From an uncultured Bacteroidales bacterium (lineage in GTDB: Bacteria; Bacteroidota; Bacteroidia; Bacteroidales; Bacteroidaceae), in assembly GCA_902788275.1 (NCBI GenBank), contig CADAJV010000002.1, forward strand, positions 18,720 through 82,719: a DNA stretch of 64,000 nucleotides. The letters are read 5' to 3'. Position 1 is the first letter of the stretch. Each line of letters begins with the position of its first letter. The position numbers and the translations under genes are program-made. The notes beneath the pieces were generated by a model. The model made no database searches and was not told the DNA's origin. It worked only from the letters and a program-made list of their open reading frames with translations. Positions 1-64,000 of the stretch are shown here, piece after piece.

Positions 1-1
1 C

Positions 2-961
2 TTCGGCAATTTTGTCAGCAGTACGTGGAGTCCCCTCGTTTTTATGGTCCTCTTTGTGCTGATGTGTCATTTCGCCATTGCCGCCGGCGTGCGCAAGGGC
101 ATCGAGAAGCTTAGCAAGATATTCATGCCCGCCCTCTTCGTCATACTCGTAGTGCTGGTGGGCTTCAGCCTCTTCGCCCCCGGGGCGCAGGAGGGCCTTA
201 GCTTCCTCTTCCATCCCGACTTCAGCAAGCTAACCACCAGTTCCGTGCTCTCAGCCATAGCCCAGGCCTTCTATTCCCTGAGCCTTTGCATGGGCTGCCT
301 CTGCACTTATGCCTCCTATTTCGGCAAGGATGTTAACATCATCAAGTCGGCCGTCAGCATCAGCGTCATCGACACTCTGGTGGCCATCATGGCGGGCCTT
401 ATCATCTTCCCCGCCGTATTTTCTGCTGGCATCAGTCCCCAGTCAGGCCCCTCGCTGGCCTTCATAGCCCTGCCTGGAGCCTTCCAGCAAGCCTTTGGCG
501 CCGTGCCTGCCGTGGCCTACATAGTCAGTGTGCTCTTCTACGCCTTGCTGGTGTTGGCCGCCCTCACCTCAGCCATCTCGCTCTATGAGGTGCCCACCGC
601 CTACATCCACGAGACATGGCATATACGCCGTCGCTATGCTGCACTGGTCGTCACCGCCGTGTGCCTGATGCTCGGCACCGTGTGCTCCCTCTCTATGGGA
701 GTGCTGGGCGACCTGCACATCTTCGGCAAGAGCGTCTTCGACTTTCTCGACTATTTCTGCACCACCATCATGATGCCTCTCAGCGGTGTGTTTATTGCCA
801 TTTTCCTGGGATGGGTGGTGAAGCGCGATATCTTTATGGATGACGTCACCAACGGCTGCACCCTGCGCACCACCCCTGCTGCAGTGGTTCACTGGCTGCT
901 CCGTTGGGTGGCCCCCGTGCTGCTCTTTGCCGCCTTCCTCGGTGTGCTAGGGGTGATATGA
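2..961 (+). CDS. Sodium-dependent transporter, NSS/SNF family (5' end outside window)
   Basis: The frame is open from base 2, so the gene begins upstream of the window and only the C-terminal 319 residues or so are present; the first internal Met is at base 44. The segment GVRKGIEKLSKIFMPALF is the characteristic family motif before a transmembrane helix, and about seven hydrophobic helices follow. Members are inner-membrane symporters that import amino acids or similar solutes with Na+. The substrate cannot be told from this fragment. It is followed directly by repeat array A and converges on menA. Confidence 0.9.
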   Translation, partial: FGNFVSSTWSPLVFMVLFVLMCHFAIAAGVRKGIEKLSKIFMPALFVILVVLVGFSLFAPGAQEGLSFLFHPDFSKLTTSSVLSAIAQAFYSLSLCMGCLCTYASYFGKDVNIIKSAVSISVIDTLVAIMAGLIIFPAVFSAGISPQSGPSLAFIALPGAFQQAFGAVPAVAYIVSVLFYALLVLAALTSAISLYEVPTAYIHETWHIRRRYAALVVTAVCLMLGTVCSLSMGVLGDLHIFGKSVFDFLDYFCTTIMMPLSGVFIAIFLGWVVKRDIFMDDVTNGCTLRTTPAAVVHWLLRWVAPVLLFAAFLGVLGVI

Positions 962-1018
962 TTAAATACCCGCACTCAGAAGAAACAAGCATTGATCGCG
1001 CATAACTAAAATCTTGTA

Positions 1019-1151
1019 ATACAGAAATTAAATCTAAGTACAGAAACTAAATCTAATCGCAGGGAAGAAATCTAATCGCAGAACCAAATTCTAATCGCGC
1101 AGGGACGGAATTTAATCGCGTCGAACCGCCATCTAATCGCGCAGGGACGGA
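1019..1151. repeat. 21-bp-phased repeat array A (short member)
   Basis: TAATCGC-type motifs start at 1035 (variant TAAGTAC), 1054, 1073, 1092, 1113 and 1134, giving spacings of 19, 19, 19, 21 and 21. The repeated word is TCTAATCGCGCAGGGACGG. This is the shortest array, with one arm and no AT-rich CTTAGGAATTTT core. The decamer TCTAATCGCG links it to arrays B, C and D. It lies between the convergent symporter and menA genes. Confidence 0.85.
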
Positions 1152-1423
1152 TGCTTCCTACGATTATTTTCTGTCTCCGCTCAAATAAATTTTGCTGATA
1201 TGGATAATCTGCATGTCTTCATACGTCTTGCTTTCGGAAAACCTACACTTTTTCTGTAGTTTTTTCAAGAGCAAAGTTTTCAGGGATATTACCATTAGGC
1301 TTTGTAGGTTTTTGACCTACGAACCTACTAATGGATTGGATGAAGCTGGCGGTGCTCTCTATCTCCAGCTGGGTGGAGAGTGATGGACTGCCTATGCAGC
1401 GATTGTTGTGTTGGCGGTTTCCT
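1152..1423. other. Intergenic stretch with a nested hairpin, no gene seen
   Basis: No convincing gene is present. A nested inverted repeat is visible: CCATTAG (1292-1298) with CTAATGG (1328-1334), enclosing GTAGGT (1304-1309) with ACCTAC (1315-1320). It lies downstream of menA (minus strand) and could end that transcript, but there is no clear T-tract, so the role is uncertain. Confidence 0.4.
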
Positions 1424-2386
1424 CTACAGCAGTGCAAGCGCTGCGCTAAGCAGCAGGCCGAAGATGAGCATATTCCTTGAGGTGAGACCGAGGATGTGGT
1501 TGAGGGCACGGCCCTGGCGGATGCGCACCATCTGGCGCCATGTGTGGATGTGCAATATAAGATAAGGAGTAAGAATTAAGGGAATAAGGAGGATAGACCA
1601 TTGACCATTAATTCCTAACTCCTCACTCCTCACTCCTAACTCCATAAAGAATGTCAGTGCCCATGCAGCTATTCCGCAGGCGAGGTAGAACCTCTGCCCG
1701 AATTTCTCGCCCATCACGGCTATGAGTGTGCGCTTGCCGCTGAGGCGGTCGGTGTCGCGGTCGCGATAGTTGTTGAGGATCAGCAATGTGTCAATAAGCA
1801 CTCCGCAGGTGAAACCTGCAAGCCATGTCTGGCCTGTCAGGGTGCCTGTGGCGGCGAAATGTGTGCCGCACACCGGTACGAGGCCGAAGAACAGCAGCAC
1901 CAGCAGGTCGCCCATGCCGGCATAGGACAGTATGGTGGTATAGAGGAAGGCAAACACTACGCAGGCAGCGCCCAGGGCGACCATTGACCATTGACCGTTG
2001 GCCATTGACCATTGACCATTGACCATTGACCATTGACCGTATATGAGAATGAGGCTGCCACAGATGAGTGCGAGGGCCAGGACTACGGCTATGCCCCATC
2101 GCATGGCGTGGGGGCTGATCCACCCTTGGGCGCAGGCTCGCTCCGGGCCCAGGCGGTCGTCGCGGTCGGTGCCCTTGAGGAAGTCGTAGAGGTCGTTGAT
2201 GAAGTTGGCGGCTATCTGCATCAGCGATGCAAAAAGGGCGCAGATGACCAGCGCGCGCCAGCTGTACCGGGAGGCGCGGGTGGCCAGTGCGGCAGCCACC
2301 ATCACTGGGATGAGGGCGGCGCTGAGGGTCTTGGGGCGCGCGGCCAGAAGCCAGGCGCGGGGACTGTTTTGCTTGATTTCTGCCAT
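1424..2386 (-). CDS. menA: 1,4-dihydroxy-2-naphthoate polyprenyltransferase
   Basis: A 320-aa UbiA-superfamily membrane prenyltransferase of menaquinone synthesis that joins a polyprenyl chain to DHNA. Both Asp-rich motifs are visible: NDLYD at residues 64-68 and NNYRDRDTD at 205-213, among about eight membrane helices. Two low-complexity insertions interrupt loops: residues about 116-136 (QWSMVNG-type heptads, bases 1979-2040) and 250-264 (SEELG...NGQWS, bases 1596-1643). Both come from heptamer DNA arrays (TTGACCA and TAACTCC) that also occur between genes. The -7 box lies 8 bp before the ATG, so the leader is very short. Confidence 0.93.
   Translation of the reverse strand: MAEIKQNSPRAWLLAARPKTLSAALIPVMVAAALATRASRYSWRALVICALFASLMQIAANFINDLYDFLKGTDRDDRLGPERACAQGWISPHAMRWGIAVVLALALICGSLILIYGQWSMVNGQWSMANGQWSMVALGAACVVFAFLYTTILSYAGMGDLLVLLFFGLVPVCGTHFAATGTLTGQTWLAGFTCGVLIDTLLILNNYRDRDTDRLSGKRTLIAVMGEKFGQRFYLACGIAAWALTFFMELGVRSEELGINGQWSILLIPLILTPYLILHIHTWRQMVRIRQGRALNHILGLTSRNMLIFGLLLSAALALL
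1596..1643. repeat. Heptamer array inside menA (TTGACCA plus TAACTCC units)
   Basis: On the plus strand the stretch runs through TTGACCA units and then TAATTCC, TAACTCC and TCACTCC units. It is read in frame by menA as an extra loop. The same heptamers form a non-coding array at 63720-63803 and precede the recF promoter. Confidence 0.8.
1979..2040. repeat. TTGACCA heptamer array inside menA
   Basis: Eight to nine near-perfect 7-bp units (CCATTGA with variants CCGTTGG and CCGTATA) are read in frame. Three units make 21 bp, so the protein shows a 7-residue repeat, QWSMVNG / QWSMANG / QWSMV. The array falls between two membrane helices. Confidence 0.88.
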
Positions 2387-2394
2387 GATGGCTG

Positions 2395-2402
2395 CAAAGT
2401 TA
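2395..2402 (-). promoter_or_regulatory. -7 promoter box of menA
   Basis: The minus strand reads TAACTTTG, matching the Bacteroidetes TAnnTTTG box. Only 8 bp separate it from the menA ATG at 2386. No good -33 TTTG is seen. Confidence 0.6.
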
Positions 2403-2447
2403 CTAATTTTCTTGCCGCGCGAGGTGGTGTGTTTGGCGATATTTGTC

Positions 2448-2455
2448 TATCTTTG
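2448..2455 (+). promoter_or_regulatory. -7 promoter box of the coiled-coil protein
   Basis: TATCTTTG matches TAnnTTTG and lies 30 bp before the ATG at 2486. The -33 element is weak. Confidence 0.55.
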
Positions 2456-2485
2456 CCGAAAATTACTTGGAAATATTATCTGAAC

Positions 2486-3376
2486 ATGAAGAAAAATATA
2501 TGGATCGTGCTGGGAACCGTGGTTGCGCTGCTGTTACTTGGCGGTGCGGGTTACTATATCTATAGCCTCTCATCGCAGCTGACGGAGCAGAAGGAGGACA
2601 ACGCCAAGTTCCGCAAGCTGGCTGAGATGGATAAGAAGGAGATGGAGAACGAGTATGCCCAGTTTGCCATGCAATATGACGAGATGAAGCGCACGGTGAA
2701 GAATGACTCACTGTTGCAACGCATTGAGCAGGAGCAGAATCGCGCCAACGCCCTGCTGGCTGAGCTGAAAAGGGTGAAGAACGACGATGCCGCCGAGATT
2801 GCCCGCCTCAAGAAGGAGCTGGCCACGGTGAGGGAGGTGCTGCGCTCGTATATCATACAGGTGGATTCGCTTAACCGCCTCAATCAGACGCTGCGCGACG
2901 AGAACGCCATGGTAAAGCAGCAGTACACCACAGCCACCACGCAGATCAATACCCTGACGGAGGAGAAGCAGACGCTGACAAAGACGGTGGCCATAGCTGC
3001 CCAGCTCGATGCTACAGGTCTAAGCCTGCAGCCGCAGAACAAGAAGGGTAAAATGGCCAAGAAGACTAAGGATATCACCAAGATGGTTGCATCATTCCGC
3101 ATTTCGCGCAACGTGACGGCTAAGACCGGTGAGCGTCGCGTATATCTCAGGGTGCTCAAGCCCACCAACGAGGTGCTCAACCAGAGTGGCACGTTCAGCT
3201 ATGAGGGCACCAACCTGGGCTACTCGGCTGTCAAGACCGTGGAGTACAACGGCGAGGAAACACCTGTCACCATGTATGTCAACGTTAGTGAGATGCTTAC
3301 CGCCGGCACCTATCGTATGTTTGTCTTCGCCGACGGCCAGATGATAGGCTCCACGTCAGTCACGATGGCGAAGTAG
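2486..3376 (+). CDS. Membrane-anchored coiled-coil protein, unknown function
   Basis: A 296-aa protein read from the ATG at 2486. The open frame extends further upstream but there it is only the reverse of menA; the promoter box at 2448 and the hydrophobic N terminus fix the start. One membrane helix (about residues 5-27) is followed by a long charged coiled coil (about 28-165), a basic linker with KKGKMAKKTKD, and a C-terminal beta-rich domain of about 100 residues. The layout suggests an inner-membrane anchor with a periplasmic stalk. I do not recognise a named family. Confidence 0.8.
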   Translation: MKKNIWIVLGTVVALLLLGGAGYYIYSLSSQLTEQKEDNAKFRKLAEMDKKEMENEYAQFAMQYDEMKRTVKNDSLLQRIEQEQNRANALLAELKRVKNDDAAEIARLKKELATVREVLRSYIIQVDSLNRLNQTLRDENAMVKQQYTTATTQINTLTEEKQTLTKTVAIAAQLDATGLSLQPQNKKGKMAKKTKDITKMVASFRISRNVTAKTGERRVYLRVLKPTNEVLNQSGTFSYEGTNLGYSAVKTVEYNGEETPVTMYVNVSEMLTAGTYRMFVFADGQMIGSTSVTMAK

Positions 3377-3409
3377 AATACTGAAAGAAAAGACCTCTCC
3401 CCAGAGAAC

Positions 3410-3539
3410 ACTGAAATAAATTACCGGAAATTTTTCAGAAATTGTCGTTTGCTTATAGGTCTCTTTCCCAATCTTAGGGGAATGACCGCAAGCCGTTGGA
3501 CAATGAATTTCTGAAAAATTTCCGGTAATTTCTTTCAGT
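3410..3539. repeat. Long inverted repeat between convergent genes
   Basis: Bases 3410-3443 and 3506-3539 are inverted repeats of 34 bp with one mismatch; the inner 26 bp (3418-3443 and 3506-3531) are perfect. An outer pair, TACTGAAAGAAA at 3379-3390 and TTTCTTTCAGTA at 3562-3573, nests around it. The 62-bp loop carries no gene. It could be a bidirectional terminator for the coiled-coil gene and mrp, or a MITE-like element. Confidence 0.75.
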
Positions 3540-3577
3540 CCCTGCTGTTAGGGATAGACTATTTCTTTCAGTAAGTG

Positions 3578-4636
3578 TTATTTTGCCACGTATGTCAGCG
3601 TAGAGGCGAGGCTGAGGAATGCTTGCGCCACTGGGTTGGCTGGGTCGAGGGTGATGGGTTGGCCCTGGTCGCCGCTCTCGCATACTGACTGTACTAAGGG
3701 TATTTGGCCCAGTAGGCGGAGGTCGAGCTGGTCGGCGAGCTGCTTGACGCCGTCACGCCCGAAGATGTAATACTTATTGTCGGGCAGTTCGGCGGGGGTG
3801 AACCAAGCCATGTTCTCCACCAGTCCCAGGATGGGAATGTTGACCTTGTCGTTTTGATACATATCCACGCCCTTGCGTGCATCAGCAAGAGCTACCTTCT
3901 GCGGTGTGCTGACTATCAGGGCCCCCGTAATGTCAAGGGTTTGCATCAGCGTGAGGTGGATGTCGCTGGTGCCGGGGGGTGTGTCGATGATGAAATAGTC
4001 CAGCTCGCCCCAGTTGGCTTCGGTGATAAGCTGCTTGAGGGCATTGCTTGCCATGGGGCCGCGCCATACGGTGGCCTGCTCGGGCTTGACAAAGAATCCG
4101 ATGGACAGAATCTTGATACCCCACTTCTCGGCAGGCACTATGAGCTGGCGGTCGCCCACCATCATGCCCATCGGCCTATAGTCCTCCAGCCCAAACATGG
4201 TGGGCACTGAAGGGCCGAATATGTCGGCGTCCAGCAGTCCTACGCGGTAGCCCAGTTTCGACAGGGCCACGGCTAGGTTGGCGGCTACGGTGCTTTTGCC
4301 TACGCCCCCTTTGCCGGAGGAAACGGCAATGACCTTGGCGTCAGCCAGAGGTTTGAGGGCTGAGGACTGAGGATTGTGGACCGGCTGCTTATAATCAATG
4401 TTTATCGTTACCTCTGCCTCCTTGGCGGCGAAGGTGTGGATGGCGGCCTCGGCGGCTTTGACCACCGACTTCTGGAAGGGGTCGGGGTTCTTGGGGAAGA
4501 TAATGCTGAATGATACTTTGAGGCCATCGATGCGAAGGTTGTCGTCAATCATGCCGGCCTCTACTATGTCTTTGCCGCTGCCTGGGTATTTCACCTGTCG
4601 GAGGGCATCAAGTATGAGTTGGGGATAAAGAGACAT
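3578..4636 (-). CDS. Mrp/NBP35-type iron-sulfur cluster carrier ATPase
   Basis: A 352-aa protein with an N-terminal MIP18/DUF59-like domain (about 1-80), a linker, and a P-loop ATPase domain with the deviant Walker A GKGGVGKST at 108-116. The family delivers Fe-S clusters to apoproteins in the cytoplasm. The C-terminal CPxC pair of many homologues is absent; the region reads ENMAWFTPAELPDNKYYIFG. The linker HNPQSSALK (about 87-95) is encoded by a GGCTGAG/GACTGAG/GATTGTG heptamer run, another in-frame repeat insertion. It lies 27 bp downstream of trmB, probably in the same operon. Confidence 0.92.
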   Translation of the reverse strand: MSLYPQLILDALRQVKYPGSGKDIVEAGMIDDNLRIDGLKVSFSIIFPKNPDPFQKSVVKAAEAAIHTFAAKEAEVTINIDYKQPVHNPQSSALKPLADAKVIAVSSGKGGVGKSTVAANLAVALSKLGYRVGLLDADIFGPSVPTMFGLEDYRPMGMMVGDRQLIVPAEKWGIKILSIGFFVKPEQATVWRGPMASNALKQLITEANWGELDYFIIDTPPGTSDIHLTLMQTLDITGALIVSTPQKVALADARKGVDMYQNDKVNIPILGLVENMAWFTPAELPDNKYYIFGRDGVKQLADQLDLRLLGQIPLVQSVCESGDQGQPITLDPANPVAQAFLSLASTLTYVAK

Positions 4637-4663
4637 TTTTTAAGGTTAAAGGGTTTTACGTTG

Positions 4664-5512
4664 TTATTTAGCCTTGCTCAGCGATGAGCGCTTGCTGCGG
4701 GCATAGCTGCGGTATGAGTCGAGCTCAATCTCTACATCGGGCTCAGTGAGCACTGTGGAGTGGGGGAGCCGGAAACACATATATTTAATAGGTATGTCGC
4801 GGTCGAGCCACTGCTGTTCATAGTAGGTCTGGATTGAGCGCGCCACATCTGGTAGCGGTCCTTGTACTTGGTTGGCTCCATACAGATCGGTGGTGCTTAC
4901 TAAGGGCACGATGGCATTGCGCTGCATGACATAGTTGGTGTAGGTGAAGAGAAAGTTGCTGTCGGTCTTCACGTGGACGAGTCCCTCGTCAACGAGGAAA
5001 CGGCGATAGCGCTCCAGAAAGTAGGTGGAGGTAAGCCGCTTGGTGGGCTTCTTCATCTGCGGGTCGCTGAAGGTGAGCCATAGCTCGCTCACTTCGCCCG
5101 GGGCGAAGAAATTTTCAATAAATTCTATACGGGTGCGTACGAAGGCCACATTCTTCAGTCCCAGCTGAAGCGACTCGGTGGCACCGGTCCACATGCGGGC
5201 GCCCTTGATGTCGATACCGATGAAGTTCTTGTCGGGATAACGCTGGGCCAGCCCCACGGTATATTCGCCACGGCCGCAACCCAGCTCCAGCACTATGGGA
5301 TTGTTGTTGCCGAAAAAGTCGGCATCCCATCTGCCCTTGAGCTTGAAAGAGAACTGGGGCATCATGCCTTCTCTTCCAGACTTGGACACAGCTTCCTCCA
5401 TCATGGAGGCGGACTTGGATGTTGATAGGGGGGGCATCATACCCCTTTCGGGTTCAAAGACATGGGGGTATGTTGCCATGTCAGCGAACTTAGATAGTTT
5501 GTTTTTTGACAT
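4664..5512 (-). CDS. trmB: tRNA (guanine-N7-)-methyltransferase
   Basis: A 282-aa SAM-dependent enzyme that makes m7G46 in t[19 protein letters not shown] is the SAM-binding motif and [10 protein letters not shown] fits the family. Compared with my recollection of Bacteroides TrmB, about 30 extra residues lie near positions 20-50, bounded by two similar words, PERGMMPP and GREGMMPQ. The DNA there contains a CCTCCATGATGGAGG hairpin (minus strand) and repeated GGGGCATCAT-like words, resembling the REP-like elements elsewhere in the window. First gene of the trmB-mrp pair. Confidence 0.93.
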
Positions 5513-5531
5513 CTATTGTTGCTTTTAAGTG

Positions 5532-5539
5532 CAAAATTA
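5532..5539 (-). promoter_or_regulatory. -7 promoter box of trmB
   Basis: The minus strand reads TAATTTTG, 19 bp before the trmB ATG at 5512. It fits the Bacteroidetes TAnnTTTG box. Confidence 0.55.
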
Positions 5540-5593
5540 CGTTGATTTTCCAAATAAATGTGTGTTTGTGGTGACTATTTCTTAATAAATGAT

Positions 5594-5601
5594 TACTTTT
5601 G
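5594..5601 (+). promoter_or_regulatory. -7 promoter box of the PstS-like gene
   Basis: TACTTTTG lies 50 bp before the ATG at 5652. A TTTG occurs at 5565-5568, but at 25 bp it is too far for the usual 19-21 bp spacing. Confidence 0.5.
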
Positions 5602-5651
5602 CAGATTAGTAACGTATGGGCTCTGTCAGGAGCATCGTTTGATAATAGCAA

Positions 5652-6644
5652 ATGAAGATATTGAAGTACATATTTGGTCTGTTGGTTGCCATGATGCTGG
5701 TCTCCTGCGGTGAGGGCAACAAGGAGCCTGCCTTCCGCCAGGACTCCAAGGGCAACACCGTGCCGGTGAGCGACTACGTCTGCGTGGCCGTTGACGAGAC
5801 CTTTCAGCCCATCTTCGAGGTGCTGTTTTCCGACTTCCGCGACCGCAATGCCAAGGCATTCGTTGACCCATTTTATATGCCTGAGGACAGCGCCGTGGCC
5901 ATGCTGCTTAATGACTCTGTGCGTAGCATAGTGGTCACTCGCATGCTCTCCGACAAGGAGAAAGACTATGTGAAGGCTAAGCATGGTCTGCTGGCCAAGG
6001 AGGCCGTAGTGGCCTACGATGCTATAACTCTTATTACCAACAACGCCAGCCGCGACACCCTTATCTCCAAGGACGAGATACAGCAGATAGTCAACGGCAA
6101 AATCTCTGACTGGAGCCAGCTTCGCCACTCCAATGGACAGAAGGGTGAGATAGAGATAGTCTTCGACAACAACGGCTCCTCTACCGTGCGCTATATGAGA
6201 GACTCGCTCTGTGCCGGGCGCCAGCTGAAAGGCAGGCTTCGCGCTGCCACCACCAATGAGGAACTCATCAACTATATAAAGAAGAAACAGAATGCCATCG
6301 GTGTGCTGGGCGTTGACTGGGTAGGCAATAAGCAGGACACCACACGCCTGTCCTTCCTATCAGATGTCAGGATAATGAGTGTTGGTGCACGACATTCGGA
6401 TGATGTCGATGACTATTATAAGCCATTTCAGTTCTACATCGCCAGCGGCAGCTATCCGCTCACCCGAGGGCTCTACATCACCAGCACCGACCCGCGCACA
6501 CGCTCGATGCAACGCAACTTCTTCTTTTACCTAACCGACAATCCCAACCACAATAATATGGGCCAGATGATGATACTGCGCTTTTCGCAGTTGCTGCCCT
6601 ATATGGCCGTGCAGTCGCACAACGTGGTAATCAAGCGATATTAA
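5652..6644 (+). CDS. PstS-like substrate-binding lipoprotein
   Basis: A 330-aa exported lipoprotein; lipobox LVSC with the acylated Cys at residue 19. The body resembles the phosphate-type periplasmic binding protein fold, with the motif NNGSSTVRYMRD where PstS binds oxyanions. In Bacteroidales such genes commonly accompany the ExbB-ExbD-ExbD-TonB set and a TPR gene, and the TPR gene follows here after 27 bp. No permease genes are present, so a transport role is not certain; a sensor or TonB-associated role is possible. Confidence 0.82.
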   Translation: MKILKYIFGLLVAMMLVSCGEGNKEPAFRQDSKGNTVPVSDYVCVAVDETFQPIFEVLFSDFRDRNAKAFVDPFYMPEDSAVAMLLNDSVRSIVVTRMLSDKEKDYVKAKHGLLAKEAVVAYDAITLITNNASRDTLISKDEIQQIVNGKISDWSQLRHSNGQKGEIEIVFDNNGSSTVRYMRDSLCAGRQLKGRLRAATTNEELINYIKKKQNAIGVLGVDWVGNKQDTTRLSFLSDVRIMSVGARHSDDVDDYYKPFQFYIASGSYPLTRGLYITSTDPRTRSMQRNFFFYLTDNPNHNNMGQMMILRFSQLLPYMAVQSHNVVIKRY

Positions 6645-6671
6645 AAAACCAAAAATAATACCTAAGAACAG

Positions 6672-8210
6672 ATGAAAAAAACAGTTATTTTGCTGGCAGC
6701 CGCAGCAGCCATGATTTTTGGCGGCAGCAAGGCTCAGGCACAGATTGAGGTGCCGCAGGTACCTGCAGAGCTACAGGAGTTGGTGGACGGTTATGTCCAG
6801 ACCCTCATGGAGAACCCTGCCGATGAATCGGTAATGAAAGCCATCGAAAAGAACAAGCTGATTAAGAAGAACAAGTCTGCCCTCGTGGCCATTGGCTATA
6901 AGTTTCTTGACAACAAGCTCTTCGGCAACGCCATAGGTCTTGCCAAAAAGGTATATGAGATGGACGCCACTTACCTCCCCGCCATCTATCTGGAGGGCGA
7001 CTCTTGGTTTAAGATGGCTAACAACAATGCCTATGGCATGGCTGCCACTAAGTATGAGGAGGCTAAGCAGGTTGATCCCAACAGCCTCGACCCCTACCTC
7101 AAGCTGGTGGGCGTGTATCGCTATATCAATCCCGAGTACGCTATCGAGCTTATGGAGGAGATCAAACAGAAGAAGACCGACGACCCCAAGATCAACCAGG
7201 TGCTCGGTACCCTTTACTATCAGCTTGACGACACCCTCCACGCACGCGAATATTATAATAAGTACTTCGAGAAGTTCCCCGATGGCCAGGGCGATGCCAC
7301 CGTGCAGCGCGAGTATGTCATCATCCTCTTCATGGCCAAGGATTATGAGGGCGCTCTGGCTCAGGCTACCAAGTTCCTCCAGACCAACCCCAAGGACCCC
7401 GTGCTCAACCGTATCGTCTTCCTAAGCAATGTCAACTTGCTGGCTAAGACCGACGAGTACGAAGAGGCCAAGTATGCTGCCGCTCAGGCTGCTACCAAGG
7501 CTGCCCATGACAAGTTTATCGGAGCATATCCCGATACCGTTTATCAGGAGATTGACTACCGCTACCTCGGCCAGTACCTCACCATGGAGAAGGACTTCCC
7601 CGGTGCTGCCAAGGCTTATGCCAAGGCTGCCGAGCTGGCTCCGGAGGATCCCGCTGCCCAGTTCAACCTCTCCAAGGCCTACGAGAAAACCAAGGAGTAT
7701 GACAAGGCCATCCCTGCCTACAAGGAGTATATGAAGCTGGCTCAGAAGGAGGACGACACCAACGAACTCTTCAAGCTCGGCCGCGTTTATTTCAACGCTG
7801 CCAACGCTTCGCAGGCCGACTCCCTCAAGCGCATAGCCTTCATCAAGGAGGGCGACGCAGTCTATGCTAAGGTTGATGAGGATATGAAGAAGTCGGGTGA
7901 GCCTAGCTATCTCGGCATCTTCTGGCGCTCCCGCATCAATCAGCTCGTAGACCGTAAGCACCCCAACGAAGTGGCTACCAACTATATGAAAGAAACCATT
8001 GAACGTCTCAAGGATGAGAAGTTCAAGGGCGAGGACTACAATCCTCATCGCGCTCAGGCCTACTCCTATGTAGCATGGTTTGAGATGGAGAAGGAGAACC
8101 TGGCTCAGGCAGAGGTTTATGCTAAAGAAGCCCTCAAGTATGAGGAGGACAATCCCCTTGCCTCCAACGTGATAAAGTATGTTGACTTGATGAAGTCAAT
8201 ACAGAAGTAA
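6672..8210 (+). CDS. Exported tetratricopeptide repeat protein
   Basis: 512 aa with a signal peptide ending near residue 23 (AQAQ). From about residue 85 to the end it is a run of TPR-like helical pairs, for example KAAELAPEDPAAQFNLSKAY. TPR scaffolds mediate protein contacts; the gene is probably co-transcribed with the PstS-like lipoprotein. Its last 25 codons and its terminator are present a second time at 11482-11614, on the far side of the AT-rich island. Confidence 0.88.
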   Translation: MKKTVILLAAAAAMIFGGSKAQAQIEVPQVPAELQELVDGYVQTLMENPADESVMKAIEKNKLIKKNKSALVAIGYKFLDNKLFGNAIGLAKKVYEMDATYLPAIYLEGDSWFKMANNNAYGMAATKYEEAKQVDPNSLDPYLKLVGVYRYINPEYAIELMEEIKQKKTDDPKINQVLGTLYYQLDDTLHAREYYNKYFEKFPDGQGDATVQREYVIILFMAKDYEGALAQATKFLQTNPKDPVLNRIVFLSNVNLLAKTDEYEEAKYAAAQAATKAAHDKFIGAYPDTVYQEIDYRYLGQYLTMEKDFPGAAKAYAKAAELAPEDPAAQFNLSKAYEKTKEYDKAIPAYKEYMKLAQKEDDTNELFKLGRVYFNAANASQADSLKRIAFIKEGDAVYAKVDEDMKKSGEPSYLGIFWRSRINQLVDRKHPNEVATNYMKETIERLKDEKFKGEDYNPHRAQAYSYVAWFEMEKENLAQAEVYAKEALKYEEDNPLASNVIKYVDLMKSIQK

Positions 8211-8234
8211 GTCTTGCAACTTATCACAATACGG

Positions 8235-8266
8235 AAAAGTCCGCTACCCAACAGTAGCGGACTTTT
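8235..8266 (+). terminator. Intrinsic terminator of the TPR gene
   Basis: AAAAGTCCGCTAC pairs perfectly with GTAGCGGACTTTT across a 6-nt loop and ends in T residues. A diverged copy lies at 11581-11614. Confidence 0.88.
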
Positions 8267-8314
8267 CTGTTGTTGCTTTCTGTAAATATAGGAAGTGAAA
8301 TTTTCCTTCGAAAA

Positions 8315-8345
8315 TTTGTCATGTCTTAAATAATTACTACTTTTG
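8315..8345 (+). promoter_or_regulatory. Bacteroidetes promoter (TTTG-N19-TACTTTTG)
   Basis: TTTG at 8315-8318 and TACTTTTG at 8338-8345 are separated by exactly 19 bp. No reading frame starts soon after; the next 300 nt are rich in hairpins and end in a terminator at 8640. This points to a non-coding RNA or long leader. Confidence 0.72.
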
Positions 8346-8349
8346 CAAC

Positions 8350-8640
8350 GTTCTTTGACCGAAGCCCTCCAGTGGGTGGGTATAAATGGGAAGAGAATCT
8401 ATATATAGAAAGGCGTACTTGCGCTTTGTTCTTGACACCTGAGAATCTAGCAGTTCAAAAACAGTAGTTAAGAGACAATAGCGACAAAGACGTCCATTTA
8501 GATATGTAATCACATATACCGATATTAATGGGTATATATGCATATCGGCGTGGGCTTCGGCGTTGCTTATCTTGACTACTAAGCAATGCTAGAGCTTTCA
8601 GGTGTGGGATGAGCAACAGACAGGACTCCCACGCTTTTTT
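8350..8640 (+). ncRNA. Candidate structured RNA (i) with mutually exclusive hairpins
   Basis: About 290 nt from a strong promoter to a T-tract. Visible pairings are CCGATAT/ATATCGG (8519-8525, 8542-8548), in competition with CATATACC/GGTATATATG over the same bases; TTGCTTA/TAAGCAA (8562-8585); and a closing stem GCGTGGG (8549-8555) with CCCACGC (8628-8634) followed by TTTTTT. A segment near 8405-8455 (ATAGAAAGG...TTGTTCTTGAC...GAGAATCT) resembles 22323-22370. I cannot name the family. It lies upstream of a BspA remnant and the 841-aa gene. Confidence 0.5.
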
Positions 8641-8743
8641 GTATATGTGTAAAAAAGAACACTTAACATCCTGCATTGGGGAGTTGGCAGGGATTAGAAG
8701 AAATCATTTTGAAGAAGTTCTCTCTTTTAACCATTATTCTGTT

Positions 8744-8860
8744 TTCTACCAGGCTCTCTACAACTGCGAGAAGTTAAGTTCTATTAAGCTATCGGCATCA
8801 TTGGTTAGCATCGGAAGTCGTGCATTTTATTCAAATTACCCCGTCTTTTCTAGATTAGTA
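8744..8860 (+). pseudogene. Remnant of a BspA-like leucine-rich repeat gene
   Basis: The frame encodes YNCEKLSSIKLSASLVSIG followed by SRAFYSNY, which is one and a half units of the LRR_5/BspA repeat (FYNCxxLxSIxIPxSVxSIGxxAFxxC). No signal peptide or further units remain. The open frame upstream of it runs through the terminator of RNA (i), so this is a fragment rather than a gene. Confidence 0.65.
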
Positions 8861-8931
8861 TAATATATTAACGTGTCATAAGGAGCGGATTCATTTTTAC
8901 AATAATTAATAACCTATTAATTTTATTATCT

Positions 8932-11457
8932 ATGAAAAAAACTATCTTATTATTGTTTGTTCTTAACTTTATCTACGTTGCAGCATTTGCGAAAGTAGAT
9001 GCGTTGAAGGAGTATAGTAAATTCATGCAGCGCATAGACAAAACTATCAACAAATCGCACAATGATTCAGGATTCTATACTATGCAATATAAAGTTAATC
9101 CTGAAAAAATGGACTCTATAAAAAAAATATATAATGAAAAGGCCTCTGGATTAGCAATAGAAGTCGTAAAATGGTCGGAACAGGAAGTTGATTTCATAAT
9201 ACCGGACGAATTTCTTGGCTATTGCTATAATAGTCTCAACCTGAATGGGGCTCCTTTTTCCGATATAAAAAATAAAGGAAAGGCATTTGTCGTTCGTGAT
9301 TTAATTTCCAATACAATTCTAAAAGAAATAGAAAATATTCACTGGAGTGGTGAGGTGGTAGATGGGAAGTTACATGGAGAGGGCGTTGGAATATATAGAC
9401 TACGTGGAATAGTGCGCAAAGGGATACCCACCATGGGCGAATTATGCATTATCAAAGGGAAGTTTGATCATGGTTATCCAGTAGGGAAATACAACATACA
9501 AATGTATAATTATGACAATGACCAAAAAATAGGGAGATTCATAGTTGAATCAAATGCGGTAATTTCTGAGTTTAAGGATAATTATGCCACAATAAGATTC
9601 AACCAAAATCCCTTTACATTTGTCTTCAACAAAAATGGTGAAGGAGGCCTTTCAGAGGAATCGAAACGGCAACTTATGTACACAGTACCGGGCTCGGTTA
9701 CGGAAGGTTATAGAAGATATTTTTTCTCGCAGAATGTTAATTCAGACCCAATTTACTTTAGCCCGGATAGTATGCTGCTATCCGGATTGCCCATTGAGTA
9801 CTTTTACCATAAAAAATATGGTGATATTTATGAAGGTGACCCCACTGATGACATTAATTATTATGGCCCAAGAAGTGTAAGAATCGCCAAGGGTTTTTAC
9901 GATAAAAATCCAGGTTTGTTTCAGAATGCTGTAGATAAATTAGCAGGAATTGGGCTTTTTGGTGGTGTTATAGAAGAAATTAGCCTTGATTATAAAATTG
10001 ATGATGGCCTGTATGAATGGAGGACTCGGATATTTGCTACTTATCTTAAGTATGATAAATCCTCTCCCGAAAAGAAATTAGATTTCATACTTGATAAAAA
10101 ACTTGTAGAGATTCGCAAGGGTAGAGATTTACGTCAAGATGAAAATCGGAAATACAAAATGGTAGATTGGGAGAAAAAATATGTAGACCCTGTGCTTAAC
10201 GCAAGGAACGTGGTAATTGATGATGAGACGAAAGAGACGGTTGACATAAAAAAAACGCTATTAGATTTATGCTCTAAAGCTGGCAGATTAAGAGATTATG
10301 CTTTTATTTACGAAGACAAAGAAGGAGTGGACGAGGAAGCTTTGCAAAAAGAAATTGCCGAAATAGAACGCCAAAAAACAGAGGCAAGAGAAAAGAGGCA
10401 GGCAGAAGAATATGCTTTTCTTGTACAATACACGCCAGAACAGTTAATGGATAAATATGGGTTTGACAGAAATAAGAAATACGCGGTGCGTGATCAATGG
10501 GCTATTTATCACGATGTGTATGATTTTGTTAAAAATGCTGGTAGAGAAGGTTCTAATTATCCTTTCGATGACCTTCATCCTAAAAAATGGTATACACTTT
10601 CGGACTTTAAAGAGCTTTGGGAGACAGCCCAATATAGGACATACATGGCGTCACTTCCTATCAAATTAGAAAACTGGTATAAAAAACACGAAGTGCCTCC
10701 ACTTGAGATATCTGCGGTGCGGGTACATCGAAGAGGTGGATGGGCTAGTAGCTTGGCGATGATGATGGGGGGAGACGCAATGCCTTATTACTATCATGGA
10801 ACTACACCACCTGTAAATGTAGGTTACGTTAGCGAAAATGATATGCGCATATTGTTAAGCGGCATTGCTCTGGCAGAAAAAATAACCCCTAATCTCTTCA
10901 GTATATTACAGACCGAAGAGAACCTGTATTGGGGTTTTGAGGAGAACGACCATATTCAACGAAAGCAAATTAGTAAAGAAGACTCCTATAGGGAATTTAT
11001 GAGAAAAGCAATAGGTATTGCACAAAAAAAAGCCGAAACAGAAGACCATCCCGAATACTACTTAGCTGCTGCTAAATTTATTAAAGAACGTCTAGATACT
11101 ATAATAAAAGTAACAGAGGATTTGAAACCTCTTTGGAGGGGGGTTCAGAGTGATAGAGCAGATAGAATGAGGGCAGAAAGAAGCGTTAAGTGCGATAACT
11201 GCAAAATAGACGGAGACAAAACAACATTTCCTAAAGGGTGGTCAGAAGGCTTTAGTTCTTTCTTCTTAAGCAAGCCTGGTGAGTCTGAAGAAGCAGGAGA
11301 AATTGTGTTTAAAAACGGACTTAGGCTAAGATGGAAATATATTGAAGACGATGACAAAGTTAGAGTTAAAGACCTTTCAAATGGAACACTCTATGATAGG
11401 GTGGATGACATGGTAATAAAAATGATCGAATATTGTAAAAAAATGTATTGTGATTAG
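8932..11457 (+). CDS. Large exported protein with MORN-like repeats, unknown function
   Basis: 841 aa with a signal peptide (about 1-21). Residues about 140-200 hold MORN-like units (HWSGEVVDGKLHGEGVGIY and KGKFDHGYPVGKYNIQMYN). A charged coiled-coil stretch (EEALQKEIAEIERQKTEARE) begins near 465, and the C-terminal half has no family I recognise. Codon use is strongly AT-rich, unlike its neighbours. The gene sits in an island bracketed by copies of the TPR gene 3' end and splits a cluster that is usually contiguous, so horizontal acquisition is likely. Confidence 0.8.
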   Translation: MKKTILLLFVLNFIYVAAFAKVDALKEYSKFMQRIDKTINKSHNDSGFYTMQYKVNPEKMDSIKKIYNEKASGLAIEVVKWSEQEVDFIIPDEFLGYCYNSLNLNGAPFSDIKNKGKAFVVRDLISNTILKEIENIHWSGEVVDGKLHGEGVGIYRLRGIVRKGIPTMGELCIIKGKFDHGYPVGKYNIQMYNYDNDQKIGRFIVESNAVISEFKDNYATIRFNQNPFTFVFNKNGEGGLSEESKRQLMYTVPGSVTEGYRRYFFSQNVNSDPIYFSPDSMLLSGLPIEYFYHKKYGDIYEGDPTDDINYYGPRSVRIAKGFYDKNPGLFQNAVDKLAGIGLFGGVIEEISLDYKIDDGLYEWRTRIFATYLKYDKSSPEKKLDFILDKKLVEIRKGRDLRQDENRKYKMVDWEKKYVDPVLNARNVVIDDETKETVDIKKTLLDLCSKAGRLRDYAFIYEDKEGVDEEALQKEIAEIERQKTEAREKRQAEEYAFLVQYTPEQLMDKYGFDRNKKYAVRDQWAIYHDVYDFVKNAGREGSNYPFDDLHPKKWYTLSDFKELWETAQYRTYMASLPIKLENWYKKHEVPPLEISAVRVHRRGGWASSLAMMMGGDAMPYYYHGTTPPVNVGYVSENDMRILLSGIALAEKITPNLFSILQTEENLYWGFEENDHIQRKQISKEDSYREFMRKAIGIAQKKAETEDHPEYYLAAAKFIKERLDTIIKVTEDLKPLWRGVQSDRADRMRAERSVKCDNCKIDGDKTTFPKGWSEGFSSFFLSKPGESEEAGEIVFKNGLRLRWKYIEDDDKVRVKDLSNGTLYDRVDDMVIKMIEYCKKMYCD

Positions 11458-11481
11458 ATTATATGTTTAATATAAATCTAC

Positions 11482-11556
11482 AAATTCGAGGAGGACAATC
11501 CTCTTGCATCCAATGTTGTAAAGTATGTTGACTTTATGAGGTCAATATAGAAGTAA
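11482..11556 (+). pseudogene. Duplicated 3' end of the TPR gene
   Basis: Reads KFEEDNPLASNVVKYVDFM then RSI and stop, against KYEEDNPLASNVIKYVDLM then KSIQK at 8136-8210. About 11 of 75 bases differ, most at third positions, and the CAG codon has become a stop. A diverged copy of the terminator follows. It marks the right boundary of the AT-rich island. Confidence 0.88.
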
Positions 11557-11580
11557 ACGAAAAACAACTTGGTAATACAG

Positions 11581-11614
11581 AAAAGTCTGCTACTGTAATG
11601 GGTAGCGGACTTTT
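11581..11614. terminator. Duplicated terminator, now shared by convergent transcripts
   Basis: AAAAGTCTGCTAC pairs with GTAGCGGACTTTT (one G-T pair). It is the diverged partner of the hairpin at 8235-8266. It lies between the 841-aa gene and the end of ilvE (minus strand) and could serve both. Confidence 0.82.
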
Positions 11615-11638
11615 CTATTGTATGCGACCAGTGAGCGT

Positions 11639-12661
11639 CTAATCCATCACGATGTTCCAGTTGTGGATGTCGGGCTCGATGCCGTACTGTATGTTGCGCA
11701 GCTTATGGTAGAGCTTGGTGCATACGGGGCCGGGCTGGCCGTCGCGGCTGAATACGTAGCTCTTGCCGGTGGCGGGGTCGTCAATCTTGCCGATGGGGCT
11801 GATGACGGCTGCTGTGCCGCATGCTCCGGCCTCCTCGAAGGTGCTGAGTTCCTCCTCGGGAATCTGGCGGCATTCTACCTTCATGCCTAGGTCAAGGGCC
11901 AGCTGTTGCAGGCTCTTGTTGGTGATGGAGGGGAGGATGGAGGTGGACTTGGGGGTTATGTAGGTATTGTCCTTGATGCCGAAGAAGTTGGCTGCGCCGC
12001 ACTCATCGATGTACTTGTGCTCCTTGGCGTCGAGGTAGAACTCGCAGGAGTAGCCTGCCTTGTGGGCAATGTCGTTGGCCTTGAGGCTGGCTGCATAGTT
12101 GCCGCCTACCTTATATATACCTGTGCCGAGGGGTGCTGAGCGGTCGTAGTCGTGGGTGATACAGTAGTCGGTGCAGGCAAAGCCGCCCTTGAAGTAGGGA
12201 CCCACTGGTGTTACGAAGATAAGGAAGAGGTACTCGTTGGCAGGGTGTACGCCTACCTGTGCGCTCATGCCGAGCATGAGCGGACGGATGTAGAGGGCTG
12301 CACCGCTTTCGTAGGGTGGGATGAAACGCTCGTTGAGCTTGACCACCTTCTTGACCATCTCGGTAAAAAGGTCGGTGGGCATCTCGGGCATCATGATGCC
12401 ACGCGAGGTGCTCTGCATACGGGCAGCGTTCTCGTCGATGCGGAAGATGCGTATCTTGCCGTCGGGGCAGCGGAAGGCCTTCTGGCCCTCAAAGGACTCC
12501 TGTCCGTAGTGGAGGCAGGTGGCTGCCATGTGGATGTTGATGAGTTCGGAGGAGCTGACTTCTATCTCTCCCCACTTGCCGTTGGCGTAACGGCAGCGCA
12601 CGTTGTAGTCGGTGCGGATGTAGCTGAAGGGCAGTTTGCCCCAATCAATGGATGATTCCAT
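11639..12661 (-). CDS. ilvE: Branched-chain amino acid aminotransferase
   Basis: A 340-aa class IV PLP enzyme of the longer BCAT type that interconverts valine, leucine and isoleucine with their 2-oxo acids. GGNYAASLKANDIAHKAGY and the lysine-containing segment EHKYIDECGAANFF are typical. It stands alone on the minus strand between the AT-rich island and exbB, with its own -7 box at 12716-12723. Confidence 0.95.
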   Translation of the reverse strand: MESSIDWGKLPFSYIRTDYNVRCRYANGKWGEIEVSSSELINIHMAATCLHYGQESFEGQKAFRCPDGKIRIFRIDENAARMQSTSRGIMMPEMPTDLFTEMVKKVVKLNERFIPPYESGAALYIRPLMLGMSAQVGVHPANEYLFLIFVTPVGPYFKGGFACTDYCITHDYDRSAPLGTGIYKVGGNYAASLKANDIAHKAGYSCEFYLDAKEHKYIDECGAANFFGIKDNTYITPKSTSILPSITNKSLQQLALDLGMKVECRQIPEEELSTFEEAGACGTAAVISPIGKIDDPATGKSYVFSRDGQPGPVCTKLYHKLRNIQYGIEPDIHNWNIVMD

Positions 12662-12715
12662 GTATGTGAGATATTATATGTTAGATGTGATGTTTTTGCA
12701 GCGCGTTATCATGTG

Positions 12716-12723
12716 CAAAATTA
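12716..12723 (-). promoter_or_regulatory. -7 promoter box of ilvE
   Basis: The minus strand reads TAATTTTG, 54 bp before the ilvE ATG. No clear -33 element is seen. Confidence 0.5.
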
Positions 12724-12921
12724 CATAAAAAGCTAAAGTTATGCTCACGAAATGTGTTTTTTTGTGAAAAATCTATGAATTTCCATGCAAAAACTTTGCC
12801 ACTTGCAATAAACAGCTTAAATTTGTCTGTCAAATGTCGCATAGTGCGATTGAGTACCAAGAAAGCTAATACCATTTATTAATTACTAATTTTATAAACA
12901 TTTTAATCAATTCACAACAAA

Positions 12922-13755
12922 ATGAGTACAACAACAACTAAAGCTCCGGCTCAGAAGCCCGCTCAGAAGAAGAGCGAGGGCTTCAAAGGTGTCAAGAATG
13001 CATTTGTAGTAATCTTGATTTGCATCATCGTGGCAGAGATTATCTTCCACTTCGTGTTTGGTAACGGCAGTCACTTCCAGGGTGGCAGCTCCGACAACGA
13101 TCCTCTGGATATCCTCGGTACCGTTTATAAGGGCGGTTTCGTAGTGCCTATCATCTGGGGTTTGTTCTTCACCGTAGTTGCTTTCGTTATCGAGCGCTGG
13201 ATGGCCCTCAAGACCGCTTTCGGTAAGGAGAGCCTTGAGAAGTTTACCAATAAGGTTCGTCAGGCAATGGCCAAGGACGATATCGATGCTGCCTACAAGG
13301 CTTGCGACGCCCAGAAGGGTTCTGTTGCTAACGTGGTTCGCGCTGCCCTCGACCGCTATAAGGCTGAGGCTGCCGATGAGACCCGCACCAAGGCTCAGAA
13401 GCTGGAGGCTATCAAGGGCGCCCTTGACGATGCTACCGCTATCGAGATGCCTACCCTGCAGATGAACTTGCCCATCCTTGGTGTGCTGACCTCCCTCGGT
13501 GTGCTCACCGGTCTGTTTGGTACGGTGCTTGGTATGATCAAGTCCTTCTCCAGCATCTCCGGAGAAGGTGGCGGCGACTCTTCCGCTCTGTCAACCGGTA
13601 TTTCCGAGGCCCTTATCAACACTGCCTCCGGTATCGGTACTTCAGCACTCGCCCTGATTTTCTATAACTACTACACCAACAAGATTGACCAGTTTACCTA
13701 CACCCTCGACGAGGTAGGCTTCATCATCGTTCAGAACTACGCTAAGACTCACTAA
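12922..13755 (+). CDS. exbB: MotA/TolQ/ExbB proton channel protein
   Basis: A 277-aa inner-membrane protein. The N terminus is Thr/Lys-rich, one helix lies at about 27-48, a second at about 75-95, and a helix pair at about 175-250 carries the ExbB channel signature (PILGVLTSLGVLTGLFGTV). It forms the proton channel that powers TonB. First gene of exbB-exbD-exbD-tonB. The codon choice is strongly biased, suggesting high expression. Confidence 0.95.
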   Translation: MSTTTTKAPAQKPAQKKSEGFKGVKNAFVVILICIIVAEIIFHFVFGNGSHFQGGSSDNDPLDILGTVYKGGFVVPIIWGLFFTVVAFVIERWMALKTAFGKESLEKFTNKVRQAMAKDDIDAAYKACDAQKGSVANVVRAALDRYKAEAADETRTKAQKLEAIKGALDDATAIEMPTLQMNLPILGVLTSLGVLTGLFGTVLGMIKSFSSISGEGGGDSSALSTGISEALINTASGIGTSALALIFYNYYTNKIDQFTYTLDEVGFIIVQNYAKTH

Positions 13756-13783
13756 TTCAAGAATAAGGTAAACCTAAAGTAAT

Positions 13784-14425
13784 ATGGGACGATTTAAAAT
13801 CAAAAAAGCAGACTTGTTCATAGACATGACGCCTATGAGCGACGTTATGCTCCTATTGCTTACCTTCTTCTTGATGGCTGGTACTTTCACCAAGCCCGAA
13901 CCTGTTCAGGTGCAAGCACCAGGCTCTATTTCTGATATAAAGATTCCATCAACTGACATTCTTACCATCTATGTTTCCACACCCAAGGGTGGCAATGTTG
14001 CCGCAGTGCCTGATATCTATCTCACCCTCGACAACGCGCCCATCGTCAACCAGCTGGCAGGAGGCATCAAGAAACTGCCCCTGTGCGGCAAGATCAAGCA
14101 GGAGGACATAGACGAGTTTAAGAAGAGCCAGTCCATTAAGGTATCAATAGGCGAGATGGTTGCCGACCGTGGCTCGCAGGACGACGCCACCACCGACAGC
14201 CAGTTCAAGCAGATTATCAAGCAGGTGCGTACCATATATAACGACATCAACAAGAAGGCCAAAGGCGACAATCCTGACGCCACGGAGCGCAACCTCCGTA
14301 TAGCCATCAAGTCGGACAAGAATACGCCCTACAGTACTATCAAACTCGTTATGAACTCGCTGCAGGATATACAGGAAAACCGCTATAACCTGCTCACCGA
14401 GCTCAAGAGCCGCCCAACAGAATAA
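13784..14425 (+). CDS. exbD: Biopolymer transporter ExbD (first copy)
   Basis: 213 aa with a short cytoplasmic N terminus, one membrane helix bearing the essential Asp (FIDMTPMSDVMLLLLTFFLM, residues about 12-31) and a periplasmic domain. It works with ExbB and TonB to couple proton flow to outer-membrane uptake. It starts 28 bp after exbB and ends 15 bp before the second exbD. Confidence 0.94.
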   Translation: MGRFKIKKADLFIDMTPMSDVMLLLLTFFLMAGTFTKPEPVQVQAPGSISDIKIPSTDILTIYVSTPKGGNVAAVPDIYLTLDNAPIVNQLAGGIKKLPLCGKIKQEDIDEFKKSQSIKVSIGEMVADRGSQDDATTDSQFKQIIKQVRTIYNDINKKAKGDNPDATERNLRIAIKSDKNTPYSTIKLVMNSLQDIQENRYNLLTELKSRPTE

Positions 14426-14440
14426 TAAGGAGGAAACACT

Positions 14441-15076
14441 ATGAAGACAAAACAAAAGAAAATGAACGCCCGCGTCGACTTTACGCCGATGGTGGACATG
14501 ATGATGCTTCTCGTTACCTTCTTTATGCTCTGTACTACGCTGGCTAAGCCGCAGACCATGGAGATTGCCATGCCTACCAACAAGACTGAGGAGAAAAACC
14601 GAAGCCAGGTAGACACTAAGGAGGCCGTTACGATTCTCCTCGATGAGAACAATCGCGTCTTCTACTACAAAGGCAAGCCCGCCGATGCGGCCAGCAACAT
14701 CCATGAGGTTTACTTCCTCAGCGGAAAGCCCAGCGGCGACCTCAAGAGCCTACACGAGGTACTGAAGAAAGCCAACCCCGCCTACGAGAAGGCCGAGAAG
14801 ATACGCACAGACTATGAGGCTCGCCTCAATGCTGCTGTGGGTAGCGCCAAGGGCGCACGCGAGGCCATCCAGGCTGAGTTTGAGGAGAAGTTCAATGAAG
14901 CTAAGTCGGAGAAGGGCACCCCGCAGGTTATTATCAAGCCTACCGATGCCTCTACCTACGACAACCTCATTGAGACTCTCGACGAGATGACACTCTGTAA
15001 CATCGGTAAGTATGTGATTGTGCCTATCGATGAAGCAGACCAGGCTACCCTGGACAACTACAAGAAAACCCTCTAA
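14441..15076 (+). CDS. exbD: Biopolymer transporter ExbD (second copy)
   Basis: 211 aa with the conserved membrane Asp segment DFTPMVDMMMLLVTFFMLCT (residues about 10-29). The periplasmic part contains a helical region near 105-150. Paired dissimilar ExbD proteins are usual in Bacteroidetes Ton systems. Confidence 0.94.
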   Translation: MKTKQKKMNARVDFTPMVDMMMLLVTFFMLCTTLAKPQTMEIAMPTNKTEEKNRSQVDTKEAVTILLDENNRVFYYKGKPADAASNIHEVYFLSGKPSGDLKSLHEVLKKANPAYEKAEKIRTDYEARLNAAVGSAKGAREAIQAEFEEKFNEAKSEKGTPQVIIKPTDASTYDNLIETLDEMTLCNIGKYVIVPIDEADQATLDNYKKTL

Positions 15077-15089
15077 AGCGCAATAGACT

Positions 15090-15929
15090 ATGGCAAAAGT
15101 AGATATTTTATCCAAGAATTGGAACGACATCCTCTTTGAGGGTCGTAACCAGGCCTATGGTGCTTATGAGATGCGTGCCCTTACCGGCAAGCGCAACATC
15201 AAGTCCCTGATTATCCTTGGCATACTCATCGTAGGTGTGTTTGCCCTCGTGCTCGGTGTCAACACCGCCTCCAGGCTTATCCAGGAGTATCAGCTCGAGC
15301 AGCAGGCCAACGAGCTCAGCAATGTTGAGGAAGTTGAGGAAGAAGAGGAGATTGTAGTGGAGGAGAACAAGCCCGACGAGGCTCCCGCTGAGACCGTTAC
15401 GGAGATGGCTTCGTCCATCCAGTTCACTGTGCCGGAGATTACCGACAATGTGGCTGAGGACAAGGAGCTCATTGCTCAGCAGAAGGCTCAGGAGGCTCGC
15501 GCCAAGATGGGTGAGTTCAACTTCCAGGGTAACGACGAAACCTCTACCAATATCAAGAGTGACAAGAAGCAGCTCGGCGACGTTGCCAGTGGCGGCGGCG
15601 GCGAGGGCGAAGCCAAAGTGTTCACCTATGTAGAGCAGATGCCTGTCTTCCCCGGCGGCGAGGCTGCACTGCAGAGGTACATCCATGACCACCTCAAGTA
15701 TCCGCAGGTTTCCCTTGAGGAGGGCACACAGGGCACCGTAATGCTCCGCTTTGTGGTTAACGAGAACGGCTCCGTGGGCGACGTGCAGATTCTGAAGAGT
15801 CTCGACACCTACTGCGACCGTGAGGCCAAGCGCGTTGTGCAGAGTCTGCCGCGCTTTACTCCGGGCCGCCAGCAGGGTAAGCCCGTAAAGGTATGGTTCC
15901 AGTTCCCCATCCGCTTCGAGATTGAGTAA
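15090..15929 (+). CDS. tonB: Energy transducer TonB
   Basis: 279 aa: a cytoplasmic N-terminal segment of about 35 residues (NWNDILFEGRNQAYGAYEMR, usual in Bacteroidetes TonB), a membrane helix at about 38-58, an acidic Glu/Val/Pro-rich periplasmic spacer and the C-terminal TonB domain from about 185 (EQMPVFPGGEAALQRYI ... GTVMLRFVVNENG). It carries proton-motive energy to TonB-dependent receptors such as the one at 52042-54417. A strong terminator follows. Confidence 0.96.
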   Translation: MAKVDILSKNWNDILFEGRNQAYGAYEMRALTGKRNIKSLIILGILIVGVFALVLGVNTASRLIQEYQLEQQANELSNVEEVEEEEEIVVEENKPDEAPAETVTEMASSIQFTVPEITDNVAEDKELIAQQKAQEARAKMGEFNFQGNDETSTNIKSDKKQLGDVASGGGGEGEAKVFTYVEQMPVFPGGEAALQRYIHDHLKYPQVSLEEGTQGTVMLRFVVNENGSVGDVQILKSLDTYCDREAKRVVQSLPRFTPGRQQGKPVKVWFQFPIRFEIE

Positions 15930-15954
15930 CAGCTTTTACTCTTAATTATACTCT

Positions 15955-15998
15955 GTTCCCGCAGGCCTTACGTGTTATGGTCTGCGGGAACTTTTTTT
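15955..15998 (+). terminator. Intrinsic terminator of the exbB-tonB operon
   Basis: GTTCCCGCAG (15955-15964) pairs perfectly with CTGCGGGAAC (15982-15991), followed by seven T residues. Confidence 0.93.
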
Positions 15999-16070
15999 CT
16001 ATGGATTAACCAGCCTATGCTCTGTCGCGCGTACATTTATTATTTATTATTAGTGTCCGGGGAAAGTTCG

Positions 16071-16217
16071 TATCATACTTCCTCGGCCCTACGGGTCACT
16101 ACCCCTATCTTAGGGGGAGAGCCAGGTTGGTCAAACTTACTTGCCTCATGCCCAATGGCTTGCCGGCTCCTCCTCTAAGATAGAGGGGGTGGCCCGTAGG
16201 GCCGGGGGCGTATGAGA
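16071..16217. repeat. REP/MITE-like inverted repeat element
   Basis: Arms of about 50 bp at 16071-16123 and 16164-16217 are roughly 85% complementary, each with a CTAAGATAG...GGG core, a CCCGTAGGGCC hairpin, and TATGA (TCATA on the left arm) at the outer end. The spacer is about 40 bp with no gene. A one-armed relative lies at 22529-22582. Confidence 0.75.
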
Positions 16218-16230
16218 GTAACTTTTATAG

Positions 16231-16792
16231 TTGCGCACTGCTGCAATTAAACTGCGCACTGCTGCAATCAAACTGCGTACTCGTGTATCTTAACTCCGAA
16301 CTCTCGCAATCAAACTGCGTGCTCGTGTATCTTAACTCTGAACTCTCGCAATCAAACTGCGAGCTCCTTCTAAAATTCCTAAGAAGTTTTAAATTATTCC
16401 TAAGAAGTTTTTGAAAATTCTTAAGGAATTTTAGATTATTCCTAAGAAGTTTTTGAAAATTTCTAAGGAATTTTTAATTATTCCTAAGGAATTTTTAATT
16501 ATTTCTAAGGAATTTTCAAGCGAGTTCGCGTTTAGATTACGGGCCGTTGCGTTTAGTTTTCGTGAGTACGCTATTAGATTTCGTGAGTACGCGATTAGAT
16601 TTTGGCTCTTCGGGATTAGGGGCTTTGAGCTTGCTTCCGGCTGTTCCCTTGTGTGAGATGATGTTTGCCGTGGCTATATAAAAGTTTGTCGCGGCTATAA
16701 AAAAGTTTGCCGCGACCACAAAATAGTTTGGTGTTACCACAAAATAGTTTGGTGTGACCACAAAAAGGTTTGCTTCAGTCACAAAAAAAACG
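16231..16792. repeat. 21-bp-phased repeat array B
   Basis: About 27 consecutive 21-bp units with almost no slippage. The order is a left arm (CTCGCAATCAAACTGCG type), an AT-rich core at about 16368-16520 (TTCCTAAGAAGTTTTTGAAA and TTCTTAAGGAATTTT types), a right arm with CGCGATTAGATTTTGG and CGTGAGTACG, and a third type (TTTGCCGCGACCACAAAATA). It lies between the convergent tonB and SPOR genes. Open frames through it are by-products of the 21-bp period. Confidence 0.92.
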
Positions 16793-16864
16793 CACCCACT
16801 CAGTTGAGTGAATGCGCCACTGATATGAAAAAACTAACTGTTGTTGTTTCTTAGCGTTGTCTCC

Positions 16865-17374
16865 TTATTTATTATAGAGCAGCCATGCGTCAGGGTAGGT
16901 CTGGCGCAGTGTCTGAAGTGCGGGGATGGCCTCTGCCTTGGTGTCGAATGTGGCGGCGATTACGCGGTATAGCTTACGCTCGGTGTTGAGTGCAATCTGT
17001 GCCTGGTATCCTTTATTCTTGAGTGTCTGCTGCAGTCCGTCGGCGTTTGCTTTGAGGCTGAATGCTCCGCAGACTACGCTGTAGGCCTTGAGTCCTGCGC
17101 CGTCAACAACCTGTAGGGCCTCGGTGCGCACGTTGACGTCAGCGGCTGGGGTCACGTTGGTCTCGGTGGTCACTGTGGTTACGGGGGCTGTAGGCTGCAC
17201 GGGGGTAACGTTGATGGTAGAGGGGTCCTCGGTTACCTGTGTGTTGCTGGCGTTTTGGGCCTGAGCCTTCTCATAGGCTTTCTTGTAAAGGCTTTCCTTT
17301 GACTTGCATGAGCTCATGCTGATGGCGAGCACCATGCCCAGCGCAACGGCTGCAAATGTTTTTGTCTTGTTCAT
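16865..17374 (-). CDS. SPOR-domain lipoprotein
   Basis: 169 aa. The lipobox is SMSSC with the modified Cys near residue 23. A Thr/Val-rich low-complexity linker (about 45-85) leads to a C-terminal SPOR domain (about 95-169, AYSVVCGAFSLKANADGLQQ). SPOR domains bind denuded peptidoglycan, often at the division site. No operon partner is visible. Confidence 0.87.
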   Translation of the reverse strand: MNKTKTFAAVALGMVLAISMSSCKSKESLYKKAYEKAQAQNASNTQVTEDPSTINVTPVQPTAPVTTVTTETNVTPAADVNVRTEALQVVDGAGLKAYSVVCGAFSLKANADGLQQTLKNKGYQAQIALNTERKLYRVIAATFDTKAEAIPALQTLRQTYPDAWLLYNK

Positions 17375-17525
17375 TGCTGTGTTTGGTTTAGTTGTTTGTT
17401 GTTTTCGACTACAAATTTAGTGATTTCTTTTTATCTGACAAGGCAGATGTGGCGATATTAATGTATTTTATGCTTTATTATAAAGTTTTTTAGGTTGTCT
17501 TGCTGTTTTTTAGGAAAAAGTTGTC

Positions 17526-17533
17526 TAACTTTG
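17526..17533 (+). promoter_or_regulatory. -7 promoter box of the YtxH/holin-like operon
   Basis: TAACTTTG matches TAnnTTTG, 44 bp before the ATG at 17578. Confidence 0.55.
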
Positions 17534-17577
17534 CTTTCAAACTTTCGAACATTAATAACTCTAAAACTGATAGAACC

Positions 17578-17781
17578 ATGAAAGGTATTGGTGTATTTGC
17601 CGCTGTTTTGGGCGGTGCTGTGATTGGAGCAGCTTGCGGTTTGCTGTTTGCTCCCGAGAAGGGCTCTGAGCTCCGTGCTAAGATTGCTGAGGCCGTGCGC
17701 AACCGCGGTATCAAGCTTAACAAGAAGGAGATGGACAGCCTGGTTGACGATATTGCCGACGAACTGCAGAGCGCAGAGTAA
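17578..17781 (+). CDS. YtxH-domain small membrane protein
   Basis: 67 aa. A glycine-rich membrane helix (VFAAVLGGAVIGAACGLLFA) is followed by PEKGSELRAKI, the hallmark of the YtxH/GvpP-like family, and an amphipathic tail. The start is set at the ATG at 17578, after the promoter box, not the earlier in-frame start at 17500. First of a four-gene set that ends with ruvX. Confidence 0.85.
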   Translation: MKGIGVFAAVLGGAVIGAACGLLFAPEKGSELRAKIAEAVRNRGIKLNKKEMDSLVDDIADELQSAE

Positions 17782-17793
17782 ATTTGTCAGGAG

Positions 17794-18147
17794 GTGGAGA
17801 CTACATCTTCCATACACAGGCTCATTGGCAGCGTAAAGCGCTACCTGCATTTGCAGCGCGACTTTGTGATGCTTACTCTGGCCGAGAAGCTGACGGTGCT
17901 GCTGACGGTGCTGCTGGCTGGCGGCATTGTGCTGCTGCTGGCAGCGCTGGTGCTCATCTTTGCTTCGCTGGCAGTGGGTGCGCAGCTTGGCGAGTGGACT
18001 GGCAGCCTGGCTCTGGGCTACGGCATCGTGGCGTTTTTCTATCTGCTGGTTGGCATCGTGGTATGGCTCAACCGCAAGCGTTGGATTGCTAATCCGATTG
18101 CCGGATTCCTGGCTACGCTGCTTGTGGACGATGAGGTTAAGGACTGA
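17794..18147 (+). CDS. Phage-holin-family (superfamily III-like) membrane protein
   Basis: 117 aa with two membrane helices (about 38-60 and 70-92) flanked by charged ends. It starts with GTG 12 bp after the YtxH gene; the next Met is at residue 26. Such proteins (YqjE-like) commonly follow YtxH genes in Bacteroidetes and are thought to act at the envelope, not as lysis proteins. There are no phage genes nearby. Confidence 0.75.
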   Translation: METTSSIHRLIGSVKRYLHLQRDFVMLTLAEKLTVLLTVLLAGGIVLLLAALVLIFASLAVGAQLGEWTGSLALGYGIVAFFYLLVGIVVWLNRKRWIANPIAGFLATLLVDDEVKD

Positions 18148-18153
18148 CGCTCT

Positions 18154-18399
18154 ATGGGTAAGACTGGATATACTTTGCAGGACATCCGTCGGCGCAAGGC
18201 CGAGGTGGCGCGGCAGATAGCTGCCGAGCAGGCTGTGATGCAGCGTACCGTGGGCGAGCTGACCGACCCTTCGGCGCTGATGCCAAGGCTGATGCCGTGG
18301 CACAGTTTCAAGACTGCGTTCAAGTTCGCCTCGAGGGCTGTGTATGCCTACAAGATGGCGTCCTCTGTGGTGTCGCTGTTTAGGAAGGGCCGTAGCTGA
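18154..18399 (+). CDS. Small conserved-type protein of the YtxH/holin set, unknown function
   Basis: 81 aa, basic at both ends (DIRRRKAEVARQIAAEQAVM, LFRKGRS) with a weakly hydrophobic helix near 57-75. It starts 6 bp after the holin-like gene, and its stop overlaps the ruvX start (ATG at 18399). This tight coupling suggests a real gene. Confidence 0.7.
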   Translation: MGKTGYTLQDIRRRKAEVARQIAAEQAVMQRTVGELTDPSALMPRLMPWHSFKTAFKFASRAVYAYKMASSVVSLFRKGRS

Positions 18400-18815
18400 T
18401 GGGCAGAATCCTGGCTATTGACTATGGCAGGAAACGCACGGGGCTGGCTGCAACCGACCCCGCGCAGATTATTGCTAACGGTCTGTGCACGGTGGAGACT
18501 CACCGCCTGTGGGACTACCTGTGCGGCTATGTGGCCACTGAGCCGGTGGACAGTATCGTGATTGGCATGCCGGTGCAGACCAACGGGCAGCCGTCGGAGA
18601 ATCAGCGCAACATAATTCCCTTTATCGACCGCTGGCGCAAGAGTTTTCCCCAGATTCCCATTGTGGAGTGGGACGAGCGCTTTACCTCCGTGATGGCCCA
18701 GCGCACCATGCTGGACGCCGGCATAGGCAAGATGGCCCGCCGCAACAAGGCCCTGGTGGACGAGATAAGCGCTACCATCATACTCCAGTCGTATATGGAG
18801 AGTAAAAGAATTTGA
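18399..18815 (+). CDS. ruvX: Putative Holliday junction resolvase / pre-16S rRNA nuclease (YqgF)
   Basis: 138 aa, RNase H-like fold. AIDYGRKRTGLAATDPAQ is the N-terminal motif with the catalytic Asp; DERFTSVMAQ and LVDEISATIILQSYM carry the other acidic residues. The family processes 16S rRNA 5' ends. The start overlaps the preceding stop. Confidence 0.93.
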   Translation: MGRILAIDYGRKRTGLAATDPAQIIANGLCTVETHRLWDYLCGYVATEPVDSIVIGMPVQTNGQPSENQRNIIPFIDRWRKSFPQIPIVEWDERFTSVMAQRTMLDAGIGKMARRNKALVDEISATIILQSYMESKRI

Positions 18816-18933
18816 AATATATTTGCCTGGTCCGGGAGGGGACAGAAAATCTTCTGTGCGCATTCAACATTAGAAATCTTGAACTCTCGCACTTTCGAAC
18901 TTTATAACTTTCATCGCGAAGCGATTAACTCTT

Positions 18934-19491
18934 ATGATTCTACCTATATATATATATGGCCAGCCGGTGCTCCGCAAGGTGGCCGAGGACGTTGAGCTTA
19001 ACAAGGAAGAGCTCGACCCGCTGATTGCCGATATGTACGACACGCTTAAAGTGTCGGAAGGGGTGGGGCTTGCTGCCCCTCAGATAGGCAAGGCCATCCG
19101 CGTGGTGGTGGTGGACCTCAGCATGCTGGCCGAGGATATGCCTGAATATAAGGACTTCCGCCATGCCTATATCAACGGCCATATCGTGGAGGCCTCGGAG
19201 GAAACCGACACCATGAGCGAGGGCTGTCTCAGCCTGCCCGGCATCACTGAGGAAGTCACCCGGCCCAGCCGCGTGCGCATACAGTATTACGACGAGCTGC
19301 TTCAGCCCCACGACGAATGGGTTGACGGATTTCTGGCCCGTGTGCTGCAACATGAGCACGACCATCTGGAGGGCCATGTCTTCACCGACCGCATCAGTCC
19401 CTTCCGCCGCACAATGCTGAAGAGCAAGTTCACTGCCTTCCTCAAGGGTAAGGCGCGCTGTCACTATAAAGTAAAGACTGTCAAGAAGTAA
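18934..19491 (+). CDS. def: Peptide deformylase
   Basis: 185 aa; removes the formyl group from nascent proteins. All three motifs are visible: GVGLAAPQIG, EGCLSLPG and HEHDHLEG, with the metal-binding Cys and two His. Second half of the usual ruvX-def pair, followed by a TPR gene after 22 bp. Confidence 0.97.
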   Translation: MILPIYIYGQPVLRKVAEDVELNKEELDPLIADMYDTLKVSEGVGLAAPQIGKAIRVVVVDLSMLAEDMPEYKDFRHAYINGHIVEASEETDTMSEGCLSLPGITEEVTRPSRVRIQYYDELLQPHDEWVDGFLARVLQHEHDHLEGHVFTDRISPFRRTMLKSKFTAFLKGKARCHYKVKTVKK

Positions 19492-19513
19492 GGGAAAAAT
19501 AATAAAGGACAGG

Positions 19514-21070
19514 ATGAGGGCGTTGCTTATATGGCTCGCGTGTCTGTGCACCGCGCTAGGCATGAGGGCGCAGACCAATGTGGAGGGCGTAATCCGCATA
19601 GGGCAGAATGCTCTCTATTACGAGGACTATGTCCTCTCCATCCAGTATTTCAATCAGGCCATAGCCGCCAAGCCCTACTTGTATGAGCCTTATTATTTCC
19701 GCGCCGTTGCCAAGTATTATCTTGGCGACTATTACGGCACCATCGGCGACTGCTCGCAGTCTATAAGCTGCGACCCATATATCGGTGAGGTCTATCGCCT
19801 GCGCGCCATCAGCTATATCCGCACTGACAACTATGAGGCAGCCTCGGCTGACTACACCACGCTGATTACCGAGCGCGGTGACAGGGACCGCGATGTGTGG
19901 TTTAATGCAGCGCTGTGCCTTAACCAGCTCAAGCGCTATGAGGCCGCCGACTCGCTGCTCGACACCATGACCGTGCGCTGGCCCGACTATTCGCGCTGCT
20001 ATCTGCTCAGGGCGCAGACGGCCCTCAGCCGCACCGACACACTGAGGAGCGACTCGCTGCTCACTGTTGCCATTGCCAAGGACACCGCAAGCGTGGATGC
20101 CCTTTCCGCCAAGGCTACCCTCTGCCTGCAGCGACAGCTCTATGCCGAGAGTGAGGCCTACTACGACCGTGCCATCAGGCTCAGCCCCAAACAGGGCGGA
20201 TTTTACATCAACCGCGCCCTGGCGCGCTATCAGCAGCACAACTTGCGAGGAGCGATGGACGACTACAATGAGGCTCTCGAACTGATGCCTGACAACTACC
20301 TCGGCCACTACAACCGCGCCCTGCTACGCATGCAGGTGGGGGAGAACAACCTGGCCATCGAGGACTTCGACTTCGTGCTATCGCGACGCCCTTCCGACCG
20401 CCTGGCGCTCTATAATCGCGCCATCCTCTCGCAACAGACGGGCAGCTATCGCCGCGCCATCAGCGACTATACCACCGTACTGAAGGACTATCCCAATTTT
20501 TCGGGAGGCTATGTCAACCGCGCCTACTGCTATGCCCGCATTGGCGACAACCGCCGTGCCGAGGCCGACGAGCGCAAGGCCATGCAGATTCGCCTCAACG
20601 AGGTCTATCGCAACAAGGCCTACAGCAGTCCCCTCGACTCAGTGACCCGCCATGAGGATGAGGCTGACATTGAGGATTATGACAAGCTGGTTGACGACTC
20701 TGAGGAGAATATAGTGCCGGTCTATGCCTCGGAGTACCGCGGCCGGGTGCAGAACCGCGAGGTGGCTGCTGTTCATCAGCCCGCCTATACGCCGCCTGAG
20801 GGTGAGCAGATAGATGAGGCACACGAGCTGTATAATCAGGGTTGCGCCTACTCGCTCAGTGGTGACATTGCCAGTGCCGAGGCCGCCTATACTAAGGCCA
20901 TAGAGCTCAATCCCTCGCTGGCCGAAGCCTACTACAACCGCGGCCTTGACCGTGCTCTCAACGATGACAAGATGGCAGCCATGCAGGACCTCAGCAAGGC
21001 CGGCGAGCTGGGGCTCTATACAGCCTACAGCCTGATAAAACATTTCCGTCAGCAGAAGAGAGAAAAGTAA
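19514..21070 (+). CDS. Exported TPR protein
   Basis: 518 aa with a short signal peptide (about 1-20, ending RAQ). TPR units run from about 30 to 350 (for example PKQGGFYINRALARYQQHNL). An acidic linker with EDEADIEDYDKLVDDSEEN (about 380-400) precedes two further TPR units at the C terminus (SLAEAYYNRGLDRALNDDK). In Bacteroidales a TPR gene often follows def. Confidence 0.87.
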   Translation: MRALLIWLACLCTALGMRAQTNVEGVIRIGQNALYYEDYVLSIQYFNQAIAAKPYLYEPYYFRAVAKYYLGDYYGTIGDCSQSISCDPYIGEVYRLRAISYIRTDNYEAASADYTTLITERGDRDRDVWFNAALCLNQLKRYEAADSLLDTMTVRWPDYSRCYLLRAQTALSRTDTLRSDSLLTVAIAKDTASVDALSAKATLCLQRQLYAESEAYYDRAIRLSPKQGGFYINRALARYQQHNLRGAMDDYNEALELMPDNYLGHYNRALLRMQVGENNLAIEDFDFVLSRRPSDRLALYNRAILSQQTGSYRRAISDYTTVLKDYPNFSGGYVNRAYCYARIGDNRRAEADERKAMQIRLNEVYRNKAYSSPLDSVTRHEDEADIEDYDKLVDDSEENIVPVYASEYRGRVQNREVAAVHQPAYTPPEGEQIDEAHELYNQGCAYSLSGDIASAEAAYTKAIELNPSLAEAYYNRGLDRALNDDKMAAMQDLSKAGELGLYTAYSLIKHFRQQKREK

Positions 21071-21094
21071 GAGTGTTCAAAAGTCAATGTTACA

Positions 21095-21679
21095 ATGTTC
21101 AACGCCCAATGTCCGATAAAACATGAGCTTCGTCGCCAGATGCGCGTCGCCAAGCGAGAGTTCTTCAGCACTCATACGCTGCAGGAACAGCACTCCCTTG
21201 CTGAAGAGATCCTTGGCAGGGTGGAGCAGAGCGAGGCCTTCCGCGAGGCTAGGGTAGTGCTGGCCTACTATTCGCTGAGAGACGAGCTCTTTACCCACGA
21301 CTTCGTGCAGCGCTGGGCCGACAAGAAGGCAATCCTCCTCCCCAAGGTGGTGGGCGACGACCTTACGCTCCATCGTTACACCAATGCCATGTCCATGAGC
21401 GAGGGTGCCTTTGGCATCATGGAGCCCTGTACGCCGGAGTTTACCGACTATGCAACTGTTGATATGGTAATCGTTCCCGGCGTAGCCTTTGATCGTCTGG
21501 GTAATCGCCTCGGCCGTGGGCGCGGCTACTACGACCGCCTGTTCGCCAACCTGCTGCCCTATAATATATATAAGGTAGGAGTGTGCTATCCCTTCCAGCT
21601 TGTGCCCCGTGTTCCCACCGAGACCACCGATGTGCGCATGAATATGGTTATTTCTGCCAAATATCCTTGTGCAGATTAG
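21095..21679 (+). CDS. 5-formyltetrahydrofolate cyclo-ligase
   Basis: 194 aa; converts 5-formyl-THF to 5,10-methenyl-THF with ATP. KHELRRQMRVAKREF aligns with the family N terminus and VPGVAFDRLGNRLGRGRGYY is the C-terminal signature. The ATG at 21095 lies inside a heptamer-like run (GTTCAAA, GTTACAA, TGTTCAA at 21074-21110), so the first eight residues may be repeat-derived. Confidence 0.93.
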   Translation: MFNAQCPIKHELRRQMRVAKREFFSTHTLQEQHSLAEEILGRVEQSEAFREARVVLAYYSLRDELFTHDFVQRWADKKAILLPKVVGDDLTLHRYTNAMSMSEGAFGIMEPCTPEFTDYATVDMVIVPGVAFDRLGNRLGRGRGYYDRLFANLLPYNIYKVGVCYPFQLVPRVPTETTDVRMNMVISAKYPCAD

Positions 21680-21731
21680 TCGCAAAATCTTTTTTTAGTT
21701 CCTAAATTGGGAGGAAATCAAAAATAATCAC

Positions 21732-21739
21732 TATTTTTG
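21732..21739 (+). promoter_or_regulatory. -7 promoter box of the toxin-antitoxin pair
   Basis: TATTTTTG matches TAnnTTTG and lies 28 bp before the antitoxin ATG at 21768. Confidence 0.6.
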
Positions 21740-21767
21740 CAGCAAAAGCAAATCAAACGAATTGAAT

Positions 21768-21974
21768 ATGCAGGCAATGGCAACAACAGAGAATGTTCAA
21801 CTCACCCTGCCAAATGCAGACCTGAGTTTCTTGCGTACTATCTCGAGGAAAATGGGATGGTCGCTTAGATTACAGCGTAAAAGCGGTATTGATAAAGGCC
21901 TTGATGATATTCGTAAGGGCAAGGTGTTTCATGCCAAAAACTCACAGGATTTAATCAAACAGATACTAGGTTAA
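21768..21974 (+). CDS. Antitoxin of a RelE/YafQ-type module
   Basis: 68 aa from the ATG at 21768 (an in-frame TTG at 21762 is less likely). The sequence VQLTLPNADLSFLRTISRKM and a C-terminal segment with KGKVFHAKNSQDLIKQILG fit small Bacteroidetes antitoxins. It precedes the toxin by 8 bp, the usual order. It is expected to neutralise the toxin and repress the shared promoter. Confidence 0.82.
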   Translation: MQAMATTENVQLTLPNADLSFLRTISRKMGWSLRLQRKSGIDKGLDDIRKGKVFHAKNSQDLIKQILG

Positions 21975-21982
21975 TCTATGTT

Positions 21983-22255
21983 ATGTATGAGCTAATATAC
22001 ACTGGACAATTCAAGAAGTCATTTAAACTGTGTGTTCGCCGAGGTCTTGATATTAAGGCTTTCACTACCGTACTTGACATCCTCCAGGAGAAAGGACAAT
22101 TGCCGGCAGAATATCGGCCTCACAAATTGACCGGAAAATATAAAGGCTGCTGGGAATGCCACATACAGTCTGACTGGTTACTTATATGGAAAATAGAAGA
22201 TTGCCAGCTGCGCCTCATTTTAGTAGATACAGGCACACACTCAGATTTATTCTAA
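21983..22255 (+). CDS. YafQ-type mRNA interferase toxin
   Basis: 90 aa, RelE/ParE fold. The motifs HKLTGKYKGCWECHIQSDWL and LIWKIED, with a His near the C terminus (DTGTHSDLF), are those of YafQ-family ribosome-dependent endoribonucleases. Complete, with no frame damage. Paired with the antitoxin at 21768. Confidence 0.92.
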   Translation: MYELIYTGQFKKSFKLCVRRGLDIKAFTTVLDILQEKGQLPAEYRPHKLTGKYKGCWECHIQSDWLLIWKIEDCQLRLILVDTGTHSDLF

Positions 22256-22319
22256 AGACTACACAATATAATATACCATAAACACAAACTCTCTGCCTAT
22301 GTAACACAACAGACGAAAG

Positions 22320-22512
22320 ACATATAGAAAAGAAGCGTTAGCTTTATTCTTGCTTTCAGAAATTTCGCCAAAATAATGAAGCACTCAAGAGTAAAAGTTA
22401 ATGCTCACGCTTAGATAGCGTGGGCTTTTACTCGGATATGAGTGTAAAGGTGTTTGGCGATACCTCTGAAAGCGTAGACGATAGTAATTGTCCACGTTTT
22501 TCTTTTTGTGTC
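22320..22512 (+). ncRNA. Candidate structured RNA (ii), attenuator-like
   Basis: A strong hairpin spans 22390-22433: GAGTAAAAG pairs with CTTTTACTC, enclosing GCTCACGCT/AGCGTGGGC. The same CTTTTACTC can instead pair with GAGTGTAAAGG at 22440-22450, and GCGTGG can pair with CCACGT before the T-tract at about 22497. The two folds exclude each other, as in an attenuator. Its 5' part (ATAGAAAAG...GCTTTATTCTTG...CAGAAATTTC) resembles RNA (i). Confidence 0.48.
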
Positions 22513-22528
22513 TATTTGAAACGAAAAG

Positions 22529-22582
22529 ACTCTCCCTCTAAGATAGAGGGAGTCCCGCGAAGCGGGGAGGGCGTATGATAAA
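22529..22582. repeat. REP-like palindromic element
   Basis: Two adjacent hairpins, TCCCTCTAAGATAGAGGGA and CCCGCGAAGCGGG, followed by GAGGGCGTATGA. This matches the right arm of the element at 16164-16217 in order and ending. Confidence 0.72.
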
Positions 22583-22627
22583 CTCTAACGAATATGGTAA
22601 GAATGATAACAAACAATAAAAACATAT

Positions 22628-22717
22628 AGGTGTGAGCAGTGAACTGATTCCCAATCCGCAGTACACAGGTATTCTATAACCTTCCAGCCAAGGATGAGGA
22701 ACTCACGCCTGTTTTTT
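22628..22717 (+). ncRNA. Candidate structured RNA (iii)
   Basis: AGGTGTGAG (22628-22636) closes with CTCACGCCT (22702-22710) followed by GTTTTTT. A small AGGT/ACCT hairpin lies inside. The segment GGATGAGGAAC just before the 3' arm matches GGATGAGCAAC in RNA (i). It ends about 30 bp before the orphan gene at 22749, so it could be a leader or a separate small RNA. Confidence 0.42.
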
Positions 22718-22748
22718 CAAAAACAATTAACCCTTAATTAACAAAAAT

Positions 22749-23228
22749 ATGGCAAAAAAATGTACTACAGTTTCTGCTATTCCTCGCATTATTACTATGG
22801 GATACAGTTTTAGGACAATCACTTCGGGCAGTGCTGCTTTTGGCTTAACACCAACTAAGCGCGGTTGGCAAATCTTAGCAGAAGCGCGTTTCAAAAACGC
22901 GCCAATACCCAACAAAGCATTAAAAGATGTTCTTCTTTGGTTCCCAAATGTACAAAACACAACATGGAATAATTGTTATCATAGAAATACTATCATAGAG
23001 GAGCACAAAGATGCTGCAAAGAATCTTTTACATGTAAAGAAATTGTTGAAAGAAAATGAAGTTCGTATAACTTTTCTAAAGGATAATAGCGACTATCGCT
23101 ATGTTGGCGTTTATGAGCTTGACAAAAATAATACGCGGAAACGTAACGTATGTGTCTGGAAACGTGTATTGACAGATATTAGTTCTGATTTGAGTAATGT
23201 TAAATCTTATATAAAAAGTAGGCCATGA
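22749..23228 (+). CDS. Orphan AT-rich protein, unknown function
   Basis: 159 aa, with no signal peptide or membrane helix. Visible segments are TPTKRGWQILAEARFKNAP, a central Asn/His/Lys-rich part and the C-terminal FLKDNSDYRYVGVYELDKN then RKRNVCVWKRV, suggesting a small soluble alpha/beta domain. I do not recognise a family. Its stop overlaps the start of the dockerin gene (ATGA at 23225-23228). Composition is AT-rich like the neighbouring toxin-antitoxin pair. Confidence 0.7.
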   Translation: MAKKCTTVSAIPRIITMGYSFRTITSGSAAFGLTPTKRGWQILAEARFKNAPIPNKALKDVLLWFPNVQNTTWNNCYHRNTIIEEHKDAAKNLLHVKKLLKENEVRITFLKDNSDYRYVGVYELDKNNTRKRNVCVWKRVLTDISSDLSNVKSYIKSRP

Positions 23229-23815
23229 AAACAAAAAGACTTTTTTTCCTAGCAGCTATGCTGCTTATGAGTGTGTGCGGTTTTGCACAGAGCGGAGGGG
23301 GCGACCCCATTCCTGGTGATGTGAATGGTGATGGTGTCGTTGATGTCGGCGACATTGTAGCTGTAATAAACGGAGCGGCGACAGGCGACGTAAACAATGA
23401 CGGAAATGTTGATGGCGTCGACATTACTGCTATCATTGATATCATTCAGAGCAATAACGAGAATGCTCCTGTAACTTATAAGTATTATTTGGGAGTAATT
23501 TCTGAATCTAATCTACAAAACCAACAATATGTTAATGCTTTAATTAATAATTCATCAACAACAACAAATGCCCCAATAACTTCAATAACATTACCATCAG
23601 GTGCTCCTACAAATAATGGATATGAACATATATTTATATACCCATCAGATTGGGGAACTCCAACTTTAATTGATCATAATACTTCAGATGTTCTAGGATT
23701 TGGTACATTACCTGATGCAAATATTATTAATCCTTCTGGATATGCAGGATTTTTCTTATTTGATCCTATGAATAATGCTGGGGCCGTATTAGATATAACA
23801 TGGAGTAATAATTAG
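23225..23815 (+). CDS. Exported dockerin-type calcium-binding protein
   Basis: 196 aa. A signal peptide (about 1-22, ending FAQ) is followed by a type I dockerin-like pair of EF-hand loops: GDVNGDGVVDVGDIVAVING and GDVNNDGNVDGVDITAIIDI (about 35-75). Residues 83-196 form a separate Asn/Thr-rich domain of unknown function whose DNA is much more AT-rich than the first half, which suggests a domain swap. The next gene encodes a cohesin-like protein. Confidence 0.82.
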   Translation: MKTKRLFFLAAMLLMSVCGFAQSGGGDPIPGDVNGDGVVDVGDIVAVINGAATGDVNNDGNVDGVDITAIIDIIQSNNENAPVTYKYYLGVISESNLQNQQYVNALINNSSTTTNAPITSITLPSGAPTNNGYEHIFIYPSDWGTPTLIDHNTSDVLGFGTLPDANIINPSGYAGFFLFDPMNNAGAVLDITWSNN

Positions 23816-23834
23816 TTGTAACAAATGTCATGAT

Positions 23835-24992
23835 ATGAAACATACAATTATTAAATTAATCTGTGCTGCAGTATTTGCAGCAGCAAGCAGCGCATCAGCT
23901 CAGACGCTGAGCATTGCATCCGTACAGGCAAATGTGAATGCCCAGACTGAACTTGTCGTTAGTGCCACAGGGTTCAGCGGTATTACGGCTTTGCAGTTTA
24001 ACCTCTCGTTGCCGACAGGCGTAACCATCGACGATGCAAACATCACCAAAGGTTCGTCAGCAGCAAACCACACGCTGGTAGTGCGGAATCTTGCTAACGG
24101 CGACTGCCTCTTTGTGCTTTACAATATGGATAAGGCTCTCGTCAGTGACGGCACGTTGCTTCGTATTCCTGTAACGATGCCTAATGAGGCTGCCTATATA
24201 ACAGGTAATCTTATCTCGTTTCGCACTGCGACCACGGCAGCCGTGAGCAGTGCAGGCACGGCTAATGATTTTGACATTGTGGTGAAGAATCCCATCAGCC
24301 TCACAGACAATGCAGACAACAGCACAATCATCAGTAGCAACAAGGACAAAGTGGCTGATGTCACGTTGAGCGGTCGTACATTCAAGGCTGGCTCGTACAA
24401 TACGTTTTCTGTACCATTTGAATTGTCTGATACGAAGATGACCGCAGTCTTTGGCAGTGGCTGGAAAGCAAAGAGTTTATATCGTTCTTACATGAATGGC
24501 GACCAACTGACAATGGAGTTCAAAGACTATACGTGGATAACTCCCGGTGTAGCTTACCTTCTTAAGGTCTCTACAGATGTTGCCAACCCCACTTTTGAAG
24601 ATGTGCGAATAAGCACTTACGGTTTTTCAAGAACAACAGACTATGTTGATTTCGTGCCCACTCTCGGTAGCACGACCATCGGCAGTGCTGGTGATGACGC
24701 ATCTTCAATCATATTCCTCGGTGCGGGTAACAAACTCTATAATCCTACAGCCATGCCTGCGCAGATGAAGGGCTTCCGCGGCTACTTCCACGTACATGAC
24801 GCTGGTGCCAATGCCCGCCGCTTCAGCATCAAGATAGATGACGAAGATGATGAAATCACTGGAGTTCAAGAGTTCGAAAGTTCAGGCGTTCAAGAGTCCG
24901 CAAGCTATTATGACTTGCAGGGCCGCAAAGTGAGTGGTCAATTGCCAAAGGGTATCTACATTGTCAACGGCAAAAAGGTAATCGTAAAGTAA
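23835..24992 (+). CDS. Exported cohesin-like protein with C-terminal sorting-type tail
   Basis: 385 aa. After the signal peptide (about 1-23), residues 24-155 resemble a cohesin fold (LSIASVQANVNAQTELVVSA ... ITALQFNLSLPTGVTI). A second beta-rich domain covers about 170-335. The tail YYDLQGRKVSGQLPKGIYIV is the C-terminal domain common on secreted Prevotella-like proteins. The linker GVQEFESSGVQES (about 346-358) comes from 8-bp DNA repeats. Next to a dockerin gene, it may form a surface pair; the fold call rests on pattern only. Confidence 0.72.
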   Translation: MKHTIIKLICAAVFAAASSASAQTLSIASVQANVNAQTELVVSATGFSGITALQFNLSLPTGVTIDDANITKGSSAANHTLVVRNLANGDCLFVLYNMDKALVSDGTLLRIPVTMPNEAAYITGNLISFRTATTAAVSSAGTANDFDIVVKNPISLTDNADNSTIISSNKDKVADVTLSGRTFKAGSYNTFSVPFELSDTKMTAVFGSGWKAKSLYRSYMNGDQLTMEFKDYTWITPGVAYLLKVSTDVANPTFEDVRISTYGFSRTTDYVDFVPTLGSTTIGSAGDDASSIIFLGAGNKLYNPTAMPAQMKGFRGYFHVHDAGANARRFSIKIDDEDDEITGVQEFESSGVQESASYYDLQGRKVSGQLPKGIYIVNGKKVIVK

Positions 24993-25005
24993 GGAGGACA
25001 CAACT

Positions 25006-25182
25006 ATGAAGAAAGAATATATCAAACCCGCGATGGAGAATGTTCTCCTGAATGCCCAACATTTACTGACCACCTCTTATGCCAAGGCTTCCGCAACAGG
25101 ACTCGACGAAGGCGAGAGCCTCACCGGCAACGGCGAGAACGGCAGCATCACCAGCACCGACAGCTGGGAGAATGCTTGGTAA
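25006..25182 (+). CDS. Small MKKEYIKP-type peptide
   Basis: 58 aa, beginning MKKEYIKPAMENVLLNAQHL and ending in an acidic Gly/Ser/Asn-rich tail with DSWENAW. Many Bacteroidales carry such 50-80-aa genes with an MKK-Y-KP start next to surface-protein genes; their role is unknown. The ATG lies 13 bp after the cohesin-like gene with AAGGAGG upstream, and an intrinsic terminator follows. Confidence 0.78.
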   Translation: MKKEYIKPAMENVLLNAQHLLTTSYAKASATGLDEGESLTGNGENGSITSTDSWENAW

Positions 25183-25202
25183 CAGCATATTTCCCCAAAA
25201 CA

Positions 25203-25236
25203 AAAGCTCGCGCTATTGGTAGCGCGAGCTTTTTTG
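25203..25236 (+). terminator. Intrinsic terminator of the dockerin/cohesin gene set
   Basis: AAAGCTCGCGCTA pairs with TAGCGCGAGCTTT across a TTGG loop and is followed by a T-tract. Confidence 0.93.
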
Positions 25237-25245
25237 TTGTGTAAA

Positions 25246-25266
25246 AAACTCCTAACTCCTAACTTT
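25246..25266. repeat. TAACTCC heptamers before recF
   Basis: Units of the CTCCTAA type run into the recF -7 box at 25271. The same heptamer occurs in menA and at 63720. Confidence 0.7.
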
Positions 25267-25270
25267 TTAG

Positions 25271-25278
25271 TATCTTTG
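25271..25278 (+). promoter_or_regulatory. -7 promoter box of recF, adjacent to the ATG
   Basis: TATCTTTG ends 4 bp before the recF ATG (25283). Transcription would start at or next to the start codon, which predicts a leaderless mRNA. Confidence 0.62.
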
Positions 25279-25282
25279 CAGC

Positions 25283-26398
25283 ATGATACTCCAATCGCTG
25301 TCAGTAAATAATTATCGCAACATCGGACAGGCTGATCTCCAACTCTCGCCCAAGCTCAATTGCTTTGTGGGCAGCAACGGGGTGGGGAAGACCAACCTGC
25401 TGGATGCCGTTTACTACCTGTCCTTTTGCCGTAGTGCCTTCAGCCAGACTAATCAGCAGGTGCTGCGCCACGGTGAGGATTGGATGGTGTTGCAGGGGCT
25501 GTACATCACCACCCAAGGCGAGGAGATGAAAATCTATTGTGGCCTCAGGGCGGGACGACGCAAGTCGTTTAAGAAAAACGGCAAGGAATATCAGAAACTC
25601 TCCGAGCACATCGGCTCCATCCCTCTGGTAATGCTCTCACCGCAGGACAGCGAGTTGATTTTGGGCGGCGGCGATGTGAGGCGTCGGTTTATGGACGTTG
25701 TCATCTCGCAGTACGCACCCGACTATCTGTATGGCCTCATTCGCTACAATCAGGCCCTGCAGCAGCGCAATACTCTGCTCAAAACCGAAGGGCCCATCGA
25801 CGACGCCCTGCTTTCGGTTTATGATGAGCAGATGGCTACCGCCGGACATGTGATATACGGCTATCGCAAGCAGTTCACCGCTGATTTCGTGCCGATATTC
25901 AACGAAGTCTATGCCGCCCTCGGCAATAGCAACGAGGCGGTCAGTCTTACCTATCGCTCCCATTGCCACGATGGCGACCTGCTGCAGATGCTGCAGTCGC
26001 ACCACGAGAAAGACCATATCGTGGGTTATACCCTCAAGGGCATCCACCGTGACGACCTGGAGATGCAGCTTGACGGCTATCCACTCAGATACGAGGGCTC
26101 GCAGGGACAGAGCAAGACATTTCTTACAGCCCTCAAGTTTGCGCAGTATAGTTATCTGCGTAAGATGGTCAGCGACCGCACGCCGCTGCTATTGTTGGAC
26201 GATATCTTTGATAAGCTCGACGACGAGCGTGTCTCGCGAATCATCAACCTTGTGAGTACCGAGGATTTTGGCCAGATATTTATTACCTCCACCAGCAGTG
26301 ACACACTTCGCAAAGTAATCGCTCAGACGGGTAAGGACCATAAGTTCTTTCACGTTAGCGACGGCCGTTATGAATTGGAAGACAATGAAGTACGTTAA
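25283..26398 (+). CDS. recF: DNA replication/repair protein RecF
   Basis: 371 aa, SMC-like ABC ATPase without a long coiled coil. Walker A GSNGVGKTNLLDAVYY (about 30-45), the signature YEGSQGQSKTFLTALKFAQY and Walker B LLLLDDIFDKLDDERV are all visible. It helps load RecA at gaps through RecR. It overlaps the following dciA-like gene, an order common in Bacteroidales. Confidence 0.96.
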   Translation: MILQSLSVNNYRNIGQADLQLSPKLNCFVGSNGVGKTNLLDAVYYLSFCRSAFSQTNQQVLRHGEDWMVLQGLYITTQGEEMKIYCGLRAGRRKSFKKNGKEYQKLSEHIGSIPLVMLSPQDSELILGGGDVRRRFMDVVISQYAPDYLYGLIRYNQALQQRNTLLKTEGPIDDALLSVYDEQMATAGHVIYGYRKQFTADFVPIFNEVYAALGNSNEAVSLTYRSHCHDGDLLQMLQSHHEKDHIVGYTLKGIHRDDLEMQLDGYPLRYEGSQGQSKTFLTALKFAQYSYLRKMVSDRTPLLLLDDIFDKLDDERVSRIINLVSTEDFGQIFITSTSSDTLRKVIAQTGKDHKFFHVSDGRYELEDNEVR

Positions 26399-26678
26399 GG
26401 TAAGACCCATCAGCGACCTCCTCAATGAGTTTCTGCGTACCGAGGGGTTTGAGACTCCCCTGCTGGAGCACCGCCTTATCCATCAGGCGTGGCCCGAAGT
26501 GGTGGGAGAGTATGCTGCCAGCTGTACCGAGGAGATAAAGATTTACAATCAGACTCTCTATGTCCGCATCAGCAGCCCGGCGGTGAGGCAGGAGCTCCAC
26601 ATGCAGCGCACCGACTTGGCTCGTCGGCTCAATGCTTTTGTAGGTGCCTTCGTTATTGCCAATATTCATCTGAGTTAG
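26385..26678 (+). CDS. DUF721 / DciA-like protein
   Basis: 97 aa from the ATG at 26385, overlapping the end of recF by 14 bp; an alternative ATG at 26370 adds 5 residues. The sequence HRLIHQAWPEVVGEYAASCT and the KIYNQTLYVRISSPAVRQEL stretch are typical of DUF721. DciA-type members load the replicative helicase in bacteria without DnaC. Confidence 0.9.
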   Translation: MKYVKVRPISDLLNEFLRTEGFETPLLEHRLIHQAWPEVVGEYAASCTEEIKIYNQTLYVRISSPAVRQELHMQRTDLARRLNAFVGAFVIANIHLS

Positions 26679-26714
26679 CCTGATTGCAGAGAAAATGCCG
26701 TGTAATTCCAAATT

Positions 26715-26748
26715 AATCCATAATTTCTAATTCCTAATTCCTAATTTA
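26715..26748. repeat. TAATTCC-type heptamers before the tRNA promoter
   Basis: Imperfect units (TAATTTC, TAATTCC, TAATTCC, TAATTTA) run up to the -7 box at 26753. Confidence 0.65.
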
Positions 26749-26752
26749 TTAT

Positions 26753-26760
26753 TACCTTTG
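26753..26760 (+). promoter_or_regulatory. -7 promoter box of tRNA-Tyr
   Basis: TACCTTTG lies 19 bp before the first base of the tRNA. Confidence 0.6.
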
Positions 26761-26779
26761 CCTCACAAAATAATAGCAA

Positions 26780-26865
26780 GGGTGTTTTCCAGAGTGGCCA
26801 AATGGGGCAGACTGTAAATCTGCTGTCTTTCGACTTCGGTGGTTCGAATCCATCAGCACCCACCA
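26780..26865 (+). tRNA. tRNA-Tyr (GTA anticodon)
   Basis: Acceptor GGGTGTT pairs with AGCACCC (one G-T), the anticodon stem GCAGA/TCTGC holds the loop CTGTAAA with GTA at 26814-26816, a long variable arm is present, and the T loop GGTTCGAATCC is standard. CCA is encoded at 26863-26865. Confidence 0.97.
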
Positions 26866-26868
26866 AAG

Positions 26869-26914
26869 GAAGCCCCCTCCGGCTCCCCCAAGGGGAAGAG
26901 ACGGAAGGGGCTTC
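26869..26914 (+). terminator. Hairpin downstream of tRNA-Tyr (REP-like)
   Basis: GAAGCCCC pairs with GGGGCTTC, extended by TCCG/CGGA, around an inner CCCCCAAGGGG palindrome. There is no T-tract. It resembles the CCCC...AAGGGG elements inside dsbD and glpB, so it may be a repeat and not only a processing or termination signal. Confidence 0.55.
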
Positions 26915-26933
26915 GCCATAAACATTACAGGTC

Positions 26934-27500
26934 ATGCGCAAGATTGTGATTTTTGCCTCTGGCAACGGCACCAATGCCGAGAGGATTATCAAGTATTTTG
27001 AGGGTAGCGACTTGGCGCAAGTTGCGCTGGTGGTCACAAACAAGGAGGATGCCTATGTGCGCCAGCGTGCTGAGCGCTTGGGTGTTGACAGCGTGGTTGT
27101 CACGGGCAAGGATATGAATGACGAGGCTCGCGTCAAGGCGCTGCTTGGTGACTATGGCGTAGATTTCTGTGTGCTTGCCGGCTATCTGCTGCTTGTGCCG
27201 CAGTATATCATTAAGTTTTTTAATGGCGACGTGGTCAACATCCATCCTGCGCTGTTGCCCAAGCACGGCGGTAAGGGAATGTACGGCGATCGTGTGCATG
27301 CTGACGTGCTGGCTTGCGGCGACGAGGTTAGTGGCATCACCGTCCACTATATTGACGAGCACTTTGACCGTGGGCGTACCATCATGCAGGCTTTCTGTCC
27401 TGTGTTAGCCAATGACACCGTGGAGAGCCTTGCGCAGCGCATCCATAAGCTGGAGTACGCCTATTTTCCTGCTGCCATCGAGAGCGCACTAAAGGGCTGA
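26934..27500 (+). CDS. purN: Phosphoribosylglycinamide formyltransferase
   Basis: 188 aa; transfers a formyl group from 10-formyl-THF to GAR in purine synthesis. FASGNGTNAERII is the N-terminal motif; NIHPALLPKHGGKGMYG and the catalytic Asn-His-Asp set (HPALLP, GITVHYIDEHFDRG) are present. The lipoprotein gene follows after 3 bp. Confidence 0.97.
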   Translation: MRKIVIFASGNGTNAERIIKYFEGSDLAQVALVVTNKEDAYVRQRAERLGVDSVVVTGKDMNDEARVKALLGDYGVDFCVLAGYLLLVPQYIIKFFNGDVVNIHPALLPKHGGKGMYGDRVHADVLACGDEVSGITVHYIDEHFDRGRTIMQAFCPVLANDTVESLAQRIHKLEYAYFPAAIESALKG

Positions 27501-27503
27501 TGT

Positions 27504-28037
27504 ATGCACAGGCTAGTCTTATTTTTCTTTGTTGGCATGCTTGCCGTGATTGGTGTGGCATGCAGCAGCCCGGGGGTGCTGGACGACGATGAGCCCGACA
27601 CTGCGGAAATAATCATTGACGATACTGTTACAGAAAACGACACCGCTGCCACGGATACCATGGCAGCGGGTGATGACAGCGTGGCGGCCGTCAGTGTGGC
27701 CGAGGCGCAGAGCCTCTATGTGGAGGGGGATGCAGTGCCTGTCGTTGTTTGCGGCTATATTGTAGGCACAGTGAAGAGCTCTTTTGCCACAGGATGCAAT
27801 TTTGCTGCGCCCTTTAGTGTGGAGACCAATCTGCTGCTGGCTGATAGCAAGGAGCCGGCGGGCAATGATGAGTGTATGCCCGTAGAGTTGCGCAAGGGTA
27901 CGGCCATTCGAGACAGCCTCAATCTTGTCAGCAATCCCGGCATGCTTGGTGCCAAAGTCGTGATTGGTGGCGTGCTGCAGCGCTATTTTAAGGTTGTGGG
28001 CATCAAGTCTGCCTCTGAGTTTATTGTTTTAGACTAA
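27504..28037 (+). CDS. DUF6359-like lipoprotein
   Basis: 177 aa with a lipobox at IGVAC (Cys near 20), an acidic Asp/Thr-rich linker (about 28-60) and a C-terminal domain starting VAEAQSLYVEGDAVPVVVCG then YIVG, which looks like the OB-fold-like DUF6359. Surface or periplasmic; role unknown. Its last 9 bp overlap the convergent TenI-like gene. Confidence 0.75.
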   Translation: MHRLVLFFFVGMLAVIGVACSSPGVLDDDEPDTAEIIIDDTVTENDTAATDTMAAGDDSVAAVSVAEAQSLYVEGDAVPVVVCGYIVGTVKSSFATGCNFAAPFSVETNLLLADSKEPAGNDECMPVELRKGTAIRDSLNLVSNPGMLGAKVVIGGVLQRYFKVVGIKSASEFIVLD

Positions 28038-28517
28038 GTATTCACCAAGGCGTGCTACAGGGTCGTTGCTCTGCCAGATGTCGCCCAGCACTGCCACTCC
28101 GCCAAAGCCGAGGCTGAGGGCTTTACGCGCATTGGCGGGGGTTATGCCGCCGAGGGCTATGACATGCCCGTCGATGATGCCGGCGGTATGAGCCTGGCGC
28201 AGGGTCTGCTCGGTGAACGCTGCGCGGTATCCCTGCTTGGATATGCTGTCGAAGATAGGGCTGAGGAATACGTAGTCGCTGTGCTGCTTGTTGCGGCTCA
28301 CTTCCTCCAGCGTGTGGCAGGAGTGCAGGGCGTGGTTGTGCATCACTATCCTGTTGCGAAAGCATGGTTCTATCTGAGCAATGAGGGCGTTCTTCTCCTC
28401 AGCCGTGGCCTGCGGCTTGCGCAGGTGCAGCGTGGGGAGGCCGTGGCGGAAGAGGCGGTTGATGATTTCAGCTTCGCCGCAGAAAAACTCGGGCTTAGTG
28501 AGCAGTATCAACTTCAT
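28029..28517 (-). CDS. Short TenI/ThiE-like protein
   Basis: 162 aa, against about 210 for ThiE. The phosphate-binding GGITPANARKALSLGFGGVA and LRKPQATAEEKNALI match the ThiE/TenI fold. The central segment between MHNHALHS and CHTLEEV is shortened, and the substrate-binding KxxG-type residues of ThiE are not evident. As the last gene of a thi operon that already has thiE, it may be TenI (a thiazole tautomerase) and not a synthase. Confidence 0.8.
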   Translation of the reverse strand: MKLILLTKPEFFCGEAEIINRLFRHGLPTLHLRKPQATAEEKNALIAQIEPCFRNRIVMHNHALHSCHTLEEVSRNKQHSDYVFLSPIFDSISKQGYRAAFTEQTLRQAHTAGIIDGHVIALGGITPANARKALSLGFGGVAVLGDIWQSNDPVARLGEYLV

Positions 28518-28581
28518 ATCGCAGGGGCGTTTTATAAACTACGGAAACCACAGATACCTATAGTAACTATAGAAAAAGATA

Positions 28582-29712
28582 TCAGTTGGCGGTCTTGTGG
28601 TCGAAGCTGGCGTCCCAGTCTTTCCACACTGGTGTGATGCCGCGGCTCAGCAATGCCTGGCGTATCTCGTCGGCAGTGCGGTTGTCGTTGACGGAGAACT
28701 GGTCGAGAGCTTCGGGATAGGTATGGTAGCCCCCGGGCTGGGTGCGGCTGTCGGCGCTCATGGTTGTCACGCCGAGTCCGGCCATGTTGTCGCGGATGAA
28801 GGCTGGCTCGCGGGTGGAGTAGGATATGTCAACATCGTGGTCGAAGATGCGCATGGCGAAGGTGGCCTGTGCCAGCTGGCGGTCACTCATCACGCAGTTG
28901 GGCTGAAATCCCTGATTCTCGGCTGGCCTCATGCGCGGGAAGTTGATGCTGTATTTGGTGCGCCAGTAGTTGCGCTGCAGATAGCGCAGGTGGTGAGCCA
29001 TCATGGTGATGTCGGTGCGCCACTCCTTCTCTAGCCCGATGAGCACGCCCATGCCGATGGAGTGTACGCCGGCCTGGCCCATGCGGTCGAAGCCGTTGAC
29101 GCGCCACTCAAACTTCGATTTCATGCCGCTGGGATGATAGATATTGTAGTTCGCCTTATGGTAAGTTTCCTGGAAGCATATTACGCCGTTCATGCCGTGG
29201 TGGGTGAGAAGGCGGTAGTCCTCGGCGCTGAGGGGCTGTACCTCAATTTTCACGTTGCTGAAGTATCGCTTGGCAATGCTGACTGCCTCGCAGAGGTAGG
29301 GCGTGCCGGCCTTGGCGGGATTCTCGCCTGTCACTATTAGGATATTCTCAAACGGGGCCAGGCGCTTGATGGCCTTAAACTCGTCCTCTATCTGCGCAGG
29401 AGTGAGTATGACACGTGCCATGGGGTTCTGTCGGTGGAAGGCGCAGTAGATGCAGCCGTTGGTGCAACTGTTAGTGATGTATAGGGGTATGAACATCGAC
29501 ATGGTGCGCCCGAAGCGCTCCTCGGTATAGTGCTTTGAGAGCTGAGCCATCTGCTCGATGTAGGGTTCGGCGGCGGGCGAGATGAGGGCCATGAAGTCCT
29601 CCACATCGCAGCGGCCCTTGCCCAGGGCACGGCGCACGTCGGCCTCAGTCTTTGCGGCTATGCGCTCGGTAGTTGCCTCCCAGCTTATATTTTCTAAATA
29701 TTCAGAGAACAT
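28582..29712 (-). CDS. thiH: 2-iminoacetate synthase (ThiH)
   Basis: 376 aa from the ATG at 29712. The open frame continues upstream only as a shadow of thiG. A radical SAM enzyme that cleaves tyrosine to dehydroglycine for thiazole synthesis without oxygen. The cluster motif CTNGCIYCAF (CxxxCxxC) lies near residue 87, and the C terminus has TQPGGYHTYPE. Its use in place of ThiO fits an anaerobe. Downstream of thiG in the thi operon. Confidence 0.96.
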   Translation of the reverse strand: MFSEYLENISWEATTERIAAKTEADVRRALGKGRCDVEDFMALISPAAEPYIEQMAQLSKHYTEERFGRTMSMFIPLYITNSCTNGCIYCAFHRQNPMARVILTPAQIEDEFKAIKRLAPFENILIVTGENPAKAGTPYLCEAVSIAKRYFSNVKIEVQPLSAEDYRLLTHHGMNGVICFQETYHKANYNIYHPSGMKSKFEWRVNGFDRMGQAGVHSIGMGVLIGLEKEWRTDITMMAHHLRYLQRNYWRTKYSINFPRMRPAENQGFQPNCVMSDRQLAQATFAMRIFDHDVDISYSTREPAFIRDNMAGLGVTTMSADSRTQPGGYHTYPEALDQFSVNDNRTADEIRQALLSRGITPVWKDWDASFDHKTAN

Positions 29713-29746
29713 TTTTTGGTTTTTGTTTCTTTGGTACCTGACTTTT

Positions 29747-30520
29747 TTATGCCAAAAACTGTGTGAGCGGTGAGCTGGCGCTGGCCTCAAGGCTGCGGGC
29801 CTGCACAGCGAGGCCGGCCTCGTAGGCGCGGCGTCCGGCAATGACGGCCTCCTTGAATGCCACGGCCATCTCCACGGGATTGGCGGCCACCGAGATGGCA
29901 GTGTTGACCAGACATGCGCTGGCGCCCATCTCCATTGCCTCGGCGGCATGGCTGGGCGCGCCAAGGCCTGCGTCAACCACCACCGGCACGCTGGCCTCCT
30001 CAATGATAATCTGCAGGAAGTCACGCGTCTGCAGTCCGCGGTTGGAGCCGATGGGGGCGGCCAGCGGCATGACGGCGGCGGCACCGGCCTCGGCCAACTG
30101 CTTGCACAGCGTGGGGTCGGCCTGGCAGTAAGGCAGCACGGTGAACCCCATCTTGACCAGCTGCTCGGTGGCCTTGAGGGTCTCCACCGAGTCGGGCAGC
30201 AGGTAGCGAGGGTCGGGGTGAATCTCAAGCTTGAGCCACGGTGTCTGGAAGGCCTCCCTGGCCATCTGTGCAGCAAACACGGCCTCCTCGGCGTCGCGCA
30301 CGCCGCTGGTGTTGGGCAGCAGCTGGACGTCGGGATTAGTGATATGGGCGAGGAAATCGTCGCTTGCATCACCCAGCTCCACACGCTTCATGGCCAGGGT
30401 AACCATTTGCGTGCCAGAGGCTTGTATGGCTTTGTTCATCATTTCGTTTGAACCGAATTTGCCTGTGCCCAGAAAGAGGCGCGAGGTGAATTCCTTGTTC
30501 GCAATTTTCAGTATATCCAT
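29747..30520 (-). CDS. thiG: Thiazole synthase
   Basis: 257 aa TIM barrel that builds the thiazole ring from DXP, dehydroglycine and ThiS-thiocarboxylate. [18 protein letters not shown], the Lys in [16 protein letters not shown], and [20 protein letters not shown] are typical. It lies between thiE and thiH. Confidence 0.97.
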
Positions 30521-30526
30521 CTTTTA

Positions 30527-31180
30527 TCAGTTGTTTATCCGGTTAATCAGTCTTACTATGTTCTGCATCTCGCTCACGGGGTCGGGGGCTTGCAGTACGG
30601 TGCCCGAGATGGCTATGCCGCTCACTCCGGTGGCCATGATGTCGCTGATGTCGGAGGCCGTGATGCCGCCGATGGCCACTATGGGCACTCGCACCAGGGC
30701 CTGGTCCATTTGGTCCACAATATGTACGTAGCCGTTGATGCCCAGGGTGGGGGCGAGGTTCTTCTTGGTATGGGTAAAGCGGAATGGGCCGCACCCGATG
30801 TAGTCGGCACTCTGCCGGCAGTGGCTGAGGGCCTGCTCCGCCGTGTTGGCGGTGCCGCCGATGAGCACCTCTTCGCCCAGCATATGGCGCGCCTCGCGTA
30901 TGGGCATGTCGGTGAGGCCGAGGTGTACGCCGTCGGCCTTCAGTTCCTTGACGAGTTCCACATGGTCATCCACTATGAAGGTAGCCCCATAGCGGTCGCA
31001 CATGCGGCGCAGCTCGTGACCCACCTGGCGGATTTGCTGCACGTCGGCATCTTTCATCCTGAGCTGCACCCAGCGGCAGCCGCCTTCCAGAGCCATCTCC
31101 GCGCCCTCCAGGGTGGAGTAGCGCTCGGTCTGGTGGGTGATAAACTGCAGTTGCCCGCAATATTTGACAACCTCACTCAT
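30527..31180 (-). CDS. thiE: Thiamine phosphate synthase
   Basis: 217 aa; joins HMP-PP and thiazole phosphate. WVQLRMKDAD (pyrophosphate-binding region), DDHVELVKELKADGVHLGLT and GGITASDISDIMATGVSGIA are conserved. Full length, unlike the TenI-like protein at the end of the operon. Confidence 0.95.
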   Translation of the reverse strand: MSEVVKYCGQLQFITHQTERYSTLEGAEMALEGGCRWVQLRMKDADVQQIRQVGHELRRMCDRYGATFIVDDHVELVKELKADGVHLGLTDMPIREARHMLGEEVLIGGTANTAEQALSHCRQSADYIGCGPFRFTHTKKNLAPTLGINGYVHIVDQMDQALVRVPIVAIGGITASDISDIMATGVSGIAISGTVLQAPDPVSEMQNIVRLINRINN

Positions 31181-31244
31181 TATGTAAAGTCATTAGGTGT
31201 CGCCAATTACTTATGTCCGTCTCCTGACACTAATCGGCCTGATG

Positions 31245-31442
31245 CTATCCTCCGCTGAAAGCCTTGAGGATAGTGATTTTCTGTCCGTCCTGAAGGGCGA
31301 AGGAGTCCCACTCGGTGCGCGGCACCATCTGATTGTTGACTGCCACGGCCACTCCGCTGTGAGGCAGGTTCTGCCCTGCGGCCAGCTGTGCCAGGGTGGT
31401 GGCGGCAGTCTCGTGGGGTGAGTTGTTGACGATGATATTCAT
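31245..31442 (-). CDS. thiS: Sulfur carrier protein ThiS
   Basis: 65 aa from the ATG at 31442 (MNIIVNNSPHETAATTLAQL), with the required C-terminal Gly-Gly (KAFSGG) that is thiocarboxylated. First gene of thiS-thiE-thiG-thiH-tenI. thiC and thiF are not in the window. Confidence 0.95.
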   Translation of the reverse strand: MNIIVNNSPHETAATTLAQLAAGQNLPHSGVAVAVNNQMVPRTEWDSFALQDGQKITILKAFSGG

Positions 31443-31472
31443 CTGTTTTAGATTGCTGGTTATTTTCCCTTG

Positions 31473-31480
31473 CAAAGTTA
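31473..31480 (-). promoter_or_regulatory. -7 promoter box of the thi operon
   Basis: The minus strand reads TAACTTTG, 30 bp before the thiS ATG. The leader is too short for a TPP riboswitch, and none of its conserved words are seen. Confidence 0.58.
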
Positions 31481-31535
31481 CGTGTTTTTTCCGTTACGGC
31501 CAAGCCTTTTGTCCCTCGCAGTTACCATCCTTCCG

Positions 31536-32075
31536 TCAGCTAACTGTGAACCACAGCAGTCTAACCACCTTCTCCCGTAAAATAATAGCGTTCTCCTGCA
31601 ATCTAACTCAGTGCTCCCGCAATCTAACTCAGTGCTCCCGCAATCTAACTCAGTACTCCCGCAATCTAACTCAGGGCTCCCGCAAAAACTCCTTAGGAAT
31701 CGTGAAAAATTACTTAGGAATTTTAGAAAATTACTTAGGAATTTTAGAAAATTACTTAGAAATAATTAAAAATTCCTTAAGAGTTTTTGAAAATTACTTA
31801 AGAGTTTTTGAAAGTTCCTTAAAAATTTTTGAAAGTTCCTTAGGAATTTTCACGGGAGGTCGCGATTAGATTGCGGGAGGTCGCGATTAGATTGCGGGAG
31901 CACTGAGTTAGATTGCGGGAGCTCGGCTTTAGATTTCGTTTCGGCGAGTTATGGTTTCATCTTCATGTGTTATGGTTTCATCTTCATGTGTTATGGTTTT
32001 ATCTTCATGTGTTATGGTTTCATCTCCACGTGTTGTGGTTTCGTTTCTACTCGATTAGGGTCCAGCTCCTCGCGG
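31536..32075. repeat. 21-bp-phased repeat array C
   Basis: About 26 units of 21 bp. The left arm repeats CTCCCGCAATCTAACTCAGT five times. The core at about 31685-31850 repeats ATTACTTAGGAATTTTAGAA variants. The right arm carries GCGATTAGATTGCGGGAG twice and one near-exact reverse complement of the left unit (GCACTGAGTTAGATTGCGGG). A third type, TTATGGTTTCATCTTCATGT, repeats about five times. Placed between the divergent thiS and nrdD genes. The 7-residue periodic frames are artefacts. Confidence 0.93.
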
Positions 32076-32396
32076 CAATATTTTGTTTCTGCGAGTTATG
32101 TCTGTTTCTGGCCGGGGTGAGCGGGCGCGAGATGCGGATTTTTTGCTGGGAAGATATAATATAATAATGTTCGCGTGTACATATTTATTATATGCTGGTC
32201 CCCTGTTGTTTGCGGTGCGCGGGTATGTGTCCGTGGTTGCAGATAAAAATATTTGTGAACGGCGTTTGGAGGACGAAGTTTCCCAAAATGTAAAGTTATA
32301 GTGCTGATTTGCAGCGGTTAGCACAAATTTGGGTGCTGTGAAGTTTTCCAAAAAGAAATTTTTGTTGTAAAATTTTGGAAAATTCTTGAAAAACAT
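32076..32396. other. Intergenic tail between array C and the nrdD promoter
   Basis: AT-rich DNA with no supported gene or strong hairpin. Short A/T tracts (AAAATTTTGGAAAATTC near 32370) precede the nrdD promoter. Confidence 0.5.
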
Positions 32397-32427
32397 TTGC
32401 GCGTATTGAGAATAATGAGTAACTTTG
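32397..32427 (+). promoter_or_regulatory. Promoter of nrdD (TTTG-N19-TAACTTTG)
   Basis: TTTG at 32397-32400 and TAACTTTG at 32420-32427 are separated by exactly 19 bp, one of the two best promoters in the window. The leader is about 50 nt. Confidence 0.78.
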
Positions 32428-32484
32428 TAAAGTCGAGAAATGCGCTGATTAACAATAGCAATTAATATAACGAAATAACCAACA

Positions 32485-34692
32485 ATGATACAGACAGTTA
32501 AAAAACGCGACGGGCGTATCGTGGGCTACAATGAGGAGAAAATCAAGGCTGCGATCCGCAAGGCGATGCTTCAGACCGAGAAGGGTGAGGACGAGAGCCT
32601 GATACAGAGAATAGCCGACAGGATTGGCTTTACCGGCAGGGAGCAGATGGAGGTTGAGGAGATTCAGGACCTGGTGGAGATGGAGCTTATGAAGAGTCCC
32701 CGCAAGGAGGTGGCCAAGCTCTACATTGCCTACCGCAACAAGCGCCGCATTGCGCGCAATGCCAAGATGACGTCAAACTTCTTTGACATCATCAATGCCA
32801 AGAACAACGATGTGACGCGCGAGAATGCCAATATGAATGCCGACTCGCCCGCAGGCATGATGATGAAGTTTGCGTCGGAGAGCACCAAGCCCTTCGTTGA
32901 CGACTACCTGCTGAGCGAGGAGTCGCGCGAGGCTGTGAAAAACAACCTGCTCCACATCCACGACAAGGACTATTATCCCACCAAGAGCCTCACCTGCGTG
33001 CAGCATCCGCTGGACAAGATTTTGCAGCACGGCTTCACCGCGGGTCATGGCGAGAGCCGCCCCGCCAAACGCATCGAGACGGCCAGCGTGATTGCCTGTA
33101 TATCGCTGGAGACCGCCCAGAATGAGATGCACGGGGGCCAGGCCATTCCTGCCTTCGACTTCTACCTTGCCCCCTTTGTGCGCAGCTCGTTTATTGAGGA
33201 GGTGAAGTATATTGAGCAGCTTAGCGGCGAGGACTACAGTGACCTCTACGATGCCAAGTTTCCTGACTACCTGACCTGTGAGCTGACCGGCATGACGGGC
33301 AAGGAGCGTGTGCTGCACCACGCCATCAACCGCACTGTGGGGCGTGTGCATCAGGCTATGGAGGCCTTTATCCACAACATGAACACCATCCACTCCCGCG
33401 GCGGCAACCAGGTGGTCTTCTCCTCCATCAACTACGGCACCGACACCTCCGCCGAGGGCCGCTGCGTTATCCGCGAGATACTGAAATCCACCTATGAGGG
33501 TGTGGGCAGCGGTGCCACCGCCATCTTCCCCATCCAGATATGGAAGAAGAAAAAGGGCGTGAGCTATCTGCCCACCGACCCCAACTACGATCTCTACAAG
33601 TATGCCTGCACAGTTACGGCGCGCCGCTTCTTCCCCAATTTCGTCAACCTCGACGCTACATACAATCAGCATGAGAAGTGGGACATCAATGACCCTAACC
33701 GCTATATGTATGAGCTGGCCACCATGGGCTGCCGCACGCGAGTGTTTGAGAACCGCTTCGGATCCAAGACCAGCATCGGCCGCGGTAACCTGTCCTTCTC
33801 TACCATGAACATCGTGGCGCTGGCCATCGAGTGCATGGGCATCAAGGATAAGGAGGCCCGCATCAATGCCTTCTTTGCCAAGCTCGACAATCTGCTGGAG
33901 GTTACCGCCAAGCAGCTCAACGAGCGTTTCGACTTCCAGCGCTCGGCTCTGGCCAAGCAGTTCCCGATGGTGATGAGCCGCCTGTGGGTGGGCTCCGAGG
34001 ACCTTGGGCCCAATGACACAGTGGAGGCTGTAATCAATCAGGGGACCCTCGGCATCGGCTTTATCGGCCTGGCCGAGTGCCTTATCGCCCTTATCGGCAA
34101 GCACCACGGCGAAAGTGAGGAGGCCCAGGAGCTGGGTCTTAAGATTGTTACCTACATGCGTGACCGTGTCAACGACTTCAGCGAGCGCTACCAGCACAAC
34201 TTCAGCGTGCTTGCCACCCCCGCCGAGGGCCTGGCAGGTCGCTTCACCAAGGGCGACCGCAAGAAATACGGCATCATACCGGGCGTAACCGATAAGGACT
34301 ACTATACCAACTCCAACCACGTGCCCGTCTATTATCACTGCAGCCCGCGCCATAAGGCCGAGGTGGAGGCTCCCTATCATGAGCTGACGCGCGGCGGCCA
34401 CATCTTCTATGTGGAGATTGATGGTGACGCCACCCACAACCCCGAGGCCATTATGGACATAGTGGACCTCATGGATGAGTACAACATCGGCTACGGCTCG
34501 GTCAATCACAACCGCAACCGCTGCATGGACTGCGGCTACGAGGATGCCACCGAGGGCCTGACCACCTGTCCCCGCTGCGGCAGCAAGCATATCGACACCT
34601 TGCAGCGCATCACCGGCTACCTGGTGGGTACCACTGACCGCTGGAACTCCGGCAAGCTGGCTGAGTTGCACGACCGTGTAGTTCACAAATAA
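32485..34692 (+). CDS. nrdD: Anaerobic ribonucleoside-triphosphate reductase
   Basis: 735 aa. An N-terminal ATP-cone (about 1-90, KKRDGRIVGYNEEKIKAAIR), the catalytic barrel, a C-terminal zinc site (CMDCGY ... CPRCGSKH) and the glycyl radical motif RITGYLVGT are all present. It makes dNTPs from NTPs without oxygen, and NrdG follows after 4 bp to activate it. The reverse strand holds a long 659-aa open frame that is only a codon-bias shadow. Confidence 0.98.
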   Translation: MIQTVKKRDGRIVGYNEEKIKAAIRKAMLQTEKGEDESLIQRIADRIGFTGREQMEVEEIQDLVEMELMKSPRKEVAKLYIAYRNKRRIARNAKMTSNFFDIINAKNNDVTRENANMNADSPAGMMMKFASESTKPFVDDYLLSEESREAVKNNLLHIHDKDYYPTKSLTCVQHPLDKILQHGFTAGHGESRPAKRIETASVIACISLETAQNEMHGGQAIPAFDFYLAPFVRSSFIEEVKYIEQLSGEDYSDLYDAKFPDYLTCELTGMTGKERVLHHAINRTVGRVHQAMEAFIHNMNTIHSRGGNQVVFSSINYGTDTSAEGRCVIREILKSTYEGVGSGATAIFPIQIWKKKKGVSYLPTDPNYDLYKYACTVTARRFFPNFVNLDATYNQHEKWDINDPNRYMYELATMGCRTRVFENRFGSKTSIGRGNLSFSTMNIVALAIECMGIKDKEARINAFFAKLDNLLEVTAKQLNERFDFQRSALAKQFPMVMSRLWVGSEDLGPNDTVEAVINQGTLGIGFIGLAECLIALIGKHHGESEEAQELGLKIVTYMRDRVNDFSERYQHNFSVLATPAEGLAGRFTKGDRKKYGIIPGVTDKDYYTNSNHVPVYYHCSPRHKAEVEAPYHELTRGGHIFYVEIDGDATHNPEAIMDIVDLMDEYNIGYGSVNHNRNRCMDCGYEDATEGLTTCPRCGSKHIDTLQRITGYLVGTTDRWNSGKLAELHDRVVHK

Positions 34693-34696
34693 TAAG

Positions 34697-35179
34697 ATGA
34701 GAATCCTTGACATCGTAGAAGGCACCACCGTTGACGGCCCCGGCCTGCGCACGTCAATCTACGTGGCGGGTTGCAGGCACCAGTGTGAGGGTTGCCACAA
34801 TCCCCAGTCGTGGGATTTCGGCGCCGGGCGCGAGATGACCGACGACGAAATCCTGGAGGTCATCCGACGCAACAGATTCAATGTGACCTTCTCAGGCGGC
34901 GACCCCCTCTACAGCGTACATGAGGTGGGCAGCCTCTGTCATCGCATCAGGCAGGAGCTGCACAAGACCGTCTGGCTCTACACCGGTTTCCTCTGGGAGC
35001 TGATATGCAACGAGGAGGCCTACCAGCCGGTGCTGCAGAATATCGACGTGCTGGTCGATGGGCCGTTCATTGCGGCCAGGCGCGACATCTCGCTCCGCTT
35101 TCGTGGCAGCAGCAACCAGCGCATCATTGACGTGCCGCGCAGCCTGGCCGAGGGCAAGGCCGTGGTGCTGGATTATTAA
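34697..35179 (+). CDS. nrdG: Anaerobic RNR activating protein
   Basis: 160-aa radical SAM enzyme that installs the glycyl radical on NrdD. The cluster motif is CRHQCEGCHNPQSW (CxxxCxxC), followed by FSGGDPLYS. Co-transcribed with nrdD. Confidence 0.97.
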   Translation: MRILDIVEGTTVDGPGLRTSIYVAGCRHQCEGCHNPQSWDFGAGREMTDDEILEVIRRNRFNVTFSGGDPLYSVHEVGSLCHRIRQELHKTVWLYTGFLWELICNEEAYQPVLQNIDVLVDGPFIAARRDISLRFRGSSNQRIIDVPRSLAEGKAVVLDY

Positions 35180-35215
35180 ATAAAGGTACGCACGTACATT
35201 ATAACAGATAAGAAT

Positions 35216-36076
35216 ATGAAGACAATTTTTCGCAACCTCCTTATGCTGCCGGCTTTGCTCTGGGGCTTGCACAGTCAGGCTGTGGTCAGGACCGACAGTC
35301 TCTACAGCACCGTCATGGACGAGTGGGTGAAGTATAATGTCTATACCCCTGCCTCCTTCGACGACAGCGGCCTCACCGCCTATCCAGTGCTCTATCTGCT
35401 GCATGGGCTGAGCGACTATTACGGCGCCTGGAACAACAATGCACAGCTGGGCGAGGTGGCTGATGAGCTGTTGGCCGCAGGCAAGATTTGTCCGATGGTC
35501 ATCATCATGCCCAACGCCGGCGGCCCCGACACCCGCAACACTTGGAACGGCTACTTCAATATGCCCGGCCACAGCTATGAGGACTTCTTCTTCCAGGAGT
35601 TGGTGCCCTGGGTAGAGGCGCGCTACCACATACAGGGCGACAAGGCCCACCGTGCCATCAGCGGCCTTTCCATGGGCGGTGGCGGCAGCACTGTCTATAG
35701 CCAGAAGCACCCCGAGATGTTTTCCTCCTGCTATGCCATGAGCGCCTGGCTTGACAATAGCGACAACCTGCAGGAGGCTGAAATCAACAAGCTCTATTAT
35801 GTCGTCAAGGCTGTGCAGGAAAACTCAGCCATCCGCTTTGTGGAGCAGGCCGACGAGGAGACCCTTGAGAAGCTGCGCACCGTCAAGTGGTTCTTCGACA
35901 TTGGCGACGACGACTTCCTTCTGGAGCAGAGCGAGCGCCTGCACATGCTGATGCGCAACAAGCGTGTCAAGGCTGAGCTCCGCATACGCGACGGCATCCA
36001 TAATTGGAGCTACTGGAAGTCGGCACTCTACACCAGTCTGCCCTTTGCCACCAAGCACTTCGGCACCTCTAAATAA
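35216..36076 (+). CDS. Secreted esterase, esterase D / tributyrin esterase type
   Basis: 286 aa with a signal peptide (about 1-22). Alpha/beta hydrolase fold: VLYLLHGLSDYYGAW, nucleophile elbow GLSMGGGGS (Ser152), acid near GDDDFLLEQ and His in RDGIHNWSYW. Related enzymes remove acetyl or feruloyl groups from polysaccharides or hydrolyse short esters; the substrate cannot be told here. 36 bp after nrdG. Confidence 0.88.
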   Translation: MKTIFRNLLMLPALLWGLHSQAVVRTDSLYSTVMDEWVKYNVYTPASFDDSGLTAYPVLYLLHGLSDYYGAWNNNAQLGEVADELLAAGKICPMVIIMPNAGGPDTRNTWNGYFNMPGHSYEDFFFQELVPWVEARYHIQGDKAHRAISGLSMGGGGSTVYSQKHPEMFSSCYAMSAWLDNSDNLQEAEINKLYYVVKAVQENSAIRFVEQADEETLEKLRTVKWFFDIGDDDFLLEQSERLHMLMRNKRVKAELRIRDGIHNWSYWKSALYTSLPFATKHFGTSK

Positions 36077-36088
36077 TCACAGGTCTTG

Positions 36089-37666
36089 ATGAGTAACAAT
36101 ATTGCCAAGAAAGAATACGACGTAATCATTGTGGGCGGCGGCATCACCGGCGTGGGTACTGCCCGCGACTGCGCCATGCGCGGCCTCAAGACGCTGCTGC
36201 TGGAGCGCAGCGACTTTGCCACCGGTGCCACCGGCCGCAACCACGGTCTGCTCCACTCGGGTGCGCGCTATGCTGTCAACGACTCAGCCTCAGCGGCGGA
36301 GTGCATCCGTGAGAATATGATTCTGCGTCGCATCGCCAGCCATTGTGTGGAGGAGCACGACGGTCTTTTTATTTCCCTGCCCGAGGATGACCTCGGCTAT
36401 CAGACGCAGCTCTACGAGGCCTGCCATCGCGCCGGCATACCCGCCGACATCATCGACCCCGAGGAGGCTAAGCGCATTGAGCCAGCCGTCAACCCGGCGC
36501 TCACCGGAGCGGTGAGGGTGCCCGACGGCTCGGTTGACCCGTTTCGCCTCGTGAGGGCCAACGAGCTGGACGCGCGCCTGCACGGTGCCGACATACTTAC
36601 CTACCATGAGGTGACCGACATTGTGCGCCGCGGTAGTAGGGTGGAGGGCGTTAAGGTGCGCAACACTCAGAGCGGCGAAGAGTTTGCGGTTCGCGGCAGC
36701 ATCGTTGTCAATGCCGCAGGTATCTGGGGAATGCTTCTTGCCCAGATGGCCGGGGTGGAGGTCAAGATGTTTCCCAGCAAGGGGGCACTGCTCATCTTTG
36801 CCAACCGTGTCAACAAGATGGTTATCAACCGCTGTCATAAGGCCTCCAATGGTGATATCCTGGTGCCCGACGGTAATGTGACCATCCTCGGTTCTACTTC
36901 TGACCGCGTGTCCATTGGCGAGTGCGATGACATGCACGTCACCCCCAAGGAGATTGAGACACTGATGCGCGAGGGTACCAAGTTGGTGCCTCTGCTAGCC
37001 AGCACCCGCATGCTGCGTGCCTATGCCGGCGTGCGTCCGCTGGTTGCAGCCGACGATGATGCGTCGGGGCGCGGCATCAGTCGCGGCATCGTCTGCATAG
37101 ACCATGAGGAGCGTGACGGGCTGCAGGGATTCATCACCATCACCGGCGGCAAGCTCATGACCTATCGCTTGATGGCCGAAATGGCCACCGACCTTGTCTG
37201 CGCCAAGCTCCATGTGGCCCGCAAATGTGAGACAGCCATGATAATCCTGCCCGACATTGACAGCAAGGCAGACGATGCTCCTGCTCCCCTGCGCAGAGGT
37301 AGCCGTACTGTTGCCTTGCGCGATGAGAAGATGTATGTCTGCGAGTGTCATAAGGTAACACTTGGCGAGATTCGCGACACTATTGCCAGCGGTCAGGCCG
37401 AGACGCTAACCCAGCTTCGCCGCCGTACCCGCATGGGTATGGGCAAGTGTGCCGGTCGTTTCTGTGCGCTGCGCTCGGCTCGCCTGATGTGCTCGGTTGG
37501 GAAGAAAGATGCTGCGCAGAGTGGGCGCGACCTTGCCGACTTCATTGGCGAGCGCTGGAAGGGTATCTATCCGGTGGGGTGGGGTACCACTCTTGCCGAC
37601 GGTCAGTATATGACCAGTGTCTATCAGGGACTCTGCGGTCTTGATCAATTCTCCGGCGACGCTTGA
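36089..37666 (+). CDS. glpA: Anaerobic glycerol-3-phosphate dehydrogenase subunit A
   Basis: 525 aa from the ATG at 36089 (an in-frame TTG lies just before). FAD motif DVIIVGGGITGVGTARDCAM, the GATGRNHGLLHSGARYAV segment, and a C-terminal BFD-like [2Fe-2S] domain (CECHKVTLGEI ... GKCAGRFC). Oxidises glycerol-3-phosphate to DHAP. glpB follows after 48 bp, but no glpC is present downstream. Confidence 0.94.
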   Translation: MSNNIAKKEYDVIIVGGGITGVGTARDCAMRGLKTLLLERSDFATGATGRNHGLLHSGARYAVNDSASAAECIRENMILRRIASHCVEEHDGLFISLPEDDLGYQTQLYEACHRAGIPADIIDPEEAKRIEPAVNPALTGAVRVPDGSVDPFRLVRANELDARLHGADILTYHEVTDIVRRGSRVEGVKVRNTQSGEEFAVRGSIVVNAAGIWGMLLAQMAGVEVKMFPSKGALLIFANRVNKMVINRCHKASNGDILVPDGNVTILGSTSDRVSIGECDDMHVTPKEIETLMREGTKLVPLLASTRMLRAYAGVRPLVAADDDASGRGISRGIVCIDHEERDGLQGFITITGGKLMTYRLMAEMATDLVCAKLHVARKCETAMIILPDIDSKADDAPAPLRRGSRTVALRDEKMYVCECHKVTLGEIRDTIASGQAETLTQLRRRTRMGMGKCAGRFCALRSARLMCSVGKKDAAQSGRDLADFIGERWKGIYPVGWGTTLADGQYMTSVYQGLCGLDQFSGDA

Positions 37667-37714
37667 TAAATCTTATAGCACCTCACTATTTTATTATCTT
37701 ACTTCTGTAAAAGA

Positions 37715-38977
37715 ATGTCTTTCGATACTATTATAATAGGTGGCGGTCTCAGCGGACTGACGGCAGGCATCGCTCTTGCCAAGGCTGGGCAGCACGTAGC
37801 CCTTGCCGCTGCGGGACCGAGCACGCTCAGCTATTTCTCTGGTTCCTTCGACCTGTTGGGCTACAATGCCGAGGGCAAGGCCGTCAGCCGTCCCCTTGAC
37901 GAGATAAAGAATCTGCCCGCCAGCCATCCCTACGCCAAGTTAGGCGCTGGCAATGTAGCGCAGCTTGCTGCCAAGGCTCATAGCCTGCTTGCGGAGGCAG
38001 GCCTCAGTCTCAAGGGCGATGGCATCAACAATCACTTCCGCATCACCCCGATGGGCGTTGCTCGTCCGGCGTGGCTCAGCCTTGATGACTGCCTTACATG
38101 GGAAGCCCCCCAGCCCTCTAAAGGGGATGAAAAGTCCCCTTTCAATTTTCAAATACTAAATATCGAGGGCTTCCTTGACTTCCCCGTAGAGTTTGTAGCT
38201 TATGGCTTGCGGCAGATGGGCGCACAGGCCACTACCCATACCGTTGCTCTAAATATTTTGCAGGCCAACCGCAAGAGCCCCTATGAGACACGCGCCACCA
38301 GCATAGCCCGCCTGATGGACAACGACGAGATACTCCGCGACTTTGCAGCCGAGGTAGAATCCCAAATCCCCAATCCCCAATCTCAAATTGCCATTGTCTT
38401 GCCAGCCGTGTTCGGCCTAAGCGGCAGCGAGCCGCTGCAGAAGCTGCGCTCGATGATGGGAGTGCCCGTCTATGTGATAGCCACTCTGCCTCCGTCACTG
38501 CTCGGCATGCGTGTGCAGAATGTGCTGCGCAAGCACTTCGTGGAGCTTGGCGGCAACATCTTTCATGAGTCGAAAGTCACTTCAGGCATCATCAGCGGCG
38601 GCGAGGTCACCAGCATAGCCAGTGGCTATTCCGAGACAGTTACTGCCGACAACTATATCCTGGCTACCGGCTCCTTCCAGAGCCACGGCCTTGTGGCCGA
38701 CTACCGTAAGGTCAGCGAGCCGCTGTTTAATCTCGACATTGATGCCGCCTCCAGCCGCACGGGGTGGACCTGTCCGGCCATCTTTGAGTCTCAGCCCTAT
38801 ATGAGCTTCGGCGTGAGCACCGACAGCCATCTTCATCCTCTCAGGGGTGCCACCGCCGTGCGCAATCTCTACGCCGTGGGCTCCGTGCTCAGTGGCCACA
38901 ACGCACTGGCCCAAGCTGACGGTACAGGGGTTTCGCTTATCACGGCCCTTGCCGCTGCTGCCAGCATTGCCGGATAG
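37715..38977 (+). CDS. glpB: Anaerobic glycerol-3-phosphate dehydrogenase subunit B
   Basis: 420 aa. FAD motif DTIIIGGGLSGLTAGIALAK and FSGSFDLLGY match GlpB. Two in-frame repeat insertions are visible: EAPQPSKGDEKSPFNFQI at about 130-147 (bases 38101-38156), built from the same DNA as the dsbD insert, and ESQIPNPQSQIA at about 216-227 (bases 38359-38390) from CCCCAAT heptamers. No membrane-anchor glpC follows; a convergent hairpin and an opposite-strand gene come next. Confidence 0.9.
   Translation: MSFDTIIIGGGLSGLTAGIALAKAGQHVALAAAGPSTLSYFSGSFDLLGYNAEGKAVSRPLDEIKNLPASHPYAKLGAGNVAQLAAKAHSLLAEAGLSLKGDGINNHFRITPMGVARPAWLSLDDCLTWEAPQPSKGDEKSPFNFQILNIEGFLDFPVEFVAYGLRQMGAQATTHTVALNILQANRKSPYETRATSIARLMDNDEILRDFAAEVESQIPNPQSQIAIVLPAVFGLSGSEPLQKLRSMMGVPVYVIATLPPSLLGMRVQNVLRKHFVELGGNIFHESKVTSGIISGGEVTSIASGYSETVTADNYILATGSFQSHGLVADYRKVSEPLFNLDIDAASSRTGWTCPAIFESQPYMSFGVSTDSHLHPLRGATAVRNLYAVGSVLSGHNALAQADGTGVSLITALAAAASIAG
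38101..38156. repeat. In-frame composite repeat in glpB, shared with dsbD
   Basis: CCCCCCAGCCCTCTAAAGGG followed by a TCAATTTTCAAA word. The same two parts, in the same order and frame, occur in dsbD (minus strand, 47300-47430), giving PQPSKGDE here and PQPPKGEE there. Confidence 0.82.
38359..38390. repeat. CCCCAAT heptamer run inside glpB
   Basis: Units CCAAATC, CCCAATC, CCCAATC and TCAAATT are read in frame as IPNPQSQ. Confidence 0.72.
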
Positions 38978-38998
38978 TCAGGCTTTACAATAATAGAT

Positions 38999-39027
38999 GG
39001 CGCCGCACTTTTACAAAGCGCGGCGCC
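38999..39027. terminator. Hairpin between convergent glpB and the BspA/dockerin gene
   Basis: GGCGCCGC pairs perfectly with GCGGCGCC around a 13-nt loop. The T-tract is weak on both strands, but the position between convergent genes supports a bidirectional terminator. Confidence 0.62.
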
Positions 39028-39077
39028 ACTTATTGTTGCGTCCCATTGTGGGGGTAATAGAGTATTGCTTCGGTATC

Positions 39078-41609
39078 TCAGTTGCCGCTGATTATAATCT
39101 TATAGACGGCCACCACATCGGCGGAGTTGACTTCGCCGTTGCCGTCAACATCGGCCTTGGTCTTGGTGAAGCCGGATGCCTCGCCTTCAATGATGTAGCG
39201 GTAGATGGCCACCACGTCAGCGGAGTTGACGTCTCCCTCACCGGTTACGTCGCCCTTCTTCCATGTGGAGCCACTACGCGTGATGTGCACTCTACCAGTG
39301 GCGGGCTCTCCGCTGTTGTCCACTACTACGCCCTTCTGGGCTTCCCAGTAGCAGCCATCAGCGAACTGACAGTCCTGCAGGGTGACGCTGCAGAAAGACT
39401 CCATGATAGTCTGGTCAGGCCACTTTGCGCAACTCAGGTCGAGTTCGCTGTTCCTAATAAACAGGTCCACATTGTCTTCCTGCCAGAAATATGCCCCGTC
39501 TGGCACGGTGATTTTGGAATCGACAATGGTCAGCAGTGCCTGGTTTTCGTCACCCAGGCTCTGGCAATACATATCACCCATCAGGGAGAGGGAGGCTTTA
39601 TCGTCAATACCGTTTATTATCCACTGCCGTAAGCCATCCACCTTTTCGTCTTCTTCGAAGCGAAGACCGTATGGGTAGTCGTTATCAGTGCCAACGAGGT
39701 TGTTGTCGCCCTCCAGGCTTAAGAGGAAACCGTTTCCTTCCACATACAGTGCATACAATTCGTCATAGGGGATGTATGCTGTGTTGAACTTGGCGTCCTT
39801 GAGTTTCATCACGTTGTTTGAATAGGTTACCTTGCCCGATGAGAGCGACATGGGATTGAAGTCGTCAGCATTATAGTTGTTGAGCCAGTTGCCGCCCAGA
39901 TTGACATCGTATTGCACCAGCTTGTCCTTGGGCACAATCTTGAAGGGCTTGGTTACAACCACTCCTTCGCCATCTCCGTTGGGGCGCACGCCGCAGTCAT
40001 AGACGGCGCGCTTCTCATAGTTGTAGTAGTAGTTGTCGTAGCTGTACCTTATGTTGGTTTCGTCAATCTTTTCCAATCCACTGATTACTTCGGAATTGTT
40101 GCTGCTGCTTACTGTCAAAACCATATCGCCCGGAATAAGGCGTGGCCTTTGGTATCTGTTGGAATAGCTGTTCCACATCTCGTTGCCACAAATAGCTCCC
40201 AGACGACCTTCGATATTCAGCTCGAGGATTTTGCCGCTCGTTATTTCATCTCCCGACAATACGCTGTTGCCCCACATGAGTAAGCCAAAGCCATCGGTGC
40301 TCTTGATGCTGAGCGAGGCTCCGTCGGTGGTGGCGGCAGGGAATACGTCGCCGCCTTCTATGGCTGTACTAGAAGTGGTAATGCTGTTTTGACCGATAAG
40401 GTAAAGGTTGAGCGTGGCAGCGGGGGGAAACCAGAATCCGCCCTCACCCACAAAGGTAGCATTGTTCATCGTAAGAGTGAAATCCTCGGGGTCATAGTCA
40501 ACGGAACCGTTTTTTGCAAATGACTGGGCATTAGCGGCGGTCAGCAGGTGGCCGTTGAATATCAGGCCATCGATAGGTGTGAAGGCTCCGGGGCGTGCAA
40601 CTATATCGGGATGAGCTTCGTCAATACCCCAAGAGTCCTTGTATGTGCTGGAATGTCCGCCCATCAGCTTAGTGTCATTATCGAAGATATAGTTGCAGCT
40701 AGCGTCGCTGGGAAGATAGTCTTTCCAGTCGCAGTTGCAGTATATGGTGACGAGCTGCGGACAACTGGAGAACATGAAGGTAATGTTTTTGACGCGGCTC
40801 ATGTCGAAGGAGGTAACGTTGATCTCTGTCACCTTGCTGCAGCCGCTGAACATGGCTGTCATGCCGGTGACCTTGGCCGTGTTGAAGTTGCTCAGGTCGA
40901 GCCGTCTGAGCTGCTCGCAGGAGTTGAGCATGTAGCTCATATCGGTGACATTGGCAGTATTGAAACTGCTCAAGTCAAGGCTGGTGAGGCTCTGGCAGTT
41001 GGCGAACATGTGGCTCATGTTGGTGACCTTGGCCGTGTTGAAGTTGCTCAGGTCGAGGCTGGCGAGGTTGATGCAGTTGTTGAACATATAGCTCATGTCG
41101 GTGGCGGAGGAGGTGGCCACGTTCTGCAGTCCGGTTACGGCGGTGAGAGCCATGCAGCCGTCAAACATATGGCTCCAGTTGGCGGCGGGGCCGGAACGGA
41201 AATCGCTGAGGTCGATGCTTTTGAGGCTTAAGCAGTTGTAGAAGAGGTAGGACCAGTCAGTGCACTTGTCGCCGTTGAAGTTGCCGAAGTTGATGACCTT
41301 CTGCAAATTGGTGCAGTCCCTAAAGAAGCCTCCGAGGCCGGCTATGCGGGCATCCCAGAAGGAGTTGTCAAACTTGATTTGTTCTACTTTGCTTCTCACA
41401 GCGTTCCAGCCGTTGGTGCCGGCGATGTCATAAATCCTATCATTGGGATAGGTGCTAAGCTGGCGCTTGCGGTTGGCAAGCTCATCGTCGTAGTAGAAGG
41501 TGAGGGTCTTGTTGCTGTTGGTGTAGTAGCAATACAAATCCTTTGCCATGGTGCCTACGGGTACCAGCATGAGGGCGATGAGCATCAGGTTCTGCAATTT
41601 TCTTTTCAT
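39078..41609 (-). CDS. BspA-like DUF285 surface protein with C-terminal dockerin
   Basis: 843 aa. Signal peptide (about 1-22), then DUF285 leucine-rich repeats (about 80-310) of the form SLDLSNFNTAKVTNMSHMFA, two beta-rich regions that begin alike (GLIFNGHLLTA, then VTYSNNVMKLKDAKF), and a C-terminal dockerin pair, GDVTGEGDVNSADVVAIYRY and ADVDGNGEVNSADVVAVYKI (about 783-843). BspA-type proteins act in adhesion. The dockerin could bind a cohesin such as the one suspected at 23835. Confidence 0.88.
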   Translation of the reverse strand: MKRKLQNLMLIALMLVPVGTMAKDLYCYYTNSNKTLTFYYDDELANRKRQLSTYPNDRIYDIAGTNGWNAVRSKVEQIKFDNSFWDARIAGLGGFFRDCTNLQKVINFGNFNGDKCTDWSYLFYNCLSLKSIDLSDFRSGPAANWSHMFDGCMALTAVTGLQNVATSSATDMSYMFNNCINLASLDLSNFNTAKVTNMSHMFANCQSLTSLDLSSFNTANVTDMSYMLNSCEQLRRLDLSNFNTAKVTGMTAMFSGCSKVTEINVTSFDMSRVKNITFMFSSCPQLVTIYCNCDWKDYLPSDASCNYIFDNDTKLMGGHSSTYKDSWGIDEAHPDIVARPGAFTPIDGLIFNGHLLTAANAQSFAKNGSVDYDPEDFTLTMNNATFVGEGGFWFPPAATLNLYLIGQNSITTSSTAIEGGDVFPAATTDGASLSIKSTDGFGLLMWGNSVLSGDEITSGKILELNIEGRLGAICGNEMWNSYSNRYQRPRLIPGDMVLTVSSSNNSEVISGLEKIDETNIRYSYDNYYYNYEKRAVYDCGVRPNGDGEGVVVTKPFKIVPKDKLVQYDVNLGGNWLNNYNADDFNPMSLSSGKVTYSNNVMKLKDAKFNTAYIPYDELYALYVEGNGFLLSLEGDNNLVGTDNDYPYGLRFEEDEKVDGLRQWIINGIDDKASLSLMGDMYCQSLGDENQALLTIVDSKITVPDGAYFWQEDNVDLFIRNSELDLSCAKWPDQTIMESFCSVTLQDCQFADGCYWEAQKGVVVDNSGEPATGRVHITRSGSTWKKGDVTGEGDVNSADVVAIYRYIIEGEASGFTKTKADVDGNGEVNSADVVAVYKIIISGN

Positions 41610-41666
41610 AATTTTGGAGTCGATAAATTTTGTAATGTCTTATCTGTCTTATCTCTTTGCGTATGC

Positions 41667-42419
41667 TTACTCCTCGGCGAGGGCGGTCTCCAGTTCATCG
41701 GGGGTGACTTTTAGCTTGAATTTGCCGTCTTGAGCCAGTGATATGTTGCCTGTCTCCTCGGAGACGATGATGGCCAGGGCATCGCTTTTCTCTGAGATGC
41801 CGAGGGCGGAGCGGTGGCGCAGTCCGAGCGACTTGGGTATTTCGCTGTCGTGGCTCACGGGCAGTATGCAGCCGGCGGCCACGATGCGCTGGCCGCGGAT
41901 TATCATGGCTCCGTCGTGGAGGGGGGAGTTTTTGAAGAAGATGTTCTGAATGAGACTGTTGTTTATCTTTGCGTCAATCTCCTCACCCGAGCTGATGAAG
42001 TCGCGCAGGCCCACGGCGCGCTCTATCACTATTAGCGCGCCCACGCGGTCGTCGCTCATCTTCTTGCATGCCAGTACTATGGGCATGATGTCTTCGTGGC
42101 TGGCCTGCTGGCGATGCTTACGGCCTAAGAAGCGGAAGATATTGGAACGACGTGTGCCGATGGTGGAGAAGAAGCGGCGTATCTCCTCCTGAAAGACGAT
42201 GACCAGGGCTATGACTCCCATGCTGACGAGCTTGTCGAAGATGGTGCCGAGCAACCGCATATTGAACACCTGCGACACCAGTATCCACGCGATGATGAAG
42301 ATTATGATGCCGGTGAATATGTTGGCGGCATAGGAGCGCTTCATCAGTTTGTAGATATAGAAGAGCAGCAGCGCAACAAGGATTATGTCTATTATGTCCT
42401 TAATGCCTATGGTTATCAT
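41667..42419 (-). CDS. Diadenylate cyclase (CdaA/DacA type)
   Basis: 250 aa with three membrane helices at the N terminus (about 1-75), then the DisA_N domain with DGA at 169-171 and RHR at 201-203, the catalytic signatures for making c-di-AMP from two ATP. It follows folP, an arrangement usual in Bacteroidales. Confidence 0.96.
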   Translation of the reverse strand: MITIGIKDIIDIILVALLLFYIYKLMKRSYAANIFTGIIIFIIAWILVSQVFNMRLLGTIFDKLVSMGVIALVIVFQEEIRRFFSTIGTRRSNIFRFLGRKHRQQASHEDIMPIVLACKKMSDDRVGALIVIERAVGLRDFISSGEEIDAKINNSLIQNIFFKNSPLHDGAMIIRGQRIVAAGCILPVSHDSEIPKSLGLRHRSALGISEKSDALAIIVSEETGNISLAQDGKFKLKVTPDELETALAEE

Positions 42420-42445
42420 TTTAGCTTACGGTTTGAAATTAGAAA

Positions 42446-42560
42446 ATTTTAGTAGTTAAGAAGTTAAGAAGTTAAGAAGTTAAGAAGTTAAGCCGTTAAG
42501 AAGTTAAGCCGTTACTCATGACTATTGTCTTCTAACTCCTTCTATCTCCTTATTTCTTCT
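42446..42560. repeat. GTTAAGAA octamer array between folP and the cyclase gene
   Basis: At least seven 8-bp units (GTTAAGAA with GTTAAGCC variants) run from about 42453 to 42512, followed by TCTAACTCCTTCTATCTCC-type words. They lie in the leader of the cyclase gene. Confidence 0.8.
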
Positions 42561-42600
42561 TTTAACTCCTTCTATCTTCAAAATTATTAGGAATGGAGTG

Positions 42601-43455
42601 TCAGTGTTTCTTGTATTCGTTGTAAATGGTAACAAGCTCGGTGCAGGCCTTCACATCGTGGACGCGGAGGATGGCGGCGCCTTTCTGCAGAGCCAGGGTG
42701 TTGAGGACGGTGGTGCCGTTCAGGGCCTCGGCTGGCGTGGTGCCCAGCAGCCGGTAGATCATGCTTTTGCGCGAGATGCCGACGAGCAAGGGCTTGCCCA
42801 ACTCGTGCAGTTCCTCCATGTGTGCCATCAGTTGGTAGTTTTGCTGCAGTGTCTTGGCGAAGCCGAAGCCGGGGTCAACGATGATGTCGCATACACCTAA
42901 ATGGTGCAGGCGGTTGATGCGCTGGCTGAAGAAGAGGGTGAGCTCCTCCATCAGGTCTTCCACCGGTGCCTGGGGTGTGGCCTTTATCATTTCCTTGCCG
43001 CCGTGCATTAATATATAAGGTACGTGTAATGCGGCAATGGTGGGAAACATCTGCGGGTCAAGTTCGCCGCCGGCAATGTCGTTGATGATGGCCGCTCCAT
43101 ACTCCTCTACACACATGCGGGCCACGTCGGCGCGGAAGGTGTCAACGGAGATGACGGCCTCGGGGGCTTCGCGACGGATGATGCTGAGGCCGCGGCGCAG
43201 TCGGCTCATCTCCTCGTCGGTGCTGATGTGGTCGGCTCCGGGCCGCGAGGAGTAGGCTCCCACGTCAATGATGTCGCCTCCCTCGTCCAGTATCTGGCGG
43301 GTGCGCAGGGCTATGTCGGTCTCTGCCTCTTTACGGCTGTCGGCATAGAAGGAGTCGGGCGTAAGGTTGAGGATGCCCATCACCCTCGGCACGCTCAGAT
43401 CCATCAGCCGTCCTTTGACATTGATGTCAGGCATTGCATTACAATTTTGCGACAA
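42601..43455 (-). CDS. folP: Dihydropteroate synthase
   Basis: 284 aa TIM barrel of folate synthesis. VMGILNLTPDSFYADSR (pterin/PABA loop), DVGAYSSRPGA and DPGFGFAKTLQQNYQLMA are conserved. The first eight residues (MSQNCNAM) may be non-native; a second ATG lies at 43434. Upstream of the diadenylate cyclase gene. Confidence 0.96.
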   Translation of the reverse strand: MSQNCNAMPDINVKGRLMDLSVPRVMGILNLTPDSFYADSRKEAETDIALRTRQILDEGGDIIDVGAYSSRPGADHISTDEEMSRLRRGLSIIRREAPEAVISVDTFRADVARMCVEEYGAAIINDIAGGELDPQMFPTIAALHVPYILMHGGKEMIKATPQAPVEDLMEELTLFFSQRINRLHHLGVCDIIVDPGFGFAKTLQQNYQLMAHMEELHELGKPLLVGISRKSMIYRLLGTTPAEALNGTTVLNTLALQKGAAILRVHDVKACTELVTIYNEYKKH

Positions 43456-43472
43456 TCGTGCTTGCGTTGTTA

Positions 43473-44144
43473 TCAGTTCCAGGCGGGCAGGGTAGCGCCG
43501 TTGCGGGCATACTGCACCAGCTCCACGTCGAAGATGAGGGTGGAGTAGGCGGGCACTCCTGTGCGCTCCTCCTTGCCATAGGCCAGTTTGGCCGGCACGA
43601 AGATGCGCCAGCGGTCGCCAATATGCATGTGCTGTATGGCGGTGGCGAAGCCACGGGTTATGTCGGTAACATTAAACACGACGGGCACGGCGGTGGTGCG
43701 GTCGAATATCTTGTCTGTCAGTCCCGACTGGCCGCTGTGGTCAAACATCTTGCCGTCGGGGTGCTGCGACGTGGGCATTAGTCTGCCGCAGTAGAATACC
43801 CTCACCTTGTCAGAGCCCAGGGGACATCCGCTGCCTGTGCCGCGCTGCATTATCTGCACGCAGATGGAGTCTTCTGCGGTGTTGGTCAGTGCGGCTGCGC
43901 TGAGGCTGTAGCTCAGGAAGGTGCGCCAGTCGCAGTTCTCCTCCCAGCTGTCGCCGTAGGCATTCTTGGCCTGCGCTATCTGGTGCAGCGCATTGGAGCG
44001 CACGTCAGCAAAGTATGCCTCATTGCGATTGCGCCAGTTGGCAAACTCATCGGTGGTGGTGTCTTCGTCGTTCTCGCTGCACGCGGTGAGTAGCGGTGTC
44101 ACTGCCATCGCAATTATTGTCAGTAGGAAAAGGGCTTTCTTCAT
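43473..44144 (-). CDS. FKBP-type peptidyl-prolyl isomerase lipoprotein
   Basis: 223 aa from the ATG at 44144, which begins a clear lipoprotein signal (TPLLTAC, Cys near 22). The C-terminal half is an FKBP domain (RVFYCGRLMPTSQ ... FATAIQHMHIGDRWRIFVPA, GVPAYSTLIFDVELV). It should assist folding of exported proteins. The gap to glyS upstream is 23 bp. Confidence 0.9.
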   Translation of the reverse strand: MKKALFLLTIIAMAVTPLLTACSENDEDTTTDEFANWRNRNEAYFADVRSNALHQIAQAKNAYGDSWEENCDWRTFLSYSLSAAALTNTAEDSICVQIMQRGTGSGCPLGSDKVRVFYCGRLMPTSQHPDGKMFDHSGQSGLTDKIFDRTTAVPVVFNVTDITRGFATAIQHMHIGDRWRIFVPAKLAYGKEERTGVPAYSTLIFDVELVQYARNGATLPAWN

Positions 44145-44167
44145 CTCTTCTCTGTTTTCTAAAAAAG

Positions 44168-45706
44168 TCAAATCTTCTTGAGCAGTGAGGTGAGGCTCAC
44201 CTTGTCCTCAATGATTGAGCGGAGGTCGCTGATGTTGACGCGGTGCTGCTCCATGGTGTCGCGGTCGCGCAGTGTCACGGTGTTGTCCTGCAGTGTGTCG
44301 TGGTCCACGGTAATGCAGTAGGGGGTGCCGATGGCGTCCTGGCGGCGGTAGCGCTTGCCGATGGTGTCCTTTTCCTCATACTTGCAGTTGAAGTGGAACT
44401 TCAGGTCTTGCATAATCTCCTGTGCCTTCTCGGGCAGGCCGTCCTTCTTGACCAGGGGCAGCACGGCCAGTTTGACGGGTGCCAGGGCTGCGGGCAGGTG
44501 GAGCACGGTGCGTACGTCGCCGCCCTCCAGCTGCTCCTCCTCGTAGGAGTGGCACATGATGCTTAGGAACATGCGGTCAACGCCGATGGATGTCTCGATT
44601 ACGTAGGGGGTGTAGCTCTGGTTGTTCTCGGGGTCGAAGTATTCAATCTTCTTGCCGGAGTACTTGGCATGCTGCTTGAGGTCGAAGTCGGTGCGGCTGT
44701 GGATGCCCTCCACCTCCTTGAATCCGAACGGCATGTGGAACTCAATGTCGGTGGCTGCGTTGGCATAGTGGGCCAGTTTCTCATGGTCGTGGAACCGGTA
44801 GTTCTCTGCGCCGAAGCCCAGGGCCAGGTGCCAGGCCATGCGGGTCTGCTTCCACTGGCGGAACCACTCCATCTCGGTGCCTGGCTTAACGAAGAACTGC
44901 ATCTCCATCTGCTCAAACTCCCTCATGCGGAAGATAAACTGGCGGGCAACAATCTCGTTGCGGAAGGCCTTGCCTATCTGTGCAATGCCGAAGGGCAACT
45001 TCATGCGGCCCGTCTTCTGCACGTTGAGGTAGTTGACGAAGATGCCCTGAGCTGTCTCGGGGCGCAGGTAGATGGTTGAGGCGCCATCGGCGGTGGAGCC
45101 CACCTCGGTCTTAAACATAAGGTTAAACTGGCGCACCTCGGTCCAGTTGCGTGTGCCGCTGATGGGGCATACTATCTCCTCGTCCAGTATGATCTGGCGC
45201 AGCTCGTTGAGGTCCATGGCCTTCATGGCCTTGGCGTAGCGGGCGTGGAGGGCATCGCGTTTTTCCTTCAGCTCAAGCACGCGGCCGTTGGTGGCGAGGA
45301 ACTGGGCCTCGTCGAAGGCTTCCTTGAAGCGCTTGCGCCCCTTGACCACCTCCTTGTCAATTTTCTCCTCGTACTTGCCAATCTGATCCTCAATCAGCAC
45401 ATCAGCGCGGTAGCGCTTCTTGGAGTCGCGGTTGTCGATAAGGGGGTCATTGAAGGCGTCAACGTGTCCGCTGGCCTTCCACACGGTGGGGTGCATAAAC
45501 ACGGCGGCATCTATGCCCACGATATTGTCGTGGAGCAGCACCATCGACTTCCACCAGTATTGTTTAATGTTGTTTTTCAGCTCTACGCCGTTCTGGCCAT
45601 AGTCATAGACAGCGCCGAGGCCGTCGTAGATATCACTTGAGGGAAAAACAAATCCGTACTCCTTGCAGTGGGATACGATTTTCTTGAAAACATCTTCTTG
45701 TGCCAT
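44168..45706 (-). CDS. glyS: Glycyl-tRNA synthetase
   Basis: 512-aa class II enzyme of the single-chain (alpha-2) type. GLGAVYDYGQNGVELKNNIK at the N terminus, RPETAQGIFVNYLNVQKTGR, FRNEIVARQFIFRMREFEQM and the C-terminal anticodon-binding region are conserved. Its promoter overlaps the end of dsbD, and its leader is a heptamer array. Confidence 0.97.
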   Translation of the reverse strand: MAQEDVFKKIVSHCKEYGFVFPSSDIYDGLGAVYDYGQNGVELKNNIKQYWWKSMVLLHDNIVGIDAAVFMHPTVWKASGHVDAFNDPLIDNRDSKKRYRADVLIEDQIGKYEEKIDKEVVKGRKRFKEAFDEAQFLATNGRVLELKEKRDALHARYAKAMKAMDLNELRQIILDEEIVCPISGTRNWTEVRQFNLMFKTEVGSTADGASTIYLRPETAQGIFVNYLNVQKTGRMKLPFGIAQIGKAFRNEIVARQFIFRMREFEQMEMQFFVKPGTEMEWFRQWKQTRMAWHLALGFGAENYRFHDHEKLAHYANAATDIEFHMPFGFKEVEGIHSRTDFDLKQHAKYSGKKIEYFDPENNQSYTPYVIETSIGVDRMFLSIMCHSYEEEQLEGGDVRTVLHLPAALAPVKLAVLPLVKKDGLPEKAQEIMQDLKFHFNCKYEEKDTIGKRYRRQDAIGTPYCITVDHDTLQDNTVTLRDRDTMEQHRVNISDLRSIIEDKVSLTSLLKKI

Positions 45707-45716
45707 ATATAAAATG

Positions 45717-45744
45717 GGTTATAGGTTATGGGTTACAGGTTAGA
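45717..45744. repeat. GGTTATR heptamers in the glyS leader
   Basis: Four exact-length 7-bp units: GGTTATA, GGTTATG, GGTTACA, GGTTAGA. The same words occur on the other strand inside dsbD near 47050. Confidence 0.82.
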
Positions 45745-45749
45745 GAAGG

Positions 45750-45757
45750 CAAAATTA
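45750..45757 (-). promoter_or_regulatory. -7 promoter box of glyS
   Basis: The minus strand reads TAATTTTG. It overlaps the dsbD stop codon and lies 43 bp before the glyS ATG. Confidence 0.55.
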
Positions 45758-47884
45758 GTCATTTTCTGCGACATTGAGAAATCTGATGAACTTTTCCACG
45801 TCAGTGTCGTAGCTGTAGGGTGCTTTCAGCGGCTCGCCGTTGGGGCTGACCAGCACGTAGAAGGGTTGCACGTTGGCGCCAAACCGGCGTCGCTGCAGGT
45901 AGCTCCATTTGCTGCCCACGGTGCGCAGGGTGGTGGTGCGCCCGTTGTCGTCCACCTCTATGCGCTGCGGCAGGGCAGTCTTGTCGTCCACAAAGAGAGA
46001 GATAAGCACAAGGTCCTCCCTCAGTAGCTTGGCCACCTCGGGGTCGTTCCATACGTTCATCTCCATCTCGCGGCAGTTGACGCAGCCATAGCCTGTGAAG
46101 TCGAGCAGCACATTCTTGTTATGCTTGCGTGCATAGGCCATGCCCTCGTCGTAGTCTGTAAACTGGGCCTCCACCACCTCGCCGTAGTAGCGCAGATGCT
46201 GCGTGCTCATGGGTGGAGCGAAGGCGCTGATGGCCTTGAGCGGCTTGCCCAGCACTCCCGGCACCATGTAGGCCGCGAAGGCCAGGCATACCATGGCCAG
46301 GCATATCCTTACCGGTGTGCGCCTGGGCTTGGCACCGCCGTCAATGGGCAGCCTGACAACACCCAGCAGCCAGAGGGCCAGCACCACGGCCAGCACAATC
46401 CATATCACGATAAACACATCGCGGCTGAGCAGGTGCCAGCCATAGGCCATGTCGGCCACGCTGAGAAACTTGAAGGCAAAAGCCACCTCCACAAAACCCA
46501 GCACCACCTTCAGCGTGTTCATCCACCGCCCGCTCTTGGGAGCCTTTTTCAGCATGGCAGGAAACATGGCAAACAGCGTGAAGGGCAGCGCCAGGGCCAC
46601 AGCGAAGCCCAGCATGCACACCAGTGGACCCATCAGGTTGCCCATCGTGGCCACCTCCACCAGCATGAAGCCTACTATGGGACCTGTGCACGAGAAACTG
46701 ACCAGCGCCAGGGTGAACGCCATGATGAAGATGCTCAGCACCCCCGTGGTACTGTCGGCCTTGCTGTCGGCCTTGTTGCTCCACGACGAGGGCAGCTGCA
46801 GTTCAAAAAATCCCATGAAACTCAGTCCGAAGGCCACCAGCATCACAAAGAAGAAAATATTGGCCACGGCGTTGGTGGACAGCGAGTTAAGCGCGTCGGC
46901 ACCCATCAGCAGGGTGACCACCACAGCCAGCAGCATATATATTACGATAATGCTCAGGCCGTAGAGCAGGGCATCGCGGATACCTTTGTTCTTTGAAAAT
47001 TGAAAACTAAAAATTGAAAAATGAGATTTAGGTTCCGGACTAGGCTTATCTAACCTATAACCACTAACCTCCGACTTTTCATTCTTACTGTTTCGTTTGA
47101 GGAAGAAGCTCACCGTCATCGGGATAATCGGCCACACGCAGGGAGTGAGCACGGCAATAAGTCCGCCCACGAAGCCCATGAGGAAGAGCCATAGCCAACC
47201 GGCTCCTGCCCATTGGCCGTTGACCGTAGATGGCAGTTCATTGTCAGCCGCCCTGTTGAGGGCCTTAATCTTGTCCACGCGGCTTGCCCAGAGGATGGAG
47301 TCGTAGTTGTTTGAAAATTGAGAATTGAGAGTTTCCTCCCCTTTAGGGGGCTGGGGGGCCTCCTCCCCTTTAGGGGGCTGGGGGGCCTCCTCCTCTTTAG
47401 GGGGGCTGGGGGCTTCCTCCCCTTTAGGCTGGAGAGCTCCCTTGAAGGCCACCTCCACGGCAGTGGGGGGAGTACAGCTGTGGTCGTTGCAGGCGCCATA
47501 CTCCAGGTAGCCCTTCAGGCTGTACTCCGGCGCTGTGACGGCCATGTGCTGTTCAAAGATGCAGGAGCCCTCGTGAAAACTCAGCTCGCGGCCGAATATC
47601 TCGTCGTAGCTCCTTTTGGCCTTTGTCAGGGCGCGCAGCTTGCCTATTGGCCTGAGTCCTTTGGCCTCGTCGATGTTAAACGTAGCAGGCGTGGGACCGC
47701 CCTCACCCACATCGGTGGAATAGACGTGCCATCCCTGTTCAATTGTCCCTTTGAAGGTAATGACTATCTCCTTGTCGCCCACCGCCTTATTGGTGACGGT
47801 AAACTTGGCGGGCTCCGCCCATTGCGCCGTCGCGCAGCAGGTTGTTAGCAGAATAAACAGTATATATGTGATTGTGCGGTGCAT
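45755..47884 (-). CDS. dsbD: Thiol:disulfide interchange protein DsbD
   Basis: 709 aa: signal peptide, N-terminal DsbD alpha domain (about 20-150), eight-helix membrane domain (about 235-535) and a C-terminal thioredoxin domain with CVNC (TGYGCVNCREMEMNVW). It moves electrons to the periplasm. Two repeat-derived insertions interrupt it: a Pro/Glu/Lys linker with four SPPKEEE/PQPPKGEE units (about 155-185), and KSEVSGYRLDKPSPEPKSHF with its neighbours (about 275-303) between two helices. Confidence 0.95.
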   Translation of the reverse strand: MHRTITYILFILLTTCCATAQWAEPAKFTVTNKAVGDKEIVITFKGTIEQGWHVYSTDVGEGGPTPATFNIDEAKGLRPIGKLRALTKAKRSYDEIFGRELSFHEGSCIFEQHMAVTAPEYSLKGYLEYGACNDHSCTPPTAVEVAFKGALQPKGEEAPSPPKEEEAPQPPKGEEAPQPPKGEETLNSQFSNNYDSILWASRVDKIKALNRAADNELPSTVNGQWAGAGWLWLFLMGFVGGLIAVLTPCVWPIIPMTVSFFLKRNSKNEKSEVSGYRLDKPSPEPKSHFSIFSFQFSKNKGIRDALLYGLSIIVIYMLLAVVVTLLMGADALNSLSTNAVANIFFFVMLVAFGLSFMGFFELQLPSSWSNKADSKADSTTGVLSIFIMAFTLALVSFSCTGPIVGFMLVEVATMGNLMGPLVCMLGFAVALALPFTLFAMFPAMLKKAPKSGRWMNTLKVVLGFVEVAFAFKFLSVADMAYGWHLLSRDVFIVIWIVLAVVLALWLLGVVRLPIDGGAKPRRTPVRICLAMVCLAFAAYMVPGVLGKPLKAISAFAPPMSTQHLRYYGEVVEAQFTDYDEGMAYARKHNKNVLLDFTGYGCVNCREMEMNVWNDPEVAKLLREDLVLISLFVDDKTALPQRIEVDDNGRTTTLRTVGSKWSYLQRRRFGANVQPFYVLVSPNGEPLKAPYSYDTDVEKFIRFLNVAEND
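46990..47090. repeat. In-frame heptamer run inside the dsbD membrane domain
   Basis: Plus-strand words GAAAATT, GAAAACT, AAAAATT, GAAAAAT and then TAACCTATAACC, ACTAACCTCC are translated on the minus strand as a hydrophilic loop. The TAACC words match the GGTTATR array at 45717. Confidence 0.72.
47315..47430. repeat. In-frame CCCCTTTAGGGGGCTGGGG repeats in dsbD
   Basis: Four tandem units of about 27-30 bp, each partly palindromic, encode repeated EEAPQPPKG blocks followed by a LNSQFSNN segment. One unit plus that tail recurs in glpB at 38101. Confidence 0.85.
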
Positions 47885-47888
47885 GAGT

Positions 47889-47975
47889 CACTACCTATTT
47901 GAAATTTGAAATTTGAGCTTTGAGATTTTCCTCTATTCTCTGTTCTTTGTTTTCTATTCTCTGTTTTCTAAATCA
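47889..47975. repeat. Heptamer runs in the dsbD leader
   Basis: TGAAATT, TGAAATT, TGAGCTT, TGAGATT and then TCTATTC, TCTGTTC, TTTGTTT, TCTATTC, TCTGTTT, TCTAAAT, all with a 7-bp period, lie between the dsbD promoter and its ATG. Confidence 0.78.
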
Positions 47976-48011
47976 TAGGGTGTGCTGCCTAACTTGGCTC
48001 GCAAAGCGAGG

Positions 48012-48019
48012 CAAAGTTA
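48012..48019 (-). promoter_or_regulatory. -7 promoter box of dsbD
   Basis: The minus strand reads TAACTTTG, 127 bp before the dsbD ATG. Confidence 0.55.
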
Positions 48020-48044
48020 CAACAATCCTGCGGATATTGCCCCC

Positions 48045-48570
48045 GCGAAGCCCGAAATTATGCGCGCGTGTATAATATATGGTCGCGTGCGCGAGGAAAA
48101 TAAAGCCGAGCTCGAGGAAAATAAAGCCGAGCTCGTCAACTTTATCTCCGTCGAGCCGCAACCTAAACGCGAGCTCCTGCAATCTAATCGCGTGCTCCTG
48201 TAATAATTACTAAGTAATTTTCAAAAGCTCTTAATGAATTTTTAAAAATTTCTAAGGAATCTTCAAAAACTTCTAAGGAATTTTCAAAAATTCCTTAGGA
48301 ATTATTTAAAATTCTTAAGGAATTATTCAAAATTCTTAAGGAATTTTCGCAGGAGCTTGGCTTTAGATTATAGTTCCACGCGTTAAGGCTTCGTTTTCAC
48401 GCGATTAGGCTTCGTTTCCAGGCTATTAATTTTTTTTTTCTCGCTATTAAAAAATTTATTCTCGCTATTAGGATTCGGCTCCACGCGATTGCGGATTTTC
48501 TTTATATGTTTGCGGATTTTCTTCACTTGATTTCGGATTTTCTCTACACGATTTTGCGTTGTGCTCTTGG
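48045..48570. repeat. 21-bp-phased repeat array D
   Basis: About 25 units of 21 bp. The left arm has CGAGGAAAATAAAGCCGAGC twice and CCTGCAATCTAATCGCGTGC. The core at about 48200-48345 repeats CTTAAGGAATTATTCAAAAT variants. The right arm has CACGCGATTAGGCTTCG. A third type repeats TTTGCGGATTTTCTT. Only one slip, in a T run near 48430, is seen. It lies between two minus-strand genes (upstream of dsbD). Confidence 0.92.
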
Positions 48571-48727
48571 GTTTTGCGGTGCTGGTGGATTGGCCGGAGG
48601 CGCAGGAGAAAGATTTCTTACTGTAAGGAGACAAAAAAAAATCCGGCCTGTGCTTCTCAGCGAGGGCCGGAGGGGATTTAGCCATGCATGTTCAAACTTA
48701 AATTTTGTGTATGTGTGATTTATTCTT
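48571..48727. other. Intergenic stretch downstream of the 335-aa gene
   Basis: Contains AAAAAAAAATCCGGCCTG and AGGGCCGG words that can pair as a hairpin (minus-strand CCGGCCCT ... AGGCCGG followed by a T-tract), a plausible terminator for the 335-aa gene. No gene is seen. Confidence 0.5.
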
Positions 48728-49735
48728 TTAGTAGCGTATTTTTTTTATCAGTTTTTCCATTTTGTCGGTTGTCTTCTGCGCCTGCTTGTGCAGCTTGCGC
48801 AGGCGCTGGTTGATATGGCGGCGCTCACCGGGATTGTGGACGTTGTCTTTGTACTGCTGCTCCAGGGTATTGATCTGGTCTTGTTGCATTTCCAGCAGTT
48901 GTTTATAGGCATTGAGCTTCTTTGCGATAATGCTTTGCTTCGTTATGACGGCAGGCGACCATCCGGCCACGTCCTTTGAAATGCGGAGCCCGTCAGGAAG
49001 TTTGTCCATGTCTTTGCGGAATTTCTCCATATCGATTTTGTATATCTCCATGCCTTGCTTATATTTCTCCATGCCTTGCTTATATTTCTCCATACCCTGC
49101 AGGTATTTGCTCATATCAAGCTCCGCAAGACACGTGTCAACACCAATTGTGGTTATCTCCGGCATTCCGTTGTTCGAACTGAAGGAAAAAGAAAAACTCT
49201 TGTTTTCTTTCTCCATGAGGTCGGGGCGCAGGGATGTGATCATGTAGATTTTGCCTTTTATTACATCGCCATCTTTCTCCCACAGCAGGGTGTAATTGTC
49301 GCGCAGCCGTGGATTGTTGTTGTTCTTGACGTTGATGTAGTAGTAGCCCTGATTGTCTTGTGTGCGGGTTATGATGTACTTGTCGGGAGTGTCGCCTGTA
49401 CAAATTCTGAATGTGTCTTTGTGGCCGGGCTCATAGAGTCCGTATTGATAGCTTAGGGGTGCATCTTTTTCAAATGCTTGTCTGGCATCTCTTATGACAT
49501 GTTTGTATTCCTCTACTTGAAAGGTATAGACTTTAACGGAGTGTTCTATTGAATTGTCTGTGGCATTCCGTTTCTCTTCAAGGAGTGTTTCTGAAGGAAC
49601 TTGGTACCATCCGATGATGTCATCAAACACAGCAATCACGTTGGTGGGCGGAGTGGACGGTGCTTCATCAACAGGTGTTGCGTAGCAGCCCAGTGTAGCT
49701 GCGAGGAGTGCGATTGTCAGGATTCTTGTTTTCAT
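48728..49735 (-). CDS. Exported protein with tandem 7-residue repeats, third gene of the ECF sigma cluster
   Basis: 335 aa; signal peptide about 1-20. A beta-rich central part is followed at about 210-245 by heptads GMEKYKQ, GMEKYKQ, GMEIYKI, DMEKFRK and DMDKLPD, then a basic helical C terminus. The heptads are encoded by near-identical 21-bp DNA units at 49018-49105, the same period as the non-coding arrays. Function unknown; it follows an ECF sigma factor and a membrane partner. Confidence 0.75.
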   Translation of the reverse strand: MKTRILTIALLAATLGCYATPVDEAPSTPPTNVIAVFDDIIGWYQVPSETLLEEKRNATDNSIEHSVKVYTFQVEEYKHVIRDARQAFEKDAPLSYQYGLYEPGHKDTFRICTGDTPDKYIITRTQDNQGYYYINVKNNNNPRLRDNYTLLWEKDGDVIKGKIYMITSLRPDLMEKENKSFSFSFSSNNGMPEITTIGVDTCLAELDMSKYLQGMEKYKQGMEKYKQGMEIYKIDMEKFRKDMDKLPDGLRISKDVAGWSPAVITKQSIIAKKLNAYKQLLEMQQDQINTLEQQYKDNVHNPGERRHINQRLRKLHKQAQKTTDKMEKLIKKIRY

Positions 49736-49753
49736 AATTTTATGTTTTAAGTG

Positions 49754-50560
49754 TTAATTGTTTGCGAGGAACTGTTCCAGTCGTCGGAGATTGTGGCGCG
49801 ATACTTCTATGTCGTTCTGATACTGCGCTATGATGCGCTGGCGGTATATTTCCTGCAGCTTCTGTATGTCCTCCTCAGTGTAGATAAGGTTCTGCGGGTT
49901 GTTGATGGGCAGGTCGGTCTCGCTGTATGCCGCGAAGTGGAGGTTGTCATCCTTTGTTTCTATTTCGGGGACAGCGGTTTCTGTCTCGGCTTTAGCAATG
50001 AGGGGCTCGTCATGCGCCACTGCCTGCTCGGTAGCCACCTCTGTGCCTATGGCGGGAGAAATGTCTGTCTCTGCGGGCGGGGCGTAGGTGTCCGTTGGTT
50101 TGCTCACGGGTTTTGCCTCTGCTATTTGATTTGCATGAGTCTTGACAACTGATTTTCCCTCTGAGTCGGTGGGAGTGTCGCCGTTTTCGGTGGTGATGGT
50201 GTCTGTGCTTTGCTCCTGAGCGTCTGTCTTTGCAACAGCCTGATGCGTTGGCTCATTGCGGAGCATCGTGCTGCCGATGACAAGCAGTATGGCTGCCACG
50301 GCTGCCGCTGCGCCCAGCCAGTAGAGGGGCCTGACCTTGCGCTTGGCGGGCTGGGGCTCGGCGGTGAGCGCTGCCAGCTCGTTGTCCGTAAGTTCGTAGG
50401 CATCAGTCTGGAAGCTGAGGAAGAGCTCGCGGTAGGGCTGCCACTCTTCGGGCACGTTCTCGGCGCTCTGGAAGTAGTCGGCCAGCATCTGCTCCTCGGC
50501 CTCGGTGGTCTGGGCGTTGAGGAAGCGGTTGAGCAGGGTGTCTATTTCTTGGTGTGTCAT
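49754..50560 (-). CDS. Single-pass membrane protein, likely anti-sigma partner
   Basis: 268 aa. The N-terminal 70 residues are cytoplasmic and acidic (EIDTLLNRFLNAQTTEAEEQ), a membrane helix lies at about 80-98 (LGAAAAVAAILLVIGSTML), and a long acidic Thr/Glu-rich periplasmic region follows. It starts 3 bp after the sigma gene, which fits an anti-sigma factor. The N-terminal family could not be confirmed by eye. Confidence 0.72.
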   Translation of the reverse strand: MTHQEIDTLLNRFLNAQTTEAEEQMLADYFQSAENVPEEWQPYRELFLSFQTDAYELTDNELAALTAEPQPAKRKVRPLYWLGAAAAVAAILLVIGSTMLRNEPTHQAVAKTDAQEQSTDTITTENGDTPTDSEGKSVVKTHANQIAEAKPVSKPTDTYAPPAETDISPAIGTEVATEQAVAHDEPLIAKAETETAVPEIETKDDNLHFAAYSETDLPINNPQNLIYTEEDIQKLQEIYRQRIIAQYQNDIEVSRHNLRRLEQFLANN

Positions 50561-50563
50561 GGT

Positions 50564-51058
50564 TCAGAGGGTTTTCATTTGGGTGATGAGCATTTGGCGC
50601 AGGCGGCTGATTCGCTGTCTTACTGCCCCTTCGGTGGTGCCGAGCATCAGTGCAATCTGTGAGTAGGAGAGCTGGTCGATGTTGCGCATCTTCAGCAGGA
50701 CGCGATCGGCGGCTGGCAGACGAGTGATGAGGCGGTGCATCTGGGTGCTCCTCTCGCGGACCTCCATCAGTGTGTCGGGGCTGTTGTCGGCGGTGGCCAC
50801 GTCTTGCTGCTCCAGTGGCAGGGCTTGCCTCACCTTTTGGTTGCGCAGGGTGTTGAGGGCTGTGTTGCGTATGGCGGCATGGGCTACCTTGCCCATCTCT
50901 CCGGCGTCGGCAAAGCGTTCCCTGGCGGCCCAGAGCTTCATCAGCACTTCCTGCACTGTGTCCTCGGCATCGTCTGCCGAGGTCAGCAGCTGGCTGGCCG
51001 TGCGGAGCATGTCGCTGCGCTGTTGTTGCACAAAGGTGATGAATGTCTCTGCTGTCAT
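50564..51058 (-). CDS. ECF RNA polymerase sigma factor
   Basis: 164 aa from the ATG at 51058 (an earlier in-frame start adds 10 residues). Sigma region 2 (LLTSADDAEDTVQEVLMKLW) and region 4 (QLSYSQIALMLGTTEGAVRQ) are visible. It should direct a small regulon, probably including its own operon with the two following genes. Confidence 0.93.
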   Translation of the reverse strand: MTAETFITFVQQQRSDMLRTASQLLTSADDAEDTVQEVLMKLWAARERFADAGEMGKVAHAAIRNTALNTLRNQKVRQALPLEQQDVATADNSPDTLMEVRERSTQMHRLITRLPAADRVLLKMRNIDQLSYSQIALMLGTTEGAVRQRISRLRQMLITQMKTL

Positions 51059-51159
51059 CTTTTGGGGGCTTTCATCTATATAACACACAAAGTGCCGTTT
51101 TGTGACATGGGAAACGGCACTTTTTTCCGGGAACCGAAAAAATCTTTCTTTTCCTTGCG

Positions 51160-52038
51160 CTACTCAAAGGCAATGTATGGCTGCAGTCGCCTGAAGTCGG
51201 AGTCGCTGAAGGCGGGGTAGGTGCGCAGGTCGCCGAGGCTGTGTATGGGCCCGGTGTGCTTGCGGTGGTCCATGATGGCGCGCACCTGTTCAAAGTTGAG
51301 GTAGGGGTGGCGCAGCAGCTGGCCGAATGTCAGCTGATTGACAGCCAGCTTGCTCACGGGCTCCTTGCCGATGGTCACCCAGCGGCCTATGTCGTCGGGC
51401 AGACCCTTAATCTCCCTGAGCTGCGCGGTGCTGGTGAATCCGCCGAGGCGGCTTCGGTATTTCACTATCTTGGCGGCGTAGTACTGGCCCACGCCGGGAA
51501 TCTTGCGAAGCTCGGTGGTGTCGGCGGCGTTGATGTCCAACGTCTGGCCTGGATGAAGTTTGGAAGGAAAGGGGGCGTTCTTTTGCACTCCTTCTTCGGA
51601 GAGTGCTCCTCCTTCATAATGGTAAGTGGATTGGTGTAGGGGCTTAGTGGTTTGCTGTCCCTTAATATATATATAAGGTAGGAGTCTGCGAAAATCCTTG
51701 TCGCTTAGGGTATAGATGCGGGCGAAGTCCTGCGGTTTATAGAAACGTAGGTTTGCCTCGCGGTAGTGAAGGATATTTTGAATCACTTTAGGTTTAAGTC
51801 CGAGCTTTGCAAATGTTGCGGAGTCCGCCGTGTTGGGGTCGAAAGGAAAAGGCTCTGCTAACTCTGTGCCGGTTTTCTCCCTTGTAGAGCTGGGAGTAGG
51901 TGTTGTGTCTTGCCGAACGTTCTCTCCTTTCAGTGGCAGAGGGGAGCGTGGCCGGCATATCCACACGCCGACATTGAGCAGAAGCAGTGCCCCTGCTATG
52001 ATTATGATTGCTTTACGATCTTTGTGGGTGAGCCTCAT
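51160..52038 (-). CDS. Membrane-anchored helix-hairpin-helix (ComEA-like) protein
   Basis: 292 aa; one membrane helix (about 10-26), a Pro/Thr linker, then helix-hairpin-helix units: FDPNTADSATFAKLGLKPKV, LDINAADTTELRKIPGVGQY and a third near 240-290. Such proteins bind DNA outside the cytoplasm, as ComEA does in uptake. The gene stands 4 bp after the TonB-dependent receptor. Confidence 0.87.
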   Translation of the reverse strand: MRLTHKDRKAIIIIAGALLLLNVGVWICRPRSPLPLKGENVRQDTTPTPSSTREKTGTELAEPFPFDPNTADSATFAKLGLKPKVIQNILHYREANLRFYKPQDFARIYTLSDKDFRRLLPYIYIKGQQTTKPLHQSTYHYEGGALSEEGVQKNAPFPSKLHPGQTLDINAADTTELRKIPGVGQYYAAKIVKYRSRLGGFTSTAQLREIKGLPDDIGRWVTIGKEPVSKLAVNQLTFGQLLRHPYLNFEQVRAIMDHRKHTGPIHSLGDLRTYPAFSDSDFRRLQPYIAFE

Positions 52039-52041
52039 GGG

Positions 52042-54417
52042 CTAGAACTCAAAGAGTACTTTGAAATTGTATGTGCGGCGTGTGAGGTAGTTGGGCACGG
52101 CGTACTGCTGGTTTGTGATGTCGGTAACCCAGTAGTAGGAGCTGACATTGTTGATGTCGAAGACGTTGAGGAAGTCTGCGCCGAGCCATATGTCCTTGAG
52201 CGAACGGCGGCTGGCATGGCGCCGGGGGTTGAGCAGGCGATAGCTGAGGCCTATGTCGGCGCGGCGGTAGGCTGGTGCGCGGAAATTGCTCTTCTCGATG
52301 CCTGCGTGGGGCGGTCCGAAGGGCAGGCCTCCGGCAAGGGCTCCCTTGAGGGTGAGTTTCCAGCGTGTGGAGCCGGGGAAGTAGTCGGTGAAGAAGAGGT
52401 TGATGTTGTAGCGCTGGTCGGTGGGCAGGGGCAGTGAGAGGCCGTTGTACTTCTGCTTGGCGCTCATCAGTGAGAGGGTAATCCATGAGTCGGTGCCGGG
52501 CACAAACTCTCCGAAGAGCTTGAAGTCGATGCCTACGGCATGGCCCTTGGCGAGGTTCTGGCCGTAATAGACTACGCGTAGGTTGTTGACATTATAGGGA
52601 ATGAGGTTGTCGAGCACCTTGTAGTAGGCCTCGGCAGAGAAGCGGAAGGGGCGGTCGGCCATGCGGAACTGATAGTCCATGCCGATGAGGAGGTGGATGG
52701 AGCGCTGCGACTTGATGTTCTTGTTGAGCAGGACACGGGTGTTGCCGGCGGTGGTGACGGTGTCGCGCAGTTCCTTGTAGAAGGGTGACTGGTAGTAGTA
52801 GCCGGCGGCTATGCGGAAGGTGAAATTGTCGTTTTTGGCGGGTATGAAGCCGAGGGAGAGGCGTGGCGACAGGAGGGTCTCCTTGTTCCAGCTGTTGTGG
52901 GTGAGGCGCAGGCCGTAGTTAAGGTTGAAGACTCCGGCATTGTTGTTGAAACGGAAGTTATCCTGCAGGTAGGACTCTATGCGGGTGGTGCTGACCTTAG
53001 TCTTGGCGCGGAGGTTGTAGATGAGCTGCAGTGCCTCCAAGGAGTGGGGCATGGAGTAGCCGGAGGAGTCGCGCATCTCCCATTCGGCAGAGTTTTCCTT
53101 GATGCGCTCCGACTTGAGGGTTACGCCGGCTGCTATGGTGTGCCTGCCGATGCCGGTGCGCAGCAGGAGGGCTGTGGAGGCTACGCGGGCTGTGAGGAAG
53201 TTGCGTGCGTGCTCCAGGTAGGTGCCTACGCCGAGCTGCTGCTGGGCGGTGACGTCGTCAAGCCAGTACTGGCCCTGTATGTCGTAGGTCTCCTCTTCCT
53301 TGGTGGAGTAGGTGGAGCTGAGCCACTGCAGGGAGGTCTTGGCGTTAAACTTGTGGGTGATGCCGAAGGATGCGAAGTAGGTGTTGAAGAGATCTTTCTC
53401 CTTGCCGTCGAAATAGACTTTGAACTTCTTGACGTCCTGCATGGTTCCGAAGGATGTCTCGCGGTCGGAGGGCTTGAAGGAGTAGCGGTTGTAGGACAGG
53501 TTGCCGATGAAGTCGAGGGTCCAGTGCTTGGATGGCGACCAGGAGGTGTAGTTCTGGTAGTCGATGAAGTTGGGGCTGTACTCGCCCTTGGTGTCGCCGT
53601 GACCGAGGAGAAACTTGGTGGTCTTGTAGCGCAGGCCGTTCATCATGGAGAATTTCTGATTGCCGAAGCCCACGTAGGCGTCGGCGCCCATGAGGCTGAG
53701 GCCTACGGAGCCTTCGAAGTGCTCGGGACGCTTATAGGTGATATCGAGCACTGACGACATCTTGTCACCGTAGCGGGCGGGGAAGCCTCCGGCCGAGAAG
53801 TCGATGTCGGCCACCATGTTGCTGTTGATGACGGAGAGGCCTTCCTGCTGGCCTGAGCGCACCAGCATGGGGCGGAATATCTCGACGCCGTTGAGATAGA
53901 CGCAGTTTTCATCGAAGCTGCCGCCGCGTACATTGTATTGTGAGGAGAGCTCATTGTGGGTGCTGACGCCCATCTGGGTGGCTATTATCTCCTCCACGCC
54001 ATTACCCGTGGTGGATGGCATCTGGCGGGTGTATTTGTTTTTGATGCGCTGCACGAGGTCGGTTTGGCGGCGCATGGCTGTGATGCCGGCTTCGCCCAGG
54101 GTGTAGGAGACGGTGGAGATCTTCATGTCGTAGCGCAGTGAGTCGGACTGCGGGGGCGCGATGAAGAATTTCTTGGTGCGGTAGCCTACGGCCATGCAGG
54201 TGATAAACAGGGAGTCGGTGCGGGTGCAGCGGAGGCTGTAGCGGCCCTCGGTGCCGCTGACGGCAAAGGCGCCCTGGCGCTCCACTATGACGGAGGCAAA
54301 CTCCACGGGGTTGTCGTATTCGTCCACCACCTTGCCGTAGAGGCGTATCTTGTCCTGTGCCATGGCGCTGAGGATGGTGAGCAGCGCCAGGAGCAGTATG
54401 GGTAGTTTCTTATTCAT
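52042..54417 (-). CDS. TonB-dependent outer-membrane receptor
   Basis: 791 aa; signal peptide, a carboxypeptidase-regulatory-like domain (about 22-105, [20 protein letters not shown]), a plug (about 120-230) and a 22-strand barrel ending in Phe (FKVLFEF). No SusD partner is adjacent, so it is not a SusCD pair; the ligand is unknown. It overlaps trmD by 8 bp, and the HhH gene follows. Energy should come from the TonB system at 12.9-15.9 kb or another. Confidence 0.92.
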
Positions 54418-55087
54418 TGAGCAGGTCGGGTCTTAGTTTGCGTGTGCGCTCTATCATCTGGTTGAGTTCCCACTCCTTAATCTTGGCCTCGTGGCCGGAG
54501 AGCAGGACGTCGGGCACGAGCCATCCCTTGTAGTCGGCGGGGCGGGTATAGACGGGGGCGGAGAGCATGTTGTCCTGGAAGCAGTCGGACAGTGCGCTCT
54601 GTTCGTCGCCGATAGCACCGGGCAGGACTCTGACAATGGCGTCGGCCATTACTGCTGCGGCCAGCTCGCCGCCGGTGAGCACATAGTCGCCGATGCTGAC
54701 CTCGCGGGTGATGAGGTGCTCGCGTATGCGATGGTCGATGCCTTTATAGTGGCCGCATAGTATGATTATGTTCTCCTTCAGGGAGAGCTCATTGGCCATG
54801 GGTTGGGAAAACTGCTCGCCGTCGGGTGAGGTGTAGATTATCTCGTCGTAGTGGCGCTCGGCCTTGAGGGCGGTGATGCAGTCGTCGATGGGCTGGCACT
54901 GCATCACCATGCCGGCAAATCCGCCAAAGGGATAGTCGTCAACGCGGCGGTGCTTGTCCTTGGTATAGTCGCGAAGGTTGTGTACGTGAATCTCGGCGAG
55001 GCCTTTCTTCTGGGCCCTGCCGAGTATGGACTGGGTGGTGAACGGCTCCAGCATTTCGGGGAGCACTGTGATGATATCTATGCGCAT
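54410..55087 (-). CDS. trmD: tRNA (guanine-N1-)-methyltransferase
   Basis: 225 aa SPOUT enzyme that makes m1G37. [40 protein letters not shown] and the knot segment [20 protein letters not shown] are characteristic. The 3' end overlaps the receptor gene by 8 bp. Confidence 0.97.
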
Positions 55088-55135
55088 AGCTGTAATTTAT
55101 AACGCGAAAAAGCATTATTTATTATAAATAAATAG

Positions 55136-55143
55136 TAATTTTG
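55136..55143 (+). promoter_or_regulatory. -7 promoter box of ligA
   Basis: TAATTTTG lies 24 bp before the ligA ATG at 55168. Confidence 0.58.
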
Positions 55144-55164
55144 CAGTGCTTACTCCTTTAATAA

Positions 55165-57366
<2,202 letters not shown>

Positions 57367-57375
57367 AATAAAGCC

Positions 57376-58602
57376 ATGAAAAAGACATACATCCTCATAC
57401 CCTTCCTGCTGCTCCTGGCGGCAGTCACGGCTACGGCAGACAAGCGCGTCTATATCCCCAAAGATCTGCGCGGTATAGACCTGAACGACAGCACCTCTCG
57501 ATGGAGCTGGTGTAACTCTGTCCAGACCGAAGACCTGGTTTTCTTCTGGGAAAAACCCTTCGGCGCAGACCCTGCCAAGGCTCCCGACCTGTCTGTACCC
57601 CCGCGGAAACCAAACACCAAGGGAAGGAGTTTCCATAATATGAAGTTTGATATCAACAACTTAAAGAACAGAGTGCAGTATTTCTATGATTATTACCGTG
57701 ACAGCTTGCACTTCATAAGCAGTCCTTCCCATGCCGACACCCTCAAGATGATGGTGATGATTAACTACTCGTTGGAGGGCACTGCCTATGGCGGCACCTA
57801 CGACAACTACATTGGTGCCCTATGGGTATCGCCCAATCGCATACAAGACCGCCACCTCAACTGCCTTGCCCATGAGCTGGGCCACTCCTTCCAGTCGCAG
57901 ATTGTGGCCGACGGGGCTGGCGAGGCGTGGGGCGGCAGCGGCTTCTTTGAGATGACATCGCAGTGGATGCTGTGGCGCGTCAACCCCAATTGGCCGACAG
58001 AGGAGAACTATCACCTCAGGGCATTCCGTCAGGCTACCCACAAGGCATTTCTCTCGCCGGAAAATATATATCGTTCACCCTATGTGATAGAATACTGGGC
58101 AGAGAAGCACGGACTGGGCCACATAGCCCAGCTCTATCGCGAGGGAAGGCGTGGTGAAGACCCCGCCATGACCTATATGCGGGTAAACGGCCTAAAGCAG
58201 CAGCAGTTTTGCGACGAGCTTTTTGACTGCTACACCCGCCTGCTCAACTTCGACTTCGCCCATGCCTACCAGGAGACACGCCCCCATGCCTGCACATTCA
58301 ACACCAGGCTGGACACCCTCTCGGCCACCCGCTATCGCATACCGCCAGAACTGAGACCAGAGCCCTATGGATTTAACGCAATAAAGCTGGACAAGAGCAG
58401 CCATCCCGTCAGGCCGCAAGTAAAAATCTCGCATATCAAGACACCTAAGCGTCATAAACTGCGCTGGGCACTGATTGAGGAGTCCACCTGCTGGTACCTG
58501 CTTGTTATGAACCAGCCCCTTGTCCACAGCCGCCTGCCCCACAGGGCAGGTAAGAATGACAAAGGGCTGCCCATCATTAGTTATGAAATAGAAATCAGAT
58601 AA
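57376..58602 (+). CDS. Secreted zincin-like protein (DUF6055-like)
   Basis: 408 aa with a signal peptide (about 1-21). A zinc-protease-like motif HELGH lies at 166-170 (CLAHELGHSFQSQ), with GAGEAWGGSGFFEMTSQWML downstream that may give the third ligand. The overall pattern resembles DUF6055 proteins found near glycan-degrading genes. Substrate unknown. It lies 9 bp after ligA and 12 bp before the GH20-GH33 gene. Confidence 0.75.
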   Translation: MKKTYILIPFLLLLAAVTATADKRVYIPKDLRGIDLNDSTSRWSWCNSVQTEDLVFFWEKPFGADPAKAPDLSVPPRKPNTKGRSFHNMKFDINNLKNRVQYFYDYYRDSLHFISSPSHADTLKMMVMINYSLEGTAYGGTYDNYIGALWVSPNRIQDRHLNCLAHELGHSFQSQIVADGAGEAWGGSGFFEMTSQWMLWRVNPNWPTEENYHLRAFRQATHKAFLSPENIYRSPYVIEYWAEKHGLGHIAQLYREGRRGEDPAMTYMRVNGLKQQQFCDELFDCYTRLLNFDFAHAYQETRPHACTFNTRLDTLSATRYRIPPELRPEPYGFNAIKLDKSSHPVRPQVKISHIKTPKRHKLRWALIEESTCWYLLVMNQPLVHSRLPHRAGKNDKGLPIISYEIEIR

Positions 58603-58614
58603 ATCAATAATAAT

Positions 58615-61600
58615 ATGAAAAGAAGCATCCTTTTTCTCTTGTTGTCAGGCTTGTTCTTTCTCAGCGGAAGTGCTGACAATGTTGCCGAAACACCAGCCAG
58701 CCTTTTGTTACCCAAGCCCCATAGCTTGGTAGAGACATCAGCATCCTTCAGCCTCAGTAGGGCAGTGCGGCTAACCGACCCTACGGAGTCTGCCTTGCTG
58801 GCCTCACTCTTTACCGTAAACGACGCGGCTTCGGCAACGGTGACAGTCAATATTGTAAGTGATTCTGACCTTGGTACCTTTGACTACACCTTGGCGGGGT
58901 TTCCCAATGAAGGCTACAAGTTGAAAGTAGAAGCCGACGCCATCACTGTCACAGCAGCCTCTAAGACGGGTGTGATACGCGCCGCCCAGACCCTGCACCA
59001 GCTGGCAGCTGCTGCCGACGGGGCCTACATTCAGGGTGTGGAGATAACAGACTGGGCGGCCTTCAAGTTGCGCGGTTTCATGCATGACGTAGGGCGTTCC
59101 TTTATCAGTTTCGACGAGTTGAAGAAAGAGATTGATCTCTTGGCCCGCTTCAAGGTTAACACCTTTCACTGGCACCTTACCGACAACCAAGGCTTCCGCT
59201 TTGAGTCGAAAGCCTACCCACAGCTCAACACTGCCGCCAACATGAGCCGCTTTGCCGGCAAATATTACACTCAGGCGCAGTGCACTGAGCTTGAGGCTTA
59301 CGCTGCGGAGCGTGGTATCATTGTTATTCCGGAGATAGACATGCCTGGCCACTCCACAGCATTCACCAATGCCATGGGTTATAATATGAGCAGCACCCAG
59401 GGGAGGGCAGCTCTCAAGACATTGCTCAGTGAGCTGGTTGCTGCCTTCCCCAAAGCCCCCTATATCCACATGGGAGCTGACGAGGCTGGCACTACGGCAG
59501 AGTTTGTTAACGAGATGTCGAAGTATATCAAGGAGACCCTGGGTCGCCGTTGCATAGTGTGGAACCCCATCAGCGGTGTGACCATCAGCACTGCCAACCT
59601 ACCCTACATTGATATGACTGAGATGTGGTCAACCAGTGGACGCAAGATAAGCGGCGTACCTAATATTGACTGCCGCTACAACTATGTCAATCACTTCGAC
59701 GTGTTTGCTGACCTTGTAGGCATATACAAGAGTAACATATACTACGCTCAACAGGGCAGCAGTGAGATAGCCGGAGCCATTACCGCCCTATGGAATGACC
59801 GCAAGACTCCTACAGAGACCGATATAATAAGTCAGAATAACCTCTATGCCAACGCCCTGGCCACTGCTGAGCGCGGCTGGATGGGCGGTGGTAATCAGTA
59901 TATAGAAACCGGTGGTACTACGCTGCCTAACAGCGGTTCTGAATTTGATGAGTTTGCCGACTGGGAACGGCGCTTCCTTTTTTTCAAGAATTTATGGCTC
60001 AGCTCTGAACCCATTCCTTATGTCAGGCAGACCAACGTGAAGTGGCGCATCACTCAGCCTTTCCCTAATGGCGGCGATGCTACGGCCAGCTTCCCACCCG
60101 AGGAGAGCACGGCAGATATACTGCCCTCTACCTTTATATATAATAACAAGACCTACTCTGCTTCCACGGCTACAGGTGCAGGCATATATCTGCGCCATAC
60201 ATGGGGCTCCACAGTGCCGTCCTTCTTCAGTGACCCGCAACTCAACACCACTGCCTATGCCTGGACCTATGTCTATTCGCCTACGGCCCAATCAGCCGGA
60301 GCGCTTATAGAGTTCCAAAACTACGGCCGCTCAGAAAATGATAAGGCTCCCGATGCAGGCAAATGGGACCGCAAGGGCTCGCGTGTCTGGCTCAATGGGC
60401 AGGAGGTGCTACCGCCTGCATGGACCAACACCGGCAAATCTATTAACAGCGAGGTCAATCTGACCAATGAGAACTTCGCAGCCCGTACTCCTGTCAGTGT
60501 GCAGCTTAAAGAAGGATGGAACAAGGTGTTTCTCAAACTGCCCTATGTCAGCGCTAATGGCGTGAGACTCAACAAGTGGCTCTTCACCTTTGTGCTTACC
60601 GACACCGAGGGGCGCAGTGCCCTCCCCGGTCTTGTCTATTCGCCCATACAGAGCGCTGATCCTAATGCTGATGCCATAGTGGAGCTGACCGGCACCATAC
60701 GCCAGTATGTGAGCGAGGTATGCTCTGATAGTCCCGGCTATTACCCTCTCTCTGCAGCAGCCTCCCTCATGGCCCTCGTTGACGAAGTAGAGGCTTCCTT
60801 ACAAACTGAACTTAGTGCAGCTGAGCGGGAGCAGCAGGTGCAAGAATTGCAGACGGCCTTTGACGCATTTAAATCCGGATTGAGCAGCCAGACTCTCACC
60901 ATGCCCAAGGTCAGCACGGCAACCAGCGTCCATTACTACTCATTATGTACTCCTCTGCGAGGTACACGCTATGCTACATCTAACGGCGCTGCTGCCGAGG
61001 TGGCCGGTATCACCACACCTTCAGCTGCATCTTACTGGAAATTCATTGAGCGTGCCGATGGTACATACGACATCGTTAATGTTTCTGATGGCTCCTACCT
61101 CTCTCCGGCATCCTCCAACAATACCGTGCTCCATACTCAGGCTGCCTCACCCTCTGCGGGATGGACCCTCAAGGCTGCCGATGCTTTGGGTTACCTTATT
61201 ATTACTTCTACCCTAAACAACTGCCAGATTAACCAGACCAACATGGGTAGCTCTGCCCCTTCTGGCGGTTACAAGATTTACAACTGGGGCGGGGGTACCA
61301 ACACAACCGACACAGGTTGTAAATATCGTATAGAGGAGGTATCGGCAGATGATATTCCCGAGGTTTTGTCTTCTACGGCGCTCGATGAACTGTCTGATAT
61401 GATAGTCAATGTGGCGGCTGAGCCGGCGGCTAATCTTGCTGTTGGCCAGTGGTATGTGATGTTTGACCGTGGTGCCAATCATGGCTACCTCTATGAGAAC
61501 GCTACCTCACACACTCTCTACAATACTGCCGCTGCTCCCTCAGGTTTGGCAGTAAAGAATGCCAAATATTTGGTACGCCTGCAGAGTGCTGCCGATGGCA

Positions 61601-63606
61601 AATACTATCTCCAAACAGGATTCGGCAACTACTTTGGCAAGATAGAGAAGTCGGTCAACGTGCCAGTCACGGCCACCGCCAAGGAGCCCCTAACCATTGC
61701 CAAGATAAACAATACTGCCGGCCACTACTATGTGCAAGGTGCCTCGGGTATCGTGCTTGACGCCAACGACCTTACCCTCGGCGACTCCCGTGCCACCGTG
61801 GTGGGGTGGGCCAATACGCCACCTACCGCCACAGGAGGCAATAACGACTGGGCCTTTTATCCAGTCAGCCTTGATGACATGGCAGGTCTCTCATTCACAG
61901 CCGACGAAGTGACAGTCTGTCAGGCTCACCAAACAACAGGTATCGGTAATGCCAGGCAGGCTCTACTGCGTATCAAACTCACCCCTTTTGCCAAGTTCAC
62001 TCCCACGGCAATCAATATCAGTCTCAGCGGGGCAGACCAGATAAGCGGGCTTAGCGTCTATACCACAACCATCGACCAGCTACACGCGCCTGGAGCTAGT
62101 TCCAATAAGCTGGCTACACTCACCGAGCTAGCCGATGGTCCGCTGACAATAACCCTCTCACCCTCAGCCCATTCCGCCAATCAGACTCTCTACTATTGGG
62201 TTACTGCAGATATCAAGGGTGATGCTCAGGAATGGGCTGCGGTGGATGCAGCTGTTACTTCCATAGATTATAAGGCGGGAGCAGACCTTAACAGCTGCGA
62301 CCTCTCGGCCAAAGGCAACCCCGATGGCCAGATGCGACTCTTCAAGCGACAGCAGTTTCTTTGGACAGCCTCGCAGAGCCAGGCTAAGTATTATCGCATT
62401 CCCACTATACTCAGTACTCTCGACGGAGGACTAGTGGCCTTTGCCGACGATCGCTACGACAATACCCAGGACCTCGGCAAGGTGGCCAGCGGAGCCGCAG
62501 GCCCACACAAGGTTGACGTTGTGATGCGGAAGAGCCTTGATGACGGCGCAACATGGGATGAGCCTATAGTAGTAGCTGCCGGTGACGGCACCTCAGAGGC
62601 AGCCTGCGGCTATGGCGACCCAGCCGTAGTGCGCACACCGGGCGGTAAGCTCATCTGCCTAATGGCAGCAGGCTCCAAGTCCTTTCCATCCGGCATGCTC
62701 CACATGGGCTATTCCGAGAGTCTTGACAACGGTGCCACATGGTCGGCACCAAGAGACATCTATCCCTCAGTCAACAAGAGTGGCCTTGCCATCACCTCGG
62801 CCTTTACCTCGGCGGGTAAGGGTGTGACCTTTGCAGATGGGCGGGTGGCATTTGCAATGAATGCTACCGTCAGCGGCACCACCAATGAATACATAATCTA
62901 TTCCGATGACGAAGGAGCCACATGGACTATTGGCCCCAACAAGGCATGTGCTTCTGCAGACGAGTCAAAACTTGAGATAATGAACGATAGCAGCTTACTG
63001 CTCTCTGTGCGCCAAGGCGGTTGGAACGGTATAGCCAACCGGGCCTATGCCCGCACCACCGGATCGGCCCTCGGCAATGGCATCCTCAGCTGGGGAGCCA
63101 AGGGCTATTGGACCGACCTCAATGCTAACGGCTGCAATGCCGATATCTTATACTACAGCCGCTCCACTCAGGGCGAACGCGATCTGCTGCTCCATACCGT
63201 TGTGAAGAACTTCCAGACCTATCGCCGCGACTTGCGTCTCTACATGAGCTTTGACGAGGGCAAGACATGGGAGGAGGCTTTCCAGCTACAGCCAGGCTTC
63301 GCTGCCTACAGCTCCATGCAGCGGCTTGCCAACGGCGACCTTGCTATCATATATGAGGATGGCTCTCTCGGCAATCAGGACAAGATGGACTGCTATGCCA
63401 TCAATTATGTTGTGCTCAGCCAAGAACTCATAGCATCTCGCGCACAACAACTGCATCCCGAAGACCCCGACGGAGTATCTGGGCTTGGCAGAGACGCTGA
63501 TAATCAGGCAGAGACCCTGACATATTACGACCTTTTCGGCCGTAACATAGCTTCTCCGCAGAAAGGCCAAATCTATATCAGGGGAGGAAAGGTGGTTCTT
63601 TTCTGA
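58615..63606 (+). CDS. Bifunctional beta-N-acetylhexosaminidase (GH20) and sialidase (GH33)
   Basis: 1663 aa with a signal peptide. An N-terminal GH20b-like domain (about 40-140) precedes the GH20 barrel (from about 148) with the catalytic pair D289-E290 in HMGADEAG. After that come a FIVAR-like helical region (about 700-765), two ricin/beta-trefoil-like regions (about 770-910 and 935-1070) and a sialidase N-domain (about 1095-1220). The GH33 propeller follows from about 1250 with YRIP (R1261) and four Asp boxes: SLDDGATW, SLDNGATW, SDDEGATW, SFDEGKTW. A C-terminal tail (YYDLFGRNIAS) resembles surface-sorting tails. It should trim sialic acid and GlcNAc or GalNAc from host glycans. Confidence 0.93.
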   Translation: MKRSILFLLLSGLFFLSGSADNVAETPASLLLPKPHSLVETSASFSLSRAVRLTDPTESALLASLFTVNDAASATVTVNIVSDSDLGTFDYTLAGFPNEGYKLKVEADAITVTAASKTGVIRAAQTLHQLAAAADGAYIQGVEITDWAAFKLRGFMHDVGRSFISFDELKKEIDLLARFKVNTFHWHLTDNQGFRFESKAYPQLNTAANMSRFAGKYYTQAQCTELEAYAAERGIIVIPEIDMPGHSTAFTNAMGYNMSSTQGRAALKTLLSELVAAFPKAPYIHMGADEAGTTAEFVNEMSKYIKETLGRRCIVWNPISGVTISTANLPYIDMTEMWSTSGRKISGVPNIDCRYNYVNHFDVFADLVGIYKSNIYYAQQGSSEIAGAITALWNDRKTPTETDIISQNNLYANALATAERGWMGGGNQYIETGGTTLPNSGSEFDEFADWERRFLFFKNLWLSSEPIPYVRQTNVKWRITQPFPNGGDATASFPPEESTADILPSTFIYNNKTYSASTATGAGIYLRHTWGSTVPSFFSDPQLNTTAYAWTYVYSPTAQSAGALIEFQNYGRSENDKAPDAGKWDRKGSRVWLNGQEVLPPAWTNTGKSINSEVNLTNENFAARTPVSVQLKEGWNKVFLKLPYVSANGVRLNKWLFTFVLTDTEGRSALPGLVYSPIQSADPNADAIVELTGTIRQYVSEVCSDSPGYYPLSAAASLMALVDEVEASLQTELSAAEREQQVQELQTAFDAFKSGLSSQTLTMPKVSTATSVHYYSLCTPLRGTRYATSNGAAAEVAGITTPSAASYWKFIERADGTYDIVNVSDGSYLSPASSNNTVLHTQAASPSAGWTLKAADALGYLIITSTLNNCQINQTNMGSSAPSGGYKIYNWGGGTNTTDTGCKYRIEEVSADDIPEVLSSTALDELSDMIVNVAAEPAANLAVGQWYVMFDRGANHGYLYENATSHTLYNTAAAPSGLAVKNAKYLVRLQSAADGKYYLQTGFGNYFGKIEKSVNVPVTATAKEPLTIAKINNTAGHYYVQGASGIVLDANDLTLGDSRATVVGWANTPPTATGGNNDWAFYPVSLDDMAGLSFTADEVTVCQAHQTTGIGNARQALLRIKLTPFAKFTPTAINISLSGADQISGLSVYTTTIDQLHAPGASSNKLATLTELADGPLTITLSPSAHSANQTLYYWVTADIKGDAQEWAAVDAAVTSIDYKAGADLNSCDLSAKGNPDGQMRLFKRQQFLWTASQSQAKYYRIPTILSTLDGGLVAFADDRYDNTQDLGKVASGAAGPHKVDVVMRKSLDDGATWDEPIVVAAGDGTSEAACGYGDPAVVRTPGGKLICLMAAGSKSFPSGMLHMGYSESLDNGATWSAPRDIYPSVNKSGLAITSAFTSAGKGVTFADGRVAFAMNATVSGTTNEYIIYSDDEGATWTIGPNKACASADESKLEIMNDSSLLLSVRQGGWNGIANRAYARTTGSALGNGILSWGAKGYWTDLNANGCNADILYYSRSTQGERDLLLHTVVKNFQTYRRDLRLYMSFDEGKTWEEAFQLQPGFAAYSSMQRLANGDLAIIYEDGSLGNQDKMDCYAINYVVLSQELIASRAQQLHPEDPDGVSGLGRDADNQAETLTYYDLFGRNIASPQKGQIYIRGGKVVLF

Positions 63607-63651
63607 GAATTATGTCTGCAAGCTATTCTATAAGTGGGGTCTTATAGCCAA

Positions 63652-63690
63652 GCCCCGGCGGAGTGTTCTCCGCCGGGGCATTTTTTTTGG
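63652..63690 (+). terminator. Intrinsic terminator of the GH20-GH33 gene
   Basis: GCCCCGGCGGA pairs perfectly with TCCGCCGGGGC across a 6-nt loop, followed by A and eight T residues. Confidence 0.94.
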
Positions 63691-63719
63691 GTAATATTCA
63701 ATAGTCATGAGTAACGGCT

Positions 63720-63803
63720 TAACTCCTAACTCCTAATTCCTAACTCCTAACTCATGACTAACTCCTAACTCCTCACTCCTAACTCCTAACTCCTAACTCC
63801 TAA
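63720..63803. repeat. TAACTCC heptamer array
   Basis: About eleven 7-bp units, TAACTCC with TAATTCC, TCACTCC and TAACTCA variants, run almost without interruption. The same units occur in menA and before recF. The DNA from 63804 to about 63940 shows no gene. Confidence 0.88.
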
Positions 63804-63944
63804 TATAGATGTTGGTACAGATTACTCATAATGCAACCAATTCTGACTGCGTTAGTTGTATGTTTATTGCATAGCAGCGTTGATTAGAATAGACATAAGA
63901 ATTTTATTCCGAGTCTTTTGCGTGATCATTGCCTAAGTTTAATC

Positions 63945-64000
63945 TAATCCCCTTGAAAAAAGTTTTAACTCCGTGGAAAAATAAACTAACTCCGTGGAAA
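63945..64000. repeat. Start of 21-bp-phased repeat array E (cut by the window edge)
   Basis: TAATCCCCTTGAAA, TAACTCCGTGGAAA and TAACTCCGTGGAAA begin at 63945, 63966 and 63987, exactly 21 bp apart. TCTAATCCCC resembles the TCTAATCGCG decamer of arrays A-D. The rest lies outside the window. Confidence 0.75.

Follow-up and report, generated by a model that had tools for sequence, protein, structure and literature searches.

Mirror-symmetric arrays of 21-bp units in the intergenic DNA of an uncultured Bacteroidales bacterium

Described repeat systems and the arrays of the window

Tandem units set in helical phase, some of them palindromic, are found in plasmid iteron origins and in centromeres such as sopC, and the ends of Mu- and Tn7-type elements carry several inward-pointing transposase-binding sites of approximately 22 bp. 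The cis-immunity of Mu is described as strongest within about 5 kb, fading between 5 and 25 kb (PMC7350765). The BIMEs of Escherichia coli, about 600 per genome, are dispersed chromosomal repeats, one of which was shown to impede the diffusion of supercoils (PMC6907758, PMC2817692).

The DNA analyzed here (64,000 nucleotides; referred to as the window) comprises bases 18,720-82,719 of contig C2 of a draft genome of 2.48 Mb (93 contigs, 87% complete), whose source is referred to as the host. The nearest named records of the host NrdD protein come from uncultured Bacteroidales, many of them from animal guts, labeled as Prevotellaceae, Bacteroidaceae, Porphyromonadaceae or Muribaculaceae.

The window contains three large arrays, B (16225-16791), C (31538-32104) and D (48056-48580), built in a 21-bp frame from about 25-27 units each. 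Lag 21 is the autocorrelation peak in all three (0.59-0.70, vs means near 0.28 for lags 5-109). A scan of the whole window for periods of 21, 42 and 63 bp retained only B, C and D at a threshold of 0.45; at 0.42 a fourth, gene-internal region appeared. The sequence TCTAATCGCG, with at most one mismatch, occurs 15 times in the window (3.4 expected). Many 7-bp tandem repeats are also present in the window.

Array B consists of (i) a left arm of seven 21-bp units aimed at the core (16225-16371, forward strand), (ii) a core of seven palindromic units, AAAATTCCTWAGGAATTTT plus 2 bp (16372-16518, 147 bp), and (iii) a right arm of inverted units (16519-16791, reverse strand), which are clear up to position 16623 and continue as degenerate 21-bp units to 16791. 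It is placed between a TonB-type gene (+) and a SPOR-domain gene (-). Array C has a left arm of seven units (31538-31684, forward), a core of eight palindromic units (31685-31852, 168 bp) and an inverted right arm (31853-32104, reverse), and is flanked by the thiE gene group (-) and nrdD (+). In array D, a left arm of six units (48077-48202, forward) is followed by a seven-unit core (48203-48349, 147 bp) and an inverted right arm (48350-48580, reverse); its neighbors are a DsbD-like gene (-) and a gene without a family match (-). Array A (1020-1151, forward), located between an SNF-type transporter gene (+) and menA (-), is a half array of approximately six arm units, with boxes at 1052, 1071, 1090, 1111 and 1132 (the first of them 19 bp apart), and has neither a core nor a right arm. 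The neighboring genes are thus convergent at A and B, divergent at C and co-directional at D. The last repeat, at 63942-64000, comprises three units at the very end of contig C2 (position 82,719), and lies within the left part of a dispersed, MITE-like element (element E; 63801-64000, forward), which reads TAATATAGATGTTGGTACAGATTACTC... and is cut by the contig end.

The sequence-only reading of this DNA had reported five large arrays, A to E, separated by 15.2, 15.3, 16.5 and 15.9 kb. These distances are correct, as are the 21-bp units and the size given for B, C and D; A proved to be a short half array and E part of a mobile element, and the mirror symmetry and palindromic cores, absent from that description, are added here.

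Mirror plan and comparison with known classes

Eight arrays with a core of the same type (type I) follow one plan, in which left arm units ATCTAATCGCGTGCTCCCGCA lead to the palindromes AAAATTCCTWAGGAATTTT plus 2 bp, followed by inverted arm units. The profile of the left arms correlates with the reflected profile of the right arms at r = 0.92 at shift 0; for the 20 remaining shifts the absolute value does not exceed 0.28. The large arrays are in-register dyads, whose polar 21-bp arm units converge on a palindrome core. This core has seven units in seven of the eight arrays and eight in array C. Positions T9 and A11 are invariant among the 57 type I core units. Since core units are barely more alike within arrays than between them (identity 0.76 for adjacent units vs 0.73 between arrays), a recent duplication does not explain why their number is constant. 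The arm units are locally homogenized (0.58-0.64 for adjacent units vs about 0.48 between arrays).

Four further core types were distinguished, with unit counts made by eye: type II (approximately AATTCAASTTRAATT; 4, 4, 4, 6, 3 and 5 units, plus a single related unit), type III (AACTCCCGCGGGAGTT; 22-bp units, seven in each of two arrays), type IV (AATTCAATATGAATT; seven units in one array) and type V (TTTTCTTAGCTAAGAAAA; 22-bp units, four). The arrays of contigs C19 and C57 look like near-duplicates in this set. Seven units are present in 10 of the 19 cored arrays inspected, type I included. Types I, II and IV have a common pattern, about AATTC-N5-GAATT, which places the half-site AATTC about once per helical turn. 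Several small arrays are coreless, and their arms abut.

Both arms were called at 21 host loci: all arm pairs are in exact dyad phase at 11, some at four and none at six. Among these six, two contain 22-bp cores and another misses the phase by 1 bp. In the sister species, G016, exact phase was found at two of eight such loci; the remaining six include one with a 22-bp core and two that miss the phase by 1 bp. The large host arrays hold strictly to the dyad symmetry, which is looser elsewhere. The dominant non-coding period in 13 sampled host contigs is 21 bp (35 loci, including a few 7-bp runs); a period of 22 bp was found at three loci, and each of the periods 17-20 and 23-25 at 0-3. It had been proposed that a bound protein would meet every unit on the same helical face. 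This fits the large host arrays with their exact dyad phase, but the 22-bp units of some cores, which account for arm distances of 152 bp (7 x 22 - 2) and 86 bp (4 x 22 - 2), depart from a strict 21-bp frame, so that it is the local geometry, and not 21 bp itself, that is kept.

The arrays share with the BIME and REP sequences of E. coli and its relatives a dispersed, intergenic, palindromic and species-specific character (PMC6907758, PMC2817692), and the BIME, which impedes supercoil diffusion, is their nearest working analogue (PMC6907758). They differ from these elements in their 21- or 22-bp frame, single dyad, polar arms and counted core, as well as in the avoidance of short distances and the sharing of orthologous positions. 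REP palindromes measure about 20-40 bp and alternate in orientation, whereas the asymmetric 21-bp arm units point inward from both sides. Like plasmid iterons and sopC, the arrays are composed of helically phased tandem units, some palindromic; unlike these, they occur in many copies over the chromosome, have mirror arms, and no replication or partition gene was found among the flanking genes run against family libraries. CRISPRs were rejected (the units are contiguous and diverged, with no spacers), and so were coding tandem repeats (seven of the eight type I cores have stops in all six frames, and in array C one frame is open) and structured RNAs (no compensatory changes, and no Rfam family at gathering score in the three stretches searched, where every match fell below it and concerned either miRNA-hairpin families or one sRNA). 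Terminal inverted repeats together with a target duplication, as in MITEs, were found in element E only. The tested features of BIMEs, CRISPRs, coding and RNA repeats, and, except for E, of MITEs are lacking, and no such arrays are described in the titles or abstract openings of the open-access literature searched.

Spacing, gene context and occurrence in relatives

Array loci were called with an arm profile trained on the eight type I arrays, which at a threshold of 16 found no locus in a dinucleotide shuffle of 800,772 bp and which misses one array found by its period (C1:71235); matches within 400 or 700 bp of each other were counted as one locus. Every contig on which a type I core was seen is among the 13 large host contigs tested. 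Since element E ends many contigs, counting it there favors even spacing; the strictest test, restricted to arrays, with E and all loci within 1 kb of contig ends excluded, avoids this bias.

Short distances between arrays are missing in both the host and G016, and in G016 the spacing is clearly even. In the strictest test, the host (30 loci, 18 spacings, median 15.9 kb) has no spacing below 7.5 kb, vs 5.8 expected (P 0.00025). Its evenness is borderline (CV 0.63 vs 0.86, P 0.057), so the effect in the host is chiefly the lack of short distances. This persists when the contig of the window is omitted (0 of 15, 4.7 expected, P 0.003; P for the CV 0.13). In G016 (14 contigs, 614,601 bp; 34 loci, 20 spacings, median 13.2 kb), none of the 20 spacings is below 7.5 kb (8.0 expected) and the CV is 0.28 vs 0.81, neither value being reached in 8000 simulations. 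The ten G016 contigs added last, which were chosen after the places of arm matches were known on several of them and hence are not a blind sample, give P values of 0.03 and 0.005 from seven spacings alone.

Other locus sets concur. When every array is counted together with the two ends of element E, no spacing is below 7.5 kb in the host (47 loci, 34 spacings, 13.8 expected) or in G016 (37 loci, 23 spacings, 9.5 expected). Profile thresholds from 12 to 25 in the host and from 14 to 25 in G016 lead to the same conclusion, the lowest host threshold giving a single spacing below 7.5 kb. When E is omitted and contig-end loci are kept, the counts are 0 of 25 (9.2 expected) and 1 of 24 (10.3 expected), respectively. 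A random-intergene null, run on earlier locus sets and with the first gene caller, which misassigned gene contexts, gave 0 of 25 (9.7 expected) for the host and 0 of 12 (4.3 expected) for G016. Adding 20 small host contigs (75 loci on 33 of the 93 contigs, 44 spacings) resulted in three short spacings vs 22.6 expected, a count open to the contig-end bias of element E. On contig C84, outside the spacing test, an array lies 4.3 kb from an element E.

The sequence-only reading had taken the even spacing to suggest a chromosome-scale role, a view to be abandoned if distances were exponential or arrays absent outside the window. In the sample covered, arrays are present elsewhere and their placement is non-random; the fixed ruler of 15-16.5 kb is local to contig C2. 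In the host, spacings as short as 3.4 kb and as long as 62 kb occur, with gaps of 43, 44 and 62 kb, the last of which holds one array of different units.

No array center falls inside a called gene. Convergent neighbors are found at 14 of 30 host loci with both neighbors called (8 of 38 loci, at contig edges, having been dropped), vs 22 of 168 other gaps of at least 150 bp (P 8e-5), and this bias is unchanged with longer-gene sets. In G016 the corresponding values are 9 of 16 vs 7 of 41 (P 0.005), or 7 of 16 vs 8 of 43 when only genes of at least 300 bp are considered (P 0.054). Gene calls inside arrays were removed for these tests, being small false genes that made array D look convergent; the caller used missed menA beside array A. 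The convergent bias may be mere promoter avoidance. The flanking proteins that could be identified are mutually unrelated.

Matches to the arm model number at least 150 in the host and at least 162 in G016, with 41, 33, 23 and 8 in four further genomes (G013, G011, G008 and G012) and 2 and 1 in two more; 11 of the 19 genomes of the genus have none at an E value of 0.1. Among 201 genomes from 30 genera of the family, only five species, all of this genus, gave matches (E 0.001, stricter filters). The absence of arm matches from the 11 genomes and from the 29 other genera sampled indicates that the role of the arrays is not essential for such bacteria. Period scans revealed some 21-bp arrays in G011 and none in G009 (80 kb), G023 (100 kb) or G027 (80 kb). 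A similar scan of 80 named relatives (threshold 0.47) yielded 13 stretches, and several of the 10 listed look gene-internal or like 7-bp repeats. Short 21-bp arrays of other sequence were seen in L152, L159, L161, L196 and L230. The type I core was not recovered from other species: an 18-mer with one mismatch gave 106 matches in 60 relatives vs 137 for the reversed control, and the core model gave only weak matches outside the host, the best of which (G016 C37) is a 7-bp repeat.

The positions of the arrays stay while their sequence, even that of the core palindrome, differs. Six of the seven comparable G016 arrays share their position with a host array; the remaining sampled G016 arrays have no aligned host flank. 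Contig C43 of G016 is collinear with host C2 in inverted order, and its arrays at 10981, 22826 and 35479 sit in the gaps orthologous to those of C, B and A, respectively. The array at C3:36341 corresponds to host C9:44249, and that at C1:43763 to host C1:113588 (by one flank only); C3:57001 has no host partner. The median identity of 70 aligned host and G016 proteins is 92%, and the arrays at B and C hardly align. In one case, G016 C105 and host C3 (23.3 kb) could be compared throughout the arms and core: both span 493 bp, with no net indel and 78% identity, yet one has a type IV and the other a type I core, each of seven units, with all seven palindromes differing in type.

Proposed role and rival explanations

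We propose, with a probability of roughly 0.4, a role for the arrays as nucleoprotein sites of the chromosome, with effects like those of topological insulators or loop anchors; the role suggested by the sequence-only reading, as domain borders or protein-loading sites, was likewise inferred. A protein assembly starting on the core and growing outward would be consistent with the half-sites of the palindromes, the polarity of the arms, the register and the spacing. A dimeric DNA-binding protein would occupy the core palindromes, and the same or a second protein would extend outward over the polar arms, giving a two-sided complex on one face of the DNA. Such complexes, typically 12-16 kb apart, may anchor loops or limit how far supercoils spread, as the BIME topological insulators do in E. 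coli.

As the binder, HU-family proteins would be considered first. Two host HU-HIG genes (C3:23627-24214 and C4:39192-39782) are located within 60 bp of an array, and another is located beside the G016 array at C105. Of six HU loci on the 13 host contigs, three are within 1 kb of an array (P 0.058) and two within 150 bp (P 0.034), in a post hoc comparison. This link is a weak lead. HU families occur in all 19 genomes of the genus, so that their presence alone explains nothing, and HU-HIG counts do not track the presence of arrays. Intrinsic curvature is an unlikely driver, as it is only mildly raised (median 67 in arrays vs 52 in other intergenic DNA; arbitrary units).

The main and serious rival for the spacing, although we consider it unlikely to be the correct explanation, is transposition immunity. 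The arrays would be remains of, or riders on, mobile elements, their units transposase-binding sites as in the ends of Mu or Tn7, and a bound transposase would hold new copies several kb off. The exclusion zone of several kb known for Mu resembles the depletion below 7.5 kb (PMC7350765), and element E carries a small 21-bp dyad array. E has MITE features: inverted ends, many copies and a length too short for a transposase gene. Its copies start with GGTAATRATATAGATGTTGGCACAGATTAC and end in the inverse of this sequence, with this array in the center, and the copy on G016 C46 has ACAATTTT on both sides (read by eye), a probable target duplication of 6-8 bp. The query 63801-64000 has at least 40 matches in the host (92-100% identity; 60-74 candidates) and 22 in G016 (18 of at least 88 bp, up to 97-98% identical to the copy of the window), and none in the other 17 genomes of the genus. 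Among the 40 host matches listed, 33 lie within 360 bp of a contig end, two are internal and five are on contigs with no end distance assigned.

The spacing agrees with immunity; the insertions of E disagree with it. Of 55 distinct E ends, the profile places 7 within or next to arm arrays (inspection by eye adds two), vs 43 of 558 random intergenic points; this is about as often as at random, which also led us to reject a targeting of arrays by E. Ends inside arrays speak against immunity, because immunity should forbid them. In addition, (i) E-type patterns in C2:14000-82719 occur only near 82.6 kb and none is present at arrays A to D, which were thereby rejected as MITEs, (ii) the positions of large arrays are common to two species and (iii) the array is the central cargo of E, and is not terminal as are the sites of Mu and Tn7.

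An improbable alternative is that the arrays are segregation or nucleoid-occlusion sites, bound across the chromosome by a partition protein or a Noc/SlmA-like protein. Such a function would agree with the layout of the tandem palindromic cores, which resembles that of plasmid centromeres, and with the presence of array loci on 30 of 33 scanned host contigs.

There is even less to be expected of the proposal that the arrays act as RNA or single-stranded hairpins, for instance as two-way terminators between convergent genes. The predicted RNA fold of array B is strong (-134.3 kcal/mol, z = -8.1) and the convergent gene bias is in keeping with termination. Despite this fold, the lack of left-right matching and of compensatory change argues against hairpins: position-matched left and right units seem to match little better than units of different arrays (0.56 vs 0.54), and complementarity exceeds that of shuffles in none of nine palindrome pairs. 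The fold is thus not accompanied by covariation, the Rfam search described above gave no family at gathering score, and hairpins would need neither register nor spacing. Neutral satellites, arising by slippage and gene conversion and tolerated only between genes, have a similarly slim chance: the local homogenization of arm units and the 7-bp repeats of the window suit them, but the spacing beats the random-intergene null, and slippage is not expected to give a mirror register or the recurrent number of seven in core types I, III and IV.

Returning to the nucleoprotein sites, there is a wider and rather doubtful reading, in which the chromosome of this Bacteroidales lineage would be divided into units of about 12-16 kb by mirror-symmetric nucleoprotein arrays. 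Their position, dyad phase and core count would be under selection, the core palindrome would be swapped en bloc, and the sites would co-evolve with a binding protein of changing specificity. If this were true, the arrays would parallel, in bacteria, the fast-evolving satellites of centromeres. In any case, the exchange of all core palindromes at one shared site, where their number and register persist, is an instance of concerted evolution that needs an explanation. The barriers of supercoil loops in E. coli are described as apparently randomly placed, and their identity as open (PMC6907758). Fixed, sequence-defined and mutually spaced sites, if the arrays are such, would make the question of what bounds these loops directly testable.

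Dispersed repeats around the arrays

The MITE-like element at window 63801-64000 (sequence stretches L264, L265 and L266) has at least 40 scored, near-identical matches in the host genome, most of those listed being located at contig ends. It is also present in the sister species G016 and has no match in the remaining 17 genomes of the genus. At about 43.3 kb of host contig C16 (L244), an interrupted copy of the element is followed by a frame judged by eye to be transposase-like. A distinct dispersed repeat, with the parts CCTCTATCTTAGAGGGGG and GGCGTATGAGAGTAACTTT, lies near arrays and this element (window 16100-16230; also stretches L244, L282 and L253).

Other periodic sequences

Tandem repeats with a period of 7, 8 or 14 bp occur at window 1609-1643, 1979-2038, 42454-42508, 47897-47970 and 63720-63803 (units TAACTCC, GACCATT, AGTTAAGA and ATTTGAA); similar heptamer runs are present on further host contigs and in G016. 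The weaker 21-bp periodicity (TATTTCTCCATGCCTTGCTTA) at 48873-49211, within an open frame (48728-49735, minus strand), is probably a coding repeat. Other Bacteroidales MAGs carry four-unit, 21-bp palindromic arrays of a different sequence (AATTTACGWCGTAAATT type; L196:9524-9610 and L159:8724-8810), one of the two directly upstream of nrdD.

HU-HIG genes adjoining arrays

Two arrays are directly adjoined by HU-HIG genes (host stretches L085:3627-4211 and L089:19192-19779), which may possibly be autoregulated.
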